Part shown: piece after piece, positions 1 through 61,986 of the stretch | Layout of the letters: each line of letters starts with the position of its first letter | Position numbering within the stretch: the stretch's first letter is position 1 | Assembly: GCA_009783205.1 (NCBI GenBank) | Contig: WRHO01000008.1 | Coordinates: 1-61,986, forward strand | DNA length: 61,986 nucleotides | Source of the DNA: Oscillospiraceae bacterium | Lineage (GTDB): Bacteria > Bacillota > Clostridia > Oscillospirales > Ruminococcaceae | Direction of reading: 5' to 3' | Notes under the pieces: model-generated | What the model saw: the letters and a program-made list of their open reading frames with translations, nothing else | Database searches by the model: none | What the model was told of the DNA's origin: nothing | Made by a program: the position numbers and the translations under genes

Positions 1-11
1 TGTTTGGTAAG

Positions 12-401
12 TTATTTATAACTTTCAATTATCATGGCATCACCATCCCACAATGTTATTTTTTGACCTATTATTCTAAGCGTAATTTCGTGATTATCAA
101 GAACATTGCCTATATTGTATGTTCCTAATAATTGACCAAAATTGGAAATATTACATGGGTTGTTACCGTCATTGTTTATAAAAGTAGGGCTACCGCAACT
201 ACCACAAAAATTAGATGTAACCGCGAATCCGCACTCGGTACAATAATTATTGTTAAATGCGTTTACATCTAATATTAATGATGTTGTTGATATTACTAAA
301 TAAAATGTAACAACTGTAATCAGTACAGATAAAAAAAGCTTTTTTATCAAGCTATCGTTAAGAAAAAACTTGCCTTTGTATTCTCTTCTGCATATTTTCA
401 T
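12..401 (-). CDS. small membrane-anchored zinc-ribbon protein, hypothetical
   Basis: A 129-residue protein that I do not recognise as a named family. A basic N-terminus is followed by one hydrophobic segment (about residues 21-45), so it is probably a single-pass membrane protein. Just after the segment are two Cys pairs, C54/C57 and C66/C69, spaced like a zinc-ribbon of the kind found in many small Firmicutes proteins. The remaining ~55 residues look beta-rich and contain no catalytic motif I can see. An AGGGGA ribosome-binding site precedes the ATG. It lies 22 bases downstream of the oxidoreductase gamma subunit on the same strand and may share that transcript, but nothing ties its function to it. 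Confidence 0.6.
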   Translation of the reverse strand: MKICRREYKGKFFLNDSLIKKLFLSVLITVVTFYLVISTTSLILDVNAFNNNYCTECGFAVTSNFCGSCGSPTFINNDGNNPCNISNFGQLLGTYNIGNVLDNHEITLRIIGQKITLWDGDAMIIESYK

Positions 402-423
402 AAAGTCCCCTAACTATTCAAGC

Positions 424-960
424 TCACGCATTTAACCCGAGTTCAATTGCCTTAATATTAGTATCAATTAAAGACGCTTTTTTTGCCGAAACAAAAGTTT
501 CGAGTGCTTTTCTGACGGTTTCCGTATCACAAATTCCCGATTCCTTTATCACCTTACCGAGCATAACGATAATTCCGAAATTTGTTGAAAAGCCGTTATC
601 TACCGCTAATTTTGTTGCGGGAACATAGTGACAGGTTATGTCCTTTCCGTCAAATTTTTGGTCAATAATAGAGCTGTCTATAAAAGCCGCGCCGCCTTTT
701 TTCACCGCAGGGACATATTTATCAAAGCTCGGGCTGTTCATACAAATTAGCGTATCGGGCAAGTGAACCACGGGCGAGCCGATTAACAAATCGCTTATAC
801 ATACCGAACAGTTGCAGACGCCGCCGCGCATTGCGGGCCCGTATGACGGCATCCATGTTACCTGTTTATCGCTGACTAAGCCTATATTTGCCAAGAGCTT
901 TCCCGCAAATAAAACCCCTTGTCCGCCAAAACCGGCTATCAGATATTCATTTACTCTCAT
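424..960 (-). CDS. 2-oxoacid:ferredoxin oxidoreductase, gamma subunit
   Basis: Gamma subunit (178 residues) of a multi-subunit 2-oxoacid:ferredoxin oxidoreductase, the cytoplasmic enzyme that decarboxylates a 2-oxoacid to its acyl-CoA and reduces ferredoxin. The N-terminal GFGGQG motif (residues 10-15) and the following VLFAGKLLA helix are typical of the POR/KOR gamma fold. The length fits the family. Its ATG shares one base with the stop of the beta subunit, so the two are translationally coupled. The gene order ferredoxin-alpha-beta-gamma is that of Kor/Vor enzymes. Sequence alone does not settle whether the substrate is 2-oxoglutarate or a branched-chain 2-oxoacid. Confidence 0.9.
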   Translation of the reverse strand: MRVNEYLIAGFGGQGVLFAGKLLANIGLVSDKQVTWMPSYGPAMRGGVCNCSVCISDLLIGSPVVHLPDTLICMNSPSFDKYVPAVKKGGAAFIDSSIIDQKFDGKDITCHYVPATKLAVDNGFSTNFGIIVMLGKVIKESGICDTETVRKALETFVSAKKASLIDTNIKAIELGLNA

Positions 961-1718
961 TATTTTGAGGCTCCTTTCGTAAGCTCTTGTTTTTCCTTGT
1001 ACACGCCGAGAGGATAATACGGAAGCATATTCTCTTTAAGCCATTCGAGGGACGCCGGAGGGGTCAAGCCCCAGTTTGTGGGACAGGTTGATAACAATTC
1101 GATTATCGAAAACCCCTCCCCTCTCATTTGAATTTCAAACGCTTTTTTTATAGCTTTTTTTGCGGCGTTAATGTGTTTTGCATCATGAACCGAGACCCGC
1201 TCCGCATATGCAACGCCGTCGAGCGTCGACAACATTTCGCAAACACGAATCGGAAAGCCCACCTTTTCGGTATCTCTTCCGAAGGGTGAGGTTTGGGTCT
1301 TTTGACCCGGGAGGGTTGTCGGAGCCATTTGTCCGCCGGTCATTCCGTAAATGGTATTGTTGACAAAAATTGTGGTTATGTTTTCGCCCCGCGCCGCCGC
1401 GTGTACAATTTCGGCGGTTCCGATTGCCGCCAAATCGCCGTCCCCCTGATAGGTAAAAACGAGGCGGTCGGGCTTTGCGCGCTTGACCCCGGTTGCAACG
1501 GCGGGTGCGCGCCCGTGCGACGCCTGTACCCCGTCAAAATTAAAATAATTATATCCGAACACGGCGCAACCCACGGGTAAAACCCCGATTGTCGTGTTCA
1601 TAATATCCATTTCGTCAATAACCTCCGCGACCAATCTGTGTATCACACCATGAGTACACCCGGGACAATAATGGGTCGGGGTATCGGCTAAGGCGTTCGG
1701 TCTTGTGAATTTCGGCAT
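960..1718 (-). CDS. 2-oxoacid:ferredoxin oxidoreductase, beta (TPP-binding) subunit
   Basis: Beta subunit (252 residues) that binds thiamine diphosphate and Mg2+. The CPGC motif at residues 18-21 is typical of KorB/VorB-type beta subunits. The TPP motif runs from GDGD (92-95) to NNTIYG (120-125), with the usual spacing of about 27 residues. This class carries no complete ferredoxin domain of its own, which fits the separate ferredoxin gene in the operon. It overlaps both neighbours by a single base, so the three large subunits are tightly coupled. The last codons (KQELTKG) fall in a copy of the dispersed AACAAGAGCTTAC element described elsewhere. Confidence 0.92.
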   Translation of the reverse strand: MPKFTRPNALADTPTHYCPGCTHGVIHRLVAEVIDEMDIMNTTIGVLPVGCAVFGYNYFNFDGVQASHGRAPAVATGVKRAKPDRLVFTYQGDGDLAAIGTAEIVHAAARGENITTIFVNNTIYGMTGGQMAPTTLPGQKTQTSPFGRDTEKVGFPIRVCEMLSTLDGVAYAERVSVHDAKHINAAKKAIKKAFEIQMRGEGFSIIELLSTCPTNWGLTPPASLEWLKENMLPYYPLGVYKEKQELTKGASK

Positions 1719-2773
1719 TATTTCAACCTCCTGACTACATCTAAAATCTCTTGCGGGCCGGGGACAAACCCCCCCTGTCTCCCGTAAAACTCAACGGGGA
1801 TTTTATGCTCGAGAGCCATTTTTACATCATCTACCATTTGCCCTAACGACATTTCCACAACAAGGACTTTTTTGGCATTTTTACAGGCTTTTACAATCGC
1901 GTTTACGGGGAAAGGCGATATGGTTACGGGGCGGAAGGTTCCGACCTTCAACCCCTCCTCGCGAGCCATTTCCATAGCCGACTGTACAACGCGGGAGGCG
2001 GAGCCGTAAGCCGCAATAACTATATCGGCGTCGTCACAATTGACCGATTCCGATTGGGTGTGGTTGGCTTTTAATTTCTCGAACCTTTTTTCTCTCGCCG
2101 TAATAGTTTGTTCGAGCTCCTCCGACTCAATTTGTAACGAGGTTATAATGTTCTTTTTCCGCTTACCCATATGTCCGTCCGCAACCCAATCGAATGTCTT
2201 TTCGGGCTTTTCAATTACTTCCTCATCATCAAAGCTCACCGGCTCCATCATCTGCCCGAGCAAGCCGTCCGCTAAGATAATTACGGGTGTGCGATATTCC
2301 TCCGCTATGTCAAAAGCCTTCGTCGTTACATCTACCATTTCTTGAACCGAATACGGCGCGAAAACGGGCAAATGTAAATCGCCGTGACCTAAAGCGCGCG
2401 TTGTTTGGAAATAATCCGCCTGTGACGGTTGTATCGTTCCGAGTCCCGGGCCGCCGCGTTGAACACTTAGTATAACTGCGGGTAAATCCGCACCCGCCAT
2501 GTAGGATATACCCTCCGTCTTAAGCGAAATGCCCGGTGAGGAAGAAGACGTCATACAGCGCGTCCCCGTCGCCGCACAACCGTATACCATATTGATTGCG
2601 GCTATTTCCGACTCGGCTTGTAAAAATACGCCGCCGTGTTGATGAAGCTTTGCCGACATATACGCGCCGACCTCATTTTGCGGGGTAATCGGGTAACCGA
2701 AATAACATTTACAACCCGCGCGAATTGCCGCCTCAGCAACCGCCTCGTTACCCTTCATTAATGTTTTTTTCAT
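1718..2773 (-). CDS. vorB: 2-oxoacid:ferredoxin oxidoreductase, alpha subunit (VorB/KorA type)
   Basis: Alpha subunit (351 residues) carrying the pyrimidine-binding and transketolase C-terminal domains. GYPITPQNE (26-34) and the conserved AESE region (about 53-56), which supplies the acidic residue that activates TPP, are both present. A Rossmann-like C-terminal half follows from about residue 245. The length and motif set resemble clostridial proteins usually labelled 3-methyl-2-oxobutanoate dehydrogenase subunit VorB, but KorA of 2-oxoglutarate oxidoreductase looks very similar, so substrate and symbol are tentative. It is transcribed after the ferredoxin gene across a ~95-base gap that contains a dispersed AACAAGAGC element. 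Confidence 0.88.
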   Translation of the reverse strand: MKKTLMKGNEAVAEAAIRAGCKCYFGYPITPQNEVGAYMSAKLHQHGGVFLQAESEIAAINMVYGCAATGTRCMTSSSSPGISLKTEGISYMAGADLPAVILSVQRGGPGLGTIQPSQADYFQTTRALGHGDLHLPVFAPYSVQEMVDVTTKAFDIAEEYRTPVIILADGLLGQMMEPVSFDDEEVIEKPEKTFDWVADGHMGKRKKNIITSLQIESEELEQTITAREKRFEKLKANHTQSESVNCDDADIVIAAYGSASRVVQSAMEMAREEGLKVGTFRPVTISPFPVNAIVKACKNAKKVLVVEMSLGQMVDDVKMALEHKIPVEFYGRQGGFVPGPQEILDVVRRLK

Positions 2774-2868
2774 ATACTCCTAACTCCTATTCTTTTGTAA
2801 GCTCTTGTTTAGCACCGAGAAACTTTTTGCCCCGCTCAATCGTATATTAAGTAGGGGGCTACTATAAA

Positions 2869-3069
2869 TTAAGATATCGCGATAGCACAATCGGGACACA
2901 TAACGGCGCACAAGGCGCATCCGGTACAGGCGTTTTGGTCGGTACATTCGGCGGTGTAATATCCGCTTTTGTTTAACCGCTCCGACTGCATTTCGATAAT
3001 CTTTTTGGGGCAGGCGTTCACACATAAGGTACAGCCCTTACAGCGTTCAAAATCAAGATTAAATTTCAT
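2869..3069 (-). CDS. 2[4Fe-4S] ferredoxin subunit of the oxidoreductase
   Basis: A 66-residue ferredoxin-type protein with two complete CxxCxxCxxxCP motifs: C10/C13/C16/C20 and C48/C51/C54/C58. Each set should ligate part of the two [4Fe-4S] clusters. It is the electron-transfer (delta/KorD-like) subunit that passes electrons from the TPP site to soluble ferredoxin. AAAGGAATG lies just upstream of the ATG. It lies between the MinD-like ATPase gene and the alpha subunit on one strand. A much longer overlapping frame in the same place has no motifs and was discarded. Confidence 0.92.
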   Translation of the reverse strand: MKFNLDFERCKGCTLCVNACPKKIIEMQSERLNKSGYYTAECTDQNACTGCALCAVMCPDCAIAIS

Positions 3070-3096
3070 TATAATACATTCCTTTCATATATATAG

Positions 3097-3127
3097 CAAC
3101 TGTCAACTGTCAATTGTTCGTCAACTG
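3097..3127 (-). repeat. heptamer (TTGACAG) array at a stop codon, copy 1
   Basis: On the strand of the ATPase gene this reads CAGTTGA, CGAA, CAATTGA, CAGTTGA, CAGTTG: degenerate seven-base units with a short CGAA interruption. The array supplies the last codons and the TGA of the ATPase gene and runs into the space before the ferredoxin gene. Confidence 0.8.
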
Positions 3128-3739
3128 CCAAGGTGGTTTGACATATACTTTTACAGGAAGCTCAATAAGCTTAAGCCCCGTAATTCGTACAACCTCTTCT
3201 GCGAACGGTTTCGACTCGGCAATGACCGCCGCGGTCGTTTCCTCTCCCAAATGGGAGTTGTTGAATAAAGCCGTGCATTTTAAGCCGGAGCTGTCTTCAA
3301 TGAGCCTCATGAGTTCGACAGCCTGTCCCGCCGATTGGGTCAGATAGCGATAACGGTTAATCACATAAATCATTTCGTACCCGTATTCTTTAATAACGGG
3401 CGAAAACCTTCCTAAAACCTTCGCGCCCTCGGGGTCGCCGCCTACGTCCAATATAACTCTGTCGCTTCGGTCGACCGCACCCTTTAGGTCGAGATTAATT
3501 GCGGGAACGTCCACGCTCCCCGCCGCAAAATCCGAAGCGATTAAATCGACCCCGTTTTTCTTGAACAACGATTTGTACTCGGCGGTTCGGAAATAGGGGT
3601 TGACTATATCGAGGTCGGCAATTTTTACGCTTTCACCCGCTTTTTTGACCGACAGAGCGAGGTTTACGGCAAAATTTGTCTTTCCCGCCCCATAATGCCC
3701 CGTAACAATTGTGATTTTCGGAACTCTTTCTATACACAT
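3110..3739 (-). CDS. MinD/ArsA/CobQ-like P-loop ATPase heading the oxidoreductase operon
   Basis: A 209-residue SIMIBI-class NTPase. The deviant Walker A motif GHYGAGKT spans residues 14-21, ADLDIVNPY (41-49) resembles the switch region of ParA/MinD/ArsA proteins, and DVGGDPEG near residue 97 fits Walker B. No membrane segment or metal-binding Cys motif is visible. It is the first gene of the oxidoreductase operon. Its job there is unknown; a role in cofactor or Fe-S assembly of the complex is only a guess from position. The last five codons and the stop (QLTNN, then TGA) are made of the heptameric TTGACAG repeat. The promoter's -10 box ends six bases before the ATG, so the mRNA is probably leaderless. 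Confidence 0.8.
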   Translation of the reverse strand: MCIERVPKITIVTGHYGAGKTNFAVNLALSVKKAGESVKIADLDIVNPYFRTAEYKSLFKKNGVDLIASDFAAGSVDVPAINLDLKGAVDRSDRVILDVGGDPEGAKVLGRFSPVIKEYGYEMIYVINRYRYLTQSAGQAVELMRLIEDSSGLKCTALFNNSHLGEETTAAVIAESKPFAEEVVRITGLKLIELPVKVYVKPPWQLTNN

Positions 3740-3745
3740 CTGATT

Positions 3746-3774
3746 ATTATAGCTTAAAACAACATATTTGTCAA
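3746..3774 (-). promoter_or_regulatory. sigma-A promoter of the ATPase/oxidoreductase operon
   Basis: On the minus strand: TTGACA, a 17-base spacer, TATAAT, then six bases and the ATG of the ATPase gene. With normal spacing, transcription starts at the A of the ATG, and no Shine-Dalgarno sequence fits between. Confidence 0.8.
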
Positions 3775-3820
3775 TAAAAATTTTTACATATAAATTTTTT
3801 ATAAAATATCAATAAAACGG

Positions 3821-3849
3821 TTGAATTAATAAAAAAAATATGTTATAAT
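3821..3849 (+). promoter_or_regulatory. sigma-A promoter of the cellulase gene
   Basis: TTGAAT, a 17-base spacer, TATAAT. About 40 bases lie between the -10 box and the ATG, with GAGAGGA as ribosome-binding site. It is back to back with the oxidoreductase promoter in a very AT-rich 149-base divergent spacer. Confidence 0.8.
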
Positions 3850-3888
3850 TTTAATAATTTACATAAAATTGTGTTATGAGAGGAATTT

Positions 3889-6800
3889 ATGATTATGAAA
3901 AACTTTAAAAAAAGGGCGATTTCAATTCTGCTCGCTTGTGTAATGTTAATATCGGTTACATCGGCGTTTCCCGCAGCTGCGGGAAGCGAATCAAAAGCCG
4001 CCGACAACAATGACCGATTTTTCAGCAATACCGACGACGAAGCGGAATATGACATTTTTGACGGGATAGAAATACTTTGCTCGATAGTCGGGGCAATAGT
4101 TATGACGCCTTTTGAAAAAGCGGTGTTCAACTTAGCCAAGAAAAGCGACGAACCCGAAATTTTTGACTTTATCGAAATACTTACAAATCTTGTGGGCGTA
4201 ACCAACCACAAGCGCATTATGCCCCCGTTCCCCCCCACCGAAAGCCCGAACGATACAACAAAAAAGGCGGGCGGCGCGTGGAAACAGCTTGATGATAATA
4301 CGTGGATGCCGCCCGAATCATTTGACGCAACCGCAAAGAAGCATTGGAGTCCCGCTAAAGCGGATTTGTCCAATTGGGTCAAACAAGATAACGGCTCGTA
4401 TAAAATCGGAGCCGGTGTTGTCGAAACCGAAACGACAACCCCCGCAGAAACAACACCGCCATTACCCGCTTGTGACGCGCCCGGCTGTGACGGGAAGTGC
4501 AGAGACCCGATAACGGTTGATTTCGGCACGATTTTGCCTAAAGCGGACGGCGTAACCGCCGATTTCAGAAACCTTACCGCTAAACAGCTTACGAACGAAA
4601 TAAGAGCGGGCTGGAACCTCGGTAATACATTTGACGGATATAATAAGAGACCGCCCGTTGTTGCCGGTCACGCAATAACGGCAGATATGACCGGGCCTAA
4701 CATAAGGTCGATTGAAACACAATGGCTCCCCGACGAGGCGCAAATTGTCGGACAATCGAGCGGAAGACCCGCTAACGAAACGCGACAATCGCTTATTAAA
4801 GAGGTAAAGAGACAGGGGTTTGACGCAATAAGAATACCCGTGACCTGGTTTAAAGTCGCCGACCCCGACAAAAATTTAACGATTCACCCTAATTTCATGA
4901 AACGGATAAAGACCGTTGTCGACTGGGCTTATGAAGAAGGTATGTACATTATTCTCAACACCCACCACGAGGAATACCTCATGCCTATTTCGACGATTGA
5001 TAAAAACGACCCCGATTATAAGCCTAACGAAAAAAATACGCCCATGGAGATAACCGCCGAGGACAGAGAGCTTGCCGAATCGACGGTGGAAAGGCTGTGG
5101 GAGCAAATTGCCGAGGAGTTTAAGGATTATAACGAAAGATTAATTTTTGAGGGCATAAACGAGCCGAGAACGGTGCTTTCCGACAGAGAATGGATGGGCG
5201 GCTTTGAGTTCGAACGCGAAATGATTAACAACCTCACCCAAATCTTTGTTGACACCGTAAGGGCAACCGGCGGCAACAACCGCTACAGAGTTCTCATGGT
5301 TCCTACCTATGCCGCATCTTCACACACCTCCGCGTTCGGTTATTCCGCAACTGCGCCGGGACAATACGGCGAATACAAAATGCCCACGGATATTCCCGAA
5401 AACATGGCAAACGGAAAACCCACTAAAATCGCGCTTTCGATACACGCTTATTTGCCGACGGCGTTCGCTCTTAACGGAACTCAAAAAACATTTAATATAA
5501 ACAGGGTGCAGGACACCGGAACGGTAACAAACGCGCTCACCGCCGTAAAGAATCACGCGGACAGAATGGGTGTTCCGGTAGTTCTCGGCGAATGGGGTTC
5601 GCCTAATCAGAGCAACACCGATGACAGGGCGACCCACGCGAGATTTTATGTAGGCGAAGCGCGCAAATTAGGGATGCCGACTTTTTGGTGGGACAACGGT
5701 GCGATTCTCCCCCCGAGACTAACCGATAAGCCGGAGCATACCTACGCGTTGTTCACGAGACAGCCCGTTCCGTATATAGAAAACACAACAACCCATATAT
5801 CGGATTTTCTCAACCTTCCTAAAATAAAGAACTCAATATTGTGCGGCGCGGGCCCCGTGCGACCTAAGGTTCCGGCTCCGCTCGGGTCGGCGATTACCTC
5901 CGAAATTGCCGGTGAATCGTTGGTATACGGCGTTGCGAGCTTATCGGCGTCTGTCGGCGAAGAACCGTCTTATACAATATATGACTTTCTCGAAATTCTT
6001 CAACATCTTGTTAATATAACCGTATTGAACGAGTTTGAAAAAGAGGTATATAATTTAACGAACAATATAAACGGCCCGACAATCTTTGACGCAATAAGGA
6101 TTTTAGAATACCTTGTAGGATTAGAGCGGTTTGACCGCCGCGTACCAAACTTCCCGCCTTTACGAAAGGGCGGGATATCCGTCGATATTGCGGGCGGCGT
6201 ATGGGTCGAGGTAAAGGTCAATCATTTTCAGCCGCCCAACGGCTGGAACCCTCAAACACACTGGAACCCCGAGAAAACCGATTTGGGTTGGGTCGAGTTT
6301 GACGACGGTACATGGGGCATACCGGAGGGTGTTACAACCACCGTTACCGCTTTGCCTGTACCGACAATTGCATCATCGGCTTTGGCTACGACCGCTCTGA
6401 TTGAAACGAATACCGACACCGATACCGTTAATGCTACGGAAACGGATAATGTTACCGATGATACCACCGTTGTCACCCCCGAAAGCGTGAGCGACGCCAC
6501 AACAACCGTTCCAACCACAACCACAACCGTAACACTCCCCGCAACGGTTACATCGACCGTCCCCGTTACGGTCACGACCGACGCCACAACCGTTACCCCT
6601 GCAATTACAACAACCGTGAGCGTGACCTCGACCGACGTCGTTACAACAACCGTAAATGATACAACGCTCACAACGCTTACAACACTCACCGAAACGACTC
6701 CGATTATTACGACCGTTGATACAACTATGCCGCCGATTGAAACCACGACAACACCGACGGAACCTACAACGACCGTTACCGAAACAACTATAACCGACGT

Positions 6801-9135
6801 TGTTACAACCGTACCGCCGGACACCGACGAACCAACCCTCCCCCCGACAACCGCAAGCACGTCGACGGAGGTTGTTTCCGAGACGACGGTCACAACCGCG
6901 GCAATCCAAGGCAATGTAATTTACGATATGCAAAAGGACTCTGACGAGAATTTGAACGCATTAGCTAAGGTTAATACGAGCGCGGGCTTCCTGCGTAGTG
7001 CAGGCTCGTCGACACAGGGTACATTGATAAATGTAAATACAAATAGCCCCAAAACAATAACCGTAACGGGAAGAAGCGGAACATCACAGGGAATACAGGT
7101 TAATATTGATGAAATAGCCGCAATTGTTAAAACCGGGTATGCATATGTGATTGAATACACCGGGTATTTCCCGAACGACCCAACCGCAGTTGCGAGAATA
7201 CGAAGCGAATACGATAATGCCGACGATAAGGTCGTTTTAGCCAAAGCCGCCGCAGTAAACGGCTCGTTTACCGTGTCGGTAGCGAGAACCGCCGAGGAGA
7301 TTAAAGCGGACGGCGGCGTTCGATACAGTCTCGGGAATGAATCGGGGAATATAGACATTATATATACGGGTATTCGAATTATTGAGTTTCCGTGGGAAGG
7401 CTCTGCAACCGCCCCGATTACCTCAAACACGCCCGATATAAATACCGATATTACGACCGTTCCGACCACCGATATTACAACCGTCCCTACCACCGATATT
7501 ATGAGCGTTACTTCTTACACCGACCCCACAACAAACGCCACAACGCCCGAGCCCACAACCCCCGTAATTACAACCACAACCCCGATAATTACGACAACGG
7601 TAATTACAACCACAACCGTTGCGGTCACAACCCCCGTTGTAACTACGCCGGCATTTGACGGGTATACAATTACGTTTAACGCAAACGGCGGCACACTTGC
7701 CGCGGGTTCACCGACGAGTGCGAAAACATATCCCGATTCGGGTAAGCTCCCGACAGCCGTCGGAACGAGTCTTACCGGCACAAATGCGCCGACGAGAAGC
7801 GGATATACCTTCGCCGGTTGGTTCGACACATCGTCCTCGAGCGGCGGTAATACCGTCACCTTCGGCTCGAGCAGCGGTACAATATTCACCGGTAACGCAA
7901 CTATTTACGCGAGATGGACTGCGAATCCCACGGGGTACACAATCACATTTGACCATAACTATACCGGTAAACCCGCTAATATCCTTGTGAAAACCCGTTC
8001 ATCGGGTGAAATAGCAACTGCCGATTTCCCCGAAAAGCCCACAAGAAGCGGCTATACCTTCGTAGGTTGGTTTAACACGTCCGCGACAAGCGGCGGCACG
8101 GAAATAAAGGCGGGTTCGAGCAGCGGTACTATATTTACAAAGGACGAGACGGTATACGCACGCTGGTCACAGGAATCGCAAAGCGGAACGGGTCCTTACG
8201 GAAAACACGGAAAGCTCAAGGTTCAAGGTGCGAATATAGTTGATAAAAACGGTAATGTGTATCAGCTTTACGGAATGTCAACCCACGGAATTAACGACGG
8301 TTGGTACCCAAAATTTGTAAACAAGGACGCCTTTAAAACCTTACGCGACGATTGGAACACAAACTGTATACGTTTAGCTATGTACACCGGCGAATACAAC
8401 GGATACGCGGGCGGCAACGGTAACGGCGGAAGCTCAAACAACAAAACGGTATTGAAAAACCGCATTAAAGACGCCGTAAGCTATGCCGACGAACTCGGTA
8501 TGTACGTTATAATCGACTGGCACATTCTTGCCGACAATAATCCTAACACGTATTTAACTCAAGCTAAGGAATTTTTCGGCGAAATGTCTAAGCTTTATAA
8601 AGACCATAATAATATACTTTATGAAATTTGTAACGAGCCTAACGGCGGAACCTCGTGGAGCCAAATAAAAACCTATGCAAATGAGGTTATTCCGGTAATA
8701 AGGGCGAATAACCCCGACGCAATTATAATTGTCGGTACCCCCACCTGGAGCCAGGATATTCACACGGCACAGTCGTCCCCCCTCTCGTTCAGCAATGTTA
8801 TGTATACAATGCACTTCTATGCGGATACACATAAGGCAACCTTCAGAACGCGGCTCGAAAACTGTATGAAAGCGGGATTCCCCATATATGTTACCGAATT
8901 TGCTATTTGCAGTGCGGACGGCGCGGGTTCAAACAATACCTCGGAGGGGCAAGCGTGGTTAGACCTACTGAACAAATATAATGTCAGCTACAACGCCTGG
9001 AGCCTTAGCAATAAAAACGAAACGAGCGCGGTGGTAGCGTCGGGTTCGAGTAAGCTTTCGGGTTGGTCGGACAGCGATTTAAGCACCTGGGGAAAATGGA
9101 TTAGAACACATTTTAAAAGCAAAACGAATCAATGA
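3889..9135 (+). CDS. secreted modular cellulase with two GH5 catalytic domains
   Basis: A 1748-residue exported beta-glucanase. Residues 1-30 are a signal peptide. Two degenerate dockerin-like helices (IFDGIEILCSIVG, IFDFIEILTNLVG, ~50-105) precede a Trp-rich module (~129-175). The first GH5 domain (~229-650) carries GWNLGNTFD, the acid/base in NEP (E425) and the nucleophile in LGEWG (E568), most like subfamily GH5_4. A second dockerin-like pair (~695-745) and Trp-rich module (~769-815) repeat the first set. A Thr-rich linker, a beta-rich CBM-like domain (~1010-1174), another Thr linker and two InlB/Flg_new-type repeats (each ending in ARW) follow. The second GH5 domain (~1438-1747; E1583 in NEP, E1670 in VTEF) resembles GH5_2. 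It is monocistronic, with its own promoter and terminator. Confidence 0.93.
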   Translation: MIMKNFKKRAISILLACVMLISVTSAFPAAAGSESKAADNNDRFFSNTDDEAEYDIFDGIEILCSIVGAIVMTPFEKAVFNLAKKSDEPEIFDFIEILTNLVGVTNHKRIMPPFPPTESPNDTTKKAGGAWKQLDDNTWMPPESFDATAKKHWSPAKADLSNWVKQDNGSYKIGAGVVETETTTPAETTPPLPACDAPGCDGKCRDPITVDFGTILPKADGVTADFRNLTAKQLTNEIRAGWNLGNTFDGYNKRPPVVAGHAITADMTGPNIRSIETQWLPDEAQIVGQSSGRPANETRQSLIKEVKRQGFDAIRIPVTWFKVADPDKNLTIHPNFMKRIKTVVDWAYEEGMYIILNTHHEEYLMPISTIDKNDPDYKPNEKNTPMEITAEDRELAESTVERLWEQIAEEFKDYNERLIFEGINEPRTVLSDREWMGGFEFEREMINNLTQIFVDTVRATGGNNRYRVLMVPTYAASSHTSAFGYSATAPGQYGEYKMPTDIPENMANGKPTKIALSIHAYLPTAFALNGTQKTFNINRVQDTGTVTNALTAVKNHADRMGVPVVLGEWGSPNQSNTDDRATHARFYVGEARKLGMPTFWWDNGAILPPRLTDKPEHTYALFTRQPVPYIENTTTHISDFLNLPKIKNSILCGAGPVRPKVPAPLGSAITSEIAGESLVYGVASLSASVGEEPSYTIYDFLEILQHLVNITVLNEFEKEVYNLTNNINGPTIFDAIRILEYLVGLERFDRRVPNFPPLRKGGISVDIAGGVWVEVKVNHFQPPNGWNPQTHWNPEKTDLGWVEFDDGTWGIPEGVTTTVTALPVPTIASSALATTALIETNTDTDTVNATETDNVTDDTTVVTPESVSDATTTVPTTTTTVTLPATVTSTVPVTVTTDATTVTPAITTTVSVTSTDVVTTTVNDTTLTTLTTLTETTPIITTVDTTMPPIETTTTPTEPTTTVTETTITDVVTTVPPDTDEPTLPPTTASTSTEVVSETTVTTAAIQGNVIYDMQKDSDENLNALAKVNTSAGFLRSAGSSTQGTLINVNTNSPKTITVTGRSGTSQGIQVNIDEIAAIVKTGYAYVIEYTGYFPNDPTAVARIRSEYDNADDKVVLAKAAAVNGSFTVSVARTAEEIKADGGVRYSLGNESGNIDIIYTGIRIIEFPWEGSATAPITSNTPDINTDITTVPTTDITTVPTTDIMSVTSYTDPTTNATTPEPTTPVITTTTPIITTTVITTTTVAVTTPVVTTPAFDGYTITFNANGGTLAAGSPTSAKTYPDSGKLPTAVGTSLTGTNAPTRSGYTFAGWFDTSSSSGGNTVTFGSSSGTIFTGNATIYARWTANPTGYTITFDHNYTGKPANILVKTRSSGEIATADFPEKPTRSGYTFVGWFNTSATSGGTEIKAGSSSGTIFTKDETVYARWSQESQSGTGPYGKHGKLKVQGANIVDKNGNVYQLYGMSTHGINDGWYPKFVNKDAFKTLRDDWNTNCIRLAMYTGEYNGYAGGNGNGGSSNNKTVLKNRIKDAVSYADELGMYVIIDWHILADNNPNTYLTQAKEFFGEMSKLYKDHNNILYEICNEPNGGTSWSQIKTYANEVIPVIRANNPDAIIIVGTPTWSQDIHTAQSSPLSFSNVMYTMHFYADTHKATFRTRLENCMKAGFPIYVTEFAICSADGAGSNNTSEGQAWLDLLNKYNVSYNAWSLSNKNETSAVVASGSSKLSGWSDSDLSTWGKWIRTHFKSKTNQ

Positions 9136-9179
9136 AAACTAAATAAGAGTTGATTTGATTATATCAAAAATTCCCGAGA

Positions 9180-9214
9180 AACGGGGCGGATTTAATAATT
9201 CCGCCCCGTTTTTT
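9180..9214 (+). terminator. intrinsic terminator of the cellulase gene
   Basis: An 11-base perfect stem (AACGGGGCGGA pairing with TCCGCCCCGTT) with a nine-base loop, followed by a run of T, about 45 bases after the stop codon. Confidence 0.9.
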
Positions 9215-9244
9215 CAATATAATTTATTATTATTTATCAAACCC

Positions 9245-9273
9245 TTGACATTCGGCGAAAATTGTTGTAGAAT
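9245..9273 (+). promoter_or_regulatory. sigma-A promoter of the HD-GYP gene
   Basis: TTGACA, a 17-base spacer, TAGAAT. It lies about 50 bases upstream of the ATG, which has AGGGGGA as ribosome-binding site. Confidence 0.8.
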
Positions 9274-9324
9274 AAAACTAATAGCCTGTAGTTTATAATA
9301 ATATGAATATTAGGGGGAAATATT

Positions 9325-10605
9325 ATGCCTTCTTTTGACTTTGTACCTATTAAATTGAAGTTTTTACCCGTTGATTTGTACTTAGAGTGTAAAATTTTTT
9401 CGCGTAAACCGGGAGAAGCGGAGCTTCCGGAGGACGAGTTTGCTTTGTTGTGCGAGAATCAAACAATGACAGGTAAGCTTATCGACAGATTAAAAAGGTC
9501 GATTTTTCCCGATACTAAGATTTATATTGAAAGAAAATATGTGGTTGACGAGCTTTTTGATAAGGGGCATCTCCTCGGCTTTAAGGAAGAAGAGGTCACG
9601 GCTATACGCAATCACGAAAACCCTTGGGAAAGTCAAAAGGCGGTGACAAAGATTCCCAAACGTCCCGCGCCTAAGCCTAAAAAGGAAACAAACTTTGACG
9701 CAAACGATGTTTCAAAATCCGTTCTGTCTATTCAACAGGCTGAACAGTTTAAAGAGATTATTCACGAATATAATCTTCTTAAAACAGAGTCTGAGGATAT
9801 GCTTAAAACTGCCGCGAAAACCGGAAAAATAGACAAGGAAAAAGGCGAAAAGGTTACCCGCGATATACAGACGCAAATAAGAATCGCCGATAACGCGCTT
9901 ATAATCCGCGCTATTAATCAAATCCGTAACGCAGACGAGTATCTTCATACACATTGTATGAATGTTGCTCTACTTAACGGGCTTATGGGGAAATGGTTAA
10001 ACTATAACGAGACCCAACAAAGCGAGTTGGTTGAAACGGGGTTGTTCCACGATTTAGGAAAGGTCGGTATATCCGACGCTATTATACACAAGCCCGAGCC
10101 GCTTTCTCCCGACGAGCTTAAGGAGATGAAAAAACACCCCGTCTTGTCTATGGAAATGCTTATGAAATCGGGTGTGCGGAATAAAGCAATATTAGAAGGT
10201 GTTATTCAGCATCATGAACGCGTAAACGGAACGGGCTACCCAAAAGGTCTCCCCGCAAGAGATATTTGCGAATATGCGCGTATTACCGCAATATCGGACA
10301 CCTATGACGCAATGGTTACAAAACGGGTATTCACCGATTCACACTCGCCCTTTGAAATTTTAAGCGAGTTTCAACAGGGGAGTTATTCCGAACTCGATTT
10401 CAATTATATTAATGTATTCATTGATTGTATGGTGGAGGAATTAAAGGGGAAGGAAATTATAATGAACGACGGCAGAGAGGCAAGGGTCGTTTTCGTAGAC
10501 CCGCGTCACCTTCGTCACCCTATGGTTGAAATTGACGGTAAAATTGTTAAAACGGACGACAGCTTTTATTGCGCCCGTATGAAAAACATTTTGGAAGACG
10601 GGTAA
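9325..10605 (+). CDS. HD-GYP domain protein, probable cyclic-di-GMP phosphodiesterase
   Basis: A 426-residue cytoplasmic protein. The C-terminal part (~200-370) is an HD-GYP hydrolase: HTH at 208-210, the HD dyad in FHDLGK (H242/D243), the HH pair at 296-297 and GTGYP at 302-306, which is the GYP signature. Known HD-GYP enzymes use a bi- or trinuclear metal site to linearise cyclic-di-GMP to pGpG or GMP. The first ~115 residues are not a receiver, PAS or GAF domain that I recognise and end in a Pro/Lys-rich linker. No membrane segment is seen. Its own promoter drives it, and tRNA-Ala follows after 11 bases with no terminator between. Confidence 0.88.
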   Translation: MPSFDFVPIKLKFLPVDLYLECKIFSRKPGEAELPEDEFALLCENQTMTGKLIDRLKRSIFPDTKIYIERKYVVDELFDKGHLLGFKEEEVTAIRNHENPWESQKAVTKIPKRPAPKPKKETNFDANDVSKSVLSIQQAEQFKEIIHEYNLLKTESEDMLKTAAKTGKIDKEKGEKVTRDIQTQIRIADNALIIRAINQIRNADEYLHTHCMNVALLNGLMGKWLNYNETQQSELVETGLFHDLGKVGISDAIIHKPEPLSPDELKEMKKHPVLSMEMLMKSGVRNKAILEGVIQHHERVNGTGYPKGLPARDICEYARITAISDTYDAMVTKRVFTDSHSPFEILSEFQQGSYSELDFNYINVFIDCMVEELKGKEIIMNDGREARVVFVDPRHLRHPMVEIDGKIVKTDDSFYCARMKNILEDG

Positions 10606-10616
10606 ATCCGTCTGCG

Positions 10617-10689
10617 GGGGCATTAGCGCAGCCGGGAGCGCACCACACTGGCAGTGTGGGGGTCACGAGTTCGAGTCTCGTATGCTCCA
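10617..10689 (+). tRNA. tRNA-Ala (anticodon GGC)
   Basis: Folds as a complete cloverleaf. The acceptor stem GGGGCAT/ATGCTCC includes the G3:U70 wobble that alanyl-tRNA synthetase recognises. The D stem is GCGC/GCGC, the anticodon stem is CCACA/TGTGG with loop CTGGCAG (anticodon GGC), the T stem is ACGAG/CTCGT with loop TTCGAGT, and the discriminator base is A. The 3' CCA is not encoded (GCA follows), so it must be added after transcription. Confidence 0.95.
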
Positions 10690-10698
10690 GCATTATGT

Positions 10699-10752
10699 AC
10701 AAATACGAACACCAAACCGTTTTGGGTCGGCGAGGCGTTCGTATTTGTTTTT
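10699..10752 (+). terminator. intrinsic terminator after tRNA-Ala
   Basis: A 12-base perfect stem (ACAAATACGAAC with GTTCGTATTTGT) enclosing a smaller CCAAA/TTTGG hairpin, then a T run. It ends the HD-GYP plus tRNA transcription unit. Confidence 0.85.
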
Positions 10753-10792
10753 CTATAGAATCGGGGAGTGAGCTTGTTTATTATTCGAGAAG

Positions 10793-12145
10793 TTAATCAT
10801 CAATCTGATACGTATAAATGTTACTAAAAAATGAATTAAGGTTACTAATATTATTGTCGCCTCGTAAACCGACCGCGAGCAGATTATCATTTAACCAGTC
10901 GATACACCAAACTGTCTGTTCATCAATTATACTTTCGTAAATATGATTGGTTTCACCCGATTCCATATCAATAATATGCAAATTATCTTCTCCGTCTTTT
11001 TGCGACAAGCACGCCATATATCTCCCGTTGTCACTAAGCCTTGTAAGCCACCAATCGGTTGAAAGCGGAAGCGCGGTGTACAATTCGTCTCGCCCCGTAA
11101 CAACATTGAATCGGCGGAGAGAGTCCTTCGTGTTGTAAAAAAAGCTCTCATTATCAATCCAATCGCACAAACCGATTTCCGGGTTATTCGGGTTATTGTT
11201 TATATCAAGCAAGGTAGTTTTACCCGTAACCAAATCCGTCAGATACACCTCTCCCATATAATAATATACGCTCTTGTCCGGCGCGCTGCACTCAGAGCAG
11301 GTGCAGTAACGCCCTAACCCTGTATATGGGCAGGAAATGTTTCTTGAAACCGCTTTTGTTCCATCGGGGCTAAAAATTATATAGTGTGTTCGTATAGCCG
11401 GCAACGGGCTGTCTGTAATTTTAAAGGTTGTCAGATTAAAATAAACATTATATATAGTTTCACCCAAGTATAAACCAATATGAACCGTATCTGTTCTGTT
11501 GGGTATTGCTGTAACGATGACTACCGGATAATCTTCATAAATATCAGTACCGAGGTTGTTGTTACGAACGTAAAGCTGTCCGTTACTTTTTACTCCATGG
11601 AAAAAATCCACGAAAAAATCCGCACCTTTATAGGTTATCGTTTCGCTAAAATTTGTAGCATCAAGCGGCTTTAACCTACCGTCTGTATATTCGTAAAAGG
11701 TATCAAGAACCTCGTTTTCAATCAACTCCGAATATAAGGACGCATCTTCGTTTTCCATAGCGAGAATCTCATCAAATCTTGACTGATTCCAAACATGAGC
11801 GACGTTATCACTGAAGGATAACACTACCTGCCCTTCTGTCAGCATATTTGTAAAGGATTGGTCGTTTTCTGTAACCATTTCGACCGCGTTAAGACCGAAG
11901 AATCCGAAAACCGCCTCTCGAAAATCGGCGTTTACAACCATTATCGCTGAAAAAGCCATCACCGCCGCCATTGTTGCGGCGAGTACCCTTTTAAGTGAGC
12001 GGCGTTTTGATTTCTGTACCGGTTTAATCTGAGCGGCTTTTGATTCAAACAAGTCATGAATATTTCGCAGATTATCGTCGTTCATAGTAAGGGAATAAGC
12101 TTTTATATCCTCTAACGAGGTTTGATTTAATTTATAATGTTTCAC
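10793..12145 (-). CDS. membrane anti-sigma-like protein paired with the ECF sigma factor
   Basis: A 450-residue protein whose start overlaps the end of the sigma-factor gene by 14 bases. The first ~50 residues are soluble and basic toward the membrane, as in anti-sigma domains. One transmembrane helix (~53-71) is followed by a large extracytoplasmic part that looks like a beta-propeller or sensor fold (repeats such as SPDGTKAV and SDNGRYMACLS). A Cys cluster (C-x8-CxC-x2-C, around 270-285) could bind a metal or form disulfides. Pairing and topology suggest it holds the sigma factor inactive until an external signal arrives. This is inference, because I cannot match the N-terminus to a named anti-sigma domain. 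Confidence 0.6.
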   Translation of the reverse strand: MKHYKLNQTSLEDIKAYSLTMNDDNLRNIHDLFESKAAQIKPVQKSKRRSLKRVLAATMAAVMAFSAIMVVNADFREAVFGFFGLNAVEMVTENDQSFTNMLTEGQVVLSFSDNVAHVWNQSRFDEILAMENEDASLYSELIENEVLDTFYEYTDGRLKPLDATNFSETITYKGADFFVDFFHGVKSNGQLYVRNNNLGTDIYEDYPVVIVTAIPNRTDTVHIGLYLGETIYNVYFNLTTFKITDSPLPAIRTHYIIFSPDGTKAVSRNISCPYTGLGRYCTCSECSAPDKSVYYYMGEVYLTDLVTGKTTLLDINNNPNNPEIGLCDWIDNESFFYNTKDSLRRFNVVTGRDELYTALPLSTDWWLTRLSDNGRYMACLSQKDGEDNLHIIDMESGETNHIYESIIDEQTVWCIDWLNDNLLAVGLRGDNNISNLNSFFSNIYTYQIDD

Positions 12146-12695
12146 AATAGTTTCCTCCTATTCTATTTTTAAGCTTCTTTTTGCTTTGATAGAGCCTGTT
12201 ACGGACTTCTCTTTCCGGTAAATTCATAACACGGGCAATATCACTCGGCTTTTGCTCAAAGCAGTATCGACGGTAAAAAATCTCTCTGTCGGGTTCTTTT
12301 AAACCTCCGATTTCAGTCATTATTTCACCTGCTTCGGTTTTGTCTATTATTTCTTCTTCGACCGGAACAGATATGAGTCCAATATTATCATCGAAAGGAA
12401 CATGAGGCAGTTTTGACCTTAATCGCCGATGAAGGTTGAGTGCTTTACTTTTTGCAATAATCTTCAGGAAAGAAGCGATTCCACCCTTTTCCGGATTAAA
12501 CTTATACGGATTTTTCCACACTTCGATGAATACGTCGGCAACACATTCTTCAATATCCTGCACTGTTCCGATATTTTTCAAAATCGCACTGCATACAGTC
12601 CAAACCAAACGCCCGTACTCATCTATAAGTTCACGATAGAGTTTTTCATCGTGGTTTAATATTCCTTGTTTGATACGGCATGAATCGTCTGTCAT
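12132..12695 (-). CDS. ECF-type RNA polymerase sigma factor
   Basis: A 187-residue sigma-70 family protein with only regions 2 and 4, as in ECF sigma factors. Region 2 is around RLVWTVCSAIL and IEECVADVFIEVWKN. Region 4 is around PDREIFYRRYCF with the helix-turn-helix IARVMNLPEREVRNRLYQSKKKL. GGAGGTGTCGC in front of the ATG is a strong ribosome-binding site. It is co-transcribed with the membrane protein that follows, the usual sigma/anti-sigma layout. A hairpin lies in its 5' leader. No obvious sigma-A promoter was found upstream on the minus strand, so autoregulation is possible. Confidence 0.9.
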   Translation of the reverse strand: MTDDSCRIKQGILNHDEKLYRELIDEYGRLVWTVCSAILKNIGTVQDIEECVADVFIEVWKNPYKFNPEKGGIASFLKIIAKSKALNLHRRLRSKLPHVPFDDNIGLISVPVEEEIIDKTEAGEIMTEIGGLKEPDREIFYRRYCFEQKPSDIARVMNLPEREVRNRLYQSKKKLKNRIGGNYCETL

Positions 12696-12992
12696 TGCGA
12701 CACCTCCTCTTTGGTTTTTGTTATTTTAGGCAACCTCCGAAAACCTCTTCCGGAGGTCGCCTTTAACCGGTTATACTAAACTATACAATAACAAATCTCG
12801 TTTTGTCTTATAAAAAATAAAAAACTATCGCGGATTTTATATTATTACCCGATTATATCATGTCCCGTTAATTTTTACAAACTGATGGTTTGACACACAA
12901 AATAACCGACAAAAATAATTTTAAAATCTATTGACACTATGGGATAAAACATATATAATAGATATAACATATAACGAGTAAGGAGGAGTCGA
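12696..12992. other. divergent intergenic region between the sigma factor and the HigBA module
   Basis: About 300 AT-rich bases without a gene. It holds a hairpin in the leader of the sigma gene (GGCAACCTCCG pairing with CGGAGGTCGCC, one mismatch, at 12729-12751) and, at the right end, the promoter of the toxin-antitoxin operon. I see nothing else in it. Confidence 0.6.
12931..12959 (+). promoter_or_regulatory. sigma-A promoter of the HigBA-type operon
   Basis: Perfect TTGACA and TATAAT hexamers separated by 17 bases. The AT-rich repeats ATATATAATAGATATAAC and ATATAAC over and just after the -10 box could be the operator for the antitoxin, which is inference. Confidence 0.8.
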
Positions 12993-13370
12993 TTGCAAAA
13001 CGAAGAAAATATTTTTGAAGTAGAATACTATGACAAGCCGGACGGTACATACCCTGCCGAAGAATTTATTTTAGCGCAGGATGTGAAGATGAGGGCAAAA
13101 TTATTCAAGTTGCTTGAACTTTTAGAGTTAAAAGGGAACGAGTTAAGAGAGCCGTATTCAAAATTTTTAGATGATGGAATTTTTGAGATAAGAGCGATTC
13201 AAGGAACGAATATTACAAGAGTATTATACTTCTTTGTTGTTGGAAGAAAAATAATATTAACACATGGATTTGTCAAGAAAACGCAAAAGACCCCGCAGTC
13301 TGAAATCGAAACGGCTAAGAAATATAGAAGCGAGTTTATCAACCGAAAGGAGCAGAATAAAGATGACTAA
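12993..13370 (+). CDS. HigB/RelE-type toxin (phage Gp49-like)
   Basis: A 125-residue protein starting at TTG behind AAGGAGGAG. The core (EVEYYDKPDGTYPAEEF, LKGNELREPYSKFLDDGIFEIRA, TRVLYFFVVGRKIILTHGFVKKTQKTP) is the phage-derived Gp49/HigB family, a RelE-like mRNA interferase fold. The conserved Arg after FEI (FEIRA) and the HGFxKKTxKTP segment are typical. Gene order is toxin first, antitoxin second, as in HigBA modules, with an eight-base overlap. It should cleave mRNA at the ribosome when released by its antitoxin. Confidence 0.88.
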   Translation: MQNEENIFEVEYYDKPDGTYPAEEFILAQDVKMRAKLFKLLELLELKGNELREPYSKFLDDGIFEIRAIQGTNITRVLYFFVVGRKIILTHGFVKKTQKTPQSEIETAKKYRSEFINRKEQNKDD

Positions 13371-13653
13371 GAATTTTAAGGAGTCACTTAATGAGCAATT
13401 AAAAGATGAAACTTTCAGAAATGAGTATATGGCGTTAGAGCCGGAGTTTCAAATAATTAAAGCGTTATTGGACGGCAGAAAAGAAAAAAATCTTACTCAA
13501 CAACAGTTGTCAGATATCACGGGAATCAATCAGGCTGATATAAGTAAAATTGAAAAAGGTAACGCGAATCCGTCATTAAGAACGCTTCAACGTCTTGCAG
13601 CCGGAATGGACATGAATGTAAGGATTGAGTTTGTCCCGAACCAAGCAAAATAG
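13363..13653 (+). CDS. HigA-type XRE-family antitoxin
   Basis: A 96-residue DNA-binding protein. The ATG preceded by GAAAGGAGCAG was chosen over an upstream in-frame start that would lie deep inside the toxin gene. An XRE/Cro helix-turn-helix occupies about residues 44-90 (LTQQQLSDITGINQADISKIE, then NPSLRTLQRLAAGM). It should neutralise the toxin upstream and repress the shared promoter. The next promoter (rimP) begins only ~50 bases after its stop, with no clear terminator between. Confidence 0.9.
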   Translation: MTKNFKESLNEQLKDETFRNEYMALEPEFQIIKALLDGRKEKNLTQQQLSDITGINQADISKIEKGNANPSLRTLQRLAAGMDMNVRIEFVPNQAK

Positions 13654-13705
13654 AAATTCGTATTTAGTATAAAGTAGTCCGGAAAATAAATTTTCACAAA
13701 AACAC

Positions 13706-13734
13706 TTGACAAACAATATTTCATGTGATATAAT
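13706..13734 (+). promoter_or_regulatory. sigma-A promoter of the rimP-nusA-infB operon
   Basis: TTGACA, a 17-base spacer, TATAAT. A leader of about 80 bases follows before the rimP start and contains a strong hairpin. Confidence 0.85.
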
Positions 13735-13746
13735 CCTTAACAGTAA

Positions 13747-13769
13747 GACCGGAGTTGACAACTCCGGTC
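13747..13769 (+). promoter_or_regulatory. perfect hairpin in the rimP leader
   Basis: GACCGGAGTT, a three-base loop and AACTCCGGTC form a 10-base perfect stem only ~13 bases after the -10 box, near the very 5' end of the mRNA. No T run follows, so it is not a classical terminator. A 5' stabilising hairpin or a protein-binding site is possible. Confidence 0.55.
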
Positions 13770-13823
13770 GTATTTATTAATTTATATTTATAATAGTTCA
13801 CTTTACTATGAAGGTAATAATGT

Positions 13824-14285
13824 ATGAGTAACAGAATAGAAGACCAAGCGCGAAGAATCGCCGAGCCTTTTCTTAACGAAAACAACTGTTTATTATGGGA
13901 CGTTTTGTTTGAGAAGGAGGGCGCGATGCACTATCTCAAGGTTTTGTTTGACGACGGCGACGGGGCATTAGATATGGACAAGTGCGAGCGGCTCACCCCG
14001 CCGTTAAATAAGCTTTTTGACGCAGAGGATTTTATTAAACAGGTGGATATAGTTGAAATAGGCTCGCCGGGTTTGACGAGGCGACTTCGGCATAAGGAAC
14101 ACTTTAATTTTTGTAAAGGCAAAAACATCCGCGTTATGAAAAGACTTGAAAACGGTAAAACACAGATGATTTCGGGAACCCTCACCGATTATGACGCGGA
14201 GGGCAAATATATTACACTTAACGGAGAAGAACAGATGAACCTTAAAAAATGTATCAGAATCACGTTGGAGGAACAGCCACAATGA
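13824..14285 (+). CDS. rimP: ribosome maturation factor RimP
   Basis: A 153-residue protein that assists late assembly of the 30S subunit. The N-terminal alpha/beta domain (VLFEKEGAMHYLKVLFDD, then DMDKCERLTPPLNKLFD) and the SH3-like C-terminal domain (from about residue 85) match RimP. The VEIGSPGLTRRL motif linking them is the family signature. It is the first gene of the conserved nusA-infB operon. Its TGA overlaps the nusA ATG (ATGA), so the two are translationally coupled. Confidence 0.95.
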   Translation: MSNRIEDQARRIAEPFLNENNCLLWDVLFEKEGAMHYLKVLFDDGDGALDMDKCERLTPPLNKLFDAEDFIKQVDIVEIGSPGLTRRLRHKEHFNFCKGKNIRVMKRLENGKTQMISGTLTDYDAEGKYITLNGEEQMNLKKCIRITLEEQPQ

Positions 14286-15346
14286 GCAACAATATTGAAT
14301 TGTTTGACGCGCTTGCGTTGGTAGCAAAGGAGAAAGGGATTACGCCCGAGGTGTTGGTTGAAAAAATCCAAACCGCGCTCGTTATTGCGATTAAGAAAGA
14401 CTATCCGAAAAGCGAAAATATCAATTTTGATATAGATATAACAAAAGGAAAGTTCGACGTCTGTATTTATAAAGAGGTAGTAGAAACTCCCGAAGAGGTT
14501 GAGGACGACGCGAATCAGATTGACCTCGCCGCGGCAAAAAAGTTTTCAAGGAAATATAAACCGGGTGACCAATGTGTTGTTAAGCTCAACACTAAGCATT
14601 TCGGAAGAATTGCCGCACAAACCGCGAAACAGGTTATTAAACAGGGGATTAAAGAAGTCGAACGCGAACAATTAATCGAACAATGGGGAAGTCTGCAAAA
14701 CGAGGTTGTGACGGTAAAGATTCTTAAGGTTGAACCCGATACGTTGAACGCATTTGTCGAAATTAACGGCACAGAGGTTGTGCTTTTTAAAAACGACCAA
14801 ATTCCGGGTGAAATTATTCAAACGGGGGATAATATAAAGGTTTATATATCCGGCGTTTCCGCAAATGACCGACGACCGACGCTCAGAATCTCGCGAACAC
14901 ATAATAATCTTATCAAAAAATTGCTCGAAAACGAGGTTCCGGAAATAGCCGGCGGTATAGTTGAGGTTCATGCGGTGAGCCGTGAACCCGGGCTTCGGAG
15001 TAAGGTCGCGGTTATATCGACCGATGAAAACGTGGACGCGGTAGGCTCATGTATAGGGCCGGGGCGGTCGAGAATTTCCGCAATATGTGAAGAATTAAAC
15101 GGCGAGAAAATAGATGTTATTACCTATAGCGAAGACCCAAAAGAGTTTATTAAACAGGCACTTAAGCCCGCCGACGTTGTTGAGGTGGAAATCCCCAACG
15201 AAGAGGAACGCATTTGTATGGCGACCGTTCCGGATAATCAGCTTTCCTTGGCAATCGGTAATAAAGGACAAAACGCAAAGTTAGCCGCGAGATTGACCGG
15301 CTTTAAAATAGATATTCGCCCCGAATCCGGGTTCTATGAAGGCTGA
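14282..15346 (+). CDS. nusA: transcription termination/antitermination factor NusA
   Basis: A 354-residue RNA-polymerase-binding factor. The start at the ATGA overlap with rimP was chosen because it begins the conserved N-terminus (MSNNIELFDALALVAKEKG). Order: NusA N-terminal domain (~1-125), S1 domain (~135-200), then two KH domains (~205-350; PGRSRISAICEEL, then IGNKGQNAKLAARLTG). The acidic C-terminal repeats of E. coli NusA are absent, as in most Firmicutes. It modulates pausing, intrinsic termination and antitermination on rRNA. Confidence 0.96.
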   Translation: MSNNIELFDALALVAKEKGITPEVLVEKIQTALVIAIKKDYPKSENINFDIDITKGKFDVCIYKEVVETPEEVEDDANQIDLAAAKKFSRKYKPGDQCVVKLNTKHFGRIAAQTAKQVIKQGIKEVEREQLIEQWGSLQNEVVTVKILKVEPDTLNAFVEINGTEVVLFKNDQIPGEIIQTGDNIKVYISGVSANDRRPTLRISRTHNNLIKKLLENEVPEIAGGIVEVHAVSREPGLRSKVAVISTDENVDAVGSCIGPGRSRISAICEELNGEKIDVITYSEDPKEFIKQALKPADVVEVEIPNEEERICMATVPDNQLSLAIGNKGQNAKLAARLTGFKIDIRPESGFYEG

Positions 15347-15608
15347 CGCGGAAAATGTAAACGTTCCCGAAAGAATGTGTGTGGGGTGTCGGCAAAAGGG
15401 TAACAAATCCGAGTTCGTTCGCATAGTTAATAATAACGGAAGCATTATTGTTGACTCGAGTTCAAAAGCCGCGGGGCGGGGTGCTTATATTCATAAAAGC
15501 TCGGCTTGTTTAAAAACTGCGATAAAGAAAAAAAGTCTCGACCGCGCTCTGAAAGGAAGAGTTGAAGAAGAAATATACGAGTTGTTGGAAAGAAAATGTA
15601 ATGATTAA
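15336..15608 (+). CDS. rnpM: RNase P modulator RnpM (YlxR)
   Basis: A 90-residue small basic protein of the YlxR family. The hallmark PERMCVGCRQKGNKSEFVRIV near the start and GRGAYIH in the middle are both seen. YlxR/RnpM proteins bind RNA and have been described as regulators of RNase P in Firmicutes. It lies between nusA and the L7Ae-like gene, its universal position, overlapping nusA by 11 bases. Confidence 0.93.
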   Translation: MKADAENVNVPERMCVGCRQKGNKSEFVRIVNNNGSIIVDSSSKAAGRGAYIHKSSACLKTAIKKKSLDRALKGRVEEEIYELLERKCND

Positions 15609-15891
15609 GGATAATAAAAAACTCTCTACCTTAGGGCTTTGTAAAAGAGCGGGAAAAATAATTACCGGGTTTGACGCAGTTGTTGCGGATATTAATAAAG
15701 CATCGGGAATTATAATAACAACCGATTTGTCCGAAAAAACAAAAAAAGAAATCAAATTCCACTGTGATAAGCATAATAAGCGTTTAGTCGAAATAAACAA
15801 CACTATGAGCGATATAGAAAGCGTTTTGGGGAAAAAAACGGGTATAATCGCAATTCTTGATGAAGGATTATTTTTATCACTTCATCGGTGA
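15601..15891 (+). CDS. ylxQ: L7Ae-family ribosomal-like protein YlxQ
   Basis: A 96-residue L7Ae/L30e/S12e-type RNA-binding protein. The start is the ATG overlapping the end of rnpM by eight bases; an upstream in-frame ATG lies inside rnpM and lacks a ribosome-binding site. LGLCKRAGKIITGFDAV is the family signature that contacts kink-turn RNA, and the C-terminal IAILDEGL is also typical. It is part of the nusA-infB operon in nearly all Firmicutes. Its precise role is still unclear. Confidence 0.92.
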   Translation: MIKDNKKLSTLGLCKRAGKIITGFDAVVADINKASGIIITTDLSEKTKKEIKFHCDKHNKRLVEINNTMSDIESVLGKKTGIIAILDEGLFLSLHR

Positions 15892-15936
15892 TTATTATAT
15901 ATTTGTCAATTTAAAAACTAACACATAGGGAGCAAT

Positions 15937-18471
15937 ATGGAACAAAAATTTAAGCTTAAAGACACGGCGAAAGAATTCGGAATTGAGCCTTCGGAAATTG
16001 TGTCGATTGTAAAAGAATATCTTGGGGTTGAAAAAAAGACAACGGGGACGCTTGTTCTCGATGAGCTTGACATTATCCTCGAGAAGCTTCTTGCCGAACG
16101 CGCAACCGATAATATAGGTGAATACTTTAATTCTAAGCCTAAGAAAGTCGTAGCCGAGCCAAAGCCCGAGCCAAAACCGGCGGCAAAGGTTAAGGCGGTC
16201 AAAAAACCCGACTCGGTAACGCCTAAAGCCGTCGAAGCAACAGAAGCTCCGAAAAAGAAAACGGTGAAGCCTCTCGAGCCAAAGGTTGTTGTTAAAGAGG
16301 AAAAGACGCCGAAGCCCGAAAAGAAAAAGCTTATGCCGAAGCCCGTCAAGGCGGCGGTTGACGTCAATAAGCTTAAAATAAACGACCCGCCCAAGGCAAA
16401 ACAAAAAGGCGAAGCGGTTCAGCGCGGGGAACAAATTGTAAAGCGGGTAGACACAAGAGGTAACTATGTAGAATTAGACAGATATAACGAAAAATACGAA
16501 AGCATAGCCCGTGAACAAGGTGGGGTAAATACCCGCGAAAACCAAAATAGGAATCAGAATTCAAACAGAGGGAACTTCAACAATAATAATTTTAGGGGAA
16601 AACAAAAGTTCGGGAATCATCGGTCAAACTTCAAAAGAGGGATGCAGCCGCCCGCACGTCATAAGGAAACGGAAGCGGAAAAACAACTTCGTCTTGAACT
16701 CGAAAAAGCGAGGAATAAACAGCTTGAAATCCTTATCCCCGATAATATAGTCATATCCGAATTGGCGTCGCGCCTTAAGGTAAAGGCGAGCATAGTTATC
16801 AAAAAATTGTTCCCGTTAGGAATAATGGCGAATCAAAATCAAACCATAGATTATGACACGGCGGCTTTAGTAGCAGATGAATTGGGCGCGAAGGTGGAAA
16901 AGGAAATCATAGTAACGGTTGAAGAACGGTTGTTTGAGGAAATCGAAGATACCGAAGAAAACCTCCGCCCCCGTTCTCCCGTGGTTGTTGTCATGGGACA
17001 CGTTGACCACGGTAAAACCTCCCTCTTAGACAGTATACGCGACTCCGACGTTGCGGCGGGTGAAGCGGGGGGAATCACACAGCATATAGGCGCGCACCGC
17101 GTGAAAGCGGGCGGGAAGGATATAACCTTCTTAGACACGCCGGGACACGAAGCGTTCACCGCGATGCGGGCGAGGGGCGCGAATATAACCGATATTGCAA
17201 TTTTAGTTGTAGCCGCCGACGACGGAATTATGCCGCAGACAATTGAATCAATTAATCACGCAAAGGCGGCGGGAATTTCTATTATCGTAGCTATAAACAA
17301 AATGGATAAGCCGGAAGCAAACCCGTCGCGCATTAAACAGGAATTGACCGAACACGGGCTTTTGATAGAAGAATGGGGCGGCGATATTATATGCTGTGAG
17401 GTTAGCGCGAAACAAAAAACGGGTATAGATAATCTTCTCGAAATGATTAATCTTAACGCAGAAATGCTCGAGCTTAAAGCCAACCCCGAAAGACTCGCCG
17501 TCGGTACGGTAATTGAGGCGCGTCTCGACAAGGGCAGAGGCCCGGTAGCGACTCTTTTGGTTCAAAAGGGAACGCTCAATACCGGCGACGTTCTCATCGC
17601 GGGAACGGCTGTAGGGCGCGTAAGGGTAATGTTAGACGATAAAGGAAAGACCGCAAAAACGGCGGGGCCGTCCGTTCCGGTAGAAATAACCGGACTCGCA
17701 GAGGTTCCGAGCGCGGGAGACCAGTTTTCTGCAGTAGAAGATGAGAAATTAGCGCGTGAATTGGTTGAAAAACGTAAACACGAGGCTAAAGAAGCGCATT
17801 TCAACCAATACAAAAAGGTTACTTTAGACAGCCTTTTCAGCCATATAGAACAAGGTTCTGTAAAAGAACTTCCCATTATAGTAAAAGCAGATGTTCAAGG
17901 TTCGGTAGAAGCGGTTAAACAATCGCTCGAAAAACTTTCTCATCCCGAGGTTAAAATCAGAGTAATACACGGTGGCGTAGGCGCGGTAAGCGAGAGCGAC
18001 GTTATGCTCGCAAATGCGTCGGGCGCAATTATTGTCGGGTTTAATGTACGACCACATCCCGCGGCGGCGGAAAACGCAAAGCGCGATAATGTGGAAATAA
18101 GGGTATACAGAATCATTTACGACGCAATTGAAGAAATCGAAACGGCAATGAAGGGTATGCTCGCGCCTAAGTTTAAAGAGGTCGTTATGGCGCGGATAGA
18201 AGTCCGCAACGTGTTTAAAATAACCGGCTCGGGAATCGTCGCGGGGTGTCACGTTGTCGACGGAAAGGTTACCCGCGCTTGTGAAATTCGCGTACTCCGC
18301 GATGATGTTATCGTTTTTGAAGATAAAATTAATACCTTGAAGCGTTTTAAAGACGACGTGAAGGAAGTCGCAACGGGGTACGAGTGCGGAATAAGTCTCG
18401 AAAAATTCTCCGATATTAAAGAAGGCGACGTCTTTGAAGCGTTTATCATGGAGGAAGTGACGGACAGTTGA
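15937..18471 (+). CDS. infB: translation initiation factor IF-2
   Basis: An 844-residue GTPase that delivers initiator tRNA to the ribosome. Order: a small IF2N domain, a long low-complexity Lys/Pro/Ala-rich and then Asn/Arg-rich region (~65-250), a second IF2N domain (~265-320), the G domain with G1 GHVDHGKT (354-361), DTPGH and NKMD, then beta-barrel II, domain III and C-terminal domain IV. GTP-binding motifs are intact. The last codons and stop (TDS, TGA) run into a TTGACAG heptamer array, suggesting the repeat has replaced the original 3' end of the gene. Confidence 0.96.
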
Positions 18472-18538
18472 CGGCAGTTGACAATTGACAATTGACAGTT
18501 GACAGTTGACGGCAGTTGACAGTTGACAGTTGACAGTT
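18463..18538 (+). repeat. heptamer (TTGACAG) array at the infB stop codon, copy 2
   Basis: About ten seven-base units (CAGTTGA/CAATTGA), with two CGG interruptions, start at the infB stop and fill the gap to the rbfA ribosome-binding site. The orientation on the sense strand is the same as in the other copies. Confidence 0.9.
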
Positions 18539-18556
18539 TATAGGAGGTGGGTTGTT

Positions 18557-18895
18557 TTGAATAAGAATATACAACGATTGGCAGAGGATATTAAACGGGA
18601 AATATCCGTAACAATGCGCGAGGTTGTTACGGAGGGTATTGTTTCGGTTTCACATTGTGAGCTGTCTAACGATTTGTCTTATTGTAAAGTCTTTATATCG
18701 ACCTATGAGGGCGGCGAAAAAACGGTTCATGAAGCGGAAAAGCTAAAAACAAAGGCGGGGCTTTTTAAAAAGCATATAAACGCCCGTATACGAATGAGAA
18801 AAATTCCGGAGCTTATTTTCCTCCCGGACAACTCCTTAGATTATTATGACAAAATTACGGGTATAATTGATGAATTAGGAATTGCCAAAAAATAA
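18557..18895 (+). CDS. rbfA: ribosome-binding factor A
   Basis: A 112-residue KH-fold protein that matures the 30S subunit by acting near helix 1 of 16S rRNA. The TTG start was chosen because GGAGGTGG lies seven bases before it and the reading frame upstream is repeat DNA. Family signatures are seen: IQRLAEDIKREIS near the start, SNDLSYCKVFIS in the middle, and RIRMRKIPELIFLPDNSLDY near the end. The position after infB is conserved. A further single GTTGACAG follows its stop codon. Confidence 0.93.
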   Translation: MNKNIQRLAEDIKREISVTMREVVTEGIVSVSHCELSNDLSYCKVFISTYEGGEKTVHEAEKLKTKAGLFKKHINARIRMRKIPELIFLPDNSLDYYDKITGIIDELGIAKK

Positions 18896-19093
18896 AGTTG
18901 ACAGGTTTGGCGCAGTGTTTTTGTCGGCAGACGAGGCGAAATTTTTGCGAATATCCGTGTATATTTAAGAAAATTTCAACGAAGTATGTCAGCAAAAATA
19001 CAAGGGAAACGTCAAGTTTATTTATTGACGATTCCTTAAACGAGAAAAAAGTCTGAAACTGATTTTACAGAGCTTTTTGCGGCTCGAAAAGGC

Positions 19094-20098
19094 ATGGTCA
19101 CAAAAATGGAAATTACGCTTCAACAGACGGCTGAATTTTTTAGAGAAAACGACGACTTCACATTGATTTGTCATTCAAACCCCGACGGCGATACCCTCGG
19201 AAGCGGGTATGGTCTGTGCGGGGTTTTGCATATTATGGGAAAACGCGCGCGCATTATATGCGACGACGAACCGTCCTCGCGGTTTGATTTTTTAGCGGAG
19301 GCGATAGACCCGAGGCTTACGGAGCTTGCCAAAGACGCGGACGAGACAATAATAACGATTGACGTTGCTGATGTTGAGCTTATCGGCTCGCTAAAAGACC
19401 GATATCCCGATATCGACCTTTGTATCGACCACCACGTTTCAAATAAAAATTACGCAAAGCGACTCCTCATAGACAACACCTCGGCGTCGTGTGCAATGGT
19501 TGTTTGGGAATTGATAAAAGAGCTTATTTCGGAAAAACAACTAAAAGAGACCCCTAAGGCGCGTGCAATCGCGGCGGCAATATATACGGGTATCTCGACC
19601 GACACCGGCTGTTTCAGATACAGCAATACCTCCGCAAAATGTCACCATACCGCCGCCGAATTAATGGCGTATTCGTTTAATGTTACAAAAATTAACTACC
19701 TTATGTTTGAAATGAAAACGAGGGAACGCATTTCGTTAGAAATCGAAGCGTTTAACGGGATTGAGTTTTATTGGGGCGGTAAATGCGCCGTTATAAGCCT
19801 CACCCGGCAAATGCTTGACGGAATTGACCCCGAAGACGCGAGTAACGTGTCCTCTCTCCCAAAACAAATCGAAGGGGTGTCGGCGGGAATTGTGTTTAAG
19901 GAGAAAAAAGAGGACGTCTGGAAAATATCCGTCCGCACCGACGAAAACATAAACGCACAAACGCTATGCAGCGCGCTCGGCGGCGGGGGACACATTCGCG
20001 CCGCCGGTTGTACATTAAAAGGAACGCTCGAATCGGTTAAAAAAGCGGTATTATCTGAAATAGAAAAACAAATAGATAATGGGGTCAAGGAATTATGA
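19094..20098 (+). CDS. nrnA: DHH/DHHA1 phosphoesterase, NrnA-like oligoribonuclease/pAp phosphatase
   Basis: A 334-residue enzyme of the DHH superfamily. HSNPDGDTLGSG (~26-37) and the DHH motif in IDHHVSNKNY (~115-124) form the Mn2+ site, and GGGGHIRAAGC near residue 298 is the DHHA1 substrate-binding motif. The family degrades nanoRNAs and dephosphorylates pAp. A start four codons downstream (MEITLQQ) is equally possible, because AAAAGG lies very close to the first ATG. A ~200-base stretch without a gene separates it from rbfA. Its TGA overlaps the truB ATG. Confidence 0.92.
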   Translation: MVTKMEITLQQTAEFFRENDDFTLICHSNPDGDTLGSGYGLCGVLHIMGKRARIICDDEPSSRFDFLAEAIDPRLTELAKDADETIITIDVADVELIGSLKDRYPDIDLCIDHHVSNKNYAKRLLIDNTSASCAMVVWELIKELISEKQLKETPKARAIAAAIYTGISTDTGCFRYSNTSAKCHHTAAELMAYSFNVTKINYLMFEMKTRERISLEIEAFNGIEFYWGGKCAVISLTRQMLDGIDPEDASNVSSLPKQIEGVSAGIVFKEKKEDVWKISVRTDENINAQTLCSALGGGGHIRAAGCTLKGTLESVKKAVLSEIEKQIDNGVKEL

Positions 20099-21009
20099 AC
20101 GGTATAATCTGTGTGTATAAACCGACGGGGTATACCTCATTCGATATAATAGCAATAATGCGGCGGCTTTTGAATACAAAAAAAATCGGACACTCGGGAA
20201 CGCTCGACCCAATTGCGGAGGGGGTTCTCCCCGTTTTTGCGGGGGCGGCGACGCGGGCAATTGATTATTGTCCCGATACCGACAAAGAATACCGCGCCGG
20301 GTTTCGTATCGGTACAACCACCGATACACAGGATATAAGCGGACAAGAGCTTTCGCGGGTCAATTCAAACATTCCCGACGAGGTTTTATTATCAAGGATA
20401 AAGGCGGCGATTTTAAACTACATAGGCGAAATCGAACAAATTCCCCCTATGTATTCTGCGGTTAAGGTAAAGGGAAAACGGCTTTACGACTTGGCGCGAA
20501 AGGGCATCGAGGTAGAACGGACACCGCGAAAAATCACCGTACATTCTATCGAAATTGAACACTATGCCGACTCGGAGGGCATTATAAAGATTAGCTGTTC
20601 AAAGGGAACCTATGTTCGAACCTTAATCCACGATATAGGTCAAAGCATAGGATTCGGCGCGGTTATGACCGCGTTACAGCGGACTAAGTCCAACGGCTTC
20701 GCCCTCGGCGATTGTTATACATTAGAAGAGCTGCGCGAGATACACGCCGCCAACCCCGCTAAATTAGAATCGCTTTTAAAACCTTTAGACATTCTTTTTG
20801 ATTACCCTAAGGGGTATTTGGACGAGCGACAAACCGAGCTTTACAGAAACGGCGCGATTCTTAACGCCGACCTCGTTAAGCTTCAACAAATATACGACGG
20901 CTTTTATTCACTTTACGACAGCGATAACAGAATTGTCGCATTGGCAAAAATAGGCGAAGACCACTCTTTATTAATAGAACACAGGTTTCATTACAGCGGC
21001 TCTGTTTGA
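20095..21009 (+). CDS. truB: tRNA pseudouridine-55 synthase
   Basis: A 304-residue TruB that isomerises U55 in the T loop of tRNAs. The catalytic Asp is D38 in SGTLDPIAEG, following the YKPTGYTSFD segment. KEYRAGFRIGTTTDTQD, PPMYSAVKVKGKRLY and SCSKGTYVRTLIHDIG are the other conserved blocks, in order. The C-terminal ~80 residues form a PUA-like extension. It is coupled by overlap to nrnA and followed by ribF, the usual truB-ribF pair. Confidence 0.96.
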   Translation: MNGIICVYKPTGYTSFDIIAIMRRLLNTKKIGHSGTLDPIAEGVLPVFAGAATRAIDYCPDTDKEYRAGFRIGTTTDTQDISGQELSRVNSNIPDEVLLSRIKAAILNYIGEIEQIPPMYSAVKVKGKRLYDLARKGIEVERTPRKITVHSIEIEHYADSEGIIKISCSKGTYVRTLIHDIGQSIGFGAVMTALQRTKSNGFALGDCYTLEELREIHAANPAKLESLLKPLDILFDYPKGYLDERQTELYRNGAILNADLVKLQQIYDGFYSLYDSDNRIVALAKIGEDHSLLIEHRFHYSGSV

Positions 21010-21050
21010 TATTTAGAAAATAGAAAAATGCTTGACGAGGAGGATACGGC

Positions 21051-21929
21051 TTGACTCTAAACAATCACAATTATACCGCGGCGGTCGCGCTCGGAATGTT
21101 CGACGGCGTTCATATCGGACACGTTGAGGTTATTAACTCCGCCCTTGAACAAGAGCGATTAAACGGTTTAACGCCGGCGGTTTTTACGTTTCGAACCCTT
21201 TCGAAATATTCAAAAAGCATACTCCCCTATCAAAGGAAGTTTACCCTTCTTAAAGCGGCAGGAATAAAGAAAATTTATTCATCTGATTTTGAAAGCATAA
21301 AGGATTTAACGGCGGAGGAATTTGTACAACAAATTTTAATCGAAAAAATGAACTGCGGACACGTTTCCTGCGGCTGGAATTTTAGGTTCTCAAAAGATGC
21401 AAAAGCCGACGCAAACGACCTAAAACGAATTTGTGAAGCCCGCGGAATAAAGGTAAGCATAATTAAGCCGATTGATATAAACGGACTCCCCGCGAGTTCG
21501 ACGCGAATCCGCGAGGCAATCCAAAACGGCGATATCTCTTTAGCAAATAAAATGCTCGGAACCGACCTCACCTATGAATTAGAGGTGATTGAGGGGGCAA
21601 AATTAGGGCGTACCTTAGGCGCGCCGACAATTAATCAAATAATCCCCGCCGATTGTGTCCTTCCAAAATTCGGCGTATATAAAAGCCGCGCATTGGTTGA
21701 TGTTATTCACTATACTGCGGTAACAAACATAGGAACAAAGCCGACCGTAGACGACGGGAACACGCCTATTATGGAAACCCATATACCCGGGTTTAACATG
21801 GAAATATACGGGCAAACCGTAACGGTGAGTCTCTTAGAATTTATCAGAGAGGAAAAAAAGTTTACGTCGCTCGATGAGCTTAAAGCACAGATTCAGCTTG
21901 ATGTAAAAAAAGCGTGCAAAGGCAGATGA
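21051..21929 (+). CDS. ribF: bifunctional riboflavin kinase/FAD synthetase
   Basis: A 292-residue enzyme making FMN and FAD from riboflavin. The TTG start was chosen for the GAGGAGG eight bases upstream. The N-terminal adenylyltransferase half contains GMFDGVHIGH (HxGH motif) and SSTRIREAI. The C-terminal riboflavin kinase half begins with GAKLGRTLGAPTIN (most relatives have GFPTAN, so Ala for Phe is a small deviation). The stop TGA is the first base triplet of another heptamer array. Confidence 0.95.
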   Translation: MTLNNHNYTAAVALGMFDGVHIGHVEVINSALEQERLNGLTPAVFTFRTLSKYSKSILPYQRKFTLLKAAGIKKIYSSDFESIKDLTAEEFVQQILIEKMNCGHVSCGWNFRFSKDAKADANDLKRICEARGIKVSIIKPIDINGLPASSTRIREAIQNGDISLANKMLGTDLTYELEVIEGAKLGRTLGAPTINQIIPADCVLPKFGVYKSRALVDVIHYTAVTNIGTKPTVDDGNTPIMETHIPGFNMEIYGQTVTVSLLEFIREEKKFTSLDELKAQIQLDVKKACKGR

Positions 21930-21963
21930 CAGTTGACAATGGACAGTTGACAGCTGACAGTTG
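21927..21963 (+). repeat. heptamer (TTGACAG) array at the ribF stop codon, copy 3
   Basis: TGACAGT, TGACAAT, GGACAGT, TGACAGC, TGACAGT: five units beginning exactly at the stop codon and ending at the poly-G ribosome-binding region of the next gene. Confidence 0.85.
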
Positions 21964-21968
21964 GGGGG

Positions 21969-22583
21969 GTGAGGTTAGTGTTTAGGCGGTATATTTTACC
22001 TTTGTTATTGGGGTTGGCTTTAGGCGCGATTTCGGTGCTTATCGGTCATACGCCGAAAACAATCGTGGCAATAACGGGAATGAGAGTTATCGGTAACCAA
22101 ATAGGTTACTCTCTCGGTATATTAGCGATGACCTATATTAATTCCGACAAATGGTTACGAGGCTTTGTCGCGGGTTCGTTAATGAATTTTGTTGCAACGG
22201 TTGTGTACTATGTCGCGATTTATACAATTAATGCGTTATCAACAAACGTAACCGGTTATAGCTTTGAATGGGTCGATTTGATTCTTTGGACTGTTTTAGG
22301 CGCGGGTTGCTCCGCTTTGGCGGCATCAGCGGTCAGATTTGGGGTTTACGGCAAATCGAAGCTTATTAGATATTCTGCGGCTTTCGTAACACATTCGGCG
22401 TTAATGCTGGCTGTCTTATTGTTTCAGGCACTCCCGTTTTTTATAAGACTCCATAGCGATGCTTTAACAACAGAAGACGGGGTTGCGAGAAATATATATG
22501 AAATCTTTTTCGCGCTTTTTCTTATATCGGCAATGTTCATAATTTTTTATAAACGGAACAGGAGGGATAATGAAACAGATTAG
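21969..22583 (+). CDS. polytopic membrane protein, hypothetical
   Basis: A 204-residue integral membrane protein with about five to six hydrophobic segments (approximately 8-25, 40-55, 65-85, 100-125, 140-155 and 175-195). I do not recognise a named family; it resembles small uncharacterised clostridial membrane proteins. Two GTG starts are possible: the listed one, or one three codons later that sits nine bases after a GGGGGG run. It overlaps gltX by 14 bases and therefore probably belongs to the same transcript. No functional motif is visible. Confidence 0.7.
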   Translation: MRLVFRRYILPLLLGLALGAISVLIGHTPKTIVAITGMRVIGNQIGYSLGILAMTYINSDKWLRGFVAGSLMNFVATVVYYVAIYTINALSTNVTGYSFEWVDLILWTVLGAGCSALAASAVRFGVYGKSKLIRYSAAFVTHSALMLAVLLFQALPFFIRLHSDALTTEDGVARNIYEIFFALFLISAMFIIFYKRNRRDNETD

Positions 22584-23946
22584 AACGAGGTTCGCACCGA
22601 GTCCCACAGGGTTTATGCACTTGGGGAACCTAAGGACGGCATTATATGCGTGGTTATACAGTAAGAACAACAACGGGTCGTTTATACTAAGGGTTGAAGA
22701 TACCGACCGGTCAAGATATGTAGAGGGCGCGATTGATGTCATATATGAAACGCTCAAGGATTGCGGCTTAAGCTGGGACGAGGGGCCGGACGTCGGCGGC
22801 GATTACGCGCCATATATACAAAGCGAGCGCAAGGACTCATATATGGAATATGCGTTAAAGCTAATTGAAAAGGGGGACGCTTATTATTGTATATGCCCGC
22901 CGGACTGTGATACCTGTACCTGTCGGGATTTGAAGCTCGAACAACCGTCACAGCCCTTTGTTATAAGACAAAAGTCGCCCAAAGACGGCTCAACATCGTT
23001 TAAAGACGAAATTTACGGGGAAATAACGGTCGATAATAAGGAAATAGAAGACCAAATCCTTATTAAATCGGACGGAATGCCCACATATAATTTTGCAAAC
23101 GTCATAGATGACCATTTTATGAACATTACTCATATTATACGCGGAAACGAGTATCTGACCTCTACCCCTAAGTACAACCTTTTGTACGAGGCGTTCGGGT
23201 GGGAGCTTCCCGCATATATACACGTTCCGCAAATAATGCGCGACGCGACGCACAAGCTTTCGAAGAGGGACGGAGACGCCTATTTCGGCGATTTCAAGGA
23301 GAAGGGCTACCTCACCTCCGCGATTATCAATTATATTGCCTTACTCGGTTGGTCACCAAAGGGGGGGGACGCAGAGCGCGAAATATTCACGCTCGACGAA
23401 TTGGCAAGAGCCTTCGGCACAGACGGCATCTCCAAATCCCCCGCTATATTTGATTCGGAAAAAATGCGGGCGATTAATGCCGAGCATATTCGCCGCCTCT
23501 CCCCCGAACAGTTTAAAGAAGCGGCAATCCCTTATATCGGCGACCACCCCGTTAATTATGATATTCTTTGCGCCGCGCTTCAACCGCGAACCGAGGTCTT
23601 GTCCGATATTACGGCACAGGTTGATTTCCTCAAAGAACCTTGTGCCTATACCCCCGAGCTTTATTATAACAAGAAAATGAAAACATCTCCCGATACGGCG
23701 CGTTCCGCGTTAAATGAAGCATTGGGTGTTTTAAAATCTACAGAAAGCTTTACCAAAGATGAATTATACTCTGCGTTCAAACTTCTCGCAGAAGAAAATG
23801 CACAAAAACCGGGTTATTACCTTTACCCGCTACAGATTGCATTAACGGGAAAACCCGCCGCACCCGGCGGCGGTCTCGATATATGCGTAATGTTCGGTAA
23901 AGAAGAAAGCATGAACAGAATCGGCAAGGCGATTGAGGAACTATAA
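22570..23946 (+). CDS. gltX: glutamyl-tRNA synthetase
   Basis: A 458-residue class I aminoacyl-tRNA synthetase that charges tRNA-Glu. The HIGH-like motif FMHLGN is at residues 15-20 and the KMSKS-like KLSKR at 229-233. A Cys-rich loop (CxC, then CDTCTC, around 103-115) may bind zinc. The C-terminal anticodon-binding helical domain ends at about 458, slightly shorter than many GluRS. Ribosome-binding site ACAGGAGGG. In this lineage GluRS may also charge tRNA-Gln for amidation, which the window cannot show. Confidence 0.96.
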   Translation: MKQIRTRFAPSPTGFMHLGNLRTALYAWLYSKNNNGSFILRVEDTDRSRYVEGAIDVIYETLKDCGLSWDEGPDVGGDYAPYIQSERKDSYMEYALKLIEKGDAYYCICPPDCDTCTCRDLKLEQPSQPFVIRQKSPKDGSTSFKDEIYGEITVDNKEIEDQILIKSDGMPTYNFANVIDDHFMNITHIIRGNEYLTSTPKYNLLYEAFGWELPAYIHVPQIMRDATHKLSKRDGDAYFGDFKEKGYLTSAIINYIALLGWSPKGGDAEREIFTLDELARAFGTDGISKSPAIFDSEKMRAINAEHIRRLSPEQFKEAAIPYIGDHPVNYDILCAALQPRTEVLSDITAQVDFLKEPCAYTPELYYNKKMKTSPDTARSALNEALGVLKSTESFTKDELYSAFKLLAEENAQKPGYYLYPLQIALTGKPAAPGGGLDICVMFGKEESMNRIGKAIEEL

Positions 23947-23970
23947 ATTACTCACAGAAAGGGCGCGTGT

Positions 23971-24711
23971 ATGATAGAAGTACGCAACCTGACCAAATCC
24001 TACTCAAACGGCGAAAAAGCAGTTGACAACATATCCTTCACCGTCGGAGAAGGGGAAATATTGGGCTTCTTAGGCCCAAACGGTGCGGGAAAATCCACAA
24101 CAATGAACATTTTAACCGGCTACATTTCATCAACCGACGGAAGCGCGGTTATCGGCGGCGTGGACGTTCTTGAGGAGCCGATTGTTGCAAAAAGGAAAAT
24201 CGGATACCTCCCCGAACAACCGCCGTTGTACCCCGACATGACGGTTGACGAATATTTGCGTTTTATTCATGAGCTAAAGAAGTCAAAGCTTCCAAAAAAC
24301 ACACATTTGAACGAGATATGCGAATTGGTAAAGGTAAACGACGTGCGCGGGCGATTAATTCGCAATTTGTCAAAGGGCTACAGACAAAGGGTGGGCTTAG
24401 CGGGGGCTTTGGTGGGCAATCCGCCGATATTAATTCTTGACGAGCCGACCGTCGGTCTTGACCCTAAGCAAATCATAGAAATAAGAACGCTTATTAAACA
24501 GTTGGGAAGGAATCACACCGTAATACTTTCATCGCATATTCTGCCCGAGGTTCAGGCGGTATGCGATAAAATCGTTATTATCAACGAGGGGAAAATCGTT
24601 GCGGACGGGGACTTGGAAGGCTTGCGGTCAAGATTCAAGACCGAAACGGACGAGGAATTGTCATTGGAACAGATATTTATTAAACTCATATATGGAGAGG
24701 GGATAATATAA
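23971..24711 (+). CDS. ABC transporter ATP-binding protein (GldA-like)
   Basis: A 246-residue ABC ATPase. Walker A GPNGAGKST (35-43), Q-loop YLPEQPPLYPDMTV, signature LSKGYRQRVGLAGAL and Walker B ILILDEPTVGLD are all intact. It is the first of four genes with the order ATPase, permease, GldG-like protein, DUF4340 protein. This layout resembles the gliding-motility genes gldA-gldF-gldG of Bacteroidota but is also common in non-gliding bacteria, where the substrate is unknown. Its stop overlaps the permease start by one base. Confidence 0.9.
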   Translation: MIEVRNLTKSYSNGEKAVDNISFTVGEGEILGFLGPNGAGKSTTMNILTGYISSTDGSAVIGGVDVLEEPIVAKRKIGYLPEQPPLYPDMTVDEYLRFIHELKKSKLPKNTHLNEICELVKVNDVRGRLIRNLSKGYRQRVGLAGALVGNPPILILDEPTVGLDPKQIIEIRTLIKQLGRNHTVILSSHILPEVQAVCDKIVIINEGKIVADGDLEGLRSRFKTETDEELSLEQIFIKLIYGEGII

Positions 24712-25448
24712 TGGCAGTATTCAAGCGCGAGCTTAAAGCATATTTTATCACCCCTCTCGGTTATGCTTTCATAGGGGTATATTTGGTTTTTTCGGGAGCG
24801 TTTTTTTATATGTTTACTTTAACGTCTTCAACCTCGTCGACCTATTCTTTCTCGCAGGGGACGGGTTCCGCCGATTTCGCACCTATGTTCTCGTTGATGT
24901 TTTTTGTTTTAATGTTTACTGTTCCGCTTTTAACGATGCGGCTTTTTGCCGAAGAAAGGCGCGCAAAAACAGACCAGCTTTTGTTGACCGCACCTTTGGG
25001 GCTTTTCGAGCTTGTTGCGGCGAAATTTGCCGCCGCATATGCCGTCTTTCTTATAAGCACGGCGGTGATGCCCATATACGGGATTGTTCTTTCTAATTTT
25101 ACCGAAGTAAGCTGGAGAACAATAACCGGAAATATGTTCGGGTTAATTATGGTTGGGGCTGTTTTTACCGCGTCGGGGTTGTTGGTGTCCTCGCTCACCG
25201 AGAATCAGATGATTGCCGCTATTCTCGGCGTTTTTGTAAACGTGGGCTTTTTATTCTCGTCCGTCGCCGCGCCTTATGTTGAAATAAAATTCATATCCGA
25301 CGCGCTAAGGAGTGTATCGTTATTGTCGCGTTATGACCGATTTACAATAGGGCTTTTTGAGCCGCAAAATGTGCTTTTCTTTTTGAGCATAATCGCTATT
25401 TTCCTTTTCTTAACCGTTCGCGGCCTCGAAAGACGGAGGTGGTTATAA
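24711..25448 (+). CDS. ABC transporter permease (GldF-like)
   Basis: A 245-residue integral membrane protein with six predicted helices. The start (FKRELKAYFITPLGYAFIG) and RLFAEERRAKTDQLLLTAP are hallmarks of the ABC-2 permeases paired with GldA-like ATPases. The protein probably dimerises to form the transport path. It ends exactly one base before the next gene's ATG, so the cluster is a tightly packed operon. The transported substrate cannot be read from the sequence. Confidence 0.88.
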   Translation: MAVFKRELKAYFITPLGYAFIGVYLVFSGAFFYMFTLTSSTSSTYSFSQGTGSADFAPMFSLMFFVLMFTVPLLTMRLFAEERRAKTDQLLLTAPLGLFELVAAKFAAAYAVFLISTAVMPIYGIVLSNFTEVSWRTITGNMFGLIMVGAVFTASGLLVSSLTENQMIAAILGVFVNVGFLFSSVAAPYVEIKFISDALRSVSLLSRYDRFTIGLFEPQNVLFFLSIIAIFLFLTVRGLERRRWL

Positions 25449-27020
25449 ATGAATCAAAAAGCGAAGCTGACAAATAAAATTGCGGGCTTTTTCAATAATA
25501 AGCGATTTAAATACGGCTCATTGTCGGTCGTTTTTACCGCCGCATTTATAACGGGGGTTATACTCATCAATATAATTGTCGGGCTTATTTTAGAGCGATT
25601 TGATACAACGCTCGATTTCACATCGGGACAGATGTTTTCTATAGGGGAAAACACGGTGCGGTTCCTCGAAGGCATAACCGATAACGTCACAATAACGGTT
25701 TGCAGTACCGAAAACGATTTTAAAAGCGGCTCGGGTTCTGCAAATACGGGCGAGTATTATAACCAAACCAACGAAATTCTCAAACGCTTTGCGGGAACCA
25801 ACCGTAATATATCTCTCAAGTATACAGACCTTATGACCAACCCCGATTTTGCGAAAAAATATGACCGTCTATCCGTCGGCTCGATAATTGTACAATCGGC
25901 AAATACGGGGCGACATAAAATCCTCGACGCAAATGACTATTTTAATATAACCTATTACGACTTGAGCAGCGGTAACACAATTTCGGGCGAAGAGGTACAG
26001 ATGTATTATACCTTCGGAATGTCCGATTATGTTTACGCCGATATTTCCGCGGGAGCAGAAAGTGCGTTTTTATCGGCAATATTGTCCGTAACCGATACGA
26101 GTCCCGTTCATGTCGGGTTTATGACGGGACACGGGGAGCAAAAAAACGAGCGAATGAACTTTTTACTTGAGATGAACTCATATTCGATTCAAACGCTCGA
26201 CCTTATTACGGGCGACATTCCGCCGGAGGTCGACTTTATAATCGCAGACAGCCCTAATGCAGACTACGGAATTGATACTGTATCTAAGCTCGCGGAATGG
26301 TTAGATAACGGCGGAGCGTTCGGAAAGAGCATTATGTATATCGCCCACCAAAGCGCGGAAACGCCTAATATTGACGCTTTTTTGGAGGAGTGGGGGATTG
26401 GTATTGAGCGGACGTATGTTATGCAGTCGGACACGCGGTACACCGCCCCCGTTGCCGGAATTGATTTCCCTATACAGTATTATAAGCCCGACAAATTTGG
26501 TGAAGGGCTTAACCCCGATTATAAAATATTCGGCGAATTATTGCGTTACACCTACCGTATTTATGAAGCTTGGCAGAATGTCGAGACCGTCTCAATTTTA
26601 TCGGCGCACGACGGTGCAGTATTAGTCACCTTTGAGGATTTTGACGAGGGCGGCGAAAAGCCCGAGGAGACCGACGCTTATTCTGTCGGTATAATGAGCA
26701 GTAAGATTCGCTTTGAGGAGCTCGACGTCATTTCGAGCAGGGTGATAGCCTTTGGCGGTTCATATATCTTTAACCCGGGGTTTATGGAAATGCGTAACGC
26801 AAATAACGCCGAATACTTTATCAATATGATAAACGAGGTCAACGGGAAGAATATCCAACGCGAGGAAATTATAACAATCGCGCCAAAATCCTTCTCCGTT
26901 GCCATGTTTCAAATCACCGCTAAACAATCGAAAACAATCGGGTTTATATTTGCTTTACTTTTGCCGTGTATAATTATTTTTATCGGGATTTTTGTTTGGG
27001 TGAAAAGGAGGCGGGTGTGA
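25449..27020 (+). CDS. GldG-like auxiliary protein of the ABC system
   Basis: A 523-residue protein with a transmembrane helix near each end (~25-47 and ~498-518) and a large extracytoplasmic part. The central region (TVCSTENDF, VGFMTGHGEQ, LITGDIPPEVDFIIADSP) matches the ABC-type uncharacterised transport domain found in GldG and in the eukaryotic IFT52 family. It probably works with the ATPase and permease just upstream. The downstream DUF4340 gene overlaps its stop (GTGTGA), which supports one functional unit. Confidence 0.85.
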   Translation: MNQKAKLTNKIAGFFNNKRFKYGSLSVVFTAAFITGVILINIIVGLILERFDTTLDFTSGQMFSIGENTVRFLEGITDNVTITVCSTENDFKSGSGSANTGEYYNQTNEILKRFAGTNRNISLKYTDLMTNPDFAKKYDRLSVGSIIVQSANTGRHKILDANDYFNITYYDLSSGNTISGEEVQMYYTFGMSDYVYADISAGAESAFLSAILSVTDTSPVHVGFMTGHGEQKNERMNFLLEMNSYSIQTLDLITGDIPPEVDFIIADSPNADYGIDTVSKLAEWLDNGGAFGKSIMYIAHQSAETPNIDAFLEEWGIGIERTYVMQSDTRYTAPVAGIDFPIQYYKPDKFGEGLNPDYKIFGELLRYTYRIYEAWQNVETVSILSAHDGAVLVTFEDFDEGGEKPEETDAYSVGIMSSKIRFEELDVISSRVIAFGGSYIFNPGFMEMRNANNAEYFINMINEVNGKNIQREEIITIAPKSFSVAMFQITAKQSKTIGFIFALLLPCIIIFIGIFVWVKRRRV

Positions 27021-28531
27021 ATAAAAGTATAAGAACGACGCTTTTGTCGTTAATCGCGCTCGTAATATTGGGTACCCTTGTGTTTTTTTTGACAAGGGGG
27101 AAGGACGAGCCGTCCGAAAAGCATTCCGACTCTTCCGACAATCCGTTGCCCGTAACCGCAACCGTTTTTACCGCTTTTTCTGATGATGATGTGGTATTAA
27201 TCCGTATAGCAAATCAAAAGGACGACGGCTATACTATCACGACAAATCCGCTCGGTATTACCGAAATTGACGAACGCACACAAGATTCAAAGGCGGTAAT
27301 ACCATATAATGAGGGGTTCTTATTGAGTACGGTAAACGCCGCGGCTAACCTTTCGGCGACAATGACGGTCGAGGAGAATGCGGAGGATTTGAGCAAATAC
27401 GGGCTGTCGACCCCGTTAGTGACAATTGAGGCGAGCTTCGTCAACGGCGATACATTTGCCTTTGCTGTTGGCGAGCCTTCGCCCGACGCGCAAACCTATT
27501 ACTTCATGTCTGCGGACGATAATACCGTATATGCGGTCGACGCGAATAGGGTTAATCCTTTTTTCAACGAGCGACACGATTATATAGAGCGGTTGGCTTT
27601 CCCACAGTACAATTCACACGACGCGCCTTTAATCAAATCCGTTACAATTGAACGGCGTAATGGAGAGGGTGAGAGTGAAGAAGCTTTTTCAACAATCGTT
27701 ATAGAAGCCATTCCCGAAAAATCGCTCGAGGAATTGAAGACATTTAATTCTCACAGATTAACCGCGCCGGTAAACATTGAGGTTGACCCCGAAAAATCGA
27801 CCCCCGTCATATTCGGTATATTCGGACTTACCGCGAGTAAGGTGTTATGGGTCGCGCCCGATGAGGTTGATTATGAGCTTACGGGGTTGTCTAACCCTTT
27901 ATGTAGTGTTGAGGTCGTTGCGGGCGACGATACATTTCTTTTGAATATAGGCAACGAGTTTCAAGGGGGGTATTACGGGCAGAGTAATTGCGCGCCCGAG
28001 CTGCTTTTATTGTTCGACCCCGCGTCATTGCCGTGGCTTACGGTTACACAAAATGACCTCGTTTCCGACACATTCCTTACTCCGTATATATATTCGTTAG
28101 ACGCGCTCGAAATAATCATTTTCGCGCCCGAATCGCCCGAATCGCCCGAATCAGAAAATGTTTCCGAGAACAAAAGATTATACTTTGAAATAGAAGGTGA
28201 TACCGATAATAACGCCGTTTATCTCGACCAAAAGCTTCTCTCGGATAAGGACAGAGATAACTTCGGGCTTTTGTATCAATTTATACTCAGCATGAGAGGC
28301 GAAAAGGTGTTTACGGGCGACGACGAATGTGGGGATTTAATTGCGCGCATTGTGTATTACTATCGGGACGGAACGAGCAATAATATCACGTTTTCTAAAT
28401 CGAACAATCGGCGTAGCGTAATTGAGGCGGATTTCAACCTTATATTCACCTGTCGCGATATTTATACAACGCGATTTCTCGAAAATGTACAATCGTTTCT
28501 TGACGGTGGTGAAATAATACTTGACTGGTAG
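27017..28531 (+). CDS. DUF4340 domain protein of the GldG-like operon
   Basis: A 504-residue protein. The GTG start overlapping the previous stop, behind AAAAGGAGG, was preferred to an ATG 17 codons upstream inside the neighbouring gene. An N-terminal transmembrane anchor (~7-26) precedes a long extracytoplasmic part with repeated beta-rich DUF4340-like segments (LSKYGLSTPLVTIEA, then YELTGLSNPLCSVEV). A PESPESPESE stretch near residue 374 is a small in-frame tandem repeat. DUF4340 proteins typically accompany GldG-like ABC systems; the function is unknown. After the stop come two copies of GTTAACAAGAGC. Confidence 0.82.
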   Translation: MNKSIRTTLLSLIALVILGTLVFFLTRGKDEPSEKHSDSSDNPLPVTATVFTAFSDDDVVLIRIANQKDDGYTITTNPLGITEIDERTQDSKAVIPYNEGFLLSTVNAAANLSATMTVEENAEDLSKYGLSTPLVTIEASFVNGDTFAFAVGEPSPDAQTYYFMSADDNTVYAVDANRVNPFFNERHDYIERLAFPQYNSHDAPLIKSVTIERRNGEGESEEAFSTIVIEAIPEKSLEELKTFNSHRLTAPVNIEVDPEKSTPVIFGIFGLTASKVLWVAPDEVDYELTGLSNPLCSVEVVAGDDTFLLNIGNEFQGGYYGQSNCAPELLLLFDPASLPWLTVTQNDLVSDTFLTPYIYSLDALEIIIFAPESPESPESENVSENKRLYFEIEGDTDNNAVYLDQKLLSDKDRDNFGLLYQFILSMRGEKVFTGDDECGDLIARIVYYYRDGTSNNITFSKSNNRRSVIEADFNLIFTCRDIYTTRFLENVQSFLDGGEIILDW

Positions 28532-28594
28532 GTTAACAAGAGCCGGCGGGCGGGCTTTGCCCGTCCATAGGCTTGACGGGCTGTTAACAAGAGC
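28532..28594 (+). repeat. paired GTTAACAAGAGC element with GC-rich hairpin
   Basis: Two exact copies of GTTAACAAGAGC (28532-28543 and 28583-28594) flank a GC-rich hairpin (GGGC, TTT, GCCC core) and a GCTTGACGGG segment. The same words recur in the ribosomal cluster as dispersed repeat family B. It fills the gap between the DUF4340 and GtrA genes. Confidence 0.7.
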
Positions 28595-28610
28595 TAAATA
28601 GGGGTAAAAA

Positions 28611-29060
28611 ATGACGTTTTATAATAAAATAAAAGAACTTTATAAAAAATATCGCGAAATTATATCATATGTTTTTTTTGGCGGGTTGACTACCGTTGTG
28701 TCATTAGCATCGCGGTTTATCTCACAGTATTTGTTTGAGCAATACTCTCCCGAATTTCTCGGCGCGACCACCTTAGCCGCTACGACGGTCGCCTGGATTT
28801 GTGCGGTGACATTTGCGTTTATAGTGAATAAGGTTTTTGTCTTCCAAAATAAGGATAATAAAGCCGCCGACTGGTTTAAACAGGCGGCGACGTTCTACGG
28901 TGCGCGCCTCACCACTTATTTTATGGAACTCGGCTTCATGCTCTTAACGGTAGATGTTTTAAAATTTAATATGTACATAATGTCGTTTATCGCACAGGTG
29001 TTTATCTTAGTGGGTAACTATCTTTTGAGCAAGTTTTTGATATTTAGGAAAAGGCATTAG
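28611..29060 (+). CDS. GtrA-family membrane protein
   Basis: A 149-residue protein with four hydrophobic helices. FFGGLTTVVSLASRFISQYLF at the start, AWICAVTFAFIVNKVFVFQ in the middle and VGNYLLSKFLIFR at the end are the standard GtrA blocks. GtrA proteins are proposed flippases for polyprenyl-linked sugars used in cell-surface decoration. No glycosyltransferase gene lies nearby, so the partner is not identified here. Confidence 0.9.
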   Translation: MTFYNKIKELYKKYREIISYVFFGGLTTVVSLASRFISQYLFEQYSPEFLGATTLAATTVAWICAVTFAFIVNKVFVFQNKDNKAADWFKQAATFYGARLTTYFMELGFMLLTVDVLKFNMYIMSFIAQVFILVGNYLLSKFLIFRKRH

Positions 29061-29078
29061 GTTTTTGTTTATTAACCC

Positions 29079-29107
29079 TTGACTATAGTATATTGTTATG
29101 ATATACT
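29079..29107 (+). promoter_or_regulatory. sigma-A promoter of the DinJ/YafQ-type operon
   Basis: TTGACT, a 17-base spacer, TATACT. The region around the -10 box (TATGATATACTTATGATATAT) contains the repeat TATGATATA and could be the antitoxin operator, which is inference. Confidence 0.7.
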
Positions 29108-29142
29108 TATGATATATTATAGTTTTAAAAGAGGTGATAGTG

Positions 29143-29406
29143 ATGAACCAAACAACCATAAGGCTTGAGCCTAATTTGAAAAAAGATTTTGCAAATGTTT
29201 GTGATGATATGGGGCTTTCTATTTCATCAGCAATAACAATATTTGCAAAAACTGTTGTAAGAGAACGGCGAATACCGTTTGAGATTTCAACAAGTAAGAA
29301 TTTCAACGCCACCACCATAGCCGCCATTGAAGAAATTGAGTCGGGAAAAGGATTGAAGCGTTTTAAAAACCCCGATGAATTATTTGAAGAGTTAGAGGAA
29401 AAATAA
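29143..29406 (+). CDS. RelB/DinJ-family antitoxin
   Basis: An 87-residue antitoxin. The ATG eight bases after GAGG was chosen over a GTG three codons upstream that overlaps the ribosome-binding site. The N-terminal ribbon-helix-helix (TTIRLEPNLKKDFANVCDDMG, then LSISSAITIFAKTVVRERRIPFEI) is typical of DinJ/RelB and should bind the operon's operator as a dimer. The C-terminal part (EEIESGKGLKRFKNPDELFEEL) wraps the toxin. Its stop abuts the toxin's ATG. Confidence 0.92.
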   Translation: MNQTTIRLEPNLKKDFANVCDDMGLSISSAITIFAKTVVRERRIPFEISTSKNFNATTIAAIEEIESGKGLKRFKNPDELFEELEEK

Positions 29407-29691
29407 ATGCTTGATGACATCGAAAGACATAATCAATATAAACGTGATTACAAGCTGATTAAAAAACAAAACAGAGATATTTCTTTGTTAAAAGCAATAG
29501 TTATAGAACTTTTTAACGAAAATCCTCTGCCGCCGAAAAATAATGACCATTTTTTAATCGGGGATTACAAAGGTTATAGAGAGTGTCATATTTTGCCCGA
29601 TTGGTTATTGATATACAAAATTATAGAACGCGACAATGAAAAAATATTGATATTGGCTCGCACGGGAAGTCATAGCGATTTATTTGAATAA
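29407..29691 (+). CDS. YafQ-family mRNA interferase toxin
   Basis: A 94-residue RelE-superfamily toxin that cleaves mRNA in the ribosomal A site. The residues matching YafQ's catalytic set are all present: H48 (DHFLIGDY), H61 and D65 (CHILPDW) and H89 (TGSHSDLF). The C-terminal SHSDLF is the family signature. The toxin should therefore be active. It is followed by a strong bidirectional terminator, so the module is a self-contained unit inserted between gtrA and the ribosomal cluster. Confidence 0.93.
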   Translation: MLDDIERHNQYKRDYKLIKKQNRDISLLKAIVIELFNENPLPPKNNDHFLIGDYKGYRECHILPDWLLIYKIIERDNEKILILARTGSHSDLFE

Positions 29692-29723
29692 TATTTATAC
29701 TAAAGACAAATAAAATAAAAACA

Positions 29724-29753
29724 AATCCCGCTCAGATACGGGATTCATTTTTT
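29724..29753. terminator. bidirectional terminator between the TA module and the ribosomal cluster
   Basis: Stem AATCCCG/CGGGATT with an eight-base loop, flanked by T-rich sequence on the right and A-rich on the left, so it can stop the toxin transcript from one side and the rplQ transcript from the other. Confidence 0.8.
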
Positions 29754-29799
29754 ATTTTATATACCTGCAAAAACGCCGTCATCTCTCATCAAAAACTAA

Positions 29800-29922
29800 C
29801 TACCTCCACTTGTTGTTAATAATAGCTGAAAGGATAGCCCAATAATCATCACTTACATCATCGCCGTCTCGCGCAAAAACAGTAACCCCGAACAACCCCT
29901 TTCGACATTTATCGGCGTTTTT
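29800..29922 (-). other. 40-codon open frame in phase with and directly after the rplQ stop
   Basis: Reading on past the rplQ TAA in the same frame gives 40 sense codons (KNADKCRKGLFGVTVFARDG, then DDVSDDYWAILSAIINNKWR) and a TAG. The peptide has a protein-like composition, with the DDYWAIL segment especially so, but there is no start codon with a ribosome-binding site. It may be a decayed gene end, a readthrough extension or chance. Confidence 0.3.
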
Positions 29923-30261
29923 TTAAACCAATTCAATGACAGCCATTTCTGCCGCGTCGCCCCTGCGTGGACCGATACGAATTATGCGGGTATATCCGCC
30001 TTTTCGGTCGGCATAACGCGGTGCAATTTTATCAAATAAATCTTTAGCAACATCTTCCTTTGTTATAAAGGCATACACCTGTCTCTTTGAGTGAAGGTCG
30101 GTTTTTTTCCCGGTTGTTATAACCTTTTCAACAACGCTCCGCAGCTCTTTTGCGCGGGTCACCGTCGTTTCCATTCTGCCGTTCTCCAAAAAATGCGTTA
30201 CCATACCGCGGAGCATTGCTCTTCTATGCGCGGTTGTCCGCCCCAATTTCCTCATTGCCAT
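29923..30261 (-). CDS. rplQ: 50S ribosomal protein L17
   Basis: A 112-residue L17, located around the exit-tunnel side of the 50S subunit. [26 protein letters not shown] at the start and [24 protein letters not shown] at the end are the conserved blocks. It is the last gene of the alpha operon, immediately after rpoA, the usual place. The bidirectional terminator lies about 170 bases further on. Confidence 0.96.
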
Positions 30262-30289
30262 TTTTCTATAACCATACCTTTCCGATATA

Positions 30290-31264
30290 TTAAATATCCG
30301 ACTCGCTGGGTGCTAAATCAAACCCTAACGATATAAGCGTCTCGCGCACCTCGTCAAATGACTTTTTACCCAAGTTACGCACCTTCATCATGTCTTCCGG
30401 CGACTTATTTATTAAATCGTCAACGGTGTTTATACCGGCGCGCTTTAAACAGTTGAACGAGCGAACCGACAATTCTAAATCTTCAATTGTCATTTCGAGT
30501 ATCTTGTCCTTGCTCTTGTCCTCTTTCTCGGACATAAGCTCGGGTTGATTAATCTCGTCAGACAATCCGACAAACTGCATCAAATGTTCGCATAAAAGCT
30601 TTGCCGCGTATGATACCGCTTCCTTCGCGGACATTGTTCCGTCCGTCCACACCTCGATAATAAGCTTATCAAAGTCCGTCCTCTGTCCTACGCGGGTATT
30701 CTCTACCGAATAATTCACCTTAAGAACGGGCGTATAAATACTGTCTATCGGGATAACGCCTATAATTTGTTGTTGTAAAAGTTGTTTGTTTTTTTCCGCG
30801 CTTGTATATCCTCGTCCGTTGTCGAATGTAAGCTCCATAGAGAGCTTTGCGTCGACGCCCAATGTTGCGATATGAATATCGGGGTCAATAATCTCAATCT
30901 CGCTGTCCGCTTCTATATTACCCGCTTTAACCTCACATTCGCCCTCTGCGTTAATATAAACCGTTTTAGGACAATCGCCGTGCATTTTTGCCAATAAACC
31001 CTTAACATTAAGGATAATCTCCGTTACGTCCTCTTTAACTCCCGGTATAGTAGAAAACTCGTGTTCTATTTGTCCATCTGTACCCGAAATTTTTATAGAT
31101 GTTACCGCTACGCCCGGTAACGATGATAATAATACTCTTCTTAAACTGTTTCCGATTGTGTTGCCGAACCCACATTCGAGAGGTTCAAGACAAAACATAC
31201 CATAGGTTCCGTCGGGTTTAAGTTTGATTGTTTCAATATCCGCTTTTTCGATTCTTTCAAGCAT
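30290..31264 (-). CDS. rpoA: DNA-directed RNA polymerase alpha subunit
   Basis: A 324-residue alpha subunit that nucleates polymerase assembly as a dimer. The N-terminal assembly domain (~1-230; [28 protein letters not shown]-like block) and the C-terminal helix-hairpin-helix domain (~250-315; [22 protein letters not shown]) that contacts UP elements and activators are both complete. It sits between rpsD and rplQ as in other Firmicutes. Confidence 0.97.
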
Positions 31265-31294
31265 ATTTCAATAACTCTCCTTTCATAGAGAAAA

Positions 31295-31903
31295 TTATTT
31301 TGAATAAAGCTCTATTACCAAGTTCTCCTGAATTTCAAAGTCGAGTTCTTCCCGTAAAGGCTTTCTCACTACCGTCGCGCTTCTCGCTTCTCTGTTGACA
31401 TCTAACCATTGCGGTGCCGTTCTGCCGTGGGTCAACTCTATAATTTGCTCGAACTTCGCGCTTTTCTTACTGCCCTCATGCAACGCTATAACGTCGCCGA
31501 CCTTCACTCTGTACGAAGGAATATCAACCCGTTTTCCGTTTACGGTAAAATGTCCGTGTCCGACCAATTGTCGAGCCTCGCGCCTTGTAATAGCCATATT
31601 CATTCTGTAAACAACATTATCGAGCCGCGATTCGAGCAACAATAAAAGGTTCTCGCCGGTAACGCCCGTTTCCTTGAGGGCGAGTTCATAATAACGATAG
31701 AACTGTTTTTCAAGAACGCCGTATATAAATTTAAGCTTTTGCTTTTCCTTAAGCTGTAATCCGTATTCGGAAACCTTTTTACGCATATTGCTTCCCGCGC
31801 CGAATTTACGCCTCGTTTCCTTCTTTTGGGTGTAGCCGAGAACTGCCGGGCTTATTCCCAAGGATTTACATTTTTTAGAAATCGGTTCTCTGTAAACTGC
31901 CAT
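31295..31903 (-). CDS. rpsD: 30S ribosomal protein S4
   Basis: A 202-residue primary 16S rRNA-binding protein. An S4-type RNA-binding domain is seen at ~92-150 (LDNVVYRMNMAITRREARQLVGHGHFTVNG). The N-terminus (YREPISKKCKSLGISP) lacks the Cys4 zinc knuckle, so this is the zinc-free form. The protein is usually an autoregulator of the alpha operon; no leader structure was identified here. Confidence 0.97.
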   Translation of the reverse strand: MAVYREPISKKCKSLGISPAVLGYTQKKETRRKFGAGSNMRKKVSEYGLQLKEKQKLKFIYGVLEKQFYRYYELALKETGVTGENLLLLLESRLDNVVYRMNMAITRREARQLVGHGHFTVNGKRVDIPSYRVKVGDVIALHEGSKKSAKFEQIIELTHGRTAPQWLDVNREARSATVVRKPLREELDFEIQENLVIELYSK

Positions 31904-31986
31904 TTAAAACTTTCTCCTTTAAAATAAATATCGAAATTAAAATCCGACTGCGCGTCGAGTCGCCGCGCTTTTTAATTAATTGCCCG

Positions 31987-32394
31987 TTATACGCGTCTGC
32001 GTTTGGGCGGTCTGCACCCGTTATGCGGAATGGGTGTAACGTCCTTAATCATTCTTACCTCAAGCCCCGCCGTTTGTAAAGCGCGTATTGCCGCCTCTCT
32101 TCCGGAGCCGGGCCCCTTTACATATACCTCAACCGTTTTAAGTCCATGTTCCATAGCCGCTTTTGCCGCAGTTTCCGCCGCCGACGAAGCCGCAAATGGG
32201 GTGGATTTTCTCGAACCTCTGAACCCTAATCCCCCAGCCGACGCCCACGATAAAGCGTTACCGTGTAAGTCGGTAATGGTGACTATTGTATTGTTGAATG
32301 TCGATTGAATATGAGCGGAACCGTTCTCAATATTCTTACGTTCCCGCCGTCTGCGGATAACCGGTTTTTTACCGCCGCTTTTTGTTGCTGCCAT
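31987..32394 (-). CDS. rpsK: 30S ribosomal protein S11
   Basis: A 135-residue S11, part of the 30S platform next to the mRNA exit. The ATG was chosen because GGAGGAG precedes it; a longer in-frame version begins in repeat DNA. Conserved blocks are [42 protein letters not shown] and the C-terminal [16 protein letters not shown]. Confidence 0.97.
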
Positions 32395-32409
32395 TATTAA
32401 TACTCCTCC

Positions 32410-32500
32410 GCTCTTGTTAAGCTTTACTAACCTCGTCAAGCTTCGTTATTTCTGCGAATGGAATGAATCCATTCTGCGGAATCACTCTGCTCTTGTTTAC
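32410..32500 (-). repeat. dispersed element family B between rpsM and rpsK
   Basis: On the gene strand: AAACAAGAGC at one end, GAAGCTTGACGAGGTTAGTAA, then GCTTAACAAGAGC at the other. It occupies the rpsM-rpsK gap and touches the rpsK ribosome-binding site. An inner GGATTCATTCCATTC repeat is also present. Confidence 0.6.
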
Positions 32501-32501
32501 A

Positions 32502-32873
32502 TTACTTTTTCTTATTAGCGATTGTTTTACGCGGGCCTTTTCTCGTTCTCGCGTTTGTCTTTGTTCGCTGACCGCGTACGGGTAAGCCCTTACGATGACG
32601 GGTTCCGCGGTAACAGTTAATCTCAATTAACCTTTTTATGTTGAGCGCGGTTTCACGCCGCAAATCACCCTCTACCATATAGCCGTTCGCATCAATCACT
32701 TCACGGATTTTTGCTTCCTCGGCATCGGTGAGGTCTTTAACGCGTGTATCGGGATTAACTCCCGCCGCCGCCAAAATATCGTTTGATGTTTTTCTGCCTA
32801 TTCCGAAAACATATGTCAAGCCTATCTCGACACGCTTAGCTTTCGGTAAATCCACACCGGAAATTCTTGCCAT
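32502..32873 (-). CDS. rpsM: 30S ribosomal protein S13
   Basis: A 123-residue head protein of the 30S subunit that contacts the P-site tRNA and 5S-side bridges. [22 protein letters not shown] at the start, then [14 protein letters not shown] and the basic tail [26 protein letters not shown] are diagnostic. It lies in the conserved infA-rpmJ-rpsM-rpsK order. Confidence 0.97.
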
Positions 32874-32894
32874 AATCTTTATTCCTCCCTATTA

Positions 32895-33008
32895 TTACCC
32901 TTGCGTTTGCTTATGCTTAGGCTCTTTACAGATAACCATTACCTTACCGTGACGTTTGATAATTTTACACTTATCGCACATGGGCTTAACCGATGGTTTG
33001 ACTTTCAT
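32895..33008 (-). CDS. rpmJ: 50S ribosomal protein L36
   Basis: A 37-residue protein found by reading the gap between infA and rpsM on the minus strand: [15 protein letters not shown] at the start, ending in [10 protein letters not shown]. The zinc ligands C11, C14, C27 and H32 are all present, so this is the zinc-binding form. GGAGGGAAAG precedes the ATG. Confidence 0.95.
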
Positions 33009-33096
33009 ATTCTTTCCCTCCTTAAGACAGGTTGCTTATAGCCGCTTTACCTGCAAAGTATAGTCGATAACTTCTCATTTCGCTCTCATTTTGCTT

Positions 33097-33321
33097 TTAT
33101 TTCGCTCTCCAGGTTATGCGCCCCTTTGTCAAATCATAAGGCGACATTTCGATTGTTACTTTATCCCCCGGAAGTATGCGTATATAATTCATTCTGAGTC
33201 TCCCGCTTACGTGCGCTAAAATTTTATGCCCGTTAGAAAGCTCAACCTTAAACATAGCATTGGGTAACGCCTCGAGAATCACACCCTCAACCTCAATTAC
33301 ATCATCTTTATCTTTAGCCAA
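33097..33321 (-). CDS. infA: translation initiation factor IF-1
   Basis: A 74-residue OB-fold factor that occupies the A site during initiation. The TTG start (then [12 protein letters not shown]) was chosen because it matches the normal IF-1 N-terminus and follows AAGAGGTGAGG at good spacing; the GTG three codons upstream overlaps that ribosome-binding site. [18 protein letters not shown] and [14 protein letters not shown] are the family blocks. Confidence 0.94.
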
Positions 33322-33336
33322 GAACCTCACCTCTTC

Positions 33337-33624
33337 TCAATTCCCGTCCTCAATTTCCGGATTCATCTCCGCTCTTTCGCCGTCGCCGTTAAAGTTGTAA
33401 CCCCACAGAGCCTTCCTCAATGATTTATCCGTATAAAAATCCAACCTTATCGTTTTGTTTGTTAATTCGATGTGTTTTATGTTTTTTCTTTTTGGTGATT
33501 TAAGCTTACGCCGTCTGCCGTCTGCAATATATACAACCCCCGCTTCACGGGCGACAACCGCGTACCAGCTTCCCTTATCGTGTCCCGCCGAGCTTATTGC
33601 GAGACGGTATTCTAAATTTTCCAT
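33337..33624 (-). CDS. KOW-domain RNA-binding protein (L14e-like)
   Basis: A 95-residue protein of the small KOW-domain family that Firmicutes encode between map and infA. The SSAGHDKGSWYAVV start is a KOW motif and resembles the archaeal/eukaryotic ribosomal L14e/L6e fold. The middle is very basic (GRRRKLKSPKRKNIKHI), consistent with rRNA binding. The C-terminus is acidic. Its role in the ribosome or in translation has not been established to my knowledge. Confidence 0.85.
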   Translation of the reverse strand: MENLEYRLAISSAGHDKGSWYAVVAREAGVVYIADGRRRKLKSPKRKNIKHIELTNKTIRLDFYTDKSLRKALWGYNFNGDGERAEMNPEIEDGN

Positions 33625-33636
33625 GAATTATCTAAT

Positions 33637-34428
33637 TTATTTTAATTGGGTCATAATTACGGGTTCACCGCTCGTAATTATCACCGTATGTTCAAAATGT
33701 GCCGACAGATTCCCGTTTCCTTCAACAACCGTCCACTCATCTCGAAGAATTTTTGTTTTCTTTGTGGTGGTATTTGCCATAGGTTCAATGGCGAGCGTCA
33801 TTCCCGGAGTCAGACGCGGCCCTCTTCCCGCCGTTCCTATGTTCGGAATACTCGGGTCTTCGTGTAATTCGCGCCCTATTCCGTGTCCGAGGTAATCATC
33901 GGGAATGTAAAACCCTCCGCCCTCAATGCGGGTCTGAATTGCATTTGAAAGGTCGCCGATTCTGTTCCCCGAAACACATTGTTTTATTGCATCCTGTAAC
34001 GCCGTTTCCGTAACCCTCAGGAGCTTTTCCGTTTGTGCGGGAATTGTACCACAGGCGAATGTCGCGGAAAGGTCACCGTGATAACCGTCCTTGTACGCGC
34101 CTAAATCAATCGAAACTATATCGCCCGCTCGTATAAAGCGTTTTCTCGCCGGGATTCCGTGTATTAATTCGGCGTTAATTGATATACAAGCGTTGCCGGG
34201 GAAGCCGTATAGCCCCTTGAATGACGGTTTCGCACCCTTCATCTTGATAAAGTCGCCAATCACACGACTAAGCTCCCAGGTGCTTATGCCCGGCGCAATC
34301 CTTTGTCCCGCGTGATTCAAAGCCTCCGCCGCAATCTCGCCCGCCTTCATCATAAAGCCGATTTCTCTCGGCGTCTTTATAATAATCCGTCCGCGCGAGG
34401 ACGCCATTCTTCTCGGAAAACCGTACAT
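33637..34428 (-). CDS. map: methionine aminopeptidase type I
   Basis: A 263-residue metalloprotease that removes the initiator Met. The metal ligands can be placed in the family blocks: SIDLGAYKDGYHGDLSAT (two Asp), GHGIGRELHEDP (His), TLAIEPMA (Glu) and the C-terminal VVEGNGNLSAHFEHT region (Glu). The start overlaps the adk stop by one base; a second ATG eight codons on is also possible. The enzyme acts co-translationally at the exit tunnel. Confidence 0.96.
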   Translation of the reverse strand: MYGFPRRMASSRGRIIIKTPREIGFMMKAGEIAAEALNHAGQRIAPGISTWELSRVIGDFIKMKGAKPSFKGLYGFPGNACISINAELIHGIPARKRFIRAGDIVSIDLGAYKDGYHGDLSATFACGTIPAQTEKLLRVTETALQDAIKQCVSGNRIGDLSNAIQTRIEGGGFYIPDDYLGHGIGRELHEDPSIPNIGTAGRGPRLTPGMTLAIEPMANTTTKKTKILRDEWTVVEGNGNLSAHFEHTVIITSGEPVIMTQLK

Positions 34429-35060
34429 TAAACGCCAATCGCTTTTAAAGTAAGAGCCGTAGTATCGGCAATTTCTTCTTGTCCCGGAACCGATTTAAGC
34501 TTGCCGCGTTCGCTATAAAAATCCCTCAACGGTTCTGTTTTTTCGTGATAGGTCTCGAGTCGCGATAACACCGTTTCGGGCTTGTCGTCAACACGTTGAA
34601 CCACATTACCCGGACAAATGTCACACTTTCCTTCAACCTTTGTCGGTTTAAACTCAACATGATACGATGAGCCGCAAGCTTCACAAACCCGTCTTCCGCC
34701 CATTCGTTTACAGATTTTTTCGTCCGCTACGGCAATCTCAACCGCCAAATCAATATTTATCCCCATATCCTCGAGTGCCTTCGCCTGTTCAACGGTACGC
34801 GGAAAGCCGTCAAGAATAAATCCTTTTTTTGCATCGTCTTTTGCGATTCTTTCCTGAATAATACCGATTACCGTTTCGTCGGGAACGAGGTCGCCTTTAA
34901 CCATATACGCTTGTGCGGCGAGTCCCGCGGGCGTACCGTTTTTTACCGCTTCGCGGAGCATATTGCCGGTAGAAATAGCCGGAATATTTAATTTCTCGCT
35001 GACTACTTCTGCCTGTGTTCCTTTTCCCGAACCCGGGGCCCCTAAAAATATCATATTCAT
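34428..35060 (-). CDS. adk: adenylate kinase, zinc-containing lid
   Basis: A 210-residue enzyme converting AMP and ATP to two ADP. The P-loop GAPGSGKGT (8-16), the AMP-binding TGNMLR (31-36) and DGFPRT (84-89) are intact. The lid carries C126, C129, C146 and C149, the four-Cys zinc site common in Gram-positive enzymes. It lies between secY and map in the spc-operon order. Confidence 0.97.
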   Translation of the reverse strand: MNMIFLGAPGSGKGTQAEVVSEKLNIPAISTGNMLREAVKNGTPAGLAAQAYMVKGDLVPDETVIGIIQERIAKDDAKKGFILDGFPRTVEQAKALEDMGINIDLAVEIAVADEKICKRMGGRRVCEACGSSYHVEFKPTKVEGKCDICPGNVVQRVDDKPETVLSRLETYHEKTEPLRDFYSERGKLKSVPGQEEIADTTALTLKAIGV

Positions 35061-35153
35061 ATACTATACACCCTTTTTATAAATTAAACTGTCGAAACAA
35101 GTCCGTATATTAAATTTTATTTGTCGGCGACTCTCGCAGAAACCGTAAGTTTC

Positions 35154-36542
35154 TTATTCAAGGAAGCCCTTGTGGTGACGCATCATCATTTGGCTTTCAA
35201 GCGTTCTCATTGTTTCGAGCGCGACGCTTACTACGATAAGAATAGTTGTACCGCCGAGCGATAATCCCCTCATACCCTGTCCGCCGTTCGCGCCCACATA
35301 ACCTGTGATTTTAGTGAACACTATCGGGAATATTGCAATAATACCGAGGAATATTGCGCCGATAAAGGTAATTTTAGAAAGCGAGTTGTTGATAAAATCC
35401 GCCGTCGGTTTTCCCGGTCGATACCCGGGAATCGCACCGTTGTTCTTTTTCAGGTTATTGGCGATTTCAACGGGGTTGTACTGTGTAGCCACATAGAAGT
35501 AATTAAACCCTATAATCAAAAGGAAATAGAAGAAGGCATAAATCCACGAACCCATGTTAAATGTGTTCAGGAACGACAGCCAAAATCTGTCTAAGCTCGA
35601 TAGCTCGGCTTTTGCGGCAAGCGTTTGCGCGTTAATTCCGAAAAAGTGGAGTATCGTCTGCGGAAGGCTCATAATCGACATCGCAAAGATAATCGGCATT
35701 ACACCCGACATTGCGACTTTAATGGGAATATGTGAGCTTTGTCCGCCGTACATTTTTCGCCCGACCTGTCGCTTTGCATATTGTACGGGGATTCGACGCT
35801 CGGCATTTGTCATCAATACAACAAACCCTATCATAGCGATATAGATTACAAGCGTCAACGGTGCAAAAACGATTTCAATTGCGCCGCCCATCCGCGCCTG
35901 TTCAAAAAGGTTAAATATCTCGCCCGGTATGGACGAAATAATACCCGCGAAAAGTATCATAGAGATTCCGTTGCCTATACCTCTGTCGGTAATTTGTTCG
36001 CCCAACCAAATAATGAGCGACGCGCCCGCGGTAAAACAACCGATTATCGTAACGGCTACGAGGAACCCGGGAAGTCCGTCGGTATACGCTAAAACCTTAC
36101 CCGCTCCCCTCGCCACGGCATTATTGTGCGCGGCATTAAGCGCGAAATAAAACGCGGTCGCCTGAAAAAGTCCTATTCCCAAAGCTAAAAATTTAACAAT
36201 TCTGTTAATCTTTTTCTGCCCTTCCTCGCCCTCTTTTTGAATACGCTCAAGAGCCGGAATCGCCACGGTCAACAACTGTACAATAATCGAAGCGTTGATG
36301 TATGGCGTTATCGACATTGCGAATAAAGCACCTCTGCCGAGACCGCCGCCCGTAATGGAGTTAAAAAAGTCCATCAATGTTCCGTCCGCGCCGCCGCCCA
36401 TTAAATCCCACATTGCGTCGGGTGCGATAAAAGGAACGAATATATGCGCCCCTAAACGGAATATTGTTATTATAAATATCGTAAAAAGAATTTTTTTACG
36501 TAAATCGGTTATTTTCCATGCGTTTATAAATACACCGAACAT
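35154..36542 (-). CDS. secY: preprotein translocase subunit SecY
   Basis: A 462-residue channel-forming subunit of the Sec translocon with ten transmembrane helices. FGVFINAWKITDLRKKILFT at the start, the plug-region SITPYINASIIVQLL, the loop GEQITDRGIGNGIS and the cytosolic ...GIPVQYAKR-like loop (RRIPVQYAKRQVGRKMYGG) are family features. It exports proteins such as the cellulase and the subtilase of this window. A 20-base perfect palindrome lies upstream, between it and rplO. Confidence 0.97.
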   Translation of the reverse strand: MFGVFINAWKITDLRKKILFTIFIITIFRLGAHIFVPFIAPDAMWDLMGGGADGTLMDFFNSITGGGLGRGALFAMSITPYINASIIVQLLTVAIPALERIQKEGEEGQKKINRIVKFLALGIGLFQATAFYFALNAAHNNAVARGAGKVLAYTDGLPGFLVAVTIIGCFTAGASLIIWLGEQITDRGIGNGISMILFAGIISSIPGEIFNLFEQARMGGAIEIVFAPLTLVIYIAMIGFVVLMTNAERRIPVQYAKRQVGRKMYGGQSSHIPIKVAMSGVMPIIFAMSIMSLPQTILHFFGINAQTLAAKAELSSLDRFWLSFLNTFNMGSWIYAFFYFLLIIGFNYFYVATQYNPVEIANNLKKNNGAIPGYRPGKPTADFINNSLSKITFIGAIFLGIIAIFPIVFTKITGYVGANGGQGMRGLSLGGTTILIVVSVALETMRTLESQMMMRHHKGFLE

Positions 36543-36605
36543 TATATCACTTTTACCCTTTCGTAAAACAAGAGCTTACAAGCAAACTGTTAATTCACCC
36601 GCTAA

Positions 36606-36625
36606 CCCGACAAAGCTTTGTCGGG
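36606..36625. repeat. 20-base perfect palindrome between rplO and secY
   Basis: CCCGACAAAGCTTTGTCGGG is fully self-complementary with no loop. It is intergenic, about 64 bases before the secY start. A nearby AAACAAGAGCTTAC copy (36571-36584) is in the opposite orientation to most family B elements. Confidence 0.7.
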
Positions 36626-36634
36626 CTTTCAAAT

Positions 36635-37156
36635 TTAAGCTTTTGTAAATTTAGCTTTTTCTTCGGCGCGTTTTTTTGCGTTTTTGTTATCGGGGAAGAA
36701 TTTCGCCTTTTCGGGAAGCTCCTCCGCCTGTCCGCCCGCACCGTTGATTTTATTCTTAGCAGATTCGGAGATTTTTGTGACCTTAACCGTTAATTTTTTT
36801 GTAAGGTCGCCCGTTCCGAGAACTTTAATCCCGTCCAACGGCTTTTTAATCAACCCCGACTCAATAATAGCTTTTTCATCAACAAAGTCACCCGATTCAA
36901 AACGCTTTTCCAAATCGCGGACATTTATAACTGCGTATTCGGTTTTAAACACGTTGTTAAAGCCTCTTTTAGGCATACGCCGCGCAAGAGAGGTCTGACC
37001 GCCTTCAAACCCGGGTCTTACCCCGCCGCCCGAACGCGCCCATTGTCCTTTGTGACCTTTTCCCGAGGTTTTACCCCAACCGGAACCGTGTCCGCGCCCA
37101 ATGCGCTTAGTTTCTCTGTTTGAACCCTTAGCGGGTGATAATTCATGCAATTTCAT
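36635..37156 (-). CDS. rplO: 50S ribosomal protein L15
   Basis: A 173-residue L15. [22 protein letters not shown] and [15 protein letters not shown] at the start and [18 protein letters not shown] are diagnostic. It is about 25 residues longer than usual, with a Lys/Ala/Glu-rich C-terminal tail ([17 protein letters not shown]). Its ATG overlaps the rpmD stop by one base. Confidence 0.96.
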
Positions 37157-37320
37157 TACAGTACCTCTATTAAATAAGAAATATGTTTAATCTTTCCGTT
37201 TGTAGCGTCATTGTCCGGCTGTTCGGTGACATCTCCGATTTTTTTAAGCCCCAACGATTTAGCCGTCGCAATATGCGAATCCTTACGTCCTATCAAAGAC
37301 TTAACAAGCTTAATCCTCAT
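37156..37320 (-). CDS. rpmD: 50S ribosomal protein L30
   Basis: A 54-residue protein read from the rpsE-rplO gap on the minus strand: [20 protein letters not shown] at the start, then LGLKKIGDV and an [11 protein letters not shown] end. The short length matches bacterial L30. The insertion NDATNGKIK before the last helix is in the usual position. It overlaps rplO by one base (TAATG). Confidence 0.93.
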
Positions 37321-37351
37321 AATAATCTATCTCCCCTATTAAAACTAAAAA

Positions 37352-37375
37352 ACTGTCAACTGTCAATTGTCGTCA
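37352..37375 (-). repeat. heptamer (TTGACAG) array at the rpsE stop codon, copy 4
   Basis: On the gene strand: TGA (stop), CGA, CAATTGA, CAGTTGA, CAGTT. It begins at the rpsE stop codon and runs into the rpmD leader. Confidence 0.8.
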
Positions 37376-37882
37376 CGCCTTCGCGGTTAAAATCTGTTTA
37401 ACCGTTTTCCCTCTTAGCTGTGCAACCTCTTCCGCGTCTCTCATGGCGAGCAACCCCTGCATAGTTGCTCTGACAACATTACAAGGATTATTTGAACGCA
37501 GAGATTTTGTACGGATATTCTTAATTCCCGCCGCCTCGACAACTGCGCGAACCGGGCCGCCCGCGATTACGCCCGTTCCTTCGGGTGCCGGTTTAAGCAA
37601 AACCTCTCCCGCGCCGTATTTGCCGACAAATTCATGCGGAATGGTTGTACCTTTGAGGGTAATTTTGGTCAAATTCTTCTTAGCGTCCTCCATGCCCTTA
37701 CGAATTGCATCGGGGACTTCGTTAGACTTGCCCATTCCGAACCCTACGATACCGTTTCCGTCGCCTACAACCACGAGCGCGGATATTTTCATGATTCTTC
37801 CGCCCTTTACGGTTTTAGATACGCGCTTAATATTTACCACCTTTTCGGTAAGCTTATAATCGTTTGCATTTAATAATGCCAT
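37373..37882 (-). CDS. rpsE: 30S ribosomal protein S5
   Basis: A 169-residue protein important for decoding accuracy and mRNA unwinding. [30 protein letters not shown] is the S5 RNA-binding domain, and [22 protein letters not shown] follows. The C-terminal domain contains [19 protein letters not shown]. The TGA stop is the first unit of a heptamer array. Confidence 0.97.
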
Positions 37883-37942
37883 ACTAAATCTCCCTTTAAT
37901 ATAACTGTTAATCGTTACATAAAAATTATTAAAATAATATCT

Positions 37943-38302
37943 TTAAAACTTAAGTCCGCCTTCGCGCGCGCCCTCTGCTAAAGCCGCAACACGACCGTGA
38001 TAAATATAACCCGAGCGGTCAAACACAACCTCGGTTATACCGACCTTTTTGCCCTTTTCGGCAATCGTCATTCCGATTTTTTTCGCCGCCTCAACATTCC
38101 CGCCCGACTCGGTAAAGCCTTTCTCGGTAGTTGACGCCGCGCAAATTGTAACGCCTTTGTCGTCATCAATCAACTGTGCGTACATATGGTTCGCCGAACG
38201 GAACACATTTAAACGCGGACGAGCCGCCGTTCCGCTTATTTTGCCTCTTACTCTTTTATGTCTGCGAAGTCTGTTCGCGTTTTTATTTATTTGTTTAATC
38301 AT
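37943..38302 (-). CDS. rplR: 50S ribosomal protein L18
   Basis: A 119-residue 5S rRNA-binding protein. The [24 protein letters not shown] start, the [12 protein letters not shown] block and the C-terminal [23 protein letters not shown] are diagnostic. It lies between rplF and rpsE as expected. Confidence 0.97.
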
Positions 38303-38376
38303 AACACCATTTCTCCTATATGCTAAACTGAACTTTAATAAAGCATAAGCCTCTTTTGTTAAGCTTTAGCCACCCG

Positions 38377-38922
38377 TTAAGCTTTACCCTTACCGGCTTT
38401 ACCCTCTTTACGTCTGACAACCTCATCGACATATCTGATACCCTTGCCCTTATATGGCTCGGGGGGGCGCAAGCTTCTTACTTCGGCGGCAAATTGTCCG
38501 ACCTTTTGCTTATCAATACCGCTGATAATAATTTTATTGGGGCCGGGTGCTTCTATGGTTATGTCCGCCGTGTCGGAAACAATTACCGGGTGCGAGAACC
38601 CCAAATTTAAATCGAGGTCTTTTCCCTTTTTCTGACAACGATATCCGACACCTTGAATCTCGAGTTCTTTATTAAAGCCGACGGTAACGCCGGTTACCAT
38701 GTTGTTAATAAGCGTTCTCGTCAACCCGTGCAGTGAACGGTCGGTCTTGCTTTCGGTTTCGGGAACGACAGTAATCACTCCCCCGTCGAGCGTTATTTTC
38801 ATAGACGGTTGAAACTCTCTTGAAAGAGTACCCTTTGGGCCTTTTACGGTCACCGAGCAACCGTCAATTTTCACATCTACCCCGGTCGGAACCGTTATGG
38901 GCGTTTTACCAATTCTTGACAT
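38377..38922 (-). CDS. rplF: 50S ribosomal protein L6
   Basis: A 181-residue L6 with two tandem domains near the factor-binding centre. MSRIGKTPITVPTGVDV opens the first domain. The second has VGYRCQKKGKDLDLNLGFSHP and the signature PPEPYKGKGIRY. The tail is Gly/Lys-rich. Its stop lies in an AAAGCTTAAC word related to dispersed family B. Confidence 0.97.
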   Translation of the reverse strand: MSRIGKTPITVPTGVDVKIDGCSVTVKGPKGTLSREFQPSMKITLDGGVITVVPETESKTDRSLHGLTRTLINNMVTGVTVGFNKELEIQGVGYRCQKKGKDLDLNLGFSHPVIVSDTADITIEAPGPNKIIISGIDKQKVGQFAAEVRSLRPPEPYKGKGIRYVDEVVRRKEGKAGKGKA

Positions 38923-38979
38923 CTTGGAATCTCCCCTTATATATTTACAAATGTTAATTCAAATTATAACCGTACACGT

Positions 38980-39054
38980 CAAGCTCTCGTCCGCGCTCAC
39001 CTGCTTGTCGGCAGAGCCGTCAACCTGCTCGCGCTACCGTAAGCTCTTGTTTAC
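38980..39054 (-). repeat. degenerate family B element between rpsH and rplF
   Basis: The gene-strand sequence just after the rpsH stop contains AAACAAGAGCTTAC at its start and GAGCTTGACGTG further on, with GC-rich DNA between. The rest of the 132-base gap shows nothing but the rplF ribosome-binding site. Confidence 0.5.
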
Positions 39055-39453
39055 CTACCAGACAAACGCGAGAACTTCGCCGCCCACCTGTTCGGCTCTT
39101 GCTCTTCTGTCGGTCATAATACCCTTTGAGGTAGACACAATGGCAATCCCGAGACCCTTCATAACCTTCGGCATTTCGCGCGAATTTGAATAAATTCGCA
39201 AGCCGGGTTTAGAAACCCTTCTTAAACCGGTTATAACCTGTCCCTTGTCCTCGGTATATCTCAAAACAATTCTTAAAACACCCTGTTTATTGTCTTCAAT
39301 AATTCTGAAATTCTTTATATATCCCTCGTCTTGAAGAATTTGTGCAATTTGTTTCTTCTCGTTGGAACAGGGGATATCAACGATAGGGTGCTTTGCCGAA
39401 TTAGCGTTACGAATTCTCGTAAGCATATCTCCGATTGTGTCGGTAACTTTCAT
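39055..39453 (-). CDS. rpsH: 30S ribosomal protein S8
   Basis: A 132-residue primary 16S rRNA-binding protein. The start ([18 protein letters not shown]) was chosen over an upstream in-frame ATG because GAGGGAGGAAAAG lies in front of it and it matches the family. The C-terminal block [27 protein letters not shown] is diagnostic. Confidence 0.97.
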
Positions 39454-39524
39454 TTTCTTTTCCTCCCTCATAAAATGGATACTCGCCAAGCGCGCTCGCC
39501 GTCGAGTTTACGCTTTTGTTTGGC

Positions 39525-39710
39525 TTACCATGATGATTTTCTTACGCCGGGGATATGCCCCTTATATGCTAATTCACGGAAACAAATTCTGCATACGCCG
39601 AACTTACGCAAATATGCGTGCGGTCTTCCGCAAAGCTTACATCTGTTATAAGCTCTCGTCGAAAACTTCGGCTCTCTTTTTTGTTTCGCAATCATTGATT
39701 TCTTTGCCAT
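39525..39710 (-). CDS. rpsZ: 30S ribosomal protein S14, zinc-binding type Z
   Basis: A 61-residue short S14. The zinc ligands C24/C27 (CKLC) and C40/C43 (CRIC) define the type Z (C+) paralogue rather than the longer zinc-free form. The end [11 protein letters not shown] is diagnostic. Confidence 0.97.
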
Positions 39711-39767
39711 AATTATGACTATACCTTTCCGAGCCGCAAAAAGGCTCTACGAACATATGCTTCTTAA

Positions 39768-40307
39768 TTATTTAGCGAACGGCGCGCCCATTAATGTCAA
39801 CAACTCTTTTGCTTCCTCGTCGGTTTTTGCCGTCGTTACAAAGTTTATGTCCATTCCCCTGATTGCATCAATTTTATCGTATTCGATTTCGGGGAAAATT
39901 AACTGTTCCTTAACGCCCACCGAATAATTACCGCGTCCGTCAAACGAATTGGGATTAATTCCGCGGAAGTCTCTTACACGAGGTAACGCCACATTGAAAA
40001 ATCTGTCGAGAAACTCGTACATGATTTTATCGCGAAGCGTGAGCTTAACGCCTATCGGGTTTCCTTCACGAAGCTTAAAGTTAGCGACGGATTTTTTTGC
40101 GAGACATACTACCGGTTGTTGCCCGGTGATATCCTTCAAATCTCTCATAATGCTGTCTATAACCTTAGAGTTATCCTTTGCCTCTCCACAGCCTACGTTA
40201 ATCGTTATTTTATCAATTTTAGGAATCTGCATTACGCTTTTATACCCAAATTTCTTAAAAAGCTGTGGTGCAACCGTTTCCTTATAATAAGCCTTCAATC
40301 TTGCCAT
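39768..40307 (-). CDS. rplE: 50S ribosomal protein L5
   Basis: A 179-residue L5, which binds 5S rRNA and contacts the P-site tRNA. The ATG giving [20 protein letters not shown] was chosen over an upstream in-frame ATG in the gap. [28 protein letters not shown] and the C-terminal [21 protein letters not shown] are family blocks. Confidence 0.97.
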
Positions 40308-40395
40308 TTTTGTTAATCTCCTTTTCGGAAGCGGGATTTGTAACAACTACACCCCACCACTCCGCTTAGCATAAAAACATAATTGTTTATGTCGT

Positions 40396-40746
40396 TTATA
40401 GCGTCGCGCCGCATTTTTTGCAAATTCTTATCTTGACCGTCTCGCCCTTGACTTCTTTAAAGCTGTGACCGACCCGCGTCGGCTTGTCACATTTCGGGCA
40501 AACAATTTGAACCTTACAGGCATAAATCGGTGCCTCGGCATCAATTATACCGCCGGGTTGTCCCATTTGTCTCGGTTTAACGTGTTTTTTTACCTTATTA
40601 ATCCCCTCGACAATAACCTTACCCTCTTTTGGGCTTACCCCGACAACCTTGCCTTTTCTTCTGACGCCCGGCTTGGTAAACTTATCTTGATACTTTCCCG
40701 TTAATAAAACGACCGTATCCCCTTTTTTTACGTGTAAGCTATTCAT
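40396..40746 (-). CDS. rplX: 50S ribosomal protein L24
   Basis: A 116-residue assembly-initiating protein with an N-terminal KOW motif ([18 protein letters not shown]). The C-terminal half has a [11 protein letters not shown] and CKKCG Cys set (CxxC...CxxC), a putative zinc ribbon seen in several bacterial L24 proteins. The start overlaps the rplN stop by one base. Confidence 0.96.
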
Positions 40747-41114
40747 TACAGCACCTCCGGAGCTAAGGAAAGAATTTTTATATATTCTTTTTCGCGGAGT
40801 TCTCTTGCCACCGGCCCGAAAATACGCGTTCCTCTTGGATTCTTGTCTTCTTTTATTAAAACGGCAGCGTTTTCGTCAAAACGAATATATGTGCCGTCTG
40901 CTCTGCGAACACCGGTAGCCGAGCGAACAATTACGCATCTGACCACCTCGCCTTTTTTGACCGTACCGCCGGGACTCGCCTTCTTGACCGACGCAACAAT
41001 CACATCGCCGATATTAGCGTATTTTCTGCGGGTACCGCCCAACACTCTAATGCACATTATTTCTTTTGCGCCCGTATTGTCGGCAACTTTAAGCCGCGAT
41101 TGCATCTGTATCAT
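40746..41114 (-). CDS. rplN: 50S ribosomal protein L14
   Basis: A 122-residue L14 at the subunit interface. [46 protein letters not shown] and the C-terminal [14 protein letters not shown] are diagnostic. Length is normal. Confidence 0.98.
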
Positions 41115-41195
41115 TTTCTTACCCTTTCTCTAAAGAACTGCCTACTCTCGTTAAGCCACACTTTCTATATTCCGCCTATATTCCGCGAGTACAGC

Positions 41196-41462
41196 CTATT
41201 TTGCGCGCTCGAGTACATTAACCAATCTCCACCGTTTTTCCTTAGAAAGCGGGCGGGTCTCCATAATCTCGACCTTATCGCCGACATTACAGGTGTTCTC
41301 TTCATCGTGTACCTTAAACTTAATTGTACGTTTAACGATTTTTTTGTATAACGGATGACGAACCTTATCCTCAATTTCTACGACAATTGTTTTGTCCATT
41401 TTGTTTGAGGAAACCATTCCTACTCTCGTTTTTCTCAAATTTCTTGTAATTGTATCGCTCAT
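41196..41462 (-). CDS. rpsQ: 30S ribosomal protein S17
   Basis: An 88-residue OB-fold protein binding the 5' domain of 16S r[23 protein letters not shown] and [19 protein letters not shown], then [21 protein letters not shown] are the standard blocks. Confidence 0.97.
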
Positions 41463-41480
41463 TTATTCTCCCTCGCCCCC

Positions 41481-41693
41481 TTAACCGTTCACCGCGTCAG
41501 AAAGCTGACGCTCACGTTGGATTGTTTTAATAATTGCAATCTGCCTTTTAACAGCTTTAACCCTCATAGGATTATCGAGCTGATTTATTGCAAGCTGAAA
41601 ACGGAGATTAAAGAGTTCCTGTTTAAGCTCGTTGACCTTACTGTCGAGTTCTTGTTCCGAAAGGTCTCTGAATTCATTTGCGTTTATTTTCAT
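41481..41693 (-). CDS. rpmC: 50S ribosomal protein L29
   Basis: A 70-residue helical-hairpin protein near the tunnel exit, the docking site for trigger factor and SRP together with L23. [36 protein letters not shown] is the family core. It overlaps rplP by one base. Confidence 0.95.
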
Positions 41694-42139
41694 TATTCAC
41701 CGACCTCCTTTTCCGAGGCGTCATTAATACTGTCTTCTCTTTTAACAAATTTACATTTTACCGGAAGCTTGTGCATTGCGAGACGCATAGCCTCTCTTGC
41801 CGTTTCTTCGGGAACGCCGGCGATTTCGAACATAACCCGACCCGGCTTCACAACCGCCACCCAGTATTCGGGTGAACCTTTACCGGAACCCATGCGGGTT
41901 TCTGCCGGCTTCTCGGTAACGGGCTTATGCGGGAAAATCTTAATCCAAACCTGCCCGCCGCGCTTAATGTAACGCGTCATAGCGATACGTGCGGCTTCTA
42001 TTTGATTAGAAGTAATCCAAGACGGCTCTGTCGCCTGTAACCCGTATTCGCCATTGCTGACCGTGTTGCCGCGAGTCGCTTTACCGGTCATACGTCCGCG
42101 ATGTTGACGTCTATATTTAACTCTTTTAGGAATTAACAT
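41693..42139 (-). CDS. rplP: 50S ribosomal protein L16
   Basis: A 148-residue L16 that organises the A-site tRNA elbow region. [24 protein letters not shown], then [30 protein letters not shown] and the [24 protein letters not shown] block are diagnostic. Length is normal. Confidence 0.98.
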
Positions 42140-42187
42140 TTTTATCTCTCCTCTGTGCCTAATTACTTAATTATCCGCTCTGAACGC

Positions 42188-43126
42188 TTATTCTTCTGCG
42201 GGAGCCGCCTGTTCGGGTGTTGTCGCCTCTGCTTCGGGAGCGGGGGCTGCCGCCGGTTTGGGAGCGGGGGTGTTTCTGAATCCGCCTTGTGGTCTCGGCC
42301 CCGTCGGTCTTTCGTCTCTGCCGCCAAATCTTCCACCCTGTCTGTCGCCGTCTCTGCCCCTGAATCCGCCTTGGCGGTCGTTGCGGTCACGACGCTCACC
42401 TCTCGGGCGGTCATCGCGGCGTTTCTTTGTTCTGTCGGCAATTTGACGTTGCTTTGCACCCGCCTCGCCTTTGAGAACCTCGCCCTTATAAATCCATACC
42501 TTTACGCCGATTATACCATAAGTTGTATTTGCTTCGGCGGTTGCATAATCAATATCTGCGCGGATTGTATGCAAGGGGATTGTACCCTCGTGATAACTTT
42601 CCGAACGCGCAATTTCCGCTCCGCCGAGTCGCCCGGATACCATTGTCTTTATTCCGTGCGCGCCGGCGTCCATTGTGCGTTTAATGCTCATTTTTAACAC
42701 GCGCCTGAACGAAGAACGCGCCTCAAGCTGTCTCGCTATATCCTCCGCTACCAATTTAGCCGTGAGGTCTATATCTTTTATTTCAACTATATTGAGGTTG
42801 ACCGGTTTTCCTTTGGTTATCTTCTCAATCGCAACGCGAATTTTTTCAATCTCCGCGCCCTTTTGCCCAATCAAAAGCCCGGGCTTCGCGGTATGAACAA
42901 ATACCTTTATCTTTGTTGCGTCGCGCTCAATTTCAACATTCGCAATGCCCGGCTTCATAGGCACGGGTGATTTATCCGAGGAATAAGTTTTCGACAGAAG
43001 ATACTTACGAATCATGAAATCCTCAACTAAAGTATCTCCGAAATCCCTCTTCCCCGTAAACCAACGAGAATCCCAATCTTTTATAACACCGACTCTAAGT
43101 CCGTGCGGATTAACCTTTTGTCCCAT
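42188..43126 (-). CDS. rpsC: 30S ribosomal protein S3 with long Arg/Gly-rich tail
   Basis: A 312-residue S3, about 90 residues longer than the E. coli protein. The KH type II domain ([19 protein letters not shown]) and the C-terminal S3 domain ([36 protein letters not shown]) are normal. After about residue 225 comes a low-complexity tail rich in Arg, Asp, Gly, Gln and then Pro/Ala ([18 protein letters not shown]; end [11 protein letters not shown]). Similar RGG-like tails occur in clostridial relatives. The tail lies near the mRNA entry channel and may bind RNA, which is inference. Confidence 0.96.
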
Positions 43127-43169
43127 ACTTTTCCCCTTACTATTTCTCTATAAACATAGATTATATTAT

Positions 43170-43511
43170 TTACGCCTGTTCAGCTTCTTTTAATACTAAA
43201 ACAACGTGCGACGTTCTTTTAAAAATTCTGTGTGCGCGTCCGTGGTCTTTAGGTCTTATTCTCTTTAAAATAACCCCCGGCCCACAATGACACTCGGAAA
43301 TGTAACATTCGGATAAATCCATTTCGTGATTATTCTCCGCGTTTGCCATAACCGATTTAAGAAGCTTTTGCAAAGGCTCGCTCGCGGATTTAGGTGTATG
43401 CTTCAATATAGCCATAGCCTCTTCACATTTCTTATTTCTTATTAAATCAAGCACAATCTTGACCTTTCGCGGTGAAATGCGAATAAATTTAAGTTCAGCT
43501 CTTGCTTCCAT
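43170..43511 (-). CDS. rplV: 50S ribosomal protein L22
   Basis: A 113-residue L22 lining the exit tunnel. The ATG giving MEARAELKFIRISPRKV was chosen because GAAGGAGAGAG precedes it; a longer in-frame form overlaps rpsS. VLDLIRNKKCEEAMAIL and RAHRIFKRTSHVVLVL are diagnostic. The rpsS-rplV gap contains another GAACAAGAGCG word. Confidence 0.96.
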   Translation of the reverse strand: MEARAELKFIRISPRKVKIVLDLIRNKKCEEAMAILKHTPKSASEPLQKLLKSVMANAENNHEMDLSECYISECHCGPGVILKRIRPKDHGRAHRIFKRTSHVVLVLKEAEQA

Positions 43512-43543
43512 TTTCTCTCTCCTTCGCTCTTGTTCTGCCTTTA

Positions 43544-43819
43544 TCACTTCTTAGTGGTTTTACTTCCGGCGTGACCTCTGTAGGTTCTTGTCGGTGCAAA
43601 TTCGCCCAGCTTATGTCCGACCATATCCTCGGTTACATAAACCGGAATATGCCTTCTGCCGTCGTGAACATTAAAAGTGTGACCGATAAAATCGGGGAAT
43701 ATAGTGCTTGCGCGACTCCATGTGACAAGAACTTTTTTCTCCTGCGCTTTATTCATCGCCTGAACGCGTTTTAACAACGCTTCTTGAACATATGGCCCTT
43801 TTTTTACGCTTCTGCTCAT
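43544..43819 (-). CDS. rpsS: 30S ribosomal protein S19
   Basis: A 91-residue head protein. [38 protein letters not shown] and [23 protein letters not shown] are the conserved blocks. Confidence 0.97.
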
Positions 43820-43857
43820 ATTAAAACCTCATTTATATAATATATAATTTGCTTTAC

Positions 43858-43979
43858 AACCTCGTCGTCAAGCTACGCTCTTGTTTTACAACCTCGTCGT
43901 CAAGCTACGCTCTTGTTTTACAAACTCGTCAAGCTGCGCTCTTGTTTTGCAAACTCGTCAAGCTGCGCTCTTGTTCTGA
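43858..43979 (-). repeat. tandem family B array (32/29-base units) between rplB and rpsS
   Basis: On the gene strand the unit reads AACAAGAGCGCAGCTTGACG followed by AGTTTGTAA (29 bases) or, with an extra ACG and GG for TT, 32 bases. Two 29-base and two 32-base copies follow each other with few differences. The 166-base gap otherwise holds only the rpsS ribosome-binding region. Confidence 0.85.
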
Positions 43980-43985
43980 CCTTGC

Positions 43986-44819
43986 TTACTTTTTACCTCT
44001 GCGTTTGACAATAAACTTATCCGAACTCTTGTTTGTTTTACGTGTTTTGTATCCTAATGCGGGCTTACCCCAAGGTGTTACGGGGCCGGGTCTTCCGACG
44101 GGCGATTTACCCTCGCCACCGCCGTGCGGATGGTCACAGGGGTTCATTACCGAACCGCGTACCGTGGGTTTAATACCCATATGGCGAACTCGACCGGCTT
44201 TACCGAGATTTACATTGCCGTGGTCGGGGTTTGAAACCGTTCCTATCGTAGCCATACACTTAGCGGATACATTGCGTAATTCCCCGCTCGGCAATCTCAA
44301 AAGTGCCATTGAGTTTTCCTTAGCCATAAGCTGTGCGGAATTTCCCGCGCTTCTCACCAACTGACCGCCCTTACCCGGATAAAGCTCAACATTGTGAACG
44401 ACCGTACCCAAGGGCATATCGGCGAGCTTCATCGCGTTACCGATTTTGATATCCGAGCCGGCACCCGCGCGGATTACATTACCCACCTCTAATTTATCGG
44501 GTGCAATAATATAACGCTTTTCGCCGTCCTCATACTCGACCAACGCTATGAACGATGTACGGTTAGGGTCATACTCAAGAGTTAAAACCGTAGCGTCCAT
44601 ATCTAATTTATTGCGTTTAAAATCAATGATTCTGTATTTTTTTCTGTTACCGCCGCCCTTATGTCTTACGGTAATCTCGCCGCCCGCGCTTCGTCCCGAA
44701 TGTTTCTTAACAGGTGTCAGAAGGCTCTTTTCGGGTTTGACCTTAGAAAGCCCCGAATAATCTACAACAGACATTCCTCTGCGCCCCGGCGTAGTCGGCT
44801 TATAAAATTTAATTGCCAT
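43986..44819 (-). CDS. rplB: 50S ribosomal protein L2
   Basis: A 277-residue L2 required for subunit joining and peptidyl transferase activity. [20 protein letters not shown] and [23 protein letters not shown] at the start, then [22 protein letters not shown] are diagnostic, the last containing the conserved His essential for activity in E. coli. Length is normal. Confidence 0.98.
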
Positions 44820-44834
44820 TACAAATATCTCCTC

Positions 44835-45134
44835 TTAATTCATTCCGTCGAAGAATTCAATTGTCTTAGACCCCTCTGCCAAAGTCACGATTGCTTTTTT
44901 CCAACTTGCCGTATAACCTTGTTTCATTCTTTGACGTCTTAACTGTCCTCTGACGTTCATTGTGTTAACCTTAGAAACCTTAACGCCGGCGAACAAAGCT
45001 TCAACGGCTTTTTTTATCTCAATTTTATTTGCTCTTTTATCAACCTTAAAGGTGTACTTCCCTTGAATCAGATTATCGTTTGAACGCTCGGTGATAACCG
45101 GACTCAGTATTATATCCTGCGGTATAAACTGCAT
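44835..45134 (-). CDS. rplW: 50S ribosomal protein L23
   Basis: A 99-residue L23 at the tunnel exit. DIILSPVITERSNDNLIQGKYTFKV, then KANKIEIKKAVEALF-like block (KRANKIEIKKAVEALF) and VNTMNVRGQLRRQR are diagnostic. The start overlaps the rplD stop by one base. Confidence 0.96.
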   Translation of the reverse strand: MQFIPQDIILSPVITERSNDNLIQGKYTFKVDKRANKIEIKKAVEALFAGVKVSKVNTMNVRGQLRRQRMKQGYTASWKKAIVTLAEGSKTIEFFDGMN

Positions 45135-45757
45135 TACGCATACACCTCCTCAATTTTAGCCACCGCGTCTTTGACGACGATTAGCTTATCGTGATTGAGA
45201 ATATCATAAACGCAAAGCGTATTCACTAATGTTGTTTTAACACCCGGAATATTCGACGCGCTCTTGATAATCATTTTATCAACACCGTCAAGAACGAGCA
45301 ACGCTTTTCTGTCTACGTTTAAATCGCTCATCATTTTGACTATTGTTTTTGTTTTAAACTCGTCCATTTTTAATCCGTCTAAAACGAGCATTTCTCCTAA
45401 ACCCACCTTAGACGAAAGTGCCGATTTCATAGCGATACGTCTGACCTTTTTATTGAGTGAGTAACGATAACTCCTCGGCTTAGGGCCGAGCGCAACGCCG
45501 CCGTGTCTCCAGTGTGGGCTTCGTGTCGAGCCTTGTCTTGCGCGACCGGTTCCCTTTTGTCGCCAAGGCTTTTTGCCGCCGCCGCGAACCTCTGTTCTCG
45601 TTAAGGTCGATTGTGTTCCCTGCCTTTGATTGGCGAGGTAATTAACAACCGCCGCGTGCATTATTTCTTTATTCGGTTCAATCCCGAAAATATCATCGCT
45701 TACCGTCAGAGTAGAAGTCTCTTTTCCTGACATATCGTAAACTTTAACATCTGCCAT
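45134..45757 (-). CDS. rplD: 50S ribosomal protein L4
   Basis: A 207-residue L4, whose long loop reaches into the exit tunnel. QGTQSTLTRTEVRGGGKKPWRQKGTGRARQGS and TRSPHWRHGGVALGPKPRSY form that loop. L4 represses the S10 operon in E. coli; whether it does so here is not visible. Confidence 0.97.
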   Translation of the reverse strand: MADVKVYDMSGKETSTLTVSDDIFGIEPNKEIMHAAVVNYLANQRQGTQSTLTRTEVRGGGKKPWRQKGTGRARQGSTRSPHWRHGGVALGPKPRSYRYSLNKKVRRIAMKSALSSKVGLGEMLVLDGLKMDEFKTKTIVKMMSDLNVDRKALLVLDGVDKMIIKSASNIPGVKTTLVNTLCVYDILNHDKLIVVKDAVAKIEEVYA

Positions 45758-45782
45758 TGTCTATTCCTCCTAACTCTGTTTC

Positions 45783-46418
45783 CTAAATAGCTTTGACCGC
45801 GTCGGTGATACAAACGATTCCGTTTTTTGGGCCGGGAATCGCGCCTTTTATTGCAATCAGATTATTTTCGGCGTCCACCTTAACAATCGTCAAATTTTGT
45901 ATTGTTATCCTATCGGTTCCCATATGTCCCGGCATTTTCATTCCCTTGAAAATTCTCGACGGACTTGAACAAGCTCCCATAGAACCCGCGTGTCTGTGTA
46001 CCGGCCCCGAACCGTGGGTTTCTTTTATCCTCGACGCACCGTGACGTTTAATAACACCTTGGAACCCTTTACCCTTGCTGATTCCGCTGACGTCAATTAC
46101 ATCGCCGGCTTCAAAAACGTCCGCTTTAAGAATGTCGCCGACGTCAATTGTCGATATATCATCAAGCCTGAACTCCCTGAGCGTTCTTTTAAAAGGTACA
46201 TCGTTCTTCTTAAAATGCCCCTGTCTCGGTTTGTTCACTCCCTTTGGAGAAATATCGCCGAAACCGATTTGTACCGCTTCGTAACCGTCGTTTACATCGG
46301 TCTTTTTTTGAACCACTACGCATGGCCCCGCTTCAATTACCGTTACCGGAATAACCCTTCCGTTTTCATCGAAAACCTGCGTCATGCCGATTTTCTTCCC
46401 GATTAATCCTTTTTTCAT
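45783..46418 (-). CDS. rplC: 50S ribosomal protein L3
   Basis: A 211-residue assembly-initiating protein near the peptidyl transferase centre. The ATG giving [20 protein letters not shown] was chosen because it matches the family start and follows GAGGGGGA; a longer frame begins in the gap. The internal [20 protein letters not shown] block and [23 protein letters not shown] are diagnostic. Confidence 0.97.
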
Positions 46419-46505
46419 CTCGGGTTCCCCCTCATTAATAATATTTCTGTCATTGGTTGGTCTCCCCAACATAACTTAAATCCAAATCTACCTACTTTAT
46501 TAACA

Positions 46506-46551
46506 AACTGTCAACTGTTTCGTCAATTGTCAACTGTCAATTGTTTCGTCA
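46506..46551 (-). repeat. heptamer (TTGACAG) array at the rpsJ stop codon, copy 5
   Basis: On the gene strand: TGA (stop), CGAAA, CAATTGA, CAGTTGA, CAATTGA, CGAAA, CAGTTGA, CAGTTTG. It begins at the rpsJ stop codon. The motif CAATTGACGAAACA recurs at the -35 region of the addB promoter. Confidence 0.85.
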
Positions 46552-46860
46552 AAATTCCATTGATATATCGACGCCGGCGGGAAGCTCAAGCGATTGTAAC
46601 GCTTCCACCGTTTTATTGGTGGGACGTATTACGTCTATTAGGCGTTTATGTGTCTTAAGCTCGAATTGTTCGCGGCTGTCCTTATATTTATGAACCGCGC
46701 GCAAAATGGTTATTATCTCCTTGTCCGTAGGCAACGGAATCGGCCCCGCAACTCGCGAACCGCTTCTCTTTGCGGTCTCGATTATCTTTGACGCCGCCGT
46801 GTCAACAAGACTGTGTTCGTAACCTTTTACCTTAATTCGTACCTTTTCTTTAACTGCCAT
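46549..46860 (-). CDS. rpsJ: 30S ribosomal protein S10
   Basis: A 103-residue S10 (NusE). The ATG giving [19 protein letters not shown] was chosen over an upstream in-frame ATG because the shorter form matches the family. [29 protein letters not shown] and the [11 protein letters not shown] end are diagnostic. It is the first gene of the S10-spc-alpha series in this window. Confidence 0.97.
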
Positions 46861-47148
46861 ATCTACTTTCCTTTCCAAGCCCTTCACAAATCGGAAAATC
46901 TCTCCGGTATATTCTCATACACGCCGCCGTGTGTTTCTTTCTATATTTTTTAAGCGGCGAAAAAACCGCTTTTTAACCGCCTTCAAAACGGCACAAATCG
47001 AATTATATCACAAAACGCTGTTAAAAGTCAACACTTTTATTGAAAAAATATTTATATAAATTTCAATTAATTTTGCCCCGTTTTTTGGCAATTATACACA
47101 AAAATACAATATCTTGTATAATAATATCCTGTCACAACTAAAAACAAT
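46861..47148. other. intergenic region and leader between rpsJ and addA
   Basis: About 290 AT-rich bases. It holds the S10-operon promoter on the minus strand, a leader of about 135 bases containing a hairpin AAGCGG/CCGCTT (46952-46971), and the 3' end of the addA transcript. No open frame with a ribosome-binding site and no convincing addA terminator was seen. Confidence 0.6.
47002..47031 (-). promoter_or_regulatory. sigma-A promoter of the S10-spc-alpha cluster
   Basis: On the minus strand: TTGACT, an 18-base spacer, TATAAT, about 135 bases upstream of rpsJ. It is the only good promoter I see for the whole ribosomal series. Confidence 0.8.
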
Positions 47149-50100
47149 TCATATATATAATGCAATCTCACCTAATTCAAACGAGTATAACAGACATTCT
47201 TTTACACGAACGCCCGTCATTTCCTCAATCGCCTTTTTATAAACAGACAATTGTCCTTTATATTCGTTCGAAAGCTTTTCGGGAGATGAATTGCGATTAG
47301 TTTTATAGTCGACTAAAACTATTTCGCCGTCTTCATAAAAAAACATATCCGCAATTCCTTGTACAAACGGTTTATCGGGGAAGCTCGCGCCTTTGTAATC
47401 GGGGTATACATCTGTGAGCTCTATTTCGGTGTAGAGCTTATATTCTTTAACGAGCTTTTTGCTTTTAACGGCTCTTTGACCGAGTTTTGACATAAAAAAG
47501 CGGTTTATATCCGCGTGATTAATAGCGTTATATTCTATAGAGGTGAATCGTTTTTCGAAGCTCTTCAATTGCCCGATATAATCACCTTTGGAAAAGTCAA
47601 TCAGCTCCATTGCCTTGTGGTAAGCGTCGCCGCGCTTTTTCCCGGTCAATCGACGGAACCCGTGGAACGAGGGGTTTCTCGGGAATATACTCGGCTCGTC
47701 ATATTCTGCTTTCGCCTGTAGCGGTCGCGCAACGCCTACTTGTGTGGCGGTAACCTTGCGCGGTATAGTTCCCAACACTACGCGGGGGTATACCGCCTTT
47801 ATATTTTCAATCATCTCATCTGTCAACTGTCCACCAACTGTCAACTGTCCACTGTCAACTGTCAATTGTCCATTGTCAACTGTCAACTGTCCACTGTCCA
47901 CTGTCAACTGTCCACTGTCCACTGTCAACTGTCCAAGATAGCTGTTTTCACAGTGTTTTTCGTTTTTTACAAACCCCGTGAAAATAAGCTTACACTCGGC
48001 ACGCGTCGCCGCAACATACAGCTTACGCATTTCCTCTTGTACGGTAAGCTCGCGGGCGTGTCGCGCTTCATAATCGTGATGAAGCGTCTTAAACCGACAA
48101 AGGCTTCCGTCCGCTTCGCTTCCGTCAAAGCTGTTTGCCGTAATACCCGCAATTTGAGAAAATTTAAACAAGCCCGAATTTTGTTCACCGCGAAAATTAA
48201 ACTCTTGATTAACCCGCGCAATGAAACAGACGGGAAACTCGAGTCCTTTCGCGCCGTGTATGGTCATTAACCGCACACAATCCGCGTTTCGCGAATTGGC
48301 GTTCGCCTGTTTAATATCGGTATCGGTGTTTTTCAATTCCTTTATATATGCCAAAAAAGCCGGAAGCCCCGAGTCATTATTGGCGGCGGCAAATGCCTCG
48401 GCATAATAGGTAAGAAGGCGAATATTTGCTTTTTTGTGCGCGGCGTTCATAAGCGGGAGAAACGCGCCGTCTGCGTTGAGCGCGGCGATTAACTCCGACG
48501 CCGAGCTAATATCGGCAATTCTTCGGTACCTTGTGATTGAGTTCAAAAACGCCTTTCTCTTGGGGATTGCTTTGCCGCGATACTGTAACACCGCCGAATA
48601 AAGCGGAATTGTTTTTTTTCCTATTTTGCAAACGGCTATTTCCTCCGCGTTAAACCCGTACAACGGCGACATCATAATGTTAAAAAGACTCAAATCGTTG
48701 TACGGGTTATTAATAACCGTCAACAAATCGAGCGCGAGTCCTATTTCCTCGGTTTTGAGATAACCGCCGCCCCCCGCACTGACACAAGGAATCGAGTGTT
48801 CGCGAAAAACTTTTTCATAAACGGTAAAATTCTTCTCCCCTGCGCTCGACAATACCGCAAAATCGCCCCATTCACATTTTCGGTCAAAAACCTCGAACCC
48901 CTCAGACATCATCTGTTTTATTCTTCGGGCGGTATACTCCGCTTCTGCGGTAATACCGTCTATATCGGGAAAATCCGCTTCGTTTAAGAGACAAACCTCG
49001 GTTTGATAGCTTTTACTGTCGAGCTTGCGCTCGGGTTTAAGCCTTGCGTTATCGTCATAATCGGGCATAATGTTCTCGAATATATTGTTCACGCTTTCTA
49101 TAACTTGATTTGACGAACGAAAATTCCGCGACAGGTACATGACCTTGTATTCGGGGTCTTCCGATACTGCGTTAAACACTGCGGAATCCGCTCCTCGGAA
49201 TCGGTAGATTGATTGTTTTATATCGCCGACTAAAAACAACCGTCCCCGCCCCGAATCGAGAAGGCGAAATATCTCATACTGTAAAAAATTGCTGTCTTGA
49301 AACTCGTCAACGATGATTATATCATAGCTGTTTTGGATACGGCGCAAAACGCTTTTATTGCTTTGGAGAAGCTTAAGACATAATTGCTCCGAATCGGGAA
49401 AATCTACTACCCGTTCGGCGCGTTTAATCTCGCCAAAATATTCGGAATATACCCGCGACAGCTTTATAAGCGTTTTCACAATCGGGCATAAATCGCTCAC
49501 CGCTTTTTTAAACGCAGAGATAAGCCCAACCGCCGCCATTACATCTTTTTTAACTTTTGCTGTTTTTGCGCGGTTTTCCTCAAGTAGCTCTTTTACGTCA
49601 TCGGCTTCTTTTTTATCGGGCGTTCTTCTCCCCGGGAATGTCGCGTTACAGCTTAAATCGTCCAAGTGTTCCTCAAAGAAGGCGCGCTCCGCCCTTAAAT
49701 ACTTATGGGTGTTTTCATAAGCGGCTGTGCTCATGCTCTCAGCAATAACCGCAATCGCTTTGTTTATATCGTCGCGTATGCTCCTTTCGTATAGAGGAAC
49801 GATTTTTTTGTAATATTCATCGGGGTTGTTATACAACCATTCCTGTTCGTTTAACCATTCTTCAAAATCGGGGAGGTTGCGTGTAAATTTATGCAAATCA
49901 CGTATTGCTTTACGTAGTGCGGAATCGCCGCCGGTTGTCTTTTCGCCCTTCAACCTTCCGGCGGTTGAGAAAAACTCTAATGTTTTCACAACCTCGTCGC
50001 GGTCAAGCTCATAAAAGAACTCTAATACGGAGAGCATGGCTTTTTTTGACAATAATTCAAGCTCGCCGTCGTCGGCTACCCTAAACCCGCTGTCTAATTC

Positions 50101-50454
50101 CGCGAGCATTGCGTTTTCTTTCAGAAGCTTCAAACAAAACGCATTTATGGTTGTTATCTGCGCCTCTTCAAGTCTGATTAATTGGCGGCGTATCGTCGGC
50201 GTTTCGGGTTGAGACCTTAACGCCTTTTCGAGCCGCTCTTTCATCTCGAACGCCGCTTTGCGCGTAAAAGTCACAAGCACAATCCGCGCGGCGTCAACGG
50301 GGTTCTCTTGCGCGGTCAATAATCGTATTACCCGCTCAACAAGAACTGCGGTTTTTCCGCTTCCCGCCGCCGCAGAAATCAAAGCCGACTTATCGCCGCA
50401 TGAAGGGTGTGAAATTGCCGCGTTTTGCTCATCAGTCCATGTTTTTGTCTTCAT
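47149..50454 (-). CDS. addA: AddA, ATP-dependent helicase/nuclease subunit A
   Basis: An 1101-residue motor subunit of the AddAB complex that unwinds and resects double-strand breaks for RecA loading. UvrD-like helicase motifs: Walker A in SAAAGSGKTAVLVERV (~29-44), Walker B VDEFQDSN, LSRNFRSS (IV), MTIHGAKGLEFPVCF (V) and VAATRAECKLIFTG (VI). The C-terminal RecB-type nuclease has GIADMFFYEDGEIVLVDYKT (Asp, Asp-x-Lys). Between helicase and nuclease (~840-877) is an in-frame seven-residue repeat (QLTVDSG and variants, about five copies) encoded by a heptamer DNA array. The start overlaps the addB end by 23 bases. Confidence 0.95.
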   Translation of the reverse strand: MKTKTWTDEQNAAISHPSCGDKSALISAAAGSGKTAVLVERVIRLLTAQENPVDAARIVLVTFTRKAAFEMKERLEKALRSQPETPTIRRQLIRLEEAQITTINAFCLKLLKENAMLAELDSGFRVADDGELELLSKKAMLSVLEFFYELDRDEVVKTLEFFSTAGRLKGEKTTGGDSALRKAIRDLHKFTRNLPDFEEWLNEQEWLYNNPDEYYKKIVPLYERSIRDDINKAIAVIAESMSTAAYENTHKYLRAERAFFEEHLDDLSCNATFPGRRTPDKKEADDVKELLEENRAKTAKVKKDVMAAVGLISAFKKAVSDLCPIVKTLIKLSRVYSEYFGEIKRAERVVDFPDSEQLCLKLLQSNKSVLRRIQNSYDIIIVDEFQDSNFLQYEIFRLLDSGRGRLFLVGDIKQSIYRFRGADSAVFNAVSEDPEYKVMYLSRNFRSSNQVIESVNNIFENIMPDYDDNARLKPERKLDSKSYQTEVCLLNEADFPDIDGITAEAEYTARRIKQMMSEGFEVFDRKCEWGDFAVLSSAGEKNFTVYEKVFREHSIPCVSAGGGGYLKTEEIGLALDLLTVINNPYNDLSLFNIMMSPLYGFNAEEIAVCKIGKKTIPLYSAVLQYRGKAIPKRKAFLNSITRYRRIADISSASELIAALNADGAFLPLMNAAHKKANIRLLTYYAEAFAAANNDSGLPAFLAYIKELKNTDTDIKQANANSRNADCVRLMTIHGAKGLEFPVCFIARVNQEFNFRGEQNSGLFKFSQIAGITANSFDGSEADGSLCRFKTLHHDYEARHARELTVQEEMRKLYVAATRAECKLIFTGFVKNEKHCENSYLGQLTVDSGQLTVDSGQLTVDNGQLTVDSGQLTVGGQLTDEMIENIKAVYPRVVLGTIPRKVTATQVGVARPLQAKAEYDEPSIFPRNPSFHGFRRLTGKKRGDAYHKAMELIDFSKGDYIGQLKSFEKRFTSIEYNAINHADINRFFMSKLGQRAVKSKKLVKEYKLYTEIELTDVYPDYKGASFPDKPFVQGIADMFFYEDGEIVLVDYKTNRNSSPEKLSNEYKGQLSVYKKAIEEMTGVRVKECLLYSFELGEIALYI
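47821..47935 (-). repeat. translated heptamer (CAGTTGA/CAGTGGA) array inside addA, copy 6
   Basis: Sixteen or so seven-base units on the gene strand, each CAGTTGA, CAGTGGA, CAATTGA or CAATGGA. Three units make 21 bases and so a seven-residue peptide repeat QLTV(D)(S/N)G. Every third unit, whose TTGA form would create an in-frame TGA, is TGGA in all complete repeats. Confidence 0.92.
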
Positions 50455-53400
50455 TGCCCGCTATCCTCTCTATATACTCTTTTTTTATAAGCTTAACGCC
50501 GCTCTTTTCACAAACCGAAGCAAAATCACAGTATTCACAGGTCTCACAATCGGTTGTCGTGCGCGAAACGGGAACCGCCCGAATATTGCCGCGTTTTACC
50601 CGCTCAAACTGTTTATTAATAAGCTTAATTGTATACGCTTTAAGTCTTTTATAAGCGGCGGGCGTCATACTTCGCAAGGCTACGGTCGACCCCTTTGGCT
50701 CTTCGTTTATCATTACTCCGCTCGGCGTATGCGCCGAAAGCCAGCTTTTTTCCCTATCTGCGGGTGAGGCGTCGGGCAATAGAATATCCTTTGTTTTAAC
50801 GCCGTCGGACGGTAAATATAATGCCGACGAAAGCTGTCGGTTGTGTTCTTTTTCCGCCGCATATGCGTATAACAACATTTGCATATCGAGTCCGTTAAAA
50901 AGGGAAGGAAAGTACATTTTTGCCGAACCGGATTTGTAATCGGTGACTCGAATATAATCGCCGAATTTATCAACGCGGTCAATTTTACCCGTTAAATGAA
51001 GCCCACCCAACGAAAGGTCGATTTTTTTCTCAAACTCAATCGGTCGCCACCCCGATTGTGTTAATTCATCGCGAATATGCTTTACCATACGCATTATGCC
51101 GACCTTATAGCTCATGAGTATATACGCTTGTCGCTTTGTTTGCGCGTATCCTCTCGGAAGTCTTTGTTCGCGATATTCGTCTATACAGGTCTCGATAAAA
51201 GCCGACAACTCCGAATCCGAACCCAACAATCCGTCTTTACGCAACACCCTGTCTAAACAATAATGTATTATATTCCCGCGCTCCGTCGCAACCGGCTCGT
51301 CCTCGTTTTGCGCGAGCGGAACGGTGAGCCCTAAACCATATTTGCAAAAAAACTTAAAGCGACAGCTCATCATTGTTTCAATCGCGGTCGGCGAAAGCTT
51401 TTCTAAACCGAGCAATTGTTTTGCGGTAGGGGCAGAGAGGAGTTGTTCGCTTTTTTCGGCATTGTCAAACACTTGAGTCGATAAAAGCCGCCTCGCCGAG
51501 CGCGCTGTCCGCACCCGAAAGCTTAACGGAAGGGCGGCGATTTCGTTGACCGTTCGCCCCTCTTCATCGAATATTGAAGACGGGATAAGCTCCTCCCACG
51601 ACAAACCCGTGAGAGGTGCGGTTATGTACAGTTTTTCGGACGGTATGGTTAACGCTTTGTTCATCATAAACCGCTCATAATTATACCGTTCCTCTAAATT
51701 AGGAAGAAGCTCTAAACCGTTTTCCGCCAATTCCTCGGTCTCGCGCCACGAAAAAACTCCGCTTTCCGATAAGCTCGAATTGCTCGCGCTTTTGGGGAAT
51801 TTGCCGGAGGTTGCCCCAATTATAAATGTAACGCGCATTTTGCTCAACCGACTTCGCTCAAGGTCGCCTATAACAACCTCGTCGAGAACGCTCGGCGGTT
51901 TTGCAATATTCACCGACGAGAAAATCCCTTTAAGAAGCTCTGTATACTCGCGAAGGCTCATCGGAAAATCGGTTAACGACGAATGTAACGATTCAAAAAC
52001 ATCAATAACTAAATCCCAAAGCTGTCTAAATTCATCGGTGACGCTTTTTTGTTCGTTTTGTTCAAACCCGTTGCATAACCCTAAAACGGTTCGTTGTAAC
52101 TGCATTGTTTCGAGCAAAAACTCACACAATGCCTCGGTTATATCCGCACCGGTCGCATTGCGACAGGATTCGCCAAACTCTGTCAGCGGTTGCACAACCG
52201 CCCGTCTGAGTTGTTCTTTTGCCGCCAAATCTTTATTTTGCGCGGGGAAAGCCGACCGCCATTCGCACTTTGTTAAGGCGTAACGATATGCCGCGCCCTC
52301 CAACGAATCCATGCTTCTTTTTGAAAGCCGCTTTGTTATACACCTCCCGCCCCCCGCGAACTCATAGCGGCGTTCCCTTTCGCGCTCGCGAGAATTGTTT
52401 ACGGTAAGTCTTCGCGGAAGATTAAATCGCTCAAGCTCTGCCGGAACGCGAACAAAGCCGCTCCTTATGTATGTCATCAATTCGGGCGTGTTCAAGCTTA
52501 CCGCCTCTAAAGCTGATATAATGAACCGAGTCATTGGTTTTCCTATAATCGGCTCGGGAAGGTCTGTAAAAGCGCGAATATCATATTCGTTCATAGCTTC
52601 TTTAAGACGCGGGGTAACCGCCGAATCACAAACTAAAACAGCTATTTGATTACATATATAGTCTTCATTTGTGATAAGCCTTCGTATTTCTGCGGCAACA
52701 AATTCACATTCATCATATACCCCGTCGGCGAGCCACAATTGCGTTTCGGGCGTAAATGCCGCCCCCTCTAAATCAACCAACTCATAAGGAACCCCGCTAA
52801 GCTCGCGTTTGAGTCGTTTAATGAGCGAGTTAACAGCAAAAAATTCTTCGCCTTCGCTCACCTCTGCATCGGTGCGGAGGATAACCGAAACCGATTCCGC
52901 GCCCGATTGTACCAACGCTTTCAGCAAATTGAACTGGCTCCCCGAAAAGCCGTCAAACTCGTTGACAAAAACATCTCTGCCGACAATTATATCTGCCCCG
53001 TTCGAGCTGAATCGGTTGAGCAATTCGGCGGCTATACGTATATCATCTAACCTGTCTGCAAAATCGACGTCGAGCATATTGCAATAGGTCGAATACACCT
53101 CCGCAAGCGCGGCGAGCTTATCCGATAATACAAAATCGTCCGAAATTAAATCTGCGGACTTTTCCGAAACAACCTCCGGCGTTATCGCCGCCGCTTTTAA
53201 AACGGAAGCAACGTCAAGCATACGCCGAACTTCAGATTCGGACGGAGAAACCGCCGTCTTTTTTAATCGCGATAATGTCTTATACATAGTGACCGTTTTA
53301 ACAATATCGTCGGCGTATAGCTTAGGCGTTCCGTATTTGCTTATAATATCGGCGGCTAATTTTGAAAAGCCCGTTATTACCGTCGAGGCGATTTTTCGCG

Positions 53401-53545
53401 CACCGAGTAGCCCGTACATTGACCGCTCGGTTTCAAAAAGAGATTGTTCGGGTACAACTAATACCGCCGACCCACAAGCGGCGAGACGTTCTTTCAGATA
53501 CTGCAGCCGCTTTTCTTCGGAAAGTGAGATTATTATTTTTAACAT
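50432..53545 (-). CDS. addB: AddB, ATP-dependent helicase/nuclease subunit B
   Basis: A 1037-residue partner of AddA. The ATG giving MLKIIISLSEEKRL was chosen because family members begin at this point; the open frame extends a further 148 codons upstream over the promoter and into the next gene, without homology. The N-terminal helicase-like region (VVPEQSLFETERS) lacks a P-loop at the position where active relatives have GxxGxGK. The C-terminal nuclease (YIRVTDYKSGSAKMYF) has the iron-sulfur ligands: one Cys in MSCRFKFFC and CEYCDFASVC near the end (CxxC-x5-C). The promoter lies almost on the start codon. Confidence 0.93.
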   Translation of the reverse strand: MLKIIISLSEEKRLQYLKERLAACGSAVLVVPEQSLFETERSMYGLLGARKIASTVITGFSKLAADIISKYGTPKLYADDIVKTVTMYKTLSRLKKTAVSPSESEVRRMLDVASVLKAAAITPEVVSEKSADLISDDFVLSDKLAALAEVYSTYCNMLDVDFADRLDDIRIAAELLNRFSSNGADIIVGRDVFVNEFDGFSGSQFNLLKALVQSGAESVSVILRTDAEVSEGEEFFAVNSLIKRLKRELSGVPYELVDLEGAAFTPETQLWLADGVYDECEFVAAEIRRLITNEDYICNQIAVLVCDSAVTPRLKEAMNEYDIRAFTDLPEPIIGKPMTRFIISALEAVSLNTPELMTYIRSGFVRVPAELERFNLPRRLTVNNSRERERERRYEFAGGGRCITKRLSKRSMDSLEGAAYRYALTKCEWRSAFPAQNKDLAAKEQLRRAVVQPLTEFGESCRNATGADITEALCEFLLETMQLQRTVLGLCNGFEQNEQKSVTDEFRQLWDLVIDVFESLHSSLTDFPMSLREYTELLKGIFSSVNIAKPPSVLDEVVIGDLERSRLSKMRVTFIIGATSGKFPKSASNSSLSESGVFSWRETEELAENGLELLPNLEERYNYERFMMNKALTIPSEKLYITAPLTGLSWEELIPSSIFDEEGRTVNEIAALPLSFRVRTARSARRLLSTQVFDNAEKSEQLLSAPTAKQLLGLEKLSPTAIETMMSCRFKFFCKYGLGLTVPLAQNEDEPVATERGNIIHYCLDRVLRKDGLLGSDSELSAFIETCIDEYREQRLPRGYAQTKRQAYILMSYKVGIMRMVKHIRDELTQSGWRPIEFEKKIDLSLGGLHLTGKIDRVDKFGDYIRVTDYKSGSAKMYFPSLFNGLDMQMLLYAYAAEKEHNRQLSSALYLPSDGVKTKDILLPDASPADREKSWLSAHTPSGVMINEEPKGSTVALRSMTPAAYKRLKAYTIKLINKQFERVKRGNIRAVPVSRTTTDCETCEYCDFASVCEKSGVKLIKKEYIERIAGNEDKNMD

Positions 53546-53554
53546 AGTAGGAAT

Positions 53555-53583
53555 ATTATAACACTGTTTTATTGTTTCGTCAA
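53555..53583 (-). promoter_or_regulatory. sigma-A promoter of addBA, close to the start codon
   Basis: On the minus strand: TTGACG, a 17-base spacer, TATAAT, then ATTCCTACT and the ATG. The expected start site is three bases before the ATG. The -35 hexamer is part of CAATTGACGAAACA, a word shared with the heptamer array at rpsJ. Confidence 0.75.
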
Positions 53584-53598
53584 TTGATATATAATAAC

Positions 53599-53632
53599 AA
53601 AAAGCGGGGTTCGCATTTCGCAACCCCCGCCT
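53599..53632 (-). terminator. intrinsic terminator of the subtilase operon
   Basis: On the minus strand: GCGGGG, one bulged base and an AT-poor loop, CCCCGC, then TTTTTGTTATT. It lies about 25 bases after the subtilase stop. The stem is imperfect but the T run is good. Confidence 0.65.
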
Positions 53633-53654
53633 TTGTCTATCCGTATCCGCAATA

Positions 53655-56600
53655 TTAGAATATATTACGCCATAACTCAAGCTCCCCAATACTCGCGTAT
53701 TGTTGCCCCGCATTTGTTCCGGGTCTGTAATAAACTCGTAAAATTTTAAACCGATAATACCGATACGAAACTGTATTATTAAAGCTGTACACATATTTTT
53801 TAGGGTTATAAATGTCGGTGTCCTCGGGTATATCGTTGAGGGAGAGCAAGGTTGTGAAGTATGTTCCGTCATTTGAGCCTTCAAGCTGTATATCTCTCGC
53901 AATACCACTTCTAAACCCGTTTTGGAACTGCACCTCGTTAGCACTCCTTTGCTCATTTTCGCCAAAATCAATTTGAACCCACGCTTCACCTATGCCGGTT
54001 GTGTTATTAAACAAGCCGTACCCCGACCACCAATAATTTGAATCGGTTAGTAAATCAGTCTTCCAGTTTCCGTCAAATGCCCGCCAACCTTTGTATGTCT
54101 CTGATGAATCACCGTCATTTTTTGCAGTTATAACATATGGCACGGGGGATATATTGCTTGTCATTGTCGGGGTTAAGAGATTTTTTGCACGAGCTATAGG
54201 CAGTAACTTAAATTGTTGTGCTTCGCTATAATTCAACGTGTGTTGCCAAGTATAAGCACCGTTAAAATTCCACCCGTTTGCTACATCTATTACTTTACCG
54301 GAATTTTTATTTATAAAGATGTAATAATTCCCATGTTTTTGAAGTTTCCACAGCTTACAATCATATCCGTTTGCCCAATCGTAAATAGCAACATTTGCAT
54401 AATTATCAAGCGATGAGTTCGATACCTCAACATAGCGGTTTGATAGTGCCGTTTTAATCCGATAATACCCGTCTCCTTGATACTCAAAGTAGAATTTAGC
54501 ACTGTCGTTAGCTGTACTGTTATCCCATAAATATAATCTTGACCCGTTATTTGGGCTATTATTTTCTACTTGCAGATTACGACCATAATAACCTTGGATA
54601 TTGTACCACCCGTCTTGAAATGGTTGTTGTCCTAAATTTGTAAGTATATCAACGTCCGCTTGTGTAATTTGACCGTCATGGTTTACGTCCGCTAAATATA
54701 GCTGTAGAGACGTAGGTATAACGGGATTATTTGAACGCACAAAGCTTTTAACCAATTCTACATCTTGAAAATCAATTACGCCGTCTCGATTTACGTCTCC
54801 TTGTGTATAAACATTGGGGTGTGGCTCAATATACCATTTTTGTGCCGATGTTAATGCACCGTTATTTAAAATGTACTGCACATTATTTCCGACGGCGGTT
54901 AAAAAATTGTTTGTCGGACCCGATGACATCGATATAATATCCTCGCCTCCGGTGCCATATGTCGATACAAACGGACCGCCGCCTGTATAAGAATTAGTAA
55001 TACTAAAATTTCGTATATCGGTATACCCCGAAAGTCCCATTCGCTGTATAATCCATTTCTGTGAATCCGAGTCAAGGTTTTTATTTTGAACTAAAGAATA
55101 TCCTGTAGGGGTAGAATTTAAATAGTATCCGGTAGACGCATTTCGAACATTATATATACCTTGGTCGCCTTTTAGTTTAACACTTCCCGCCACAACTAAC
55201 GCTTTATATGCGTTTAACCTGCCGCCGGTTATACAAATATTAGTTAAATTTGTATCCGCAGGTAACCCGCCGTTAGCAACTGTATCAACTCCGTCTAAAA
55301 TAGCTTGTTTAATTTGAAGCGTATTTAAACCGGGATATTTGCTTTTTATAAGCGCGGCAACTCCGGCGACGTGAGGAGCCGCCGACGATGTACCACCAAA
55401 TGTTATATACGTATTATCTAAACCTGTGGTAATCACCTTTAGAGCAGAATTATTATCCATGCCCTGTCCACCGGGTGCGAATAAATGAACACTGTTTGCA
55501 CCATGATTTGAAGATTGTACATAACTCCATATACTTCGTTGGTCATTTGAATCCGAGGCACCTACCGTTATGACATTAGGGAGTTTATGACTCGCCGGAT
55601 AAGTAGGATTCAACTCAAGATTATAACCGTCGTTTCCCGCTGAAGCAACAACTAATCCGGAATAATTTTTAATAGCTTGATATTGTGCATCTGCAGTAAG
55701 CCCCGGAGGTACACCAAGACTTATATTTAATATCGGGATATTATAATTCTGTGCATATATAATAGCCTCTATAATTCCCTCTACATAAATTTGCAATTCT
55801 GATGTTGGGACCCCCGGGTAATATACTCTCTTATAAACCATTAGAGGAACTATAGAGATTTCTTGACAAATACCTGTAATCCCTATTCCGTTATTTCCTA
55901 CAGCTCCGATAATACCGGCGACCTGTGTTCCATGCGGGTAAATATCTTCTGTATTGTTATTAGCTTGAAAAAAATTCCACCCTCCAACTAAATTTTTTGA
56001 GCTTCCGCTACCAAAATCAATATGTTCCGATACACCGGAATCAATGACACCAACTCTTACGTTTCTACTACCCGTCGTAAATTTCCATGCCGCCGGTACG
56101 CTGATTTTCTTTAAAGCCCATTGTTCTTCATTTGTAAAGTATGGGTCATTAGGTGCGACCGAAGCGATTTGCGCGACATAATCGGGACCGGCACTTCTTA
56201 TTCCTTCGATTTTCTCCAATTTAGCGATAACGTCCAATACGTTTTGCTTATTCTTAATCGGAAGCTTTAATTTCAGGATTTGTCTAAACTCTTCCCGGTC
56301 AATTTGCCAGTCTTCGTCGAGGTTTTGAACTATTTCTTGAAATTCTTTGTTTTGTTTAGTTTGATTTTTAGCGTTAAACTGCTTTTGCTCGGCGATAAAT
56401 TCCGCCTCCCATGTGTCTTTTTTTGGAGCGTGACGAAGGTCGTCATTTGATAATAAAGCCTCGTTGACAACTACCGATAAATCAATAATTTCCTCAATTT
56501 CAATATCACCAAAAAACTTTTTGTCATGTACTTTGTTAATTGCACCAACGCTTTTATCCATAACAATTAATACGGTATCATCGCTGAAATCTTGGTCAAT

Positions 56601-56750
56601 ATCCGCTTTGGAAAAAACTTTTGGTTCATATTTGTCTTTAAAAATTTCTTTATTAAATTCTTCTCTTGATACTGAATCAAAACCGCTACCAAACATAGAA
56701 AATAATAAAGCGAGAATAAGCAATAAGTTTGTAAACTTTTTAGCTTTCAT
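53655..56750 (-). CDS. secreted subtilisin-like protease with ricin, dockerin and discoidin-like domains
   Basis: A 1031-residue exported serine protease. The signal peptide is ~1-25. A propeptide-like region reaches ~200. The S8 domain has an intact triad: D237 (GVIDSG), H273 (PHGTQVAG) and S455 (GTSSAAPHVAG), with the oxyanion Asn in ASAGND. A ricin-type lectin-like region (~530-645) is followed by a canonical type I dockerin (~651-705; DVNRDGVIDFQDVELVKSF, DVNHDGQITQADVDIL), a second ricin-type domain (~708-850) and a C-terminal F5/8 (discoidin)-like domain (~870-1030). The dockerin predicts attachment to a cohesin scaffold; no cohesin is in this window. AAGGAG precedes the ATG; the preceding gene ends 27 bases upstream. 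Confidence 0.93.
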   Translation of the reverse strand: MKAKKFTNLLLILALLFSMFGSGFDSVSREEFNKEIFKDKYEPKVFSKADIDQDFSDDTVLIVMDKSVGAINKVHDKKFFGDIEIEEIIDLSVVVNEALLSNDDLRHAPKKDTWEAEFIAEQKQFNAKNQTKQNKEFQEIVQNLDEDWQIDREEFRQILKLKLPIKNKQNVLDVIAKLEKIEGIRSAGPDYVAQIASVAPNDPYFTNEEQWALKKISVPAAWKFTTGSRNVRVGVIDSGVSEHIDFGSGSSKNLVGGWNFFQANNNTEDIYPHGTQVAGIIGAVGNNGIGITGICQEISIVPLMVYKRVYYPGVPTSELQIYVEGIIEAIIYAQNYNIPILNISLGVPPGLTADAQYQAIKNYSGLVVASAGNDGYNLELNPTYPASHKLPNVITVGASDSNDQRSIWSYVQSSNHGANSVHLFAPGGQGMDNNSALKVITTGLDNTYITFGGTSSAAPHVAGVAALIKSKYPGLNTLQIKQAILDGVDTVANGGLPADTNLTNICITGGRLNAYKALVVAGSVKLKGDQGIYNVRNASTGYYLNSTPTGYSLVQNKNLDSDSQKWIIQRMGLSGYTDIRNFSITNSYTGGGPFVSTYGTGGEDIISMSSGPTNNFLTAVGNNVQYILNNGALTSAQKWYIEPHPNVYTQGDVNRDGVIDFQDVELVKSFVRSNNPVIPTSLQLYLADVNHDGQITQADVDILTNLGQQPFQDGWYNIQGYYGRNLQVENNSPNNGSRLYLWDNSTANDSAKFYFEYQGDGYYRIKTALSNRYVEVSNSSLDNYANVAIYDWANGYDCKLWKLQKHGNYYIFINKNSGKVIDVANGWNFNGAYTWQHTLNYSEAQQFKLLPIARAKNLLTPTMTSNISPVPYVITAKNDGDSSETYKGWRAFDGNWKTDLLTDSNYWWSGYGLFNNTTGIGEAWVQIDFGENEQRSANEVQFQNGFRSGIARDIQLEGSNDGTYFTTLLSLNDIPEDTDIYNPKKYVYSFNNTVSYRYYRFKILRVYYRPGTNAGQQYASIGELELWRNIF

Positions 56751-56777
56751 GATTTTTAAACTCCTTAAATTTTATTA

Positions 56778-57254
56778 TTAATAATCAAATCTACCGCCAT
56801 ACATTTTACAATATACGTAATTATGATGAATTTCCGCTACATCTTCCTCAGTAATCCAACCCCCTTCAAATGCACCGAAATCAATCGGTGTTCCGTCGTC
56901 TTTGGACGTATAAGTTCTTGTCAACGGGAGATATCCATTGTTGTTCAAAATCCACATACGCTGACCGCTGCCATACACGAATTCATAGCCCGCGACCATT
57001 TCGCTCCAAACATTGTGGGAATACCCCGTTGCACGAGTAATCCATAATGCCGCACTGCCGTTATAAATACCGAAACAATGCTGAATTCGTACCTCGTCTG
57101 GATTTGAAGGATTATAAATTTCTTTTATCTGCTGTTGCAATTCATCTGATAATAAATTCCCGACGCAATCACATCTTTGTTTAGCAACAGGCGGCTCTGT
57201 TGTGACAGGTGGCTCTGTTTTTATAACTGGCGGCTCGGTATCGGGTATCCCCAT
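56778..57254 (-). CDS. C-terminal fragment of a secreted Pro/Thr-linker protein, cut at the contig junction
   Basis: About 150 residues of a larger protein. The first visible residues are a TEPPV-repeat linker, then a ~125-residue Cys-containing domain (CDCVGNLL, IQHCFGIYNGSAALW, MVAGYEFVYGSGQRMWI, YVYCKMYGGRFDY). I do not recognise the domain. Such linkers join domains of secreted clostridial enzymes, so a signal peptide and further domains should lie upstream, but the frame meets foreign sequence there. The apparent ATG lies beyond the junction and is an artefact. It is on the same strand as, and 27 bases upstream of, the subtilase and is probably co-transcribed. Confidence 0.6.
   Translation of the reverse strand: MGIPDTEPPVIKTEPPVTTEPPVAKQRCDCVGNLLSDELQQQIKEIYNPSNPDEVRIQHCFGIYNGSAALWITRATGYSHNVWSEMVAGYEFVYGSGQRMWILNNNGYLPLTRTYTSKDDGTPIDFGAFEGGWITEEDVAEIHHNYVYCKMYGGRFDY
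57237..57250. other. junction between clostridial and planctomycete-like sequence
   Basis: The word GGTATC occurs twice here (57237-57242 and 57244-57249). To the left the minus strand encodes the TEPPV linker; to the right it encodes a planctomycete TolC-like N-terminus in another frame. Codon choice and ribosome-binding sites change at the same point. Confidence 0.8.
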
Positions 57255-57555
57255 TGTCGTGCCAGTGGTGCGCCCCTTTCATCCCGGCGACGTAGTGCAT
57301 TTTTCGATGAGCGGCGGGATCATCGCACGGCATCGGTTCGCAATCGGGCGAGAAAGGATCTGCCAATCGGGACGCGGCATCGGGAACGATTCCGAACCCA
57401 TCGACCTTCCAGCGTGGATCGCAGTTGCCTTGTTGGAGGACGGAATAGACCTCACGGTCAGCCTTTTTCCGATAGTGTTGCCTGCCGCATCCCGCATTGC
57501 CGCCGAGACCGGCAACAAAAGCGACGAGACAGAGAAAGCAAAAAAATCGATTCAT
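57244..57555 (-). pseudogene. N-terminal fragment of a planctomycete TolC-like outer-membrane efflux lipoprotein
   Basis: About 104 residues before the junction. A hydrophobic signal sequence ends in a lipobox-like GGNAGC. It is followed by HYRKKADREVYSVLQQ, CDPRW, ASRLADPFSPDCEPMPCDDP and HHWHDNG. This series of motifs (ADxEVY, DPRW, R..DP..PD.PPMPPDDP, HxWH) is what I recall as the start of planctomycete TolC-family proteins. The remaining ~400 residues are missing because the contig switches to another genome. No Shine-Dalgarno sequence precedes the ATG. It is truncated by the join rather than being a true pseudogene. Confidence 0.65.
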
Positions 57556-57619
57556 GACAGATATAGATAAAGTCCATGTCATGAATCGGCGTTAATTTAG
57601 CGAAACTTTAATGATCATG

Positions 57620-57676
57620 CCAAAATTACGGAACGTAGTAATTGTGCCGAAAATCAGAATAGTTCCGTATTTTTGG
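57620..57676. repeat. 15-base inverted repeat
   Basis: CCAAAATTACGGAAC and GTTCCGTATTTTTGG, one mismatch, 27 bases apart. It could be a hairpin in the leader of the TolC-like gene, or the terminal repeats of a vanished element. Confidence 0.5.
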
Positions 57677-57926
57677 TGTACGCATCTCCGCATCATGCTG
57701 TATCTTTTCGATATCCTTTTTCGACAAGCCGTCAGAGCCGCAATCGTAAGATTGCGCTATTTCGTTCCCTTCAACTCTTGAATGAGCCGCTCGACTTGCC
57801 AATCTCTTTCATGACGACCCTTCCAAAAAGAAATCATAACAAATTTCGTAACCGTTCACGACTTTCCCTCGTTCTATCCTAAAATTGCCCTTCCGTCAAG
57901 TTGCAAAAAAGAGTAAAATTCCTTCT

Positions 57927-57995
57927 ATGGATGCCAAAGATCGACGAATCGCAAAACTCGAACAACGAATTGCCGAACTCGAACGTGTCTATTGA
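57927..57995 (+). pseudogene. 22-codon coiled-coil frame, possible IS66-type transposase remnant
   Basis: Reads MDAKDRRIAKLEQRIAELER and VY, then TGA. After the stop, the same frame continues with KLERTP. The DxxIAxLExxIAxLE heptad pattern resembles the N-terminus of IS66-family transposases common in Planctomycetota. Nothing else of such an element is present, so this is only a suggestion. Confidence 0.2.
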
Positions 57996-58091
57996 AAACT
58001 CGAACGCACTCCCCATTCGTCTCCCCATTGTTTTTCTACTCTTACGTGGTAAAATCGCCGCGAATTGAGCCTCACACACTCCTTTATCTAA

Positions 58092-59396
58092 ATGATTACA
58101 CGCACCTTTTGTTCCCTCGCCGTACTGTTTTGCTCGATAACTCTCGTTTTCGGACAGTCTTGGCCGGTCTTTCACGGTCCTAATCGGGACAACGTTTCTC
58201 CCGAAACCGGCTTGCTCAAATCCTGGAAAGAAGGAGGACCAACATTGCTCTGGAAGAACGATCAGATCGGCGACACCGAATCCCCCGGCTACGCTGCCGT
58301 TACCGTTGCCGAAGGTCGGGTCTATACCGCCGGAAATGTTAAGACCGGCGACTCCGATCAAACTGCCAATTCGGTTGTGTTTGCCCTTGATGAAAAGACT
58401 GGCAAAGAAATTTGGCGGTACGAGAACGGCTCTGCTTGGGTGGACAAAGGACTCTTCCCTGGTGAACGCGGCACGCCGACTATCGACGGCAACCGTATCT
58501 ATGCGTACTCTTCTCTCGGAAGGATCGCTTGTCTCGAAGCCGCCGCCGGAAAGGAAATCTGGGCGAAAAACGTTCGAGAAGAATATATCGCACAAGCACC
58601 AGTTTGGGCTTATGCCGAGTCCCCATTCATTGACGGAGATAAAGTCGTGTTATGGGTCGGTGGTGAAACAGCCGCCGTCGCGGCACTTGACAAGATGACG
58701 GGTAAGCCGATTTGGACGACCCCCAGCACCGGTCAACGCGGCAACTATGCGTCAATGACCCCCTGTGTGGTCGATGGACAACGGATTTACGTCAGTATGT
58801 GCCAGTTGGGTGTGCTTGCTGTCCATGCGGAAACCGGCGAACAACTTTTCTTCGTTCCCCACAAAACGGAGTGGGACGTGATGGCAACGACCCCCCACTT
58901 TTTCAGTGAGAACAAACTGTTTGTGACCTCAGGCTACGGCACCGGTGCGAAACTGTTCGAGTTGGGAACTTATGGTAAATTCATCGCACCAAAAGAAGTT
59001 TGGGTGAAAAAAGAGTTCGACAACATGCACGGCGGAATCGTGGTGAAGGACGGTTATGCTTACACCGCAACGCATTTCTACAAACGCGGACGTAACTGGA
59101 TGTGTATCAAACTCGAAGACGGTTCGACGGCGTGGGAAAATCCCGGCATCGGAATGGGTGCAATCACATGTGCGGATGGAATGCTCTACTGTACATGCGA
59201 AAAGATGGATGACCCAACGGTCGCATTGGTCAAGGCAACACCAGAGGGATACGAAGAAACCGGCAGGTTCACGCTTCCCACAGCGGAAGAAGGGGGCGGA
59301 GTAGGAATGTTTTGGGCACATCCCGTCATCTGCAACAAAAAATTGTACCTCCGGCACGGAAAAGTGCTGTACTGCTATGACGTTGCAGAAAAATAG
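58092..59396 (+). CDS. exported PQQ-like beta-propeller protein
   Basis: A 434-residue protein with a signal peptide (cleavage after VFG, ~22) followed directly by SWPVFHGPNRDNVS, a start typical of the planctomycete PQQ-binding-like beta-propeller family. Repeating blade motifs such as VFALDEKTGKEIWRYE, ACLEAAAGKEIWAK and VAALDKMTGKPIWTT (tryptophan-docking, AxxxxTGKxxW) are seen across the chain. No catalytic domain is attached, and these relatives usually do not bind PQQ. The role is probably structural or sugar-related and unknown. No Shine-Dalgarno sequence lies before the ATG. Confidence 0.88.
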   Translation: MITRTFCSLAVLFCSITLVFGQSWPVFHGPNRDNVSPETGLLKSWKEGGPTLLWKNDQIGDTESPGYAAVTVAEGRVYTAGNVKTGDSDQTANSVVFALDEKTGKEIWRYENGSAWVDKGLFPGERGTPTIDGNRIYAYSSLGRIACLEAAAGKEIWAKNVREEYIAQAPVWAYAESPFIDGDKVVLWVGGETAAVAALDKMTGKPIWTTPSTGQRGNYASMTPCVVDGQRIYVSMCQLGVLAVHAETGEQLFFVPHKTEWDVMATTPHFFSENKLFVTSGYGTGAKLFELGTYGKFIAPKEVWVKKEFDNMHGGIVVKDGYAYTATHFYKRGRNWMCIKLEDGSTAWENPGIGMGAITCADGMLYCTCEKMDDPTVALVKATPEGYEETGRFTLPTAEEGGGVGMFWAHPVICNKKLYLRHGKVLYCYDVAEK

Positions 59397-59426
59397 TCCA
59401 AAACAATTCGGAATACGCGCAAACTG

Positions 59427-60011
59427 ATGAATATTTTACTCATTTTAGGACATCCGAAGCCGAACAGTTTTAACGGTGCCATTGCGGAACAGTCAAAGGC
59501 GGTACTGGAAAAACTGGGTCATGAAACCATTTTTCATGATCTCTATCAGGAACGTTTCGATCCGGTTCTTCCGGCAGACGAAGAGAACTTGCCGGATGAC
59601 GAATTGCCTGCGTTTCTGCAAGAACATCTTCGTCATTTCAAGGAAGCCGAGGGGATTATTTTCGTTCATCCGAATTGGTGGGGGGGACCTCCTGCCATCC
59701 TTCGGGGTTGGCTGGATCGGGTCGTTCGCGGCAATTCCTGCTACCAATTTACGAAGGACGGAGTCGTGTCGCACGTCGGCGGAAAAATAGTGCAGATTTT
59801 TTCGACTTCGAACACTCCACGGGATGTCGAAATGAATGTGTACGGCGATCCGATGGAAAACTTTTGGAAAATCGTTGTGTTCGGTCTGCTCGGCACGAAA
59901 TCCTTTGAACGCCGCAATTTTGAATCGGTAATCGTGAGCACTCCCGAAGAGCGGCAAGGTTGGCTCGCCGAAGTTGCAACAATCCTCAAACGCCGGTTTG
60001 GAAAACGTTAG
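59427..60011 (+). CDS. NAD(P)H dehydrogenase (quinone)/flavodoxin-fold family protein
   Basis: A 194-residue flavoprotein of the NQO1/WrbA-like flavodoxin superfamily. MNILLILGHPKPNSFNGAI is the phosphate-binding start for FMN or FAD, and IIFVHPNWWGGPPAILRGWLDRV is the family's hallmark middle segment. Members reduce quinones or other electrophiles by two electrons using NAD(P)H. It starts 30 bases after the PQQ gene on the same strand and could be co-transcribed. No Shine-Dalgarno sequence is visible. Confidence 0.88.
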   Translation: MNILLILGHPKPNSFNGAIAEQSKAVLEKLGHETIFHDLYQERFDPVLPADEENLPDDELPAFLQEHLRHFKEAEGIIFVHPNWWGGPPAILRGWLDRVVRGNSCYQFTKDGVVSHVGGKIVQIFSTSNTPRDVEMNVYGDPMENFWKIVVFGLLGTKSFERRNFESVIVSTPEERQGWLAEVATILKRRFGKR

Positions 60012-60086
60012 CACTGATAATTCATCGGTTGATTTTCGGCTTCCGATTCTCCTGCCGCCGCGAGCACAATAAACTGCGGCTCTTTT

Positions 60087-61535
60087 TTACAAACTATCGC
60101 CGAAATCCTTCTTGAATTTGGCGGCGAGTTTCTGTTGCCAATCGCCAATGGGTTCCAACGTACCGTAGAAGAACCGCAAAATCTTCGGTTCGTCAAGCCA
60201 TTGGAGTCCGCCGACAAGATTACGATTCTGGTAGAGCCAGTTGATTCTGTCCACCGCATACACGATCTGCGACATCGTAAAGACCCGGCGCGGCAAGGCA
60301 AGCCGAACGAGTTCCATGTGTGCCAGCGGCTCCGTACCGTCTTCGTTTCGTTGTTCCGACATGGTACCGCGTTCCATTCCCCGAACGCCGCTGATAATGT
60401 ACAGTGCCGATGCCAATGCACCCGCCGTGTACTGCGTCTGCGGAAGATGTGGCAAAAAGTCTCGCGCATTCAGGTGGCAACCCAACCCACCCGGCGGAGT
60501 CACGACCGGTACATTATGTTTGATGAGTTCATTCGTCATAAATTCAATGAACTGCGGACCTTGCGAAATGACATCTTCGTCGAGCGTTTCGTACATTCCA
60601 ACTGCCAATGCTTCCATTTCCCGCACCGACATTCCGCCGTAGGTCAAAAAACCTTCGTACAGCGGAATGAAGCCTCGAATGTCGAGGTAATACTGTTTGT
60701 TCCCCGTGCAAATTCCGCCCCCGCGAGCAAAGCCGAGTTTACGTCCCGAAAAATAGATAATGTCGCTTGCCGCCGCCATCGCCTTGGCAATTTCATGAAT
60801 GCTCTTGTCTTTGCAGGATGCTTCCCGCTGTTTGATGAAATGGAGATTGTCCGAAAGAAGACTCACGTCTTGCACGAGCGGAATGCCACTCGCCCGGCAA
60901 ATTTTCGACACTGCCAGTAGGTTTTCCAACGAAAACGGTTGTCCGCCGATGAGATTCGTGCCGGCTTCCATCCGAACGTAAGCGATTCCTTCTTTTCCTC
61001 GTTCGGCAATCACTTTTTTGAGAGCGTCGATGTCCATATTCCCTTTGAACGGACACGTCGAAGTCATTTCGAAAGCATCCTTGACGGGAATTTCCAGTAT
61101 TTCGCCTCCGAGTTCGGTGATGTGTGCCTTCGATGTGGTGAAGTGGTAATTCATCGGCACCACTTGCCCCTTTTTGACGAACGTTTTAGAAAGAACATGC
61201 TCGCAGGCACGTCCCTGGTGGGCGGGCAGGAAGTATTCCATTTCGAAAACGTGCTGCAATGCTTTTTCGAGTCGGTAAAAAGTGGCGGAACCGGCGTAAC
61301 TATCGTCCGCTTGGGACATTGCCGCCAGTTGATCGTTTGACATCGCATTGACCCCGCTATCGGTCAACATATCGAGAAAAACGTCAGCATTTTTCAGTAG
61401 AAACGTATTGTTACCGGCTTGTTTGATTGCTGCCTGCCGCTCTTCAATCGGAAGAAGATTGAGTTTCTGGATGATTCTGACTCGGTGCATTTCAATCGGT
61501 GTCGTTTTGCCAGAGAAGAATTTGATGTTTGCCAT
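60087..61535 (-). CDS. tnaA: tryptophanase/tyrosine phenol-lyase family beta-eliminating lyase
   Basis: A 482-residue PLP enzyme of the fold-type I beta-eliminating lyases. The PLP lysine is K266 in SGRKLGFARGGG; D223 and the GGQPFSLENL block are conserved, as is the C-terminal LVRLALPRRVFT. Two positions differ from E. coli tryptophanase as I recall it: the Arg that follows the PLP-binding Asp by three residues is L226, and the C-terminal LRHF is LRFF. Tryptophanase makes indole, pyruvate and ammonia; the changes leave the true substrate open, so the symbol denotes family only. It converges on the quinone reductase gene and has no Shine-Dalgarno sequence. Confidence 0.8.
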   Translation of the reverse strand: MANIKFFSGKTTPIEMHRVRIIQKLNLLPIEERQAAIKQAGNNTFLLKNADVFLDMLTDSGVNAMSNDQLAAMSQADDSYAGSATFYRLEKALQHVFEMEYFLPAHQGRACEHVLSKTFVKKGQVVPMNYHFTTSKAHITELGGEILEIPVKDAFEMTSTCPFKGNMDIDALKKVIAERGKEGIAYVRMEAGTNLIGGQPFSLENLLAVSKICRASGIPLVQDVSLLSDNLHFIKQREASCKDKSIHEIAKAMAAASDIIYFSGRKLGFARGGGICTGNKQYYLDIRGFIPLYEGFLTYGGMSVREMEALAVGMYETLDEDVISQGPQFIEFMTNELIKHNVPVVTPPGGLGCHLNARDFLPHLPQTQYTAGALASALYIISGVRGMERGTMSEQRNEDGTEPLAHMELVRLALPRRVFTMSQIVYAVDRINWLYQNRNLVGGLQWLDEPKILRFFYGTLEPIGDWQQKLAAKFKKDFGDSL

Positions 61536-61773
61536 TGTTACTGTAAATGAGTTTAACAGAGCATAAGTGTATCAAAATAGAGAAATTCGGCAAGAGTATC
61601 ATCCCAGAGAATTGGAAAGTGGGTTGCGCTAATCACAATACGGGAAGCCCCGGCGAAATCGAATTTTTGTGTTTCGTTCTGTAAAAATATCAATAGACGG
61701 ACAACCGACCTTGACACGTTTCCCGGAATTTTCTACGATTCCAACGCAAATCGGCGAATAATTCGAGAACACA
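61536..61773. other. divergent intergenic region between tnaA and the isomerase gene
   Basis: About 240 bases without an open frame of note. It should contain the promoters of both flanking genes, but I could not recognise clear hexamers or a ribosome-binding site. Nothing else is seen. Confidence 0.4.
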
Positions 61774-61986
61774 ATGCCGGACGTTTTGACACTCGGAAAA
61801 CAAATTTTACAACGAGAAGCTCACGCCATTCATCGACTCGCGGAACAACTCGATGCCCGATTCCTTCAGGCAGTCTATCAGATTCTCCATTGCAAAGGGA
61901 CGATCATCGTTTGCGGCATGGGAAAAGCCGGTGACGTGGGGCAAAAAGTGTCCGCCACGCTCTCTTCGACCGGCACTCCCTCGCAC
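61774..61986 (+). CDS. KpsF/GutQ family arabinose-5-phosphate isomerase, N-terminal part
   Basis: The first 71 residues of a SIS-domain sugar isomerase; the gene runs off the window. MPDVLTLGKQILQREAHAIHRL is the leading helix, and CKGTIIVCGMGKAGDVGQKVSATLSSTGTPS is the glycine-rich sugar-phosphate-binding start that defines KpsF/GutQ/KdsD. The enzyme interconverts ribulose 5-phosphate and arabinose 5-phosphate, the first step toward Kdo. It is expected in a Gram-negative-type envelope such as that of planctomycetes, and it is out of place for the clostridial part. No Shine-Dalgarno sequence is visible. Confidence 0.88.
   Translation, partial: MPDVLTLGKQILQREAHAIHRLAEQLDARFLQAVYQILHCKGTIIVCGMGKAGDVGQKVSATLSSTGTPSH

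Follow-up and report, generated by a model that had tools for sequence, protein, structure and literature searches.

Why do tandem arrays of one heptamer, CARTTGA, adjoin the stop codons of several genes, and always in the same orientation? The question is raised by a 61,986-nt stretch of DNA from a gut bacterium (the window), which holds six such arrays, five of them at a gene end (Table 1). The pattern CAGTTGACAGTTGA, with up to two mismatches, has 32 matches in the window against 0.25 expected. On the sense strand of the gene, all six arrays read CARTTGA, in keeping with the single orientation that had been claimed. The original prediction placed five arrays exactly at stop codons, and their coordinates and positions at gene ends are confirmed, but the sixth, which it overlooked, lies inside an addA-like ORF.

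Table 1. CARTTGA arrays and a second tandem repeat in the window
Feature	Positions	Strand	Gene or stop codon	Context
CARTTGA array	3096..3127	-	ParA-like ATPase gene, 3110-3739 (-)	terminates the gene; supplies last residues QLTNN
CARTTGA array	18463..18540	+	infB, 15937-18471	end of gene; rbfA next downstream
CARTTGA array	21923..21964	+	ribF, 21051-21929	end of gene
CARTTGA array (CAATTGACAGTTGACAGTTTT) and rpsE stop	37349..37375	-	rpsE stop, 37373-37375 (-)	interior of ribosomal-protein operon
Second tandem repeat, 29 nt (ACAAGAGCG..AGCTTGACGA)	43865..43975	-	rplB	directly past the stop, sense
CARTTGA array and rpsJ stop	46504..46551	-	rpsJ stop TGA, 46549-46551	
CARTTGA array, ~17 copies	47816..47931	-	addA-like ORF, 47149-50454 (-)	within the ORF, sense

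The ParA-like ATPase (a label from Pfam matches under the curated cut-off) ends in ...PWQLTNN-stop inside its array, and IF-2 ends in ...VTDS-stop, with TDS-stop encoded by the infB array; the claim that the array encodes the last residues of both proteins is therefore correct. In the close relatives G006 and G003, infB lacks the array and the protein ends in VKQ-stop. In ribF the stop is the TGA that closes CAGATGA, with which the array opens, and this array also has variant CAATGGA and CAGCTGA units. The order is TGA-CGA-CAATTGA at rpsE and TGA-CGAAA-CAATTGA at rpsJ. The repeat takes over the stops of the core genes infB, rpsE and rpsJ, with the proteins little altered. In the addA-like ORF, CAGTGGA and CAATGGA units hold the frame open, and the translation, (QLTVDSG)n, lies between the UvrD_C and PD-(D/E)XK matches. 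A further repeat of the same genome, ACAAGAG, also lies behind stops: of 23 intergenic clusters with a stop on their 5' side, 14 are within 20 nt of it, a count from a 7-mer motif search that also finds 52 matches in coding sequence and may include some stop-side cases by chance.

In the genome of the window (G000), the stretches analysed hold all 138 listed exact CARTTGA dimers. There are 65 arrays, nine in coding sequence and 56 outside it, with genes called by a home-made hexamer caller whose start codons are uncertain. Among the 56, 46 adjoin a stop in the sense orientation (44 plain and 2 in convergent pairs), 10 lie elsewhere, and none is flush with a stop in antisense alone; with a wider distance limit, 48 of the 65 arrays are at stops. 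The host gene ends in TGA in 42 of the 46 stop-flush cases, compared with 108 of 363 other genes.

Stop link and orientation bias both hold in the relatives as well, recurring in six more sets of genomes, of which two belong to other families (G021, G023, G027, G020, G243 and the set G122+G126+G220), so the lack of bias or of a stop link that would have refuted the original prediction is not what is seen. Random placement, modeled by putting arrays only into the spacers of the fetched stretches, predicts 1.9-5.6% sense-flush. For G020 and G027 part of the listed places was covered (20 and 16 stretches, mostly on lower-numbered contigs), and the G220 sample is one contig. The 215 pooled arrays comprise 135 sense-flush, 4 antisense-flush, 4 convergent and 72 elsewhere. 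In G243, 32 of 52 edge or intergenic arrays are not flush with a stop, and the small set has 9 such arrays out of 16. G243 also has flush arrays with long 3' spacers.

The original prediction had proposed, among other causes, a translation-linked preference. A purely translation-linked effect is not supported by the data, and translation termination is not the sole cue, because the entry frame of the array is evenly split (15, 17 and 16 of 48 array genes in G000), one array adjoins the 3' end of a 23S rRNA gene, 4 nt beyond it, and arrays within coding sequences occur in both orientations (18 sense and 13 antisense). Among the 48 genes, 26 have the stop inside the array, at +7, +14, +17, +18 or +21, and in 22 the stop precedes it.

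Orthologues were sought for 24 of the 48 array genes and infB, and array-less orthologues were compared for 22 genes. Their protein lengths are close to those of the array genes, and for 21 of the 22 the end lies -3 to +9 codons from the point where the array is entered. Relative to the native stop, where orthologues are comparable, arrays start anywhere between ~30 nt upstream and a few nt downstream. Since lengths are near-native, the arrays lie at the native stop, usually replacing it. Spacers that align at orthologous sites were not found, nor was an empty site aligned at the nucleotide level on which a target-site duplication, as in a MITE, would show. Among the loci compared at rpsJ, L031, where the gene stops at TAA, and L032, where it stops at TGA, also have an array at that point, and seven others (L033-L036, L086, L090 and L101) have none.

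In a census of 306 units, CAGTTGA accounts for 159 and CAATTGA for 89. An outer end, TGAYG, stands directly ahead of the first unit in 29 of the 65 G000 arrays. In some relatives the arrays form paired arms facing inward around a core, the hairpin cores being assessed by eye. Inverted partner arms within 300 nt lie on the 3' rather than the 5' side in G020 (12 versus 0, 38 arrays), G243 (18 versus 2, 53 arrays), G023 (5 versus 0, 25 arrays) and viral-contig loci (99 versus 13, 154 arrays), and less clearly in the small set (4 versus 2, 16 arrays). Such pairs place a sense arm beside the upstream stop by symmetry alone. This symmetry does not account for the orientation in G000, because its arrays are almost all single-armed, with a partner on the 3' side in 2 of 65 (and 2 on the 5' side), against 1 in a shuffled control. 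A Y1/RAYT transposase as resident mover was rejected, as G000 has no Y1_Tnp match; among G001-G035, such a match is present in 3 of 13 array carriers (G008, G020 and G029) and in 10 of 22 genomes without the pattern.

For the CARTTGA repeat, selection and targeting predict distinct, countable patterns of orientation and frame, because the repeat is polar and has stops on one strand only. The reading we favor, with about an even chance of being right, is that the arrays are a small dispersed repeat of fixed polarity, REP/REPIN-like in behavior and enriched at gene 3' ends. The outer TGAYG end meets the gene end and the array reads away from the gene. On one strand only, 21 nt of CARTTGA repeats are enough to bring a TGA into each of the three frames, so a sense copy provides a new stop, and it alters only the last few residues, as seen in the orthologue comparison. 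In-gene copies stay open by being antisense or, in the sense orientation, mostly by carrying TGG units. The enrichment may reflect an insertion preference, or the survival of copies that do no harm or bring a benefit in the transcript 3' region, as has been reported for REP sequences. Against this reading count the single arms of G000, the tandem rather than palindromic units, the lack of a Y1_Tnp match there, and the arrays of G243 and the small set that are not at stops.

Insertion anywhere followed by purifying selection, with sense copies kept at gene ends since they bring a stop, is an unlikely alternative that MacGregor (PMC4679880) argues likewise for forward and reverse TAACTGA repeats. 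It is consistent with the in-gene arrays of G000, where five of six sense arrays have TGG units, the sixth is a bare dimer, and the antisense arrays leave the frame open. To this extent the suggestion that selection removes copies elsewhere stands, but it leaves unexplained the rarity of mid-spacer and antisense-after-stop copies in G000. Such copies should be equally harmless, yet antisense-flush arrays number only 4 of 215 even in the pooled set. Room for them exists, because 20 native same-strand spacers, taken from short loci in relatives where other repeats may be present, have a median of 74.5 nt and are at least 64 nt in 11 cases. Purifying selection alone is thus already strained by the spacer data. 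Tight operon spacing was also rejected as the source of flushness, as these spacers are not notably tight and those of G243 can be long.

Alternatively, sense copies at stops may be kept because they play a positive role at the RNA level near the 3' ends of transcripts, by mRNA protection, termination, or ribosome hand-over via overlapping UUGA start-stop signals, although this too seems rather improbable. When array genes were set against loci of other species, most of them fetched because they bear arrays, 7 of 18 comparisons showed an array at the corresponding stop as well. Sense array RNA is predicted to be more structured than antisense RNA (mean -8.8 versus -4.1 kcal/mol for 48 arrays of at least 28 nt; relative to mononucleotide shuffles, the mean z is -1.6 for sense and -0.2 for antisense). 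However, the perfectly self-pairing unit CAGCTGA occurs once in 306 units, which gives no hint that the fold is selected, and the fold was rejected as a selected feature. The 23S rRNA copy also argues against this role, as does the absence of the repeat, by search pattern, from 22 of 35 same-genus genomes. In the genome pattern searches the reversed pattern gives no valid null, being the repeat in another phase.

A mechanism that recognizes the ends of transcripts, and not DNA sequence, might deliver the repeat specifically to the 3' boundaries of genes, but this proposal is very doubtful. If true, the repeat would serve both as a portable stop codon and as a 3' cap, and its sense polarity, even entry frame, position within ~30 nt of native stops and 23S copy would all be explained.

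The TTGACA within the units might act as a mobile -35 box driving the next gene, which is highly improbable. A 5-of-6 match to TATAAT lies at a spacing of 16-18 in 11 of 65 arrays (3 at 12-14 and 6 at 20-22), but 54 of 65 have no such match, and placement follows the upstream stop, with a variable distance from the 3' side to the next start (median 38.5 nt; 11-50 nt in 28 of 48 and farther in 19). The promoter reading was set aside as weak.

Growth in place, from stop contexts already holding one CAATTGA, is still harder to credit. In the gene of L124_3903 the first unit coincides with a final Asn codon and stop that are shared with an orthologue (EYGFN-TGA), and leader-like TGACGG near the stops of 352 array-less genes is sense in 12 and antisense in 1, an excess partly built in because the TGA stop itself is always sense. 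Against this, most of the 22 orthologues end in TAA (14, with 6 TGA and 2 TAG), the CARTTGA unit recurs at tens of loci, and single CARTTGA copies near the same 352 stops are 10 sense and 10 antisense, so single-copy seeding was rejected. An artefact in which the TGA of a sense array ends any ORF and makes flushness automatic, equally far-fetched and holding in principle for the 26 genes with the stop inside the array (in others the TGAYG leader may be the element's own), is refuted for the genes compared, as orthologues exceed the array-gene core by at most 9 codons in 21 of 22 and TAA or TAG stops lie ahead of the array in 4 of 48 G000 genes and make up 13 of 27 flush stops in G243 and the small set.

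The heptameric STRR repeats of cyanobacteria are likewise dispersed tandem heptamers, with units other than CARTTGA. No mention of five 14-letter strings of the CARTTGA repeat was found in the literature searched. Among the closest known kinds are the TAACTGA heptamers of Beggiatoaceae, Cyanobacteria and Bacteroidetes (MacGregor 2015, PMC4679880), which are also 7-nt direct repeats, patchy, mainly intergenic and strongly of one orientation, with stops in all three frames of the forward strand, reverse copies in ORFs and copies in ribosomal operons; 13 forward sets overlap the upstream stop. The unit differs, and so does the anchor: sets in the main Beggiatoaceae genome are tied to the start codon that follows them (the largest class lies 1 nt upstream), whereas CARTTGA arrays are anchored on the upstream stop and have the next start within 10 nt in only 1 of 48 cases. 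REP, REPIN and BIME elements (Di Nocera 2013, PMC3733652; Nunvar 2010, PMC2817692) provide another comparison. REPs are palindromes of 20-40 bp with a GTAG or CGTC head, while CARTTGA arrays are direct heptamers, as judged by eye, and in G000 they are single-armed, without a Y1 transposase gene. As regards the inverted dimers of REPINs, an inverted partner lies on the 3' side in 12 of 38 G020 arrays and 18 of 53 G243 arrays, and in 2 of 65 in G000. The CARTTGA repeat is best read as a variant of these known kinds.

Near-exact dimers of the heptamer CARTTGA number 32 in the window against 0.25 expected. The original prediction placed arrays of this heptamer at gene ends, and this holds for the ParA-like ATPase gene, infB, ribF, rpsE and rpsJ, but a sixth array lies inside an addA-like gene. 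The expanded array in this helicase-nuclease gene encodes (QLTVDSG)n and sits between its helicase match and its nuclease match. The genome comprises 1.91 Mb in 49 contigs, of which the window is contig C8, and by rplB the closest relatives with a name, at 81% amino-acid identity, are MAGs of Oscillospiraceae. A viral-collection contig (L312) is 100% identical across all 8001 nt of L141, a locus on contig C19 of this genome.

A genome-wide list of exact CARTTGA-CARTTGA dimers was drawn up (49, 61 and 28), and the surrounding stretches that were fetched contain all 138. Nine of the 65 arrays lie inside coding sequence (six sense, three antisense). The predicted orientation bias and stop link are borne out among the 56 others: 44 read CARTTGA on the coding strand and abut the upstream stop codon (sense-flush), a share that random placement would put at 4.7%, two fall in convergent pairs, none is antisense-flush and ten lie elsewhere. 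One array starts, in sense, 4 nt past the Rfam-defined 23S rRNA 3' end, one points away from the 5' end of a tRNA gene at a distance of 6 nt, and one is antisense between two tRNA genes; the remaining arrays classed as elsewhere are near starts, behind more repeat pieces, or distant from called genes. TGA is the host stop in 42/46 array genes versus 108/363 array-free genes. With a wider limit (48 array genes), the stop precedes the array in 22, and lies at +7 in 13, at +14 to +18 in ten and at +21 in three; the entry frame modulo three (15/17/16) does not depart from random. A TGAYG leader stands ahead of 29/65 arrays.

Twenty-two array genes were compared with orthologues in the close relatives G006, G003, G010 and G066, the first three of which are array-poor. 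In 21/22 the end of the native protein falls between -3 and +9 codons from the array-region start; the sole outlier is at 25 codons, and in two other relatives the gene in question stops 5 and 7 codons past the array-region start. Native stops are TAA in 14, TGA in six and TAG in two, and the median length of 20 native same-strand spacers is 74.5 nt. The arrays in the compared genes thus lie at true gene ends, where they usually replace the stop, and tight spacing does not force them there. The infB product ends in VTDS-stop in the window versus VKQ-stop in G006 and G003. The rpsJ stop bears an array at the same site in relatives' loci L031 (TAA) and L032 (TGA) and in the window (TGA), and none in the other seven compared loci. 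Over the array genes as a whole, the orthologous stop bears an array in 7/18 comparisons with other species' loci, which were mostly fetched for holding arrays. L032 has a GTAGGG-type palindrome immediately after the rpsE TAA, in the place occupied by a heptamer array in the window.

The trimer pattern with at most one mismatch was found in 15/60 genomes including this one (13/35 others of the genus, 1/24 of the order), and the exact trimer in 11/398 genomes of the phylum, this one included. One script sorted the arrays of all genome sets; a further 31 pooled arrays lie within coding sequence (18 sense, 13 antisense). TAA or TAG stops are more frequent in G243 and the three-genome set (13/27), which suggests that the native stop is retained there.

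Placement of non-coding arrays by genome (G000, this genome; others, array-carrying genomes)
Genome	Sense-flush	Convergent	Antisense-flush	Other
G000	44	2	0	10
G021	14	0	0	3
G023	10	1	2	2
G027	17	1	2	4
G020	23	0	0	12
G243	20	0	0	32
G122+G126+G220	7	0	0	9
Pooled (n=215)	135	4	4	72

The bias toward gene 3' ends acts either on the arrival of arrays or on their retention, and the evidence fits either. Selection removing copies elsewhere, as originally proposed, fits the open in-gene frames and part of the orientation bias, but leaves unexplained the scarcity of antisense copies right after intact stops and of mid-spacer copies in this genome. An inverted partner arm within 300 nt is common in G020, G243, G023 and viral-collection loci, mostly 3' rather than 5' of the array (12 vs 0, 18 vs 2, 5 vs 0 and 99 vs 13, respectively; three-genome set, 4 vs 2), and the core between the arms is frequently hairpin-like by eye. 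In such a two-armed element, a sense arm meets the upstream stop under either insertion direction; 7/13 antisense arrays between tandem genes in G243 begin 16-29 nt from a start codon. Arm symmetry does not explain the orientation in G000, since it is absent there (2 vs 2).

Promoter spacing shows a weak excess (11/65 arrays vs 3 and 6 at wrong spacings). The predicted array RNA fold is better in sense than in antisense, but CAGCTGA, the perfectly self-pairing unit, accounts for 1/306 units. The Y1 transposase associated with REPs had no match in this genome, and among G001-G035 it occurs in 3/13 array carriers vs 10/22 others.

Another dispersed repeat, ACAAGAGCG..GCTTGACGA, is unrelated to the heptamer and also tends to follow stops in sense. 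Its start, ACAAGAG, forms clusters at fetched loci L112, L121, L143, L144 and L149, among others. By motif search of this genome, 23 ACAAGAG clusters face a stop and 14 of them are no more than 20 nt away from it, versus 1/8 of those that face a stop on the opposite side; part of the 14 are without the remainder of the repeat. Because these clusters also sit behind stops, stop anchoring is perhaps not exclusive to CARTTGA. A motif like GTTGG..CCAACCAATAACC follows rpsJ, recurs in several relatives (L031-L036) and resembles a structured leader by eye; if it is a leader, the longest-ORF rplC start is too far upstream.

Other features of the window
Feature	Position	Strand
Second repeat, 29-nt tandem form after rplB	43865-43975	
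Likely rplC start	46418	
GTTGG..CCAACCAATAACC-like motif, between rpsJ and likely rplC start	46449-46467	-
Longest-ORF rplC start	46472	
addA-like ORF	47149-50454	-
Array within addA-like ORF	47816-47931	

None of five 14-letter strings of the CARTTGA repeat matched the literature text searched. REPs are reported from the same type of repair genes as the addA-like host. The published account of TAACTGA heptamers describes stops on one strand, a forward bias and mostly start-codon anchoring (MacGregor 2015, PMC4679880); the first two properties are common to both repeats, whereas CARTTGA is anchored at stops. On this comparison with published repeats, which also took in REPs (Di Nocera 2013, PMC3733652; Nunvar 2010, PMC2817692), we place the CARTTGA arrays beside both: REP-like in behaviour, not REP by sequence, and forming a sister type of the TAACTGA heptamers.
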